26,116 bases of DNA from a virus: positions 1 through 26,116 of IMG/VR virus record IMGVR_UViG_3300025896_000174; one strand, 5' to 3'. Each line of letters starts with the position of its first letter. The first letter of the stretch is position 1. Under the pieces are notes generated by a model, which was given only the letters and a program-made list of their open reading frames with translations, had not been told where the DNA came from and searched no databases. Below are positions 1 to 26,116 of this stretch, one piece after another. A program made the position numbers and the translations under genes.

Positions 1-1208
1 CTTTCGTGAAAGCCCATAGTGGAAAGTAAGCCACTAGGCAAACCATAATTGCTTTCAGCTTGTTGGAATAAGTTATCGTAAGATGAGCTGTGTAGTGTTG
101 GTGACTGATTAGTATTAACAGCAGTGCTATCAATAACAGAAGTGTCAGTGCGTAGGTCTAGGTTATTGTCTGGATTGATGTCGCTAAGATGATCACCTTC
201 ATTCGTAAAGCCACCATTGGCTAGTGCGCCACCTAAGGGTCCAGTTGAGGCAGTTTGTTCGAGTTTTTGTTTTCTTGCAGCTGCATAGTCATAAGCTGCT
301 TTAACAGCACTACCGCCACCACCCATCAATAATGATTGCTGCAGTACCGGAGTTACCACTTCACCAAAGGAGGTTGATACATCACTTGGGCTAGTAAAGG
401 ATCTTTTATCGCCAGCTGCAATGCCGGCATCTATTTCTGTATTATGCTGCCCATGTTGGGTAATAGTTTCTGTTGGTAATTCTTCTAGCGCTAAACCAGC
501 TGCAATTTTTCCTGCTTTCCATGCTAAATTGCCAGTGCCTTTGAATACTGAGGATACTATCTTGCCACCGACAACAGAGCCAGCTGCTTCTGGTAAGGCT
601 TCCCACAAACCATGATCTTGTGCGTAAGGCTGGAGTCTTTCTTGTTCAGCTAGTAGTAGATCTCGACTAGGCGCTTGACCATTATTTTTATTTTGATAAT
701 CTTCAGTAAACGCCTCGATAGCGCTATTCATAAACATGGAAGTATCAGCGCGATAAGCTAATGATCCTGCTGCTCCTGCACCGGCTGTATAGCCAACGTA
801 AGGGTTTTTAGTAACGGCTGTAGCTAGTCCACCTGCACCGAGTGCAGCACCCATTGAGCCAACACTAAAAGGGATAGACACCCCAGTTTGCGCCCAATCA
901 CCTTTTGTACCAATGAGTGTTGGCTCATTAGCATCAGGCGCTGAGGTACGCTCATTCAGTCGTTTTGTTGCATCAGCAGTGGCTTGATCTGCCCAGTTAG
1001 TTTGATCTAACGGACGTGATCCTTCATTTAGATTGGCCGCATAAGAGGCTATGTTGCCTGGCGTGTCATAAGCAAGCCTACCTAATGCTTGTGCTGTATT
1101 AACTGCTCTTGTACCTAATCCTGCTGGCTTGGGTGTTGGATCGTAGTTATCTAATTCACTAAATGGATCAGGATTGTAATTATCAAGCTCTGCAAATTGG
1201 TCAGTCAT
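1..1208 (-). CDS. Ejection protein with lytic transglycosylase domain (partial, cut by window edge)
   Basis: The frame is open for 402 codons from an ATG at 1208 and runs off the left edge. The first ~30 residues carry a duplicated acidic phrase (ELDNYNPDPF, then ELDNYDPTP). The middle (~residues 90-260) is rich in Gly, Ala and Ser, as in membrane-interacting ejection proteins. From about residue 379 it reads NLFQQAESNYGLPSGLL then STMGFHE, which matches the start of a goosefoot-type soluble lytic transglycosylase (SLT) domain. The last full codon is Glu402 and the next begins AG, so the catalytic 'ES' pair sits exactly at the edge. Known relatives, such as T7 gp16, are ejected from the capsid and locally open peptidoglycan for DNA passage. 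A GGGAG Shine-Dalgarno within a hairpin lies 6 nt before the ATG. Its place after three other ejection-type genes supports the role. Confidence 0.8.
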   Translation of the reverse strand, partial: MTDQFAELDNYNPDPFSELDNYDPTPKPAGLGTRAVNTAQALGRLAYDTPGNIASYAANLNEGSRPLDQTNWADQATADATKRLNERTSAPDANEPTLIGTKGDWAQTGVSIPFSVGSMGAALGAGGLATAVTKNPYVGYTAGAGAAGSLAYRADTSMFMNSAIEAFTEDYQNKNNGQAPSRDLLLAEQERLQPYAQDHGLWEALPEAAGSVVGGKIVSSVFKGTGNLAWKAGKIAAGLALEELPTETITQHGQHNTEIDAGIAAGDKRSFTSPSDVSTSFGEVVTPVLQQSLLMGGGGSAVKAAYDYAAARKQKLEQTASTGPLGGALANGGFTNEGDHLSDINPDNNLDLRTDTSVIDSTAVNTNQSPTLHSSSYDNLFQQAESNYGLPSGLLSTMGFHE

Positions 1209-1210
1209 TC

Positions 1211-1224
1211 ATGTCTCCCGACAT
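1211..1224 (-). promoter_or_regulatory. GGGA-loop hairpin carrying a Shine-Dalgarno
   Basis: On the minus-strand RNA this reads ATGTC-GGGA-GACAT, a perfect 5-bp stem closed by a GNRA-type tetraloop. The GGGAG is also the ribosome binding site of the gene starting at 1208 (6-nt spacing). It is one of five copies in the late operon. Confidence 0.6.
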
Positions 1225-1250
1225 TAAGATAGTGGGTGCGACTATTCGCT

Positions 1251-2645
1251 TTATTGCTGAGTATTTAAATAATTCTCTGCAAGCTTCTTTTGAGCTGGCG
1301 TTGCGTTAGGATTATTCAATATTGCTTGTGCATTAGCTGTACGTTTAGTGTGGTCAATACCTTGATCAGACTGATTTCTAGCCAATCCAACGCTACCTTC
1401 CTTGACGTCACCATTATTATCTAGACTCAAAGTTTTTCTAGTGGTGGCATTAACAGATACCTTCTTTTCGCTAGTAGTCATATTGCCATCTTTATCCATA
1501 GTTTCAGATGTATTTGTTAAATCAACATACTTATCATCCTTTTTCTCTTTAGGCATCGCTTCATGATGCAGCTTAAGAATTTGTTGCTGTAACTTTGGGT
1601 TACTATTTACAAAGTTAATTAAATTTTCTTGCGTTGCTATCCGTTTGGTTAATTGTTCTGGCGTAACACGTTGTACATTCTGATCGTATGGGCTAGATGA
1701 CCGATATTGTGTCATCGGATCACCATCGCGTACTTGTGGATTACCCTTAGCATCAGTACCAATAGATTTGATAGCGAAAGAGTAATAGCCGTCTGGATAA
1801 CCTGCTTCTGGTTGATGCTGGATCACATCAGATATTTCTTTAGAGGTTACAGTCGTACCATCTTCTTGCTTACCTAAGCCCTGATTAATATCAATTTTCT
1901 CAGTCACATTCAGTGCAGCAATGGCTTGTTGTTTATTCCCATGTGAAGGGTCCATGAGTGCGGTTTTTAAATTCTCTACATGCTGTGCAAAGGCAGGCAT
2001 GTTTCGTGCTATTTCAGGTAAATCAATTCCTGAAGATTTAAATTGATTGATTTGCTTAATGCCATCAGCACCATTCTTTAGATGAAATGATGGTGTACCA
2101 TCTTCATTAGTACCAATAGAATTACTCAGATCGATTAAATCTTCTTGTTTTTTCCTTTCCTTTTTAGCAGCCTCTAATACAAATGTCTTTTGTTCGATCT
2201 CCATCTTATTCGCTTCAGTTGTTCTTTTTTCTATGCTCTCCCTTAAGTTATCATCACGGACTTGTTTTTGTTGCTGATAGTCTAATGATTTATTCTGAAA
2301 ATCATCTTGGCTTTTTCTATCGTCTACTTTCAGCCCCAACTCTTTATTTCTAAAATTCATTTCAGCTTGCAGTCTATTAGTATCATTCAACTGAGATGCT
2401 TCATTATTAGACTTAGTGAGTGCTAAATGACTTGTATTATAAGCCGCATCATTAGTATTTTTTTGCCCTTGCAAACCCAACTCTTTATTTCTAAAATCCA
2501 TTGTTGCTAGATTATTAGCTTGATCCTGCTCTATTTTTTTATTCTCAATTTCGTTAGCGCGTCGTCTTTGCAGGGCTTGATCCACCATGCCGAAACCATT
2601 AACGAAACCATCTGCGAAACCTACACCACCTAAACCTGAACTCAT
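1251..2645 (-). CDS. Probable internal (ejection) virion protein, coiled-coil
   Basis: 464 residues. I recognise no enzymatic motif. The N-terminus is Gly-rich (MSSGLGGVGF), then residues ~20-170 are highly charged, Gln/Asn/Lys-rich and alpha-helical in character, with the phrase FRNKELGL at 51-58 and again at 98-105 and a weaker copy (FQNKSLDY) at 116-123. The copies are also nearly identical at DNA level, so they look like a recent internal duplication. The rest is hydrophilic. A large, low-complexity, coiled-coil protein between smaller virion proteins and an SLT-domain protein fits an ejection protein (T7 gp15 or P22 gp20 position). The start is supported by GGAGACAT upstream, a degenerate form of the repeated hairpin sequence. 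Confidence 0.6.
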   Translation of the reverse strand: MSSGLGGVGFADGFVNGFGMVDQALQRRRANEIENKKIEQDQANNLATMDFRNKELGLQGQKNTNDAAYNTSHLALTKSNNEASQLNDTNRLQAEMNFRNKELGLKVDDRKSQDDFQNKSLDYQQQKQVRDDNLRESIEKRTTEANKMEIEQKTFVLEAAKKERKKQEDLIDLSNSIGTNEDGTPSFHLKNGADGIKQINQFKSSGIDLPEIARNMPAFAQHVENLKTALMDPSHGNKQQAIAALNVTEKIDINQGLGKQEDGTTVTSKEISDVIQHQPEAGYPDGYYSFAIKSIGTDAKGNPQVRDGDPMTQYRSSSPYDQNVQRVTPEQLTKRIATQENLINFVNSNPKLQQQILKLHHEAMPKEKKDDKYVDLTNTSETMDKDGNMTTSEKKVSVNATTRKTLSLDNNGDVKEGSVGLARNQSDQGIDHTKRTANAQAILNNPNATPAQKKLAENYLNTQQ

Positions 2646-2667
2646 CGCTATGTCTCCGGATGATTAA

Positions 2668-3363
2668 TTAAAAACTGCTAAAGAGTTGATACAAACCACC
2701 GACCAGAAAGGCTGCTCCAGCTGCACCGCCTGCACCACCACTTGAGCCACCGGAGTTTTCACCAGAGCTACTTCCAGCAGAACTTGAGTTAGTGACATCG
2801 GCATTTAATGATTGAGTTGTTTCTGCAGTACCACCAGTATTACTACCTGCAGTAGAGGTGTTATAGCCACCACCTGTTGCATTATCATAAGCATTGCCAC
2901 CGGCATTACTACCTTCTACACTGCCAGTTGCATTAGAACCGGTTAAACCTTGAGCAGGCGCTGTGCTTTGAGTACCTGCATCGTTAAATGCTTTTCCTCC
3001 TGCATCGCTACCAACTACACCACCATTTCCACCTGCGCCACTAATTGATTGATCACCGGTACCTGATCTAAAGGCATCACTATTAGCAATAGCATTACCC
3101 GTAGCTGAGTTATTCATGCCCCCCGACTGACCCGCTAAACCTTTGGCTTCGCTCACCTGTTGATCATGCTTATACCCTGCATAAGCAATACCGAGATTGA
3201 CAGCAGATCCGGCTAAGGCACCATTACGGTTATTGTTGGCAACATCGTTTTGGTATTCTAAACTCGATTTCTGCGCTTGCCTTTTATTGGCCATGTCAGT
3301 CGATGTTTTGCTGGCATAATTAGCTTGCTCTAATTCACTTCTTCCGGTACCTAGTAGGCTCAT
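2668..3363 (-). CDS. Probable small internal virion protein, Gly/Ser/Ala-rich
   Basis: 231 residues. Residues 1-55 are polar and probably helical (EQANYASKTSTDMANKRQAQ), 50-66 are moderately hydrophobic, and 75-215 are a Gly/Ser/Asn/Thr/Ala low-complexity stretch with a loose repeat of the form GSxAGGxAxxxA. The C-terminus is hydrophobic (AAGAAFLVGGLYQLFSSF). This layout, with amphipathic ends around a flexible middle, and its place among the ejection genes suggest a T7 gp14- or P22 gp7-like pore component. That function is inferred from position and composition, not from a recognised domain. The AAGAGA sequence before the ATG is a weak ribosome binding site. Confidence 0.5.
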   Translation of the reverse strand: MSLLGTGRSELEQANYASKTSTDMANKRQAQKSSLEYQNDVANNNRNGALAGSAVNLGIAYAGYKHDQQVSEAKGLAGQSGGMNNSATGNAIANSDAFRSGTGDQSISGAGGNGGVVGSDAGGKAFNDAGTQSTAPAQGLTGSNATGSVEGSNAGGNAYDNATGGGYNTSTAGSNTGGTAETTQSLNADVTNSSSAGSSSGENSGGSSGGAGGAAGAAFLVGGLYQLFSSF

Positions 3364-3383
3364 AATAATGTCTCTTGTGCTGG

Positions 3384-3815
3384 TTACTTTTGACCTAATG
3401 ATTGCGCTGTATTACCCAGCCCACCACTGATCACCGCATTTTTACGATCAATATCCCACTGACGGGCAGAATTGGTAGCGTTATCCATAGACTGTGATTT
3501 GTTAATATCTACAGTGGTATCGAGGGCTTGCTGTTGCTGGGCATTATTGACGGTACCCATACGCGCCATATCTCTATTTTGCATATCAACAGCGCCACCA
3601 TAAGCGGTATTGACTGATTTCTGTGCGTTATCTAAACCTTCTTGATTAAATTTAGAATGGATACCGGTCCCCATATCTGCAATTAATTTATCTTCAACAG
3701 GGCGAAAGCGTTGCTTATAATCATTCCACTGCGTTCTGATTAATTTGGCTCGTTGTCCAGAAGCGACTTCATCGCGCTGTGCATATTGGTCAGGCATTTT
3801 TTGTTTATCGCCCAT
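3384..3815 (-). CDS. Small virion-associated protein with RxxWNxYKxxFxPxE motif
   Basis: 143 residues, hydrophilic and Gln/Asn/Asp-rich, with no transmembrane segment. Residues ~25-45 read RTQWNDYKQRFRPVEDKLI, which closely resembles REKWNNYKKKYIPIENQWM in the protein encoded just upstream. The two are therefore distant paralogues or share one domain. Both lie between the tail genes and the ejection proteins, so a structural or ejection role is likely. I cannot name the family. Upstream AGGA supports the ATG at 3815. Confidence 0.5.
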   Translation of the reverse strand: MGDKQKMPDQYAQRDEVASGQRAKLIRTQWNDYKQRFRPVEDKLIADMGTGIHSKFNQEGLDNAQKSVNTAYGGAVDMQNRDMARMGTVNNAQQQQALDTTVDINKSQSMDNATNSARQWDIDRKNAVISGGLGNTAQSLGQK

Positions 3816-3824
3816 GATAGTGTC

Positions 3825-4430
3825 CTATTTGTTCGGCTTGGTTAGGTAGTTAGAGGCACCAGCAGCGCCCATGCCGGCAAAGGTGCCATAACCATTGAGT
3901 TCACTTTGTCTAGCATCAAATTTATTCTGACTGTTCTTAATTTGTGCATCGACTGAGCTATTAGCAACATCCGCTAACCCTTCAACCGCATCGGCTGATT
4001 TGCCTTGACCCATGCTAATCACACCTTCAGTGCCTTTCAGATAGCGATCTGTAACCCCTAACTCAGCCTTATTACGCGCTTGTGAAATGGTATTCGCTTG
4101 CTCTTGATATTTAGCCATGCCAGTGCGATGCCCTATGGCTGAATCAGCAAGACCTTGCGTTTGTGAACCGTATTGGGTTTTGGCTTCATTCGACACCATC
4201 GAGGCGGCTTGATTATGATAAAGCGGGTTATCTAATTGACTGACCGACTTCATCCACTGGTTTTCAATGGGAATATACTTTTTCTTGTAGTTATTCCATT
4301 TCTCTCTAGCAACAGAAGCTAATTGACGCTCTTCTTGATTAACAGAGGGAACAAGCGCGCCACCTTCTTGCTTTCCACCATAAAAAGTATGTGGCAAGAT
4401 CAAACAAAGCCAGTGTTTATAAAACTTCAT
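3825..4430 (-). CDS. Virion-associated protein, paralogue of its downstream neighbour
   Basis: 201 residues. It starts with a short hydrophobic segment (WLCLILPHTF, residues 7-16) that could be a membrane contact or a mis-called start. AAGGA sits 8 nt before the ATG at 4430 and supports this start. From residue ~42 it carries the W-N-x-Y-K-x-x-(F/Y)-x-P-x-E motif shared with the next gene, then a polar helical region rich in Gln, Ala and Ser, and a Gly/Ala-rich C-terminus. Likely an ejection or tail-end protein. Function is inferred from position only. Confidence 0.5.
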   Translation of the reverse strand: MKFYKHWLCLILPHTFYGGKQEGGALVPSVNQEERQLASVAREKWNNYKKKYIPIENQWMKSVSQLDNPLYHNQAASMVSNEAKTQYGSQTQGLADSAIGHRTGMAKYQEQANTISQARNKAELGVTDRYLKGTEGVISMGQGKSADAVEGLADVANSSVDAQIKNSQNKFDARQSELNGYGTFAGMGAAGASNYLTKPNK

Positions 4431-4442
4431 TTTTGAGTCCTT

Positions 4443-4456
4443 CTGTCTCCCGACAG
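4443..4456 (-). promoter_or_regulatory. GGGA-loop hairpin (repeat copy)
   Basis: Minus-strand RNA CTGTC-GGGA-GACAG, a perfect 5-bp stem with a GNRA-type loop, in the gap between two genes. Here the nearest start codon (4430) has its own AAGGA, so the hairpin's GGGAG is about 18 nt from the ATG and probably not the main ribosome site. Confidence 0.55.
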
Positions 4457-4469
4457 TAAGTGTGGAGCG

Positions 4470-4904
4470 TTAAGGCAAGTAGGGACAGATATTATCGACA
4501 GGTAAAGTATAAGTCGTCAGTGACGGCCAGTCATGTCGTTTGGCAAGGTGTTTAAAGCCCTCGCGGGGTGAGATAAAAATAATAGAAGTGGCGTAAATAT
4601 CTTTGGCTACCTCGTTGATTGCATAGCGATAATCAGCAAAATCTTCGGTTGATTCACTATACCATATCCAGATAAACAATTCTTTGGCAAGTGTGTACTG
4701 ATTTTCCTGCGGATTACAGATAATAAAGACTTCATCGAGGGTAAAGCAAAAGGATTGACCACTTAGGCATTGGGCATAAACATCTTCAGGTCGCCAGGGG
4801 AAATTACGTTCCTGTTGCAGTTTAGCCACCTTGGGTTGAATCTTATCCCAGACCAAGCGAATGTCTTGTAGGACAAAGCGTTTATCTAAGGTGCTATCGG
4901 CCAT
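4470..4904 (-). CDS. Small phage protein of uncertain fold, possibly GNAT-like
   Basis: 144 residues, soluble. The stretch LDEVFIICNPQENQYTLAKELFIWIWYSES followed later by ATSIIFISPREGFKHLAKRHDW has the shape of a short GNAT-like acetyltransferase fold: beta strands, an ability-to-report segment, then 'S-x-R-x-G-(F/W)' before a helix. Phages often encode such a protein near the tail-fibre chaperone. The acetyl-CoA loop (Q/RxxGxG/A) is not evident, so catalytic activity is doubtful. Its start overlaps the end of the upstream chaperone gene by 19 nt, which points to coupled translation. Confidence 0.45.
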   Translation of the reverse strand: MADSTLDKRFVLQDIRLVWDKIQPKVAKLQQERNFPWRPEDVYAQCLSGQSFCFTLDEVFIICNPQENQYTLAKELFIWIWYSESTEDFADYRYAINEVAKDIYATSIIFISPREGFKHLAKRHDWPSLTTYTLPVDNICPYLP

Positions 4905-5353
4905 ATCACGTCCAATGGGTAAGTAGGTTGCAGGGTAATATCGCGTAGTTCTTGCCGGTAATCTTGCCAGGCTTGATAAAGCCCATCGCCTAGTCTGGTT
5001 TGTGCAGAGACGGTATCGGTCCAGTCAGATGCTTGGAGTAATTGTAATCGGTTAGATAGTAGTGACTCTGTTTGTTGCTCTATTTTACCAGCATACAGCT
5101 CAGGAGAATATTCCCATTGTTCTGTGAGGGTATTAAATACTGATACATCATCAGGCTGAGTAGGTTTTAATAAGACTTCATCAGTACGTCTATTAAAATA
5201 ATAATTGTGATAGTTCTGACCTGTGAAAACATCTTTGTATGTTTCATAATCTAATACTTTGAAATCCTCATTTGTCGCTAACTCAATGCCACTAGCAATT
5301 GTTACATGAGTAATAATACCCAAGCTATCTAAATAAATTCCAGCATTTATCAT
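4886..5353 (-). CDS. Tail fibre assembly chaperone-like protein
   Basis: 155 residues. The C-terminal half reads RLQLLQASDWTDTVSAQTRLGD... then YRQELRDITLQPTYPLDVIWPI. This is the hallmark of phage tail assembly chaperones (the xSDWT...YRQxLRD...P..V.WP pattern of the Phage_tail_APC family). The N-terminal half is a beta-rich segment seen in fibre chaperones. Such proteins help trimerise the tail fibre and are usually encoded directly after it. That is the case here: its start overlaps the stop of the fibre gene (ATGA-type, 5350-5353). Confidence in family is good; the target fibre is inferred from adjacency. Confidence 0.75.
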   Translation of the reverse strand: MINAGIYLDSLGIITHVTIASGIELATNEDFKVLDYETYKDVFTGQNYHNYYFNRRTDEVLLKPTQPDDVSVFNTLTEQWEYSPELYAGKIEQQTESLLSNRLQLLQASDWTDTVSAQTRLGDGLYQAWQDYRQELRDITLQPTYPLDVIWPIAP

Positions 5354-7017
5354 TTCCCAACCTCTAATACATTGAATATAAAGTTTGATAGAGTTGCTCC
5401 TGATGTTGTTGTAGATATAGTTATAGCAACTGATGTTGTATAAGAAGTTGTATATATATTTATTACAGGCATTTGAAGAGTATAGCCTCCTGGATTAAAT
5501 ATAGAGGTTGTCACAGCTACTCCATTTATATTTAAAATAACAGTTCTTGAAATTGTGGCTAAGACACCGCATGAAGCCGTTATAAATAACGTAGTAGGAT
5601 CAGTCGCTGTGCCATGAGTAGTATAACTAACTGAAGCAGTTGCAGATCCTGGATAATATTGATTCCAGCTTACTGCATTTGCTTTTATATTCAATCCACC
5701 AACGACATTACCATTTAGTGTCATGGTAGCGCCATCGTAACTAATATTTCCAGTTGTATTTCCTAAAGCAAACGTACCATCACTGTTAATGATGCCGCCT
5801 TGACCTGTCATAGTGCTTCCACTAACGACAGCTGTGCCTGCTTTTAAACTAGCGGCTTTTACAGATCCTGTTACTAAAAGATTACCATCAAGTATTTGTC
5901 CTTGTGCAGACCATGTACCCGGATTGCCAACTGTGACCACGTACTTAGTTAATACCCATGTGGGACTAGCGAGGCTTGGGTAAACTTCAGTGACATAATC
6001 ACCGATACGCAATACACCACCTGCACCAGGCATTGCAGTGATCGCGGTATAGGCGACTGAATCTGACCATGCTTGTGTCGTTACGGCAGCGGCTGTATTG
6101 AAATTACCTCTCACACCGGCATTGGAAAAGGATAATGACTGTTGCTTAGTCACTGTTATGGCGGTGCCATCTTTGAGTGTGGCAATAATAGTAAATATAA
6201 TCTTGGCAGGATCTGTGGTCATTGCACTCGAATCACCATAGGTCAGTGTCGTTGTGCCTGTGCCTGTGACTGCGCCTGGGGTAATACCGGTTCCTGCTGC
6301 GGTGACTCTAAACGTACTATTAGCATAAGGAAGACTGGAATCTTCCGTTAGCGCTGTTGCCCCTTGCCAGACATTAATATTGGTACCTGATCCGGTATAT
6401 GTGACAACATTGGCTGCTGAGTTTGGCAGCGTATGTGCCTCATTACTGAGCATAACAGTAATGCCATTTGAGCCTTCTTTTAGACCAAACAAGGTCATCA
6501 TGTCACGGGCTTCAATAGGACCACTGATACTGCCCTCACGTATCTGTACTTCTAGCTTATCGGGCATCGAATCAAATGATGCTTTAGGTGTATAGGTATA
6601 GGTATTAGTGGTTGTTGCTATACCGGTACTGACATCATTAATAAAAAATTCGTAATAAATGACACCTGTTGTGTTGAAAGCGGTTGCTGTCATTACTGAA
6701 GTAGCGGGTGCTGGCACTAAGCCTAGACTATTGTAAGCAAAACTTTGGTTAGGTGTAGTGAGAGTAACAGAACGCGCATTGATACCTGCAGCGCCATCAG
6801 CACCTATTGCGCTTTCTAGTGTCGCTTGAATTAATGACTCATTGAATGTTTGTAAATTAGCATCAAGCGCAGGCTGTATCCATTGCGTCATATTAGCTAA
6901 ATTTTCTGCATTTAGATTAATATTAGTGATGGCGGCATTGAGTGACTCACGCACAGCCGATAAAACATTGCGTAATTTTGGCTCTAGTCCTGCCGGTACA
7001 CTAGGTACTTCTCTCAT
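5350..7017 (-). CDS. Tail fibre / receptor-binding protein
   Basis: 555 residues. Residues ~1-75 are helical (virion-anchoring in style), followed by a collagen-like GADGAAGINA turn and then Thr/Ser/Gly-rich beta modules. Around residues 370-440 it contains ILDGNLLVTGSVKAASL and INSDGTFALGNTTGNISYDG, the pattern seen at the end of lambda J-like and other fibre proteins ('...G.LLvTGsV.a..l...'). The C-terminal ~120 residues form a separate beta-rich tip that probably contacts the host receptor. The gene overlaps the tail gene upstream by 4 nt and is followed by a fibre chaperone. Likely role: host recognition at the virion surface. Confidence 0.7.
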   Translation of the reverse strand: MREVPSVPAGLEPKLRNVLSAVRESLNAAITNINLNAENLANMTQWIQPALDANLQTFNESLIQATLESAIGADGAAGINARSVTLTTPNQSFAYNSLGLVPAPATSVMTATAFNTTGVIYYEFFINDVSTGIATTTNTYTYTPKASFDSMPDKLEVQIREGSISGPIEARDMMTLFGLKEGSNGITVMLSNEAHTLPNSAANVVTYTGSGTNINVWQGATALTEDSSLPYANSTFRVTAAGTGITPGAVTGTGTTTLTYGDSSAMTTDPAKIIFTIIATLKDGTAITVTKQQSLSFSNAGVRGNFNTAAAVTTQAWSDSVAYTAITAMPGAGGVLRIGDYVTEVYPSLASPTWVLTKYVVTVGNPGTWSAQGQILDGNLLVTGSVKAASLKAGTAVVSGSTMTGQGGIINSDGTFALGNTTGNISYDGATMTLNGNVVGGLNIKANAVSWNQYYPGSATASVSYTTHGTATDPTTLFITASCGVLATISRTVILNINGVAVTTSIFNPGGYTLQMPVINIYTTSYTTSVAITISTTTSGATLSNFIFNVLEVGK

Positions 7018-10000
7018 TGTAATTCACCAACTGAGTTAGCGATGGCAAAGGATTGTAATACACCACTCCCTGATACTTCAATTTGAAATTCTTTAGCACG
7101 ATAACCACCAGGCAATCTCACGACACTGCTGTTGGTGACTGTTGTGGTGAAGACTAAAGTGCCATCCGCATAGAGTTTAAAGATCACATCCCCTGTTGCA
7201 TAGAGTCTTAGCGCAGCAGGGCAAACAGCGGTGGCTTCACGTGCTAACTTACTTTTCCAGATATACGTTTGATTACTGCCGGTTTCCCATGTTGAGATAT
7301 GACCTGTGTTATCTAACACATAGAGCTTATCTTCCACTAAATCATTAAACCCAGACGATACTGTAAAGCCTGAAATATCCGTTAATACCGCAGGATCTTG
7401 ACGACGATCAAACATGAATTGCTTAGTATCTGAAAAGCCAATATAAACACCTTCGTATAAATAGCCTCGCATCGTACTGGGTGAATAGGCTTGCCATTGA
7501 TCACGGGTTAAGTAATTTTGTGTCTCAATCGCCATGTCATTAGCAGTAACCGAGCAAAGTCCATCGGGTGAGGAAAATAACACATAGCCACCCATATTAA
7601 CGATACTGGCTTTATTAGCGCAGGTTTGTTGATGATCAATGCGTATGGCTGTTAAGGTGCCTGGTGTTGAGCCAGTGACCAGATAGGGTGCTTCATCGGT
7701 AAAGACCACTAATGAATCACCACTAGAGGCAATACCCGTGACGTTACCGGTAAATCCGAGCTGATTAAAAGGATTAAACGCATGAGGAAACATTGCTTCA
7801 CTGACACACAAAGAATTGCCTGAATAGCCGACAATAAAACCATTCGGCGTTGAGGTAACACTTTTCATATCGAGTGGCGGTGGAAACCAGTTCAATGAGG
7901 GTAAGGGTTCGGTTAGTGCCACATCGAGCAGATTATCTTCAAATGTTAAGTTATTGACCGAGCAATCACCAACATGTAGAAATTCTGTGCTAGTTGTACC
8001 TGTTGCTGTGCGATAGATCCGACGTAGCCCATTAGCAATATTGTAGGGTGCTGAGTAAGCGGTACCATTACCATCGTTAGGGGTAATCTCAGTGGTAATA
8101 GCTGGAAACGTCAAGATGACCGTCTGTAAATCATTAACAGTAATTTTGCTAGTCGGGGGGGATGGTGGTCCTTCTTCGCCCAAAGGTGTGACATAGGTAT
8201 AAACATAAGTGCGATCTTTTTCTGTTAGGTCTGCAGTAGCAGCTATTAAGACGTCACTATTAGTTAAATTTGTACCAAGTTGAATGCCAGTAATAGAGGC
8301 ATCTATTTTGTTCATCGAGCAATCGAAAAAGAAATTCTTGGTCAAGTTGCCAGTCGTTGCAGAAGTATAGAGTACAGTTGGACCTTTTGAGTAGACGATT
8401 GAGCCTGCTGCTGTACATTCTATCTGAAAGACATCCGCCGCCGTGAAGGCGCCATAATCAGCGCCCTTAACAACACCATTCTCATAAATACCAACATGCC
8501 CTGCTGTGGTAGTAACAAAAGCAAAGTCTAATGTATTCATGCCCACTGCTGTTAAGGGTGGCGTATTTAAACCAGCTGCTGCGGGTGACGTTAAACTACC
8601 AAATTGAAAGCGCGTAATACAAGGTCCTACAAAACTTTCTGACGATGTTGCTTGTGCGTTCCAACCGACAGCTCCTTTTGTTTTGCTCACGCTATTCTTA
8701 TCAATGGTGACATTATTCGTATTAGAGCTTAAGATCATTTCACCTGCTTTAAATACATTAGCAGTAGAGGCGGTACCTGTACCAGAACCTGCTGATAAGG
8801 CAGTAAATGGTGATCCTATTGTATAAGTTACGCCTGAAGTACCCGCAATAGCATTCCAGTCCGTACCTGTTCCGAGTGTTACAATCGTGTATTTATTATT
8901 CACAACAAATGATCCTGCTGTTGTCGTGGCTGTCAGCGCAGTAATGACATATTGACCAAATTCAATATCAGTAATTTGTGAGAATGTTCCTGAACCCCCA
9001 GCTGTACCTTGCAGCGAGGCTGCCATGAAATAGGTCAAGCCGCCCGCTACTGTTTTCTTGGAATAAACAATATTGCCATTGAGGCTAACACTGATTGTTT
9101 TGTCTATATATTCAATCTCAAAGACATCGGTACTTGTATATTTATTAGCGGCAATTGAGCCAAAGGTGACTGGAATACCATTGTTTAATATTTTATAGGA
9201 ACCATTACTATCGCCTTGTACTGCCCAATCAATCTTTCCTGGTTGAGTAGTTGTATTCTGATCAATGTTCAGTCCAATGGCAGCCGAGGCATTCATGACG
9301 CTGATTGAAAAGCGTAAGACACAATTAAAGGGATACGATATATCGGAGTAACCGCCTGAAGTCCAATCAGCACCTACTGCGGTCCTTGATATACCTCGTG
9401 AAGAATGTGCAGTACCCGTTCCTAGACCTGTGCCAATATTAGCGCAGGTAAAAGTAGATCCAGAAATATATGTTTGAGGCGTTAATGTGGTGCCAGCAAT
9501 GGTGTTCCATTGAGTATTCGTCGTGCCTGTTGCAACATCAATCGTATAAAACCGGCCAATGACAAATGATCCAGGACCCGCAGTAGCACCTGCTGTAACA
9601 TCAGCACTCACTCCTGTAATTGTCATAGCGCCAGGTGTAAATGCCTTCCCGCCAATAAGTGAGCCAGTTGATATGCCGCTTTCTGTTAATTTCTCTATTG
9701 ATCTAGGCTGTGGCACTCCTAACAGATACTCACTACTAGGAGCATCAGCGACAGTATCATAATACAGATACTTCGGCTCACCATTACCGGTGATATAGAT
9801 ACGATTATAGCGATCATTAGGTACTGGGCTTCTAATTACATTGACGTTTTGAGTAGTCCATCCTAACCATTGATAGAAGGGGCTAATGGGTATTCTATAG
9901 CGATAAATAGATCTATCAGTGCTAGTGGTTGTATCTGTCTGCGTCACGCCTTTTAACGCTGTAATCGCCCCACTATCAATACGCAGATTAGTGGCCACCG

Positions 10001-10076
10001 TTGCCATATTATCTCTAAGCAAATGGTCGCTGACTTTCGGTGCTTTACCGGAAAACTGATCGATTTTAATCGCCAT
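7014..10076 (-). CDS. Large podovirus tail protein (tail tube/stabilisation type) with two inserted modules
   Basis: 1020 residues. The N-terminus (IDQFSGKAPKVSDHLL, then ATNLRIDSGAITALKG) and the segment TYVYTYVTPLGEEGPPSPP at ~623-641 are typical of a conserved podovirus tail protein in the place of T7 gp12 or P22 gp10, which forms the nozzle or distal tube. Between residue ~130 and ~612 lie two successive units. Each has a short FVxxxxYTI...W(N)xIAG...FT...GTGTA motif (169-222 and 389-436) and then a jelly-roll-like, lectin-style beta domain (~240-375 and ~465-600). Without these the protein would be about 540 residues. C-terminal ~380 residues resume a beta-propeller-like pattern (NGFIVGYSGNSLCVSE, VLFSSPDGLCSV). 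Name is inferred; the insertion is directly visible. Confidence 0.7.
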   Translation of the reverse strand: MAIKIDQFSGKAPKVSDHLLRDNMATVATNLRIDSGAITALKGVTQTDTTTSTDRSIYRYRIPISPFYQWLGWTTQNVNVIRSPVPNDRYNRIYITGNGEPKYLYYDTVADAPSSEYLLGVPQPRSIEKLTESGISTGSLIGGKAFTPGAMTITGVSADVTAGATAGPGSFVIGRFYTIDVATGTTNTQWNTIAGTTLTPQTYISGSTFTCANIGTGLGTGTAHSSRGISRTAVGADWTSGGYSDISYPFNCVLRFSISVMNASAAIGLNIDQNTTTQPGKIDWAVQGDSNGSYKILNNGIPVTFGSIAANKYTSTDVFEIEYIDKTISVSLNGNIVYSKKTVAGGLTYFMAASLQGTAGGSGTFSQITDIEFGQYVITALTATTTAGSFVVNNKYTIVTLGTGTDWNAIAGTSGVTYTIGSPFTALSAGSGTGTASTANVFKAGEMILSSNTNNVTIDKNSVSKTKGAVGWNAQATSSESFVGPCITRFQFGSLTSPAAAGLNTPPLTAVGMNTLDFAFVTTTAGHVGIYENGVVKGADYGAFTAADVFQIECTAAGSIVYSKGPTVLYTSATTGNLTKNFFFDCSMNKIDASITGIQLGTNLTNSDVLIAATADLTEKDRTYVYTYVTPLGEEGPPSPPTSKITVNDLQTVILTFPAITTEITPNDGNGTAYSAPYNIANGLRRIYRTATGTTSTEFLHVGDCSVNNLTFEDNLLDVALTEPLPSLNWFPPPLDMKSVTSTPNGFIVGYSGNSLCVSEAMFPHAFNPFNQLGFTGNVTGIASSGDSLVVFTDEAPYLVTGSTPGTLTAIRIDHQQTCANKASIVNMGGYVLFSSPDGLCSVTANDMAIETQNYLTRDQWQAYSPSTMRGYLYEGVYIGFSDTKQFMFDRRQDPAVLTDISGFTVSSGFNDLVEDKLYVLDNTGHISTWETGSNQTYIWKSKLAREATAVCPAALRLYATGDVIFKLYADGTLVFTTTVTNSSVVRLPGGYRAKEFQIEVSGSGVLQSFAIANSVGELQ

Positions 10077-10078
10077 GA

Positions 10079-10750
10079 TTAAGCCTGTGGTGCTTTAGTA
10101 GGATTACTTACTGAAGTGTCTGCGTTAGTTTTTGCAGTTAAGGCGCTGACAAATAACTGATAATGTTCTTGGCCACGCGCTACTTGAGACGAGTTATCGA
10201 AGTCTTTGCTAAAGGCTCGATACAACACATAGTCTAATAGCTCGGTTTGAAAGTAGTCTGGGATGGTAATCTTAGTGCCGACATTAGCATTAGCGATCAA
10301 TGCCGGTAGTGCTGAATACACACACTCCACATATTTAGCTATAGCCGGCTGTGGTGGATAGACATAGAATATTAAGGGATCTGTTGCTGTATAAACATAA
10401 TGTTTAACAATGCCATTAACCATTGTAGTGGTCCAACCTGGGATACGTTTGAGCATAATCTCTTTAGGCACATGAGTAATCACTGCACCGACTGTTGTGC
10501 CTGCTGAACCTAAGTTATGCGGTATATCCAGCAACAAGATACCATCGCTGGGCAGAGATTGTTTAACCCCTGCTACCAACTGCACTGCACTATTTTTAAC
10601 ATTAGCTTGGGGTAAGACGGTTGCAATATCACGCTGACCGTCATTGAGCCAACCTAGTAGTTCAGAGACTAACCAAAAGGATTGAGAGACATCAGCCAAT
10701 AGTAATGAGGCCTTATCAATAATGGTTTTAGCATCGGTAGTAGAGGCCAT
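10079..10750 (-). CDS. Phage adaptor-type protein, copy B of a tandem pair
   Basis: 223 residues. It opens MASTTDAKTIIDKASLLLADVSQSFWLVSELLGWLNDGQ, almost the same pattern as the gene just upstream, and keeps further shared blocks (LVAGVKQSLPSDG, NLGSAGTTVGAVI, FYVYPPQP, ELLDYVLYRAFSKD). Proteins with this 'WLNDGQ...YP..P...YVLYRA' pattern act as adaptor or head-to-tail connector components under the portal ring. The pair probably arose by tandem duplication followed by divergence. The ATG has AGGAACACTC upstream and the stop is 2 nt from the tail gene start. Confidence 0.65.
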   Translation of the reverse strand: MASTTDAKTIIDKASLLLADVSQSFWLVSELLGWLNDGQRDIATVLPQANVKNSAVQLVAGVKQSLPSDGILLLDIPHNLGSAGTTVGAVITHVPKEIMLKRIPGWTTTMVNGIVKHYVYTATDPLIFYVYPPQPAIAKYVECVYSALPALIANANVGTKITIPDYFQTELLDYVLYRAFSKDFDNSSQVARGQEHYQLFVSALTAKTNADTSVSNPTKAPQA

Positions 10751-10759
10751 GAGTGTTCC

Positions 10760-11461
10760 TTATTGTGGTGGATTAGCTTGTTGAGATTGCTCACCCGTAT
10801 GTAAATAACCACTATTCTCAGATTTCTCAATGGTGTATTTAATACCAATCGCTTGAGAGAACATTTTGTAATGGATCTGGCTACGATCTGATTGATTGCC
10901 GTATTCAGAATCTTTACCGAAGGCACGATAAAGAACGTAATCTAATAGTGCATTAGCGTAAATATCCCTAACCGTAATCACCGGTGTTCCTGAAGAGGGA
11001 ATAACCGCAGGCACTTGTGAGTAGACAATTTCAATACTGGACATACCTGATGCAGGCTGTGGCGGGTAGACGTAAAAATCGACATTACTGTCAGCAGGAT
11101 CATAAGCAATGTGACTGACGACAATGGATGTTGCTGCACTGGGCCAGCCCACTATAAATGAATTTAAGAAGTTACGAGTGACTTGACGTATGACACCGCC
11201 TGGCGTTGTCCCGCCCACACCCATGTTACGAATAAAGCCATTAACATACAGTGCATCAGTGGGTGCTGATTGTTTGGTCCCAGCGACTAGAGCAACAGTA
11301 GAGGTAGCAGGATTAGCATTAGGCACTAAGGCACAGATTTCAGATTGCCCGTCATTCAACCAACTGAGTAGTTCAGACGGTAGCCAACGAGTTTGTGAGG
11401 CATCAGCCAAAAATACTGAAGCCTTGTCGGTGATTGTTTTAGCAAGCGTAGTAGAGGCCAT
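10760..11461 (-). CDS. Phage adaptor-type protein, copy A of a tandem pair
   Basis: 233 residues. Its first 40 residues (MASTTLAKTITDKASVFLAD then WLPSELLSWLNDGQ) match copy B, and shared blocks continue to DYVLYRAFGKDSEYGNQSDRSQ near the C-terminus. It has a distinct Gln/Ser-rich tail (HTGEQSQQANPPQ). Likely a ring component in the neck, between portal and tail tube. The two copies could form a hetero-ring or two stacked rings; that is inference. AGGAC precedes the ATG, and the gene starts within the region just after the third adaptor gene. Confidence 0.65.
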   Translation of the reverse strand: MASTTLAKTITDKASVFLADASQTRWLPSELLSWLNDGQSEICALVPNANPATSTVALVAGTKQSAPTDALYVNGFIRNMGVGGTTPGGVIRQVTRNFLNSFIVGWPSAATSIVVSHIAYDPADSNVDFYVYPPQPASGMSSIEIVYSQVPAVIPSSGTPVITVRDIYANALLDYVLYRAFGKDSEYGNQSDRSQIHYKMFSQAIGIKYTIEKSENSGYLHTGEQSQQANPPQ

Positions 11462-11469
11462 GAGTAGTC

Positions 11470-12102
11470 CTAGTTGAATGGATTGCGATATAAAGTAGAT
11501 TGTTCTGAGGCGGCTCGGTTAACCGTGTCATATAACGCATTACGTTTGTGACCAAAGGCTTTATCAAACTGACCTGAATACATAATGGCTTTATTAACGT
11601 CCGTCATACCATTGTTATTGATGGAGAAGAAACGAAATAGGCACCAGTTGCTTAAGTCATCATGGTACTGACTGGGTGTTTCCATTGACACAATAGGCCG
11701 ACGTGAGCCGTCCAGTTGCATCGTGTAAGATTTATCAGGCATCGGATACAGCGTGAGCTTGGTATCATCCTGAAAGTAGTAGTTGGGGGTAGCGACTTCG
11801 GTAATCCATTTATTGATATTAAAATCCAACTCGCGTCGAGTGGTCTTTATGAGCGGCTTGCTCTCGCCACTCAACCGAACTGAATCTATAAAAATAACAC
11901 TAGGATTTATGGCATAGACCGATACACCTGAAGTGACGGCTATATCGTAAGTGCTATCAATTCTAAGGTATTGAGCGCGTTCAGCGGCTTCTGTCTCAGC
12001 TTCACTAATAAAGCCGGCCAATACGGTATCTGGTACAACATAAGGTTCTACATCATCCCCCGAGTATCGTCTGATTAACGCGATGAGCGCACTCTGTTTC
12101 AT
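11470..12102 (-). CDS. Head-tail adaptor protein (SU10-adaptor-like)
   Basis: 210 residues. The N-terminus MKQSALIALIRRYSGDDVEPYVVPDTVLAGFISEAETEAAERAQYL follows the common pattern of podoviral adaptors ('iRrYsgDd...l..fineAe.eAa.Ra..l'). The centre has beta strands with TTRRELDF and KLTLYPMPDKSYTMQLDGSR, and the C-terminus is helical. Such proteins join the portal dodecamer to the tail. It follows a small head gene without any gap (stop and start are adjacent) and precedes the two paralogous adaptors. Family call is from pattern memory, not a search. Confidence 0.65.
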   Translation of the reverse strand: MKQSALIALIRRYSGDDVEPYVVPDTVLAGFISEAETEAAERAQYLRIDSTYDIAVTSGVSVYAINPSVIFIDSVRLSGESKPLIKTTRRELDFNINKWITEVATPNYYFQDDTKLTLYPMPDKSYTMQLDGSRRPIVSMETPSQYHDDLSNWCLFRFFSINNNGMTDVNKAIMYSGQFDKAFGHKRNALYDTVNRAASEQSTLYRNPFN

Positions 12103-12486
12103 TTAGATGGCCATTGCGCTGTAAGGATACGCAGGGACTTCACGTTTCACAATCGACTTAGTGACTTCATCTTGGACATAAATGTCTTTAACCGCATGTT
12201 CAAGCACTTCCACTAGAAATGCCGGTACGATCACTTCCATACCGCGTTTAACTAACCACGTCTTACCATTAACCGAGATAGGCACATCAATAGAGCCGGT
12301 GTCGCCTTCGGTTTTGTGGATCATGAGTTTAACTTTTTTATCAGCAACAACCGGCACAGTATTACTTGCATCGCGGATTTGCTTCTTTATAGAATCTATA
12401 CTGAAGCGAGCATTAGCATCAACTCCGAGTGATTTAGCATGGTCTATCAATTCTTCTTTGTTATCTGATGTTTCAAAATCAAGCAT
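12103..12486 (-). CDS. Small head-associated protein downstream of the capsid gene
   Basis: 127 residues. Residues 1-45 look like a small helical SAP/HeH-type module (NKEELIDHAKSLGVDANARFSIDSIKKQI). From ~52 there is a beta-rich domain: KVKLMIHKTEGDTGSIDVPISVNGKTWLVKRGMEVIVPAFLVEVLEHAV. This type of protein is common right after N4-gp56-type capsid genes and may be a head or connector decoration, but its role is not established to my knowledge. GGAAAG lies before the ATG and the gene follows the capsid terminator. Confidence 0.55.
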   Translation of the reverse strand: MLDFETSDNKEELIDHAKSLGVDANARFSIDSIKKQIRDASNTVPVVADKKVKLMIHKTEGDTGSIDVPISVNGKTWLVKRGMEVIVPAFLVEVLEHAVKDIYVQDEVTKSIVKREVPAYPYSAMAI

Positions 12487-12503
12487 GAGCTTTCCTTCTT
12501 AAG

Positions 12504-12535
12504 TAAAAAAAAGGGTACCTATTGCTAAGTACCCT
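12504..12535 (-). terminator. Rho-independent terminator after the capsid gene
   Basis: On the minus strand AGGGTAC and GTACCCT (12512-12518 with 12529-12535) form a 7-bp stem with a 10-nt loop followed by eight U residues. It sits 15 nt after the capsid stop, as often seen after phage capsid genes, and would lower expression of the connector and tail genes. Confidence 0.85.
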
Positions 12536-12549
12536 CATTTGTTTAACGA

Positions 12550-13554
12550 CTAAAGATTAGTCGCGCCTACTTCAATACGAGCAATCCAATTTTCATTAAG
12601 AATTTTGGCAGCAAAGTAAGTTTTCCAACCTACAAAGCCAACTTGTCCTAATGGATCAGATTTAGAAGGTGTACCAGGGTTCAATACACTTGGAGTGATT
12701 GAGTTAGCACCTTTTAATGGCACAAGACCATAGGCTTCTTTAGCAACGAATATCAGCGGATAAACATCGATGTTAGTGGCATTGTCAGCAATCAAACCAG
12801 TTGAGGCAACCACTGCACCAGCCGCTTGAAATGGCGCCATCAATGGCGTCAAGATAAAGCGAATAGATTCAACAGAACCTAATTCTTCTGGACATAATGG
12901 TTGACGTGAACCGTAAGAAGCAACAGGAGTAAACCCTGCTAATGCACGAATATCGGCTTCCAAATCAGTATGACCGAAAGCAATATAACCACCTTCAATC
13001 GCTTTTGTTGCATAGCCAGGTGAAGATGACAACATTGAAGTAACTGGTTTGCCGCGATTAGCACGCAAGGCTCTAACAACCGCGCGAACACGATCAAGAG
13101 TGATCTTGCTGTTGACAGATACACGAGTTGTGTGAGCGATAGTGTCATAGAATACGTTAGTACCCGCTTTGATAGCACCGTACGTAATCATTTCAACCGT
13201 TTCAGCGGCTTGTTCACCGGCCATCATCGCTGCATCTTTCAATACAGGATCTTCAGCCAAGTCATCTACTTTGTCAGTGATAGCAATAACCGCACCGTAC
13301 TGAGCAATTTGCACAGTCACATCTTCATACGTCATTTGTTGAGTAGTCGGTGTTACACCTTCAGACAACGCAGTAGTAGAGATAGCGAAAGGGACAGGAC
13401 GACGAAATTTAACAGTGTCGGCTTTGTTAGATGGAAGTGGTTTGGACTGACCGAATTTAGATAAAACTAAAATAGGTTCAGCGTGAGATAACATCTCGGT
13501 TGCAGCCCAAGCTGCCGTTCTTTGACTAATGGTGCCATAAAGAGTATTGGCCAT
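12550..13554 (-). CDS. Major capsid protein, N4-gp56 family
   Basis: 334 residues. The start MANTLYGTISQRTAAWAATEMLSHAEPILVL, the segment GQSKPLPSNKADTVKFRRPVPF, and LSEGVTPTTQQMTYEDVTVQIAQYGAVIAITDKVDDL are the signature of the N4-gp56 major capsid family (HK97 fold: N-arm, E-loop, spine helix). The spine-helix candidate is KDAAMMAGEQAAETVEMITY. C-terminal residues (VGFVGWKTYFAAKILNENWIARIEVGA) are also family-typical. AGGAATT gives a good ribosome site 7 nt before the ATG. A scaffold gene lies upstream and a strong terminator directly downstream, consistent with high, separate expression. Confidence 0.92.
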   Translation of the reverse strand: MANTLYGTISQRTAAWAATEMLSHAEPILVLSKFGQSKPLPSNKADTVKFRRPVPFAISTTALSEGVTPTTQQMTYEDVTVQIAQYGAVIAITDKVDDLAEDPVLKDAAMMAGEQAAETVEMITYGAIKAGTNVFYDTIAHTTRVSVNSKITLDRVRAVVRALRANRGKPVTSMLSSSPGYATKAIEGGYIAFGHTDLEADIRALAGFTPVASYGSRQPLCPEELGSVESIRFILTPLMAPFQAAGAVVASTGLIADNATNIDVYPLIFVAKEAYGLVPLKGANSITPSVLNPGTPSKSDPLGQVGFVGWKTYFAAKILNENWIARIEVGATNL

Positions 13555-13737
13555 AAATAATTCCTAATAGTAAAATAATTGAAAACAACGGTTTGTTTTC
13601 CAAAATCTATACAAGGGATTATTATTTGACCGGCCAACACTGCTAGCGGGTTACAAAACCATCATACTGTTTGGTGTTTCCTGTTAAGGAACGATAAGAC
13701 TCTGCCTATCGCTTTGCTCCTGTCTCCCGACAGTGCC
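13555..13737 (-). promoter_or_regulatory. Gene-free leader before the capsid gene, three hairpins
   Basis: 183 nt without a credible gene. On the RNA it holds the 13720-13733 GGGA hairpin, a stem AGCGATA/TATCGTT, a stem TTCCT/AGGAA (loop 4), and a perfect 8-bp stem GAAAACAA/TTGTTTTC (13581-13600, loop 4) about 27 nt before the capsid ATG. This may be a processing or stabilising leader, or hide a capsid promoter; no strong -35/-10 pair is seen. Confidence 0.45.
13720..13733 (-). promoter_or_regulatory. GGGA-loop hairpin (repeat copy, not at a start codon)
   Basis: Minus-strand RNA CTGTC-GGGA-GACAG, perfect stem, placed 4 nt after the scaffold stop codon and 166 nt before the next start. This copy cannot serve as a ribosome binding site, so the element has another reason to be conserved. 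Confidence 0.55.
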
Positions 13738-14511
13738 TTACTTCTTTTTGTTAGCGTAGTATTCCCACGCTGAACTAAAGTCATCGGGTGCCGATGATGA
13801 TTTACTGACACCCTTACTCTGTACTGCCACATTGCCGGCTAACTTTGTTTGCCTTCGTTGCGCCAATTCATTTGATTTGTTCTTGGTACCTTGAAATGAG
13901 CCGATCAGATATTGATAATCACGGGCGTCATAACTACTAGACATTGCCTGTATTGCTGAGGGTTGCTCAGTCAACCAGTTTTTATACTCATTACCAGCAA
14001 CAATGTCTCGCCAGTCCGGTATGTTCGAGTCGATAATATTGATTTGGCTATCGATGTAGCGCTGCTCATCTTGACGATCATTTTGTTGCTGTATCGGTGC
14101 TAGACGTTGGTCCAAGTCACCATACTTACGCTCAAAGTAATCGATCATGGGCTTTACGATTTCAGGATAGTCCTCCATCGCAACCGCTAGATCATCATCA
14201 AACTTTTTTGCTGGTGGGCTTTCGCTATCTAGTTTCTTTTGCAGTGCGCTAACACGGCCTACTTGAGACTTGAAGCTATGCTCAAAATCATCCCGTTCTT
14301 TACGCAGGACTTCGAGTTGTTGCTTGAGTGCTTGAGTGTCGTCTACTGAATCTTCGATAACGTCATCAGCACTTGCGTACTCACTATCATCATCAACTGA
14401 CTCTTTAACGATCTCCTCAATTACTTTTGCATCATCTTCAGCAAAACCATTAAATAATTCTTCAAAATCTTCATCATCACGGCTGTAATCAGCGGTGTTA
14501 TTATCTGACAT
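13738..14511 (-). CDS. Capsid scaffolding protein
   Basis: 257 residues. Residues 1-60 are strongly acidic (Asp/Glu-rich), ~60-95 form a likely coiled coil (TQALKQQLEVLRKERDDFEHSF, QVGRVSALQKKLDSE), 105-140 are helical (AMEDYPEIVKPMIDYFERKYGDLDQRL), and the C-terminus is basic (YYANKKK). An acidic, helical protein with a basic C-terminal clamp directly upstream of the capsid gene is the classic podovirus scaffold arrangement: it guides procapsid assembly and then leaves. A hairpin with GGGAG provides the ribosome site 9 nt before the ATG. Confidence 0.8.
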   Translation of the reverse strand: MSDNNTADYSRDDEDFEELFNGFAEDDAKVIEEIVKESVDDDSEYASADDVIEDSVDDTQALKQQLEVLRKERDDFEHSFKSQVGRVSALQKKLDSESPPAKKFDDDLAVAMEDYPEIVKPMIDYFERKYGDLDQRLAPIQQQNDRQDEQRYIDSQINIIDSNIPDWRDIVAGNEYKNWLTEQPSAIQAMSSSYDARDYQYLIGSFQGTKNKSNELAQRRQTKLAGNVAVQSKGVSKSSSAPDDFSSAWEYYANKKK

Positions 14512-14516
14512 GGTGC

Positions 14517-14530
14517 GTGTCTCCCGACAG
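14517..14530 (-). promoter_or_regulatory. GGGA-loop hairpin carrying a Shine-Dalgarno
   Basis: Minus-strand RNA C-TGTC-GGGA-GACA-C: a 4-bp stem (outer C/C mismatch) with the GGGA loop, 9 nt before the scaffold ATG at 14511. Confidence 0.5.
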
Positions 14531-14541
14531 GCTGGTGTTAC

Positions 14542-14748
14542 TTAACTGTATTCGTTACTGGTGAGTAATGAAACAGGTTGTTTGTTTGACAATGACTTTA
14601 AGTCAGTCAGTGCCGATACTATTCCTCGATGATACATTGTTAGATTAAAATCCAGTGTGACGGATGACAGCTTGCGGCTTGATGCGGCCAGTTGTTCATC
14701 GATGAAACTTTCAATCTCTAACCAAGTATCTGATGTAATATCTATCAT
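14542..14748 (-). CDS. Small conserved-type phage protein next to portal/scaffold
   Basis: 68 residues: an acidic/helical N-terminus (MIDITSDTWLEIESFIDEQL) and a helix with RGIVSALTDLKSL. Many podovirus genomes have a ~70-residue helical protein of this style ('W..l..wi...i...r..L.......a...RG.i.aL..Ll') in the head gene cluster. Function unknown. The ribosome site is weak (AAGACTT), and a GAAA-loop hairpin lies ~30 nt upstream of the start. Confidence 0.55.
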   Translation of the reverse strand: MIDITSDTWLEIESFIDEQLAASSRKLSSVTLDFNLTMYHRGIVSALTDLKSLSNKQPVSLLTSNEYS

Positions 14749-14778
14749 AAGTCTTGAATTATGTGCGGGTTAATGTTA

Positions 14779-14805
14779 CCACATATTGCATTTCTGCAAT
14801 AGTGG
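14779..14805 (-). promoter_or_regulatory. Intercistronic GAAA-tetraloop hairpin
   Basis: On the minus-strand RNA CCAC-TATTGCA-GAAA-TGCAATA-(U)-GTGG: an 11-bp stem with one bulged base and a GAAA loop, in the gap between the methyltransferase-like gene and the 68-residue gene. There is no U-run, so it is more likely an RNA processing, stabilising or translation-control hairpin than a terminator. Confidence 0.6.
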
Positions 14806-14847
14806 CATATTTCTAGCGGGTTTTATTCCATCTGCTGTGTCTCAAAA

Positions 14848-15435
14848 TCAAATAATTCTCAATTCAGTGCTATTAAATGAGCTATCTTTTTTCCATACAC
14901 AGTGCATATATTCGATTGAATCAGTGCCACCAGTATTTAAAAATCTCATCCTTTCAGAATGAACATAACAACACATTGGTAAATTATGCGTCCAGAATGG
15001 TTTTCTACCTTTTGAACCAAAAAAGTTTAATCTTAATAACATCACTACATAACCACCACTAGCAATATCAGTTAATGCTTTGTTGATAATCTCTAATGCA
15101 AGATTAAATAGCGGGTTTGTAATAATACAATCAGGCTTGACTGGCATCATTGCTTGCAACTCAGCAGTCATGTAATTATTTCCAGAATGATTTGCTAATG
15201 AATCTGGCCTTAAATCAAGAGTTTCAATATTGCTATACCCATTACTCATCAACGCAGTCGGATAACTCATTGGGTTTATGCTATCTCCTCCTGCACATGG
15301 GTCCAGCAATATATTTCCAAGTGACCCGTAATCTTTATGAAAATTAACAATAAAATCATTAATATTTTTTACAGGTGTGACATAGTAATCAGCGACATGT
15401 GAATCACGTGCTGATGAACGGTTAGTTGAACTCAT
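14848..15435 (-). CDS. DNA methyltransferase-like protein
   Basis: 195 residues. Residues 43-51 (LLDPCAGGD) match SAM-binding motif I, Asp73 (TLDLRPD) fits the acidic motif II position, and 104-110 (IITNPLF) is in the place of motif IV of amino-methyltransferases, where (D/N)PP(Y/F) is usual. The second Pro is replaced by Leu, so target and activity are uncertain. YVTP (18-21) resembles the N-terminal substrate-contact segment of phage N6-adenine methyltransferases. The ATG overlaps the portal stop as TAATG, so it is translationally coupled to the portal. A modification gene inside the head operon is unusual. It could protect DNA as it is packaged; that is speculation. Confidence 0.65.
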   Translation of the reverse strand: MSSTNRSSARDSHVADYYVTPVKNINDFIVNFHKDYGSLGNILLDPCAGGDSINPMSYPTALMSNGYSNIETLDLRPDSLANHSGNNYMTAELQAMMPVKPDCIITNPLFNLALEIINKALTDIASGGYVVMLLRLNFFGSKGRKPFWTHNLPMCCYVHSERMRFLNTGGTDSIEYMHCVWKKDSSFNSTELRII

Positions 15436-17684
15436 TACAGACCAGCCTCTATTTGCTGAGTCTCAATACCCTGATTCATGCCCTGAGCAGCTGACTGTGG
15501 ATCGACTTGCTGTGGTTGATTAGGGTCTTGTGGCATCCCATCATTAGGTAGAGCGGGCGAGCCTGGACTGGTGTTTTGCTGAATCATCTGATCTTGTTGC
15601 ATATCCGGTGCTTGTTGCTCCATACCTTTCGGTACTTGTGTACTGGGAGTGCCGTTAGCATCTTTGTACCCTGCACTCTTCATCAACTCATCACCGACTG
15701 GTACGATCTGAGGCATCTGCACAATAGATCCTGCTGTCTGCATTGCACTGAATTGCGTCTTAACATTAATGTCCGCTGTTTCAGCAGTGAGCTTATCAAT
15801 CTTACCCTGCAACTCTTGTACTTGCAGTTGCATCATGACTGCTTGCTGTTCCATCATCGCTTGTTGCATGGGGTCCGGTTTATTCTTTTCTGCTTCCAGT
15901 TCATCATTGGTTTTAACAATGTCATCTGGATTAAGATGTTGTGCTTGTATAGCTTTACGATACAACTCTGGATGTTTAGTTAGGTCGGTATAGATAGGTT
16001 GCAAGGATACCGACATTAGATTCAGCAGCGCTTGTGTCTGTGTTTCTTTAACAAGCAATGCTGAAGAGCCTCTAGCATCAATCTCAAAGTCACCTTTGAT
16101 CTCTTCTATATCACTGTTCTGCATATTCCAATCATACATCCTGCCGATGAAAGGCTTAGTGATACCATCATCAAAGGCTTTAACGACATTACGCAACACA
16201 GTATTCGCGGCATTAAGCAACATACTACGGCCAGCTGCCGTATCTTGAGCGCCTCCTACTTCACCTTGAGCTAACATGGGAAGTGACGTTACTTCACTGG
16301 CCATGTTCTTAGCTGTCTCAAAGATGGCAGATAACTCTGCTTGATGTGATGCGATTTCATGACTACCGAAAGCATCATCAACCCGATGCTCTGGATCTGT
16401 AAGCCACCAGACCTTACGGGCTTTCAAATCCCAGCTACCATCTGACGGTGTCACTAACTCTCTATTGATGATTAACTGTGGTCCAGTCGATAAGGCAGCA
16501 TTGTCTAACAACATACGCCAAGCGGCATTAACGATACGTTGCTCGTTACGCAACAGATAGGGAATACCAAAGCCAAAGACACTGGTATCATCATCTTCAT
16601 AAGCAAATACCGAGTAAGGACATTCACCGGTTTCCAGTGGATTAAGATCAGCCTTGATCACTACACCATTAATAAAACTAACGATAACGTCATGTTCAAT
16701 CAGGTCATCATCTTCAACAGCACAACCACAGGACTCTAAATCTTCTTTAGTCGCAGGACCGTGATATTCCCATAACTCATAGCGGTTATCATTGATGTTA
16801 GCTTGCACACCGGATAATTCTCTTAGCCTACCAACATGACTAGAGCCGTTCGAGTTATTACGTGCATCAACAGCAATAATCTTTTTGATTTGATCTTTTA
16901 GGTAGCCTGGACGTTTAGATAGTTCGATCAACTGCTTCTTGGTGACATAACGTCGCTCAAAGATAAAGCCACATTCGGTAATCTTGGTTGCTGACATATC
17001 AGGGAACCAGTCCCATACATTGACACGTTCAACACCTGGCCGATACTCTTGAACAATATCTAACTCATAGACAGCATTGTCTAACTGCTTCCAGTTCTTA
17101 CGACTACGATTGATAACCACTGGACCTTTTAATATACCCGTACCAAACAAGCAAGCATCATGGATAACCTCTCTTGCAATGGTGTGGTACTTAGCCTCAA
17201 CAAGTTGATCATCAATCTCCCGTGTCATAGCTTCAGCACGTTGCTGTGCTTCTTTCAGCATCTCTTTAGCCATATCAGCATGAGTGACTTCATTGCCCTG
17301 CTCGTCTTGACCAGCGACTTCCTGATTGTTAGCCATTTTCTGAATCTCTGGCACCGGAGTCGGTTGTATCGCCCAGTTGGTGTCATCAGAAGGAAACAGC
17401 ATATCTGCTAATCTGGATTCAGCACCGGTAGACTTAGACCGTGTAATGTTGACAAAGGCTTGACTACCCGCTGATTTCTTGAGTCGCTCAAGCGTTTCAG
17501 CATCATAATGACCCATGTATTGCTCAAGATCAGACAGCCATCTGTCCTCAGTCTGCTGACGAATACCAATCTGTTCTTGTGCTAATCGAGTTAAACGCCA
17601 ACCGAGTGCCTGTATTTGCTCACCCGATTCTTCATCATCGTTATCATCGAGTTCATACTCGTCGTTCTGTTGTATTGTTTGCAT
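15435..17684 (-). CDS. Portal protein (podovirus type)
   Basis: 749 residues. The segments LTRLAQEQIGIRQQTEDRWLSDLEQYMG (~30-57), GSQAFVNITRSKSTGAESRLADMLFPSDDTNWAI, and HDACLFGTGILKGPVVI are typical of large podoviral portal proteins that form the dodecameric packaging vertex. Downstream, PYSVFAYEDDDTSVFGFGIPYLLRNEQRIVNAAWRMLLDNAAL marks the stem/wing region. The last ~150 residues are Gln/Pro/Met-rich (QQAMMEQQAVMMQLQVQ) with coiled-coil then disordered character, likely the barrel and tail. It follows TerL. Ribosome site GGGAG lies inside a hairpin 6 nt before the ATG, and three direct repeats lie farther upstream. Confidence 0.88.
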   Translation of the reverse strand: MQTIQQNDEYELDDNDDEESGEQIQALGWRLTRLAQEQIGIRQQTEDRWLSDLEQYMGHYDAETLERLKKSAGSQAFVNITRSKSTGAESRLADMLFPSDDTNWAIQPTPVPEIQKMANNQEVAGQDEQGNEVTHADMAKEMLKEAQQRAEAMTREIDDQLVEAKYHTIAREVIHDACLFGTGILKGPVVINRSRKNWKQLDNAVYELDIVQEYRPGVERVNVWDWFPDMSATKITECGFIFERRYVTKKQLIELSKRPGYLKDQIKKIIAVDARNNSNGSSHVGRLRELSGVQANINDNRYELWEYHGPATKEDLESCGCAVEDDDLIEHDVIVSFINGVVIKADLNPLETGECPYSVFAYEDDDTSVFGFGIPYLLRNEQRIVNAAWRMLLDNAALSTGPQLIINRELVTPSDGSWDLKARKVWWLTDPEHRVDDAFGSHEIASHQAELSAIFETAKNMASEVTSLPMLAQGEVGGAQDTAAGRSMLLNAANTVLRNVVKAFDDGITKPFIGRMYDWNMQNSDIEEIKGDFEIDARGSSALLVKETQTQALLNLMSVSLQPIYTDLTKHPELYRKAIQAQHLNPDDIVKTNDELEAEKNKPDPMQQAMMEQQAVMMQLQVQELQGKIDKLTAETADINVKTQFSAMQTAGSIVQMPQIVPVGDELMKSAGYKDANGTPSTQVPKGMEQQAPDMQQDQMIQQNTSPGSPALPNDGMPQDPNQPQQVDPQSAAQGMNQGIETQQIEAGL

Positions 17685-17686
17685 GT

Positions 17687-17700
17687 ATGTCTCCCGACAT
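17687..17700 (-). promoter_or_regulatory. GGGA-loop hairpin carrying a Shine-Dalgarno
   Basis: Minus-strand RNA ATGTC-GGGA-GACAT, perfect 5-bp stem. GGGAG is 6 nt before the portal ATG at 17684. Confidence 0.6.
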
Positions 17701-17724
17701 TCGTTAAAATATAAATTATTTAAT

Positions 17725-17820
17725 TAATGCCTATACCCATTAAAACCTAGAAAAGACGTGGCTTTAAGCTAATACCTATACCCATTAAAATGATAATACC
17801 TATAATATCTATACCCATTA
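17725..17820 (-). repeat. Three direct repeats of CCTATACCCATTA upstream of the portal gene
   Basis: Copies: 17725-17745 and 17770-17790 (20 of 21 bases identical), and a third (17794-17820) in which the unit is interrupted by extra TA-rich bases. CTATACCC cores start at 17731, 17776 and 17809. The stretch is gene-free and A+T-rich. On the minus strand each core reads TAATGGGTATAG. They may bind a regulator or be late-promoter elements. Confidence 0.75.
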
Positions 17821-17821
17821 C

Positions 17822-19159
17822 CTAGTAGCCGGTAATCGTATCGCCTGTAAAAGTTTCTATCGTCTTAAAATTAGTTTTTCGTGGTGACACAATCGCGCTG
17901 AATAACTCTGCTAGTACCCACACCCAAGCATCAGCTCGGTTAGGTGAGCCTCCACCAAGATAGCCAGTAGTAGTGAATGAACACAGCTCATCCTCAAGCT
18001 CTGGAAAATAACCACCATGACAAACTTTACCTTGCTCATAGAGTGCTGAGATAGGTTCTGCACGAATATGTTTACCTCGTGTTGCTGTCACAGCTTTGTA
18101 AGGTGTTCGTGGTCTAGCCGTCTGGATAGTATGTCTAACCATATCGCCACCATAATTAGCCTCACCCACCACACAATCCGCTGCATGTCGATCATAAGCG
18201 GTTGTTGCTATTCTTCCCCATGTTGCTGGTCCAGCTGTGACTGTGCAATCTTCAAGCAAGTAAGCTTTACCATCTACGCCCAAGGCGCCCACAACAATAC
18301 CAATGGCATCATTCTCTTTATTGTCTGTTTCACCAGCACCGGAGGGATCTACGCCCACAATGACACGGATAAATTCTGGATAACCGGAGTCAATGACGCG
18401 GTTCTCGTCAATGTTCTCAAAGGTGAATAAGGCATTAGGTGTTGCATCGCTGAACTCGCCTAATAAGAAACGTCGCTTTAATCGTGGTGCCAGGCTGTTT
18501 AGCGTGGCTAAGTAAGTAGTTGATAAGTTTTCCGTGTTATCAGCAGGATTAATCTTAAAGCTGGCATAGTCATCCGGATTTTCGGACGGCTTCTTAGTAT
18601 CTGGATCCCGTTTCTCAATGAAGCGCTTATAACTCCAGTGTGCTTTGCTCGGTGGATTAAGATCGTAATAGCAGCGTGGCTTAAGTTCTGAGCTAGCCGT
18701 ACCGATAACTTGCGTTGCTTTCTGTGCCAAACGGGTAATTGATATATCAATAGACGACAAAGGGATCTGACTGGCTTCGTTATAGTAGATCGTGACAAAT
18801 TCCATACCCAATATCTTCTCGGTACGCTCTTTATCGTCCAGACCACCAAACCAAATTTGACTACCGTTATCGAACTGAGCGTAAAAGTCAGTCTTGTTGA
18901 GTGTATAAGCAACACCAGGGTAAGCAATCTGCATGACTTTTGGAAACGTATCCATGATTACTGAGGCTTTGATAGCATTGAATCTGAAGCGGAATATCGC
19001 ATGACGCGAGTTAGCCGCTTTTAAGGCTCTGAATACGACATTGCGAGTCAGTAAGAACGTCTTACCTGATCGTGAGCCACCGAATAAGCAAATGTGTGTT
19101 GCATCACCAGCTAAGACTTCCTGGGCTTCCAGTTGCTTTGCTGTGAGCTTAAATGTCAA
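17822..19159 (-). CDS. terL: Terminase large subunit (ATPase/nuclease)
   Basis: 445 residues. Walker A at 27-34 (GGSRSGKT), a Walker B-like strand FVTIYYNEAS (Asn127-Glu128 where Asp-Glu is usual), a coupling motif YYDLNPPSKAHW (164-175), and an RNase H-like nuclease domain with Asp271 (VGVDPSGAG), Glu333 (VVGEANYGG) and Asp410 (NRADAWVWVLAEL). This is the motor that translocates and cuts DNA into procapsids. The start is TTG at 19159, overlapping the TerS stop (TTGA), so translation is probably coupled. The Shine-Dalgarno is poor. Confidence 0.93.
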   Translation of the reverse strand: MTFKLTAKQLEAQEVLAGDATHICLFGGSRSGKTFLLTRNVVFRALKAANSRHAIFRFRFNAIKASVIMDTFPKVMQIAYPGVAYTLNKTDFYAQFDNGSQIWFGGLDDKERTEKILGMEFVTIYYNEASQIPLSSIDISITRLAQKATQVIGTASSELKPRCYYDLNPPSKAHWSYKRFIEKRDPDTKKPSENPDDYASFKINPADNTENLSTTYLATLNSLAPRLKRRFLLGEFSDATPNALFTFENIDENRVIDSGYPEFIRVIVGVDPSGAGETDNKENDAIGIVVGALGVDGKAYLLEDCTVTAGPATWGRIATTAYDRHAADCVVGEANYGGDMVRHTIQTARPRTPYKAVTATRGKHIRAEPISALYEQGKVCHGGYFPELEDELCSFTTTGYLGGGSPNRADAWVWVLAELFSAIVSPRKTNFKTIETFTGDTITGY

Positions 19160-19548
19160 AGCCTAGCATCCAGTGCTGAAGCAATAATAGACACTACTCC
19201 AGTTACCGCTAACTTCTCAGTATAAAGACCAGCTGCTTTACCGCGATTAGTCTCAGCAGTGACAGCTGGACCATAATTCTCTGCCTCTTCGGCTTTCTTG
19301 CTTAAGTGAGCCAGTCTAGCTAAGTGTGATTCAAGCGTTAAACCAACAGCTGCAATGATAGGTTTCTTCAGTTCTTCCACCCTTTGCCTGATGTTAGGGT
19401 CTGCCATGAGTTTTGCAGCAGATACATTGACTGATGTTGGCTTAGTAGTCGCCTTGACTTTATAAGCACGACGATACGCATCGCTTTGGTTTTCACCTGA
19501 TGCAATGGTCTGTGCAAACAATTCTTGCTGTGAAGTTATCGTTGTCAT
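19156..19548 (-). CDS. terS: Terminase small subunit
   Basis: 130 residues. ELFAQTIASGENQSDAYRRAYKVKA and SVNVSAAKLMADPNIRQRVEELKKP (residues ~9-62) are the conserved helix-turn-helix-containing N-terminal region of phage terminase small subunits; it recognises the packaging site and recruits TerL. The second half is helical (oligomerisation). First gene of the late leftward operon. There is no Shine-Dalgarno upstream of the ATG; two copies of a 12-bp repeat lie in the upstream 50 bp, one directly before the start. Confidence 0.85.
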   Translation of the reverse strand: MTTITSQQELFAQTIASGENQSDAYRRAYKVKATTKPTSVNVSAAKLMADPNIRQRVEELKKPIIAAVGLTLESHLARLAHLSKKAEEAENYGPAVTAETNRGKAAGLYTEKLAVTGVVSIIASALDARL

Positions 19549-19551
19549 AAC

Positions 19552-19604
19552 ACTATATCTAATAAAATCATAGCTCTATTATACTATATCTAATTTTTAT
19601 GCAA
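19552..19604 (-). promoter_or_regulatory. Candidate late promoter with two 12-bp direct repeats
   Basis: ACTATATCTAAT occurs at 19552-19563 and 19583-19594, 31 bp (three helix turns) apart. On the minus strand a perfect TATAAT lies at 19583-19578, with a weak TTGCAT 15 bp upstream. The repeats straddle this -10 and the terS start. Likely the control point for the late operon, but the -35 is poor, so an activator may be needed. Confidence 0.45.
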
Positions 19605-19652
19605 TATAAGCACTTTCTACTAAATTTATTTACCTTATTTATTAAATAATGC

Positions 19653-19681
19653 TTTACGTTATGCATTACATTTGATTTAAT
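19653..19681 (+). promoter_or_regulatory. Candidate promoter of the rightward small-gene cassette
   Basis: TTTACG, 17-bp spacer, TTTAAT (4/6 and 5/6 matches to sigma-70). A transcript would start near 19688, just before a 7-bp hairpin and the GAGGAG ribosome site of the first small gene. Confidence 0.45.
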
Positions 19682-19689
19682 AGCTTCAC

Positions 19690-19708
19690 GGTTTCAGTTG
19701 TTGAAACC
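19690..19708 (+). promoter_or_regulatory. 5' hairpin in the cassette leader
   Basis: GGTTTCA-GTTGT-TGAAACC, perfect 7-bp stem, immediately upstream of the Shine-Dalgarno (TGAGGAGA, 19711-19718). It would lie at the very 5' end of the transcript from the candidate promoter and could stabilise it or bind a regulator. Confidence 0.5.
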
Positions 19709-19725
19709 CTTGAGGAGATACGATA

Positions 19726-20013
19726 ATGACAACTGCACTTAGATATTTAGCGAAACTGCAAGACAGAGAAGATTTTCAATACCTAATTGGTGTATTTGAT
19801 GATGATTCTGGATGCTCTGTGAAGATGTTTATAAATGATAATAACTAAGCCGAAAAAATTATATTTTTTGATGACCAAGTTGTATCTGTAGAAAAATTTA
19901 CAACTAAAGTAGATTTTAAGAATCTAATAAACTGGGAATTGAATTCAAAACTAGAAATTAAGAATCTTTTAGATAAATTAATAGATGATTCTTTAGATAA
20001 ATCAGGGGAATAA
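19726..20013 (+). pseudogene. Small acidic protein gene split by an in-frame TAA
   Basis: From ATG 19726 (SD TGAGGAGA) 40 codons read to TAA at 19846-19848. The same frame then stays open for another 54 codons to TAA at 20011-20013, directly before the next start (20015). The two halves read like one ~95-residue acidic protein: LIGVFDDDSGCSVKMFINDNN, then AEKIIFFDDQVVSVEKFTT... and a helical C-terminus KNLLDKLIDDSLDKSGE. The second half has no ATG and no ribosome site at its start. A single CAA-to-TAA change would explain the break. Alternatives are translational readthrough or a sequence error. I do not recognise the family; its setting (own promoter, terminator, opposite strand) is that of an accessory gene. 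Confidence 0.65.
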
Positions 20014-20014
20014 G

Positions 20015-20239
20015 ATGGCAATTACATTAGCAGCAAGCGTAAATAATGGCGTATATCGCGTTGAAGATTATGAAATGGCTCAAGAAGGCGGTGAATATTT
20101 GAAAACAAAATACTTTTATGATGCGCTTAATGCGCTAAACAAAGAAGATGGCGTTATCTATGCTTTCTTTGACACCTACGGAAATCCAGTTGACAAAGAA
20201 TTATTTGATAAAATCGAGCTGGAATATGGAATCAAGTAA
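20015..20239 (+). CDS. Small acidic protein of unknown function
   Basis: 74 residues, acidic and aromatic-rich, with a hydrophobic core (GVIYAFFDTYGNPVDKELFDKIELEYGIK) and no transmembrane helix. The ribosome site AGGGGAA overlaps the stop of the split gene before it, one base apart, so the two were translationally coupled. Not recognised. As part of a short rightward accessory cassette it may be a host-takeover or anti-defence protein, but nothing in the sequence proves that. Confidence 0.6.
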   Translation: MAITLAASVNNGVYRVEDYEMAQEGGEYLKTKYFYDALNALNKEDGVIYAFFDTYGNPVDKELFDKIELEYGIK

Positions 20240-20393
20240 CCCTGGCGCTTTACTTGCCTCACTCCGCAAAACCGAGACAAAGAAATGCTCAGTCTGCGAG
20301 GTTGAGTTCACTGGTCTTATCAAAAAAACAATTTGCAACAAATGCTTGAGCAAAGCAAGAGTTGTAAAGTTTAGAAATAAAAATACTCAATAA
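20226..20393 (+). CDS. Small basic zinc-ribbon-like protein
   Basis: 55 residues from ATG 20226, which overlaps the end of the preceding gene by 14 nt. It has two Cys pairs, KKCSVCEVEF and TICNKCLSKA (spacing 14 residues), a typical four-Cys zinc ribbon, and a Lys/Arg-rich C-terminus (ARVVKFRNKNTQ), suggesting nucleic-acid binding. A longer frame from 20148 exists but would lie fully within the preceding gene and lacks a ribosome site. A terminator follows 5 nt after the stop. Confidence 0.6.
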   Translation: MESSNPGALLASLRKTETKKCSVCEVEFTGLIKKTICNKCLSKARVVKFRNKNTQ

Positions 20394-20398
20394 CCAAC

Positions 20399-20424
20399 AG
20401 CCCCTTAACCGGGGCTTTTCTTTG
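20399..20424 (+). terminator. Rho-independent terminator
   Basis: AGCCCC-TTAACC-GGGGCT followed by TTTCTTTG. Perfect 6-bp G+C-rich stem just after the zinc-ribbon gene. Confidence 0.9.
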
Positions 20425-20437
20425 TCAGGCAAAAAAA

Positions 20438-20447
20438 TATATCTAAT
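20438..20447 (+). promoter_or_regulatory. Third copy of the TATATCTAAT motif
   Basis: Ten bases identical to the core of the terS-upstream repeats, here in the gap ahead of the 72-residue gene. It sits in an A+T-rich region with no clear sigma-70 -35. Confidence 0.4.
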
Positions 20448-20520
20448 TAATATTTTAAAAAATAGATAGAAAATTACATTAAGATATGCCCATCAAAGTT
20501 AAAAAACATTGGAGAATAAA

Positions 20521-20739
20521 ATGACTTTTCAGGAAGCATTAGTGCAAGCACTTGTCTTGTCTATCACAGCAGAAACGGCTGAGGAGGCCGAAAAAACCAG
20601 TAAACTTGTTGATCAGTTCTCCTCAGTCTTAACAGAGCCTGAAGTAATACGTTGCAAAGAACAAGCGCTATCAATAGTGGAAGGAGCTGTAAAATGGCAA
20701 TTACTTGATGATAAAATTAAAGCCTTATTTACTAAATAA
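20521..20739 (+). CDS. Small helical phage protein
   Basis: 72 residues from ATG 20521, with GGAG 6 nt upstream. The pattern MTFQEALVQALVLSITAETAEEAEKTSKLVDQFSSVLTEPEVIRCKEQAL resembles a common ~70-residue phage protein ('..LA.tLaITA.t.EqA..a..La......t.eev...K..A'). Its function is unknown to me. It forms its own transcription unit between two terminators. Confidence 0.65.
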   Translation: MTFQEALVQALVLSITAETAEEAEKTSKLVDQFSSVLTEPEVIRCKEQALSIVEGAVKWQLLDDKIKALFTK

Positions 20740-20782
20740 TCAGGGTACGCTAAAAGCACAGTTGAATTATTTAGTAAGTTGG

Positions 20783-20816
20783 CCGAATTCGGTTATAACT
20801 TAACCGATTCGGTTTT
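20783..20816 (+). terminator. Rho-independent terminator with a 12-bp stem
   Basis: CCGAATTCGGTTA (20783-20795) pairs with TAACCGATTCGG (20801-20812) with one bulged base and a 5-nt loop, then TTTTGAT. It ends the rightward cassette and overlaps the end of the convergent leftward small-gene chain. No U-run on the minus strand. Confidence 0.85.
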
Positions 20817-20886
20817 GATACGAACTCTCATCGGCTTTAAACTTAGCAATCTTCTTCCGATTCTTGTTGCTGGTTTTCAACGCCAT
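20800..20886 (-). CDS. Possible 28-residue basic peptide
   Basis: MALKTSNKNRKKIAKFKADE... 28 residues, Lys-rich. Its ATG overlaps the stop of the preceding gene (TAATG), the same junction type as its neighbours, and its stop lies in the convergent terminator stem. Too short to be sure it is real. Confidence 0.35.
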   Translation of the reverse strand: MALKTSNKNRKKIAKFKADESSYQNRIG

Positions 20887-21017
20887 TAAAAATACCCATC
20901 TTCATCTTTGTCAAACAGGTCTTGAAACTTTTTGGCAATTATCTTAACGATGATACCCGTGACACCAATGACACCGATGCACAGTGCGATTAAACCTGCT
21001 GCTAGTTGTAGATCCAT
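20886..21017 (-). CDS. 43-residue single-pass membrane peptide
   Basis: MDLQLAAGLIALCIGVIGVTGIIVKIIAKKF then an acidic tail DLFDKDEDGYF. One strong transmembrane helix (residues ~4-27), followed by Lys and an acidic C-terminus. AAGGTAAGGGAA gives a good ribosome site, overlapping the stop of the upstream gene. Could be a holin-like or host-modulating membrane peptide; its place in the early region argues against lysis. Not recognised. Confidence 0.6.
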   Translation of the reverse strand: MDLQLAAGLIALCIGVIGVTGIIVKIIAKKFQDLFDKDEDGYF

Positions 21018-21022
21018 TTCCC

Positions 21023-21199
21023 TTACCTTTGATGTTGAATTTCTATTTCATATAGCGGCTTTTCCAATCCACAATCTGCACAGGTGCGTTTTTTCCAGCT
21101 CACATAAGTAGCCCAGTGAGTGTGTTTACAATGCGCTACCCGCACTGGTGCATTAAATAAGTTGATTGGCTGGAACGTAAGCATAGGCCAACAGGTCAT
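21023..21199 (-). CDS. 58-residue Cys/His (zinc-ribbon-like) protein
   Basis: Starts at ATG 21199, overlapping the upstream stop as ATGA. Residues RVAHCKHTHWATYVSWKKRTCADCG contain CxH...CxxC, a plausible zinc site, with aromatic residues between. A longer frame to 21322 would lie within the upstream gene and is disfavoured. Probably a small nucleic-acid-binding or structural zinc protein. Confidence 0.55.
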   Translation of the reverse strand: MTCWPMLTFQPINLFNAPVRVAHCKHTHWATYVSWKKRTCADCGLEKPLYEIEIQHQR

Positions 21200-21441
21200 A
21201 ATTCTGCCCCATCTACTTTCACATCCTGCCCTTCTACTCTCATCTCTTGATATCTCAGCAAGGTGTCTATCGCTTCCGCTACGTCCTGATTTTGATTTTT
21301 TGACCCTCTTGTACCGCTGCAAAGTAGTTTTTTAATGGCATGTTGCAAACAAGGGTTAGCTACTTCAAATAATTCCAGCACACGATAAACATCTATCTGT
21401 TCAAGATTCCGAACGTCTTTATAGTAATGACCATGTTTCAT
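21196..21441 (-). CDS. Conserved-type small phage protein (HYYKDV...QHAIKKLL)
   Basis: 81 residues. The line HGHYYKDVRNLEQIDVYRVLELFEVANPCLQHAIKKLLCSGTRGSK and then EAIDTLLRYQEMR follows a pattern I associate with small proteins common in phage replication/nucleotide-metabolism regions, loosely similar to DUF3310. No enzymatic role can be given. Strong ribosome site (GGAGATTAT before ATG). Stop overlaps the next start (ATGA). Confidence 0.65.
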   Translation of the reverse strand: MKHGHYYKDVRNLEQIDVYRVLELFEVANPCLQHAIKKLLCSGTRGSKNQNQDVAEAIDTLLRYQEMRVEGQDVKVDGAEL

Positions 21442-21611
21442 ATAATCTCCTCAAATGCCATTCTCCGAGCCTCACTGTTGCTTTTCTTCTGATCAATGAC
21501 CAGTACCCGCACCCTTGCCATATAGTCATCCTCTTGCTGTAGAGTCACCTTCTTGTGTAATAGCTTTGCTTTGGCGATAAGATATTCTTCATCGAACTCA
21601 ACTTCATCCAT
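21438..21611 (-). CDS. 57-residue charged helical protein
   Basis: MDEVEFDEEYLIAKAKLLHKKVTLQQEDDYMARVRVLVIDQKK... Highly charged and helical throughout. Start ATG 21611 with GAGG 9 nt upstream; stop overlaps the next gene as ATGA. Not recognised. The tight coupling with both neighbours supports a real gene. Confidence 0.5.
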   Translation of the reverse strand: MDEVEFDEEYLIAKAKLLHKKVTLQQEDDYMARVRVLVIDQKKSNSEARRMAFEEII

Positions 21612-21735
21612 CTATATCTACCTCAAAATAACCGGCAAACAGAAACAGCCAGGTAAATATCCAACCATCTTCATCTGAAGTTACCCAAGGAAAGATGGTC
21701 CACTCCGCTATTCCTCTAAATCCCCAAAATATCAA
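21604..21735 (-). CDS. 43-residue Trp/Phe-rich, probably membrane-associated peptide
   Basis: Begins at TTG 21735 (AAGGAG 5 nt upstream) or GTG 21738, both overlapping the upstream stop. Sequence FWGFRGIAEWTIFPWVTSDEDGWIFTWLFLFAGYFEVDI has two aromatic hydrophobic stretches, and its stop overlaps the next start. Could be a membrane-active peptide. Function unknown, start codon uncertain. Confidence 0.45.
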   Translation of the reverse strand: MIFWGFRGIAEWTIFPWVTSDEDGWIFTWLFLFAGYFEVDIDG

Positions 21736-21965
21736 CACAACTCCTTTTCTAAGTTCTCTTGCAGTAATGTCCCAACATGTTTAACTATCCTCATCTTATC
21801 CATCCCTGCCCATTTAATGCGATTTGGTATTGCTGCAATGTAACCCCTAAGAAATGTAATGCGATCTTTGTTGTCAGGTCTAAATGTGCCTATCTGATTG
21901 ATGTACTCAATTTCTGAGTCAGTGGACCAAGCAATCGTTTCTTTCTCTTTTTTAGCCGGTAGCAT
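21732..21965 (-). CDS. 77-residue basic small protein
   Basis: ATG 21965 is preferred over 21974 because GGGG lies 8 nt upstream. MLPAKKEKETIAWSTDSEIEYINQIGTFRPDNKDRITFLRGYIAAIPNRIKWAGMDK then MRIVKHVGTLLQENLEKEL: soluble, alpha/beta in appearance. Not recognised. Two bases separate it from the stop of the upstream membrane peptide, and its own stop overlaps the next start. Confidence 0.55.
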   Translation of the reverse strand: MLPAKKEKETIAWSTDSEIEYINQIGTFRPDNKDRITFLRGYIAAIPNRIKWAGMDKMRIVKHVGTLLQENLEKELC

Positions 21966-21967
21966 TA

Positions 21968-22063
21968 TTAACATCCCCAGTAGTTTGAATAAATTACATA
22001 GATCATGAATAGAACGGTTGCGTAAAACGGTATTTCTAATAAATTGTCGAACAGATTGATCAT
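21968..22063 (-). CDS. 31-residue single-pass membrane micropeptide
   Basis: MINLFDNLLEIPFYATVLFM then IYVIYSNYWGC. One transmembrane helix (~12-27). Its ATG overlaps the upstream stop (ATGA) and it has AAGGAAATAAGG as a ribosome site, which supports real translation despite its length. Function unknown. Confidence 0.55.
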   Translation of the reverse strand: MINLFDNLLEIPFYATVLFMIYVIYSNYWGC

Positions 22064-22455
22064 TTCCTTATTTCCTTAATCGTGATGCCGTATTTCTCAA
22101 GCATCACCTTTCTTTTTAAAATAAACTCTGGCGTAGCTTTACCGCCTTTCACATCCTCAACAATTAGCTTTCCTGTTTCGCCACAACGATACTGAAAATC
22201 ACAAATGTAATGTGCAGCTCTCTCAGTGCTGTTGTCGTCACGTTTCTTGCTGGTTGTTAGCACATACTTAACTTGTAACTCTAAATCGCTTATAGCCCCA
22301 CTCAGTTGCCACATCCATAGCGTTCTAAATCTCCTGCCCTCTGCCTTGCTGTCAAACTGCTGTCCATCCACTTCACACTTAATATTCCCGTACTTACTTT
22401 TCTTCGCTGTTGGTAAGGCGTTAGCTGTTTCTGTGATTTCAGTAATTTCAGTCAT
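22060..22455 (-). CDS. DUF1064-family phage nuclease-like protein
   Basis: 131 residues from ATG 22455, supported by GAGG 5-8 nt upstream; a start at 22503 would have no ribosome site. The core KYGNIKCEVDGQQFDSKAEGRRF, SDLELQVKYVL, HYICDFQYR and LIVEDVKGGKATPEF...KRKVMLEKYG is the DUF1064 pattern. Glu39, Asp86, and Asp101/Lys103 (with Glu100) fit a PD-(D/E)xK nuclease core. Such proteins sit in phage recombination/replication blocks and may act as Holliday-junction or other endonucleases; that is inference from fold. First gene after the structured region. Confidence 0.75.
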   Translation of the reverse strand: MTEITEITETANALPTAKKSKYGNIKCEVDGQQFDSKAEGRRFRTLWMWQLSGAISDLELQVKYVLTTSKKRDDNSTERAAHYICDFQYRCGETGKLIVEDVKGGKATPEFILKRKVMLEKYGITIKEIRK

Positions 22456-22561
22456 ATATCCTCTTAAATTTAAATATTTATTAATTGCGAATAGAATAGA
22501 CACCGATTGCAGCTTATAACCCTTGGTACGTATGGTCTTGCTATATATATACCCCCCTCCC

Positions 22562-22608
22562 CCCCCCTTACTTATATAAATATAAAAAGAAGGTATATAT
22601 AAGGGGGG
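22562..22608. repeat. 15-bp inverted repeat ending in a G/C run
   Basis: CCCCCCTTA-CT-TATATA (22562-22578) pairs with TATATA-TAA-GGGGGG (22594-22608). The stem is 15 bp with a two-base bulge and a 15-nt A-rich loop; an extra CCCCCC at 22552-22557 could compete. Confidence 0.75.
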
Positions 22609-22640
22609 TGATGCAACTTATATCTAAAAACCACTCAAAG

Positions 22641-22779
22641 CCACGCCAGTCATGGCTTTCACTCTGCATACACCTGCTGCATTAAATATGCAGTTGATGC
22701 GTGTTAATTTCTTATAAAGTAAAGGGGGGTACCCCCTGTAAAACGCTGCATATTATCCTCAAGCCCATGACTGGCGTGG
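22641..22779. repeat. Inverted repeat CCACGCCAGTCATG ... CATGACTGGCGTGG
   Basis: Arms at 22641-22654 and 22766-22779 are exact complements; four further inner pairs form with one bulge. The 111-bp enclosed segment holds two smaller palindromes, so the whole can form a multi-branched cruciform or RNA. Confidence 0.8.
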
Positions 22780-22818
22780 GTTATAAACTGCACAGTAGGT
22801 TCGCAGTATTGCTGCTGT

Positions 22819-25107
22819 TTATAAATCACTACTTTCTTCAGCTAAGGAGAAATTTACGTACGCTTCCCTTGGTCGACCTCTTCCAGATAAACTTTTTTCA
22901 AACCCCTTAGCTATCAACTTATCTCTAATAAGACTTGAAAATACTTGATCTCTGAGCTGTGGAGTTGAGTTAGCAAACAAACGGTTATGACGAGATATTT
23001 CACTCTCTGTAGCGCCTTTTTTGCCGGCTTTATTAACAGAGGCGCTAATCAATAGCCGCAGTCTGTGGAAATCTGAATCAGCCACATTCTCAGACATAAC
23101 CACTAAGAAGCGAATACCATGATGCCGAACGTAATCAATACACCATTGAGCTATCTTTAAAGTGATCGTGGGATTACTGTAATCTTCAGCAACAGCCATA
23201 GCAGTACACATACGCATCGCGTTCTCACGCCAGCGCATCGCCATCTTCTTATCGTCCCCCTCATACACATCAACTTCTAACTTAAAAGCTCTTAGAAGGT
23301 CTTTAGCTTCCTGAGAATAATTAACGGTAATGAAATTGGGTTTTATATCGTAGTCAGTATCAACACCAAGCATGTCCTCTAATCTATGTGGCATTAGATT
23401 TTTTCTACGCATTGACTTAATCCAATCAATTAATTGTTCAGGACAATCAACTAACTCAATATCCTTCTCATGTAAGGGCTTATCATCAGAGATAACGATA
23501 ATTTGGCGATTTAAAAAACCATCATCTATATCGTTGGTGGATAAGTTATTTAGAACTTGCTCAGGAGTCGCAAACCCAAATAAAGTCATAGAAGGATTAA
23601 CAATGAACTGATTGCCCCGATTAGCTAACTGCGCCTTAGTTAAACCGGCTGTAGAGTAGTTCCGAGGGCGAATGACTGAATCTGTTTCGCTGTAGGCAAT
23701 CGTGCAAGTATTAAAACCTTCCGCTAACTGGCCATTAGGCTGTTTAGCCGCAGTCGCATAGTGCTTACCTATTTCATCAATCATCTGAATGTGACAAGGC
23801 GCATCTTTTAAGGCTGAGAACACGGCAGCTGCGGATGTATTGCCAGATCCTTGAATAAGATCATTTACTCCAGCTTCATTAAACAAGCGCTTAATTGCTT
23901 TAGCTGGATAACCTTTACCAAATCCGGTGTCAGCTAAGGTCATTAAGAACAGCGATGAATCATTGCTCATGCTACTCTTATATATACGACCCGCTAAAAC
24001 AGCTGTCATGGCAATAACACCCTGCATAGTAATCGAACGTCTTGGCTCTATGCTTAACAGCTCAAAGAAATCAACTGCATCGTTAAGAATATCAACTGGG
24101 AATTTTGATAGATCGCTTACTGTTTTATGCACTGGCTTAACAGGGACCACAACTTCATCAGTAGCGGATACTCTATTTAATAGAGCCGATATATCAACTA
24201 AAGGCACTTGCTCAAACAGCGTATAAATAGGTGTCTGTTTACCCTGCTCTATGCCGTCTTTAATCGCCTTACGCTCTTTAGCTTCGGTAATACCTTTATC
24301 CGATATGCTGTCAGATACCTGGAGCAATATGGAGTACAGACGTTCTTCTGTGACTAGGCCGCCAGCTATATAACCCCCACCCAATACACCGGCCTTAATG
24401 CGTAGCTCATGACGTGTGCCATTACTTGACGATTGCAACAGATCAACACAGCGACCTATTGCTATCGACGCGTGGTCGTCAGAATAAGTCACCTTAACCG
24501 ATGTAATATCTTTAATAGGTTCAGGCTTAACATAGACAGCGGGTGTAAACTCGCTAGTAAACTCGTCAGCCTCATAATTAACGTAGATCAAAGGATCATG
24601 CGAGATAAAACACAGCCGCCTAACATCCTTGCAGCTCTCGTCGATCTCATAGCCATGTTTAGACAGCATGTCCTGGGCTTTATAAAAGATCACCTTAAAG
24701 TCAGCATCCCCTTTTACTGTTTCCGGATCTATGCGCAGCGCACCCTTTAATCCTTTACCGGATGGACTAACGAAACAGAACACGCAGGATTTTAAACTCG
24801 CTATCTTGGCCTTATGCTCTTCTATAGGGCCGTCCAGGTGATCTATGTCGAAATGAAACAAGCCGGACGATGCTTTAAAGGAGTCATTCACAATCGAGCC
24901 AGTAAATGTCGCGTTCCAGCTTAATGTCGGAAGTCCGCGTTTCTGTACTTTATAGGCTGCATCATCCAGTAAACGTATGTCGTCTATAAGAACCTTATAC
25001 TCATCGGAGCGGATACTTTCAACAGCATGACTTATGGTTGTTTCTAAGAACGCCCAAGGCTTAGAAATATTAGCCAGGTAATCTATGTTGTTACTGCTAA
25101 TATTCAT
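22819..25107 (-). CDS. Primase-helicase fusion (BT4734-like AEP primase + DUF3987-like ATPase)
   Basis: 762 residues. N-terminal archaeo-eukaryotic-type primase: LFHFDIDHLDG (catalytic Asp87 and Asp89), SPSGKGLKG (114-122), and KDVRRLCFISHDP (Asp161...Asp171). A linker domain follows (NGTRHELRIKAGVLGGGYIAGG, 229-250). Then a DUF3987-type helicase-like ATPase with Walker A TGFGKG (Lys398, but Gly in place of the usual Ser/Thr) and Walker B IQMIDEIGKHY (Asp444-Glu445). The C-terminus has a likely winged-helix module (ESEISRHNRLFANSTPQLRDQVF). Predicted to prime and unwind phage DNA at an origin, probably the adjacent structured region. The ribosome site is weak (AAGAAG) and an 11-codon upstream frame overlaps the start. 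Confidence 0.8.
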   Translation of the reverse strand: MNISSNNIDYLANISKPWAFLETTISHAVESIRSDEYKVLIDDIRLLDDAAYKVQKRGLPTLSWNATFTGSIVNDSFKASSGLFHFDIDHLDGPIEEHKAKIASLKSCVFCFVSPSGKGLKGALRIDPETVKGDADFKVIFYKAQDMLSKHGYEIDESCKDVRRLCFISHDPLIYVNYEADEFTSEFTPAVYVKPEPIKDITSVKVTYSDDHASIAIGRCVDLLQSSSNGTRHELRIKAGVLGGGYIAGGLVTEERLYSILLQVSDSISDKGITEAKERKAIKDGIEQGKQTPIYTLFEQVPLVDISALLNRVSATDEVVVPVKPVHKTVSDLSKFPVDILNDAVDFFELLSIEPRRSITMQGVIAMTAVLAGRIYKSSMSNDSSLFLMTLADTGFGKGYPAKAIKRLFNEAGVNDLIQGSGNTSAAAVFSALKDAPCHIQMIDEIGKHYATAAKQPNGQLAEGFNTCTIAYSETDSVIRPRNYSTAGLTKAQLANRGNQFIVNPSMTLFGFATPEQVLNNLSTNDIDDGFLNRQIIVISDDKPLHEKDIELVDCPEQLIDWIKSMRRKNLMPHRLEDMLGVDTDYDIKPNFITVNYSQEAKDLLRAFKLEVDVYEGDDKKMAMRWRENAMRMCTAMAVAEDYSNPTITLKIAQWCIDYVRHHGIRFLVVMSENVADSDFHRLRLLISASVNKAGKKGATESEISRHNRLFANSTPQLRDQVFSSLIRDKLIAKGFEKSLSGRGRPREAYVNFSLAEESSDL

Positions 25108-25132
25108 TGTTTTTCTTCTTAAATGTTGGCAT
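25097..25132 (-). CDS. Possible 11-residue leader peptide overlapping the primase start
   Basis: ATG 25132 with AGGA 7 nt upstream, reading MPTFKKKNNEY and stopping at TAG inside primase codons 3-4. Its ribosome site is better than the primase's own, so it may couple translation to the primase. It may also be chance. Confidence 0.35.
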   Translation of the reverse strand: MPTFKKKNNEY

Positions 25133-25154
25133 AATGGTTCCTGTTGGTGGGAAG

Positions 25155-25195
25155 AAGCCCTGTTTATCTTTAGTCGGATGTCAGGGCTTTTTTTT
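25155..25195 (+). terminator. Strong rightward terminator upstream of primase
   Basis: AAGCCCTG (25155-25162) pairs with CAGGGCTT (25182-25189), followed by a run of eight T. It points rightward, yet no rightward gene precedes it. On the leftward transcript the same stem lacks a U-run (CTTCTTCCC) and could act as a weak attenuator between RHH and primase. Confidence 0.75.
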
Positions 25196-25247
25196 GTTCT
25201 ATTTTTTGCAGTTTCAAAAGTACGTCTAGTACATATCTCAGGTATAC

Positions 25248-25454
25248 CTAAAGTAGCTGTAAATCTAGAGCTTCTATGAGTATCATCGCCTCAATCTTTC
25301 TTTTTTCTACCAAATCAAGGCAAGCGATATGTACAAATTCACTAAGCGAAACATCATCAACTCGACTCAATCCCATAAGAGCTTTCTCAATTTCTGGCGT
25401 AGTTTTGAAAGTAACCGAGTTCATTCTTTTAATTCTGATTGGTTGTTCAGCCAT
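25248..25454 (-). CDS. Ribbon-helix-helix DNA-binding protein
   Basis: 68 residues. RMNSVTFKTTPEIEKALMGLSRVDDVSLSEFVHIACLDLVEKRK matches the RHH pattern: a beta strand (SVTFKT), helix 1 (PEIEKALMGLSR), and helix 2 (SLSEFVHIACLDLVEKR). Such small proteins repress or modulate early phage promoters. AGGAC 5-8 nt upstream supports the ATG. Second gene of the leftward early operon, 15 nt after cro. Perfect palindromes (AGGTATACCT at 25240-25249; GTAC...GTAC at 25220-25232) just downstream may be binding sites. Confidence 0.65.
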   Translation of the reverse strand: MAEQPIRIKRMNSVTFKTTPEIEKALMGLSRVDDVSLSEFVHIACLDLVEKRKIEAMILIEALDLQLL

Positions 25455-25469
25455 GTTTAGTCCTATGTG

Positions 25470-25664
25470 TTATTCGTCTAAAAAACAAGAATTGAATATT
25501 TCTTCAGCAGAGAACCCAGCTTGTCTCAATTTTTTTATGTTTTCTTTGCCTGGAGCCGTTACTTTATTCATCCACTCTGAAAATGTTGATGTCGAAACAT
25601 CAAGCGCCAATGCTGCGTTTTTTTGGCTCCCATAATCTTCTGTTAATTTAATAAATATATTCAT
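25470..25664 (-). CDS. cro: Cro-like repressor
   Basis: 64 residues with a helix-turn-helix at ~13-34 (SQKNAALALDVSTSTFSEWMNK) and a typical Cro ending (FSAEEIFNSCFLDE). Divergent from the CI-like gene across a 73-bp intergenic region. There is no Shine-Dalgarno; GATAAT ends 6 nt before the ATG, so the mRNA may begin at the ATG itself. Expected role: shut off cI expression during lytic growth. Confidence 0.75.
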   Translation of the reverse strand: MNIFIKLTEDYGSQKNAALALDVSTSTFSEWMNKVTAPGKENIKKLRQAGFSAEEIFNSCFLDE

Positions 25665-25670
25665 GCGTCA

Positions 25671-25699
25671 ATTATCTGTTAATACCGGATTTATTACAA
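25671..25699 (-). promoter_or_regulatory. Promoter of cro (leaderless)
   Basis: On the minus strand TTGTAA, 17-bp spacer, GATAAT (25676-25671). The expected start is the A of the ATG (25664). The spacer contains an operator-like repeat. Confidence 0.65.
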
Positions 25700-25715
25700 C
25701 TGTTAAAACCGGATT
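25676..25715. promoter_or_regulatory. Two operator-like direct repeats in the CI/Cro switch
   Basis: CTGTTAATACCGGATT (25676-25691) and CTGTTAAAACCGGATT (25700-25715), 15 of 16 identical, start-to-start distance 24 bp. One lies in the cro promoter spacer and the other over the cI -35. A CTGTTAA half also occurs at 25640 inside cro. Confidence 0.7.
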
Positions 25716-25731
25716 CTATAATAATTATAAT
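25703..25731 (+). promoter_or_regulatory. Promoter of the CI-like gene (leaderless)
   Basis: TTAAAA, 17-bp spacer, TATAAT (25726-25731), then exactly 6 nt to the ATG. A second TATAAT at 25717 with TTACAA 17 bp upstream is an alternative that would give a short leader. Confidence 0.6.
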
Positions 25732-25737
25732 ATTCCC

Positions 25738-26116
25738 ATGGAATATAAAGACTTTGCTAACCGCTTAAAGTCCCTACAGCTTGAGAAAGGGATAAAGACA
25801 CAGATAGAATTATCTAGGTGGGTTGGGTTTTCACGCTCTATTGTTAGTGAGTGGATACGTGGCGAATGTCTACCGTCGATGGATACAGCTATCAAATTGT
25901 CTGAAAAATTTGGCTGTAATGCTCAATGGTTATTAACAGGGAAAGGTAAAAAAACCATAGATGAAGAAATTATTACTCAAGGGTTTTTAGAATCAGCGAA
26001 TCTAACTAATGAGCAAATTACATTAATTAAAAGCATGGTTACTCAGTTTGAGCAAAATAACCCTAAAAATAGTGAAAATAACCCAAATAAACCCTTGACA
26101 CCCCGACCGGAAAATG
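25738..26116 (+). CDS. CI-like phage repressor (N-terminal part, cut by window edge)
   Basis: 125 complete codons to the edge. The helix-turn-helix is TQIELSRWVGFSRSIVSEWIRGECLPSMDT (~21-50) and AQWLLTGKG follows at ~63-71, the standard end of the CI N-terminal domain. From ~95 onward a Asn/Pro-rich linker (QNNPKNSENNPNKPLTPRPEN) begins. No S24 peptidase domain is reached, so it may be a short non-cleavable repressor or continue into one. No ribosome site precedes the ATG; translation appears leaderless as in lambda cI from PRM. Expected to maintain lysogeny by repressing the cro/early promoter. Confidence 0.75.
   Translation, partial: MEYKDFANRLKSLQLEKGIKTQIELSRWVGFSRSIVSEWIRGECLPSMDTAIKLSEKFGCNAQWLLTGKGKKTIDEEIITQGFLESANLTNEQITLIKSMVTQFEQNNPKNSENNPNKPLTPRPEN

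Follow-up and report, generated by a model that had tools for sequence, protein, structure and literature searches.

The 26,116-base IMG/VR virus fragment analysed here (the window) carries five copies of a small hairpin at the cistron boundaries of its late operon. The repeat is an RNA-level element and neither a chance nor a DNA repeat: it is a structure on the sense strand of late genes, it prefers particular loops, its loop type follows its spacing to the next start codon, and it is spread across many phages. It probably helps to control the translation of late genes or the lifetime of their messages. We give about an even chance to the reading that the copies are a cis-acting late-mRNA hairpin resembling the CUUCGG hairpins of T4, with the Shine-Dalgarno (SD) sequence embedded wherever the position allows it. 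The first-pass annotation, which had noticed the five copies, thus described something real and larger than it appeared, a small hairpin family of phage late genes.

Five hairpins in the late operon of the window

The late operon runs leftward, on the minus strand. It encodes a terminase, a portal protein, a methyltransferase fragment, a probable scaffold and a major capsid protein of the phrog_1357 type, followed in our inventory by three paralogous structural proteins, an internal virion protein of ~1000 residues and a tail fibre assembly gene. The scaffold candidate gave weak matches to phrogs of unknown function. The large protein gene at the end of the window gave no PHROGs or Pfam match. 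Nucleotide comparison with known phages revealed no near relative of the window among deposited phages. By its capsid protein, however, the window is related to at least 80 IMG/VR contigs and to prophages of Halomonas, Litchfieldella, Chromohalobacter, Kushneria, Neptunomonas, Azospirillum, Novosphingobium and Sphingopyxis.

The sequence TGTC-GGGA-GACA occurs exactly five times in the window, always on the coding strand of the late genes and always in a non-coding intercistronic gap (Table 1). Allowing up to two mismatches, five matches were found where 0.28 were expected, and none of 100 shuffles reached five. There was no sixth copy in the whole record, and the reversed-pattern control gave zero matches. 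These data confirm the number, common orientation and intercistronic position given in the first-pass annotation, as well as its four perfect 5-bp stems. The annotation was right that the 5-bp stem of copy 4 is imperfect, but it missed that the 4-bp stem continues there, beyond a C.C mismatch, with two further pairs (GC/GC).

Table 1. Hairpin copies in the window and the late genes that they precede
Feature	Position	Strand	Description
Hairpin copy 1	1211..1224	-	ATGTC-GGGA-GACAT; loop 7 nt upstream of ATG at 1208
Hairpin copy 2	4443..4456	-	CTGTC-GGGA-GACAG; loop 17 nt upstream of ATG at 4430
Hairpin copy 3	13720..13733	-	CTGTC-GGGA-GACAG; directly follows scaffold stop codon; >160 nt from capsid gene start (13554)
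Hairpin copy 4 with extension	14513..14535 (core 14517-14530)	-	GC, C.C mismatch, TGTC-GGGA-GACA; loop 10 nt upstream of scaffold ATG at 14511
Hairpin copy 5	17687..17700	-	ATGTC-GGGA-GACAT; loop 7 nt upstream of portal ATG at 17684
Start of large protein gene	1..1208	-	402-aa open frame reaching the window's end; copy 1 upstream
Unknown-function gene	3825..4430	-	phrog_611; copy 2 upstream
Major capsid protein gene	12550..13554	-	phrog_1357; copy 3 upstream
Probable scaffolding protein gene	13738..14511	-	assigned from its place between portal and capsid genes; copy 4 upstream
Portal protein gene	15435..17684	-	phrog_332 + phrog_1216, SU10_portal; copy 5 upstream

In four of the five cases, the preceding stop codon lies close upstream of the copy (~3-26 nt). 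At the 7, 10 and 7 nt that separate the loops of copies 1, 4 and 5 from the ATG, GGAG is the SD, in agreement with the earlier proposal that the loop holds the SD of these three genes. The remaining two copies are, as also noted at first pass, off SD spacing. Copy 2 is followed by a separate SD, AAGGA, between its loop and the ATG, and copy 3 lies far from the capsid gene start. The folds were modestly stable, those at 1211 and 14517 no more so than the folds of many shuffles. A U-run 3' of the hairpin, as in an intrinsic terminator, was seen at none of the five copies. Rfam gave no meaningful match in the window or in seven relatives.

Stem pairing, loop type and spacing in relatives

The first-pass annotation had proposed selection on structure, and comparison with relatives supported this: homologous gaps in which GGGAG was kept and the stem lost did not occur, and stems changed while pairing was kept. 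The portal gap of relative L025 contains TTGCC-GGGA-GGCAA. The scaffold gap contains AGTC-GGGA-GACT in L026 and GTTC-GGGA-GAAC in L042, L047, L052, L060 and others, and the gap before the homologue of the gene starting at 4430 contains TCGTC-GTGAT-GACGA in L023. The counterpart of copy 3 in the capsid gap has the loop GTGA in L021 and L025, a U-G wobble in L007-L009 and an 8-bp stem in L026. Covariation reached 0.841, compared to 0.183 in shuffles, and five of six pairs differed on both sides, in rows that were partly chosen by pairing. In contexts 4-21 nt before starts (121 loci), stems of at least 4 bp surrounded 9.0% of the GGGA and 8.1% of the GTGA loops, compared to 0.55% for all loops.

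Since searches of this kind select for pairing, we added an unselected test. In the leaders of the open frame preceding the capsid gene, GCC-N9..18-CGC frames were collected and their inside was ignored. Inside pairing (at least 4 bp) was present in 43 of 74 scaffold-leader frames, with 24 different inner sequences, compared to ~0.7% of 16.6 thousand background frames (P = 8e-69, a value inflated by the relatedness of the rows, which leaves the contrast itself unaffected). Many scaffold leaders without a GNGA loop showed the same frame with other loops, which often hold the SD (e.g., GATC-CAAGGA-GATC). Thus, the conserved thing at this gene is a hairpin with the C.C mismatch and two outer pairs. 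This form reaches beyond the scaffold gene: in L127 and L131, its model also matched the leaders of different genes. The paired bases change in step across related and some unrelated phages, showing that the hairpin is a real RNA element.

Across relatives, the usual loop is GTGA or GGGA, closed by C-G. The three commonest combinations in intergenic regions of the clade were strongly biased to the sense strand (sense/antisense 36/2 for cGTGAg, 23/3 for cGGGAg and 13/1 for tGTGAa); the next combination was found 5 times. When relatives were thinned and different stems were counted, GTGA stood far out with 21, followed by GGGA (9), GAAA (9) and GCGA (8), the mean being 2.2 per loop. Thus, GTGA shows clear loop specificity, and the other loops show a moderate one. 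Loops UUCG and GCAA were not raised in these phages, which led us to reject a generic stable tetraloop, although GAAA and GCGA were mildly raised after thinning. The preference for GTGA and GGGA over the stable UUCG and GCAA suggests recognition rather than passive stability.

Loop type depended on the distance to the start codon. In near relatives, 31 of 33 GGGA loops were located 6-12 nt from the start, compared to 8 of 32 GTGA, GCGA and GAGA loops (P 6e-9); the latter are mostly farther away and are accompanied by a separate SD. The loop is GGGA, with GGAG as the SD, when it sits at SD distance. Because the hairpin is also present without an SD role, it is not merely a way of showing the SD, but takes it up when in place. 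The earlier idea that the hairpin presents the SD therefore describes three copies in the window and falls short as the sole reading, given the GTGA copies and the copies away from starts.

Distribution among phages and hosts

The 14-mers CTGTC-GTGA-GACAG and CTGTC-GGGA-GACAG were searched for in all viral contigs, yielding counts that are lower bounds; the reversed-pattern control gave 91 matches in all. Among the matches listed, 62 of 123 (GTGA) and 61 of 114 (GGGA) were intergenic, compared to 7 of 91 (8%) for the control, and a start codon lay within 25 nt of 23 and 25 of them, respectively, compared to 2 for the control. The genes after the 14-mers encode P22-type and phrog_1357-type capsid proteins, scaffolds, portals, a major tail protein and an ejection protein, and many of the phages that bear them are otherwise unrelated to the window. 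Together, hairpin copies were found before capsid, scaffold, portal, endolysin, terminase and tail genes. Randomly reached viral contigs, used as background, showed little excess of this kind.

In ~32 Mb of seven host genomes, TGTCGKGAGACA was present in 11 copies, about half of them within prophages themselves. The small number of copies outside prophages in these genomes led us to reject a host element. The stretches that were read from capsid relatives of Azospirillum and Sphingopyxis, from contigs G003, G005 and G020, and from Y3, StenR_269 and Rollin contained no hairpins. Absence from several relatives with the same capsid family indicates that phages can do without the function or replace it. 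Recurrent C-GKGA-G hairpins before starts were likewise not found in T7, Y3, StenR_269, Rollin, PAE2, P26218, DSL-LC04 and DSL-LC05.

We also compared gene content. A CI-type repressor and a DUF968/HNH protein were the only proteins common to five hairpin-rich genomes and present in no hairpin-poor genome, in a set with partly incomplete contigs; neither is convincing as a phage-encoded loop binder. No earlier description of the hairpin was found in Rfam or in the open literature, most subscription papers being outside the search. Among publications on GNRA, GUGA or CUUCGG hairpins in phage late genes and on scaffold autoregulation, only those on T4, 7-11 and cluster K were relevant.

Possible functions and comparison with known systems

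In the reading that we favour, the element would act in cis in late mRNA. It consists of a stem of 4-5 bp, with C-G as its closing pair, and a GNRA-type loop, mostly GUGA or GGGA; it sits at cistron boundaries, usually immediately before the start of translation. By analogy with other intercistronic phage hairpins, it may shape and insulate the ribosome-binding region, and it may stabilise the mRNA of the cistron at its 5' or 3' boundary. As a result, highly needed virion genes could be started independently of the upstream gene. At the SD sites, ribosomes would need to melt a hairpin that is weak (about -5 to -7 kcal/mol), and these starts could thereby become tunable. A putative loop-binding factor may take part.

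Such a factor could also be the core of the mechanism. A trans-acting protein of phage or host might read the GKGA loop and repress or schedule late-gene translation, as at the MS2 coat and T4 gp43 operators, a possibility that we entertain with clear reserve. It would account for the preference for GTGA and GGGA that does not extend to the stable loops UUCG and GCAA, for stems that are free in sequence and fixed in structure, and for the overlap of the loop with the SD at many starts; in addition, the scaffold-gene form, with its conserved C.C mismatch and the two pairs outside it, resembles protein-recognised hairpins. The C-GKGA-G hairpins would then be, tentatively, a shared recognition code for a factor controlling late mRNAs in many otherwise unrelated Proteobacteria phages, with the SD fused into the loop where possible and a special C.C-mismatch form at the scaffold gene. 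Against this, the distance between copy 3 and the next start is too great for simple repression, the loops GAAA and GCGA also show a mild rise after thinning, and host genomes contain few copies. Furthermore, the hairpin is common to phages with unrelated capsid proteins and no candidate RNA-binding gene tracks with hairpin richness, in a comparison that included partial contigs. With these last two results, the first-pass suggestion of a phage-wide operator for one RNA-binding protein, if taken as a protein of the phage, is not supported.

Cleavage of the late polycistronic mRNA between cistrons, by a RegB-like or other endoribonuclease, appears unlikely to us; for RNase III, the stem is much too short. 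The intercistronic position fits this idea, including that of copy 3 right after a stop codon, and C-G[GGA]G fits the minimal RegB substrate, in which GGA is unpaired and the fourth G is constrained (PMC3014915). However, GTGA loops lack GGAG, a cut would destroy the SD of the portal and scaffold genes, and RegB spares late T4 transcripts and is usually hindered by structure, which protects from it (PMC3014915). We consider it highly improbable that the hairpin acts as DNA, either as a promoter for an N4-type virion RNA polymerase or as a short homology for module exchange. The large protein of one relative gave weak matches to the profiles of virion RNA polymerase and DarB, and the annotation of StenR_269 includes such a polymerase; the genes of StenR_269, however, are not preceded by hairpins of this kind. 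Moreover, copies at or over start codons would make the messages leaderless, and stems that diverge with compensation are not expected of homology. The near identity of the five window copies could point to chance repeats or to a recently spread, functionless DNA repeat, to which we assign a negligible probability, as number, strand, place, compensation and the loop-spacing rule all depart strongly from chance.

From a single long transcript, a late operon must yield capsid, scaffold, portal and tail proteins in widely differing quantities, and apart from a few model systems little is known about how DNA phages adjust virion protein ratios after transcription. As a small element that stands before the virion genes of many environmental phages and follows a clear loop-spacing rule, the hairpin opens this question to tests with simple reporters. 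It can also guide the annotation of virion genes, including their true start codons, in metagenomic phages. Should a protein read the loop, the two would form a new RNA-protein pair, useful as a tool.

Several known systems share features with the element. CsrA/RsmA sites present GGA in a hairpin loop that overlaps the SD, usually an ANGGAN hexaloop. The hairpins described here differ from them in having the tetraloop C-GGGA-G or C-GTGA-G and no ANGGA, and their GUGA variants lack GGA. CsrA was rejected as the loop reader, being encoded by one relative only (G003), which has no hairpins. The MS2 coat operator is a small hairpin at or upstream of a start with conserved loop bases and structure. 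The T4 gp43 operator has the same properties (PMC3014915). Our hairpins are likewise small and located at or upstream of starts; however, these operators are single sites per phage with a known protein, in contrast to many sites and a putative binder here. With T4 RegB sites, in which the enzyme cuts GGAG between GG and AG, the GGGA copies share GGAG at the SD. They differ in preceding late genes and in having GUGA variants without GGAG, and no RegB gene was present among the proteins scanned, in a scan that was not directed at RegB.

The SAS of cluster K mycobacteriophages, GGGATAGGAGCCC, is a fixed 13-nt sequence, described as non-palindromic and associated with non-structural genes; it bears the SD, lies a few nt before starts in one orientation at many genes per phage, and its function is unexplained (PMC3203893). 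As a repeat that carries the SD at starts, it is the best precedent for the hairpin (PMC3203893). Three of the five window copies and 31 of the 33 GGGA copies in relatives similarly bear the SD a few nt before starts in one orientation, and both elements show a GGG/CCC outer symmetry. Unlike the SAS, the hairpin has no fixed sequence, since it varies with pairing kept, and it has a tetraloop and precedes virion genes. The CUUCGG intercistronic hairpins of T4, in the account of Tuerk et al. (1988) given in PMC8948821, are short, have very stable tetraloops, are mostly intergenic, recur within a genome and are common among phages, and one of them stabilises the 5' leader of a T4 gene. By this account, our hairpins differ in the loop, which is GUGA or GGGA instead of UUCG, in the 4-5 bp stems and in the SD that is often inside the loop, and they resemble the T4 hairpins in being predominantly intergenic and recurrent in one genome.

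Capsid-gene leader region

The same long leader precedes the capsid gene in the window and at eight loci of relatives. In addition to the GGGA-loop hairpin that directly follows the scaffold stop (copy 3), it carries a second hairpin, whose stem varies among relatives. A conserved block, GAYGGTTTTG ... GCCGC ... CAAA ... TCCCTYGTA, was common to the leaders of all nine. A long-range fold is predicted for this block, with few compensatory changes. The leader had no match in Rfam.

Hairpins and repeats upstream of the capsid gene

The Halomonas-type group has, within the opening codons of the scaffold gene, a second hairpin of the GCC-paired-CGC form seen in scaffold leaders (e.g., GCCGCTGGATAACCAGCCGC). 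Upstream of this gene, G002 (a contig of a relative) and loci L042, L052, L060, L063, and L070 have a tandem pair, in which a GTGA- or GCGA-capped stem is followed by the C.C-mismatched GNGA hairpin. The 7-bp GAAA-loop hairpin in the window's gap next to the methyltransferase fragment was also present in contig G001. The terminase-portal gap repeats were shared by the window, L012, L013, and L024 and were absent from the other close relatives compared.

Neighboring genes

The 195-residue frame covers only the middle (198-367 of 458) of the phage DNA methyltransferase profile and, judged by sequence, is truncated or split. The phrog_399 genes are, from their sequences, a threefold duplication. 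A CsrA homologue is encoded on G003, a phage contig of the window's capsid family that includes locus L034.

Features in the window and in relatives
Feature	Position	Strand	Remarks
Three tandem genes	window 10079-12102	-	each matches structural protein family phrog_399
Capsid-gene leader	window 13555-13740	-	same in L006, L014, L016, L021, L022, L025, L026, L028
7-bp hairpin TATTGCA-GAAA-TGCAATA	window 14780-14810	-	gap from methyltransferase fragment to 68-residue frame
195-residue frame	window 14848-15435	-	between portal and scaffold genes; phage DNA methyltransferase profile match
Repeats of about AATGGGTATAGGTATTA	window about 17705-17845	-	terminase-portal gap
Second GCC-paired-CGC hairpin in scaffold gene	L108, about 1 kb before capsid gene		also in L037, L043, L060
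Tandem scaffold-leader hairpins	G002 about 25293-25313	-	
CsrA homologue	G003 28413-28574 (locus L091)	-	above Pfam cut-off, E 5e-16
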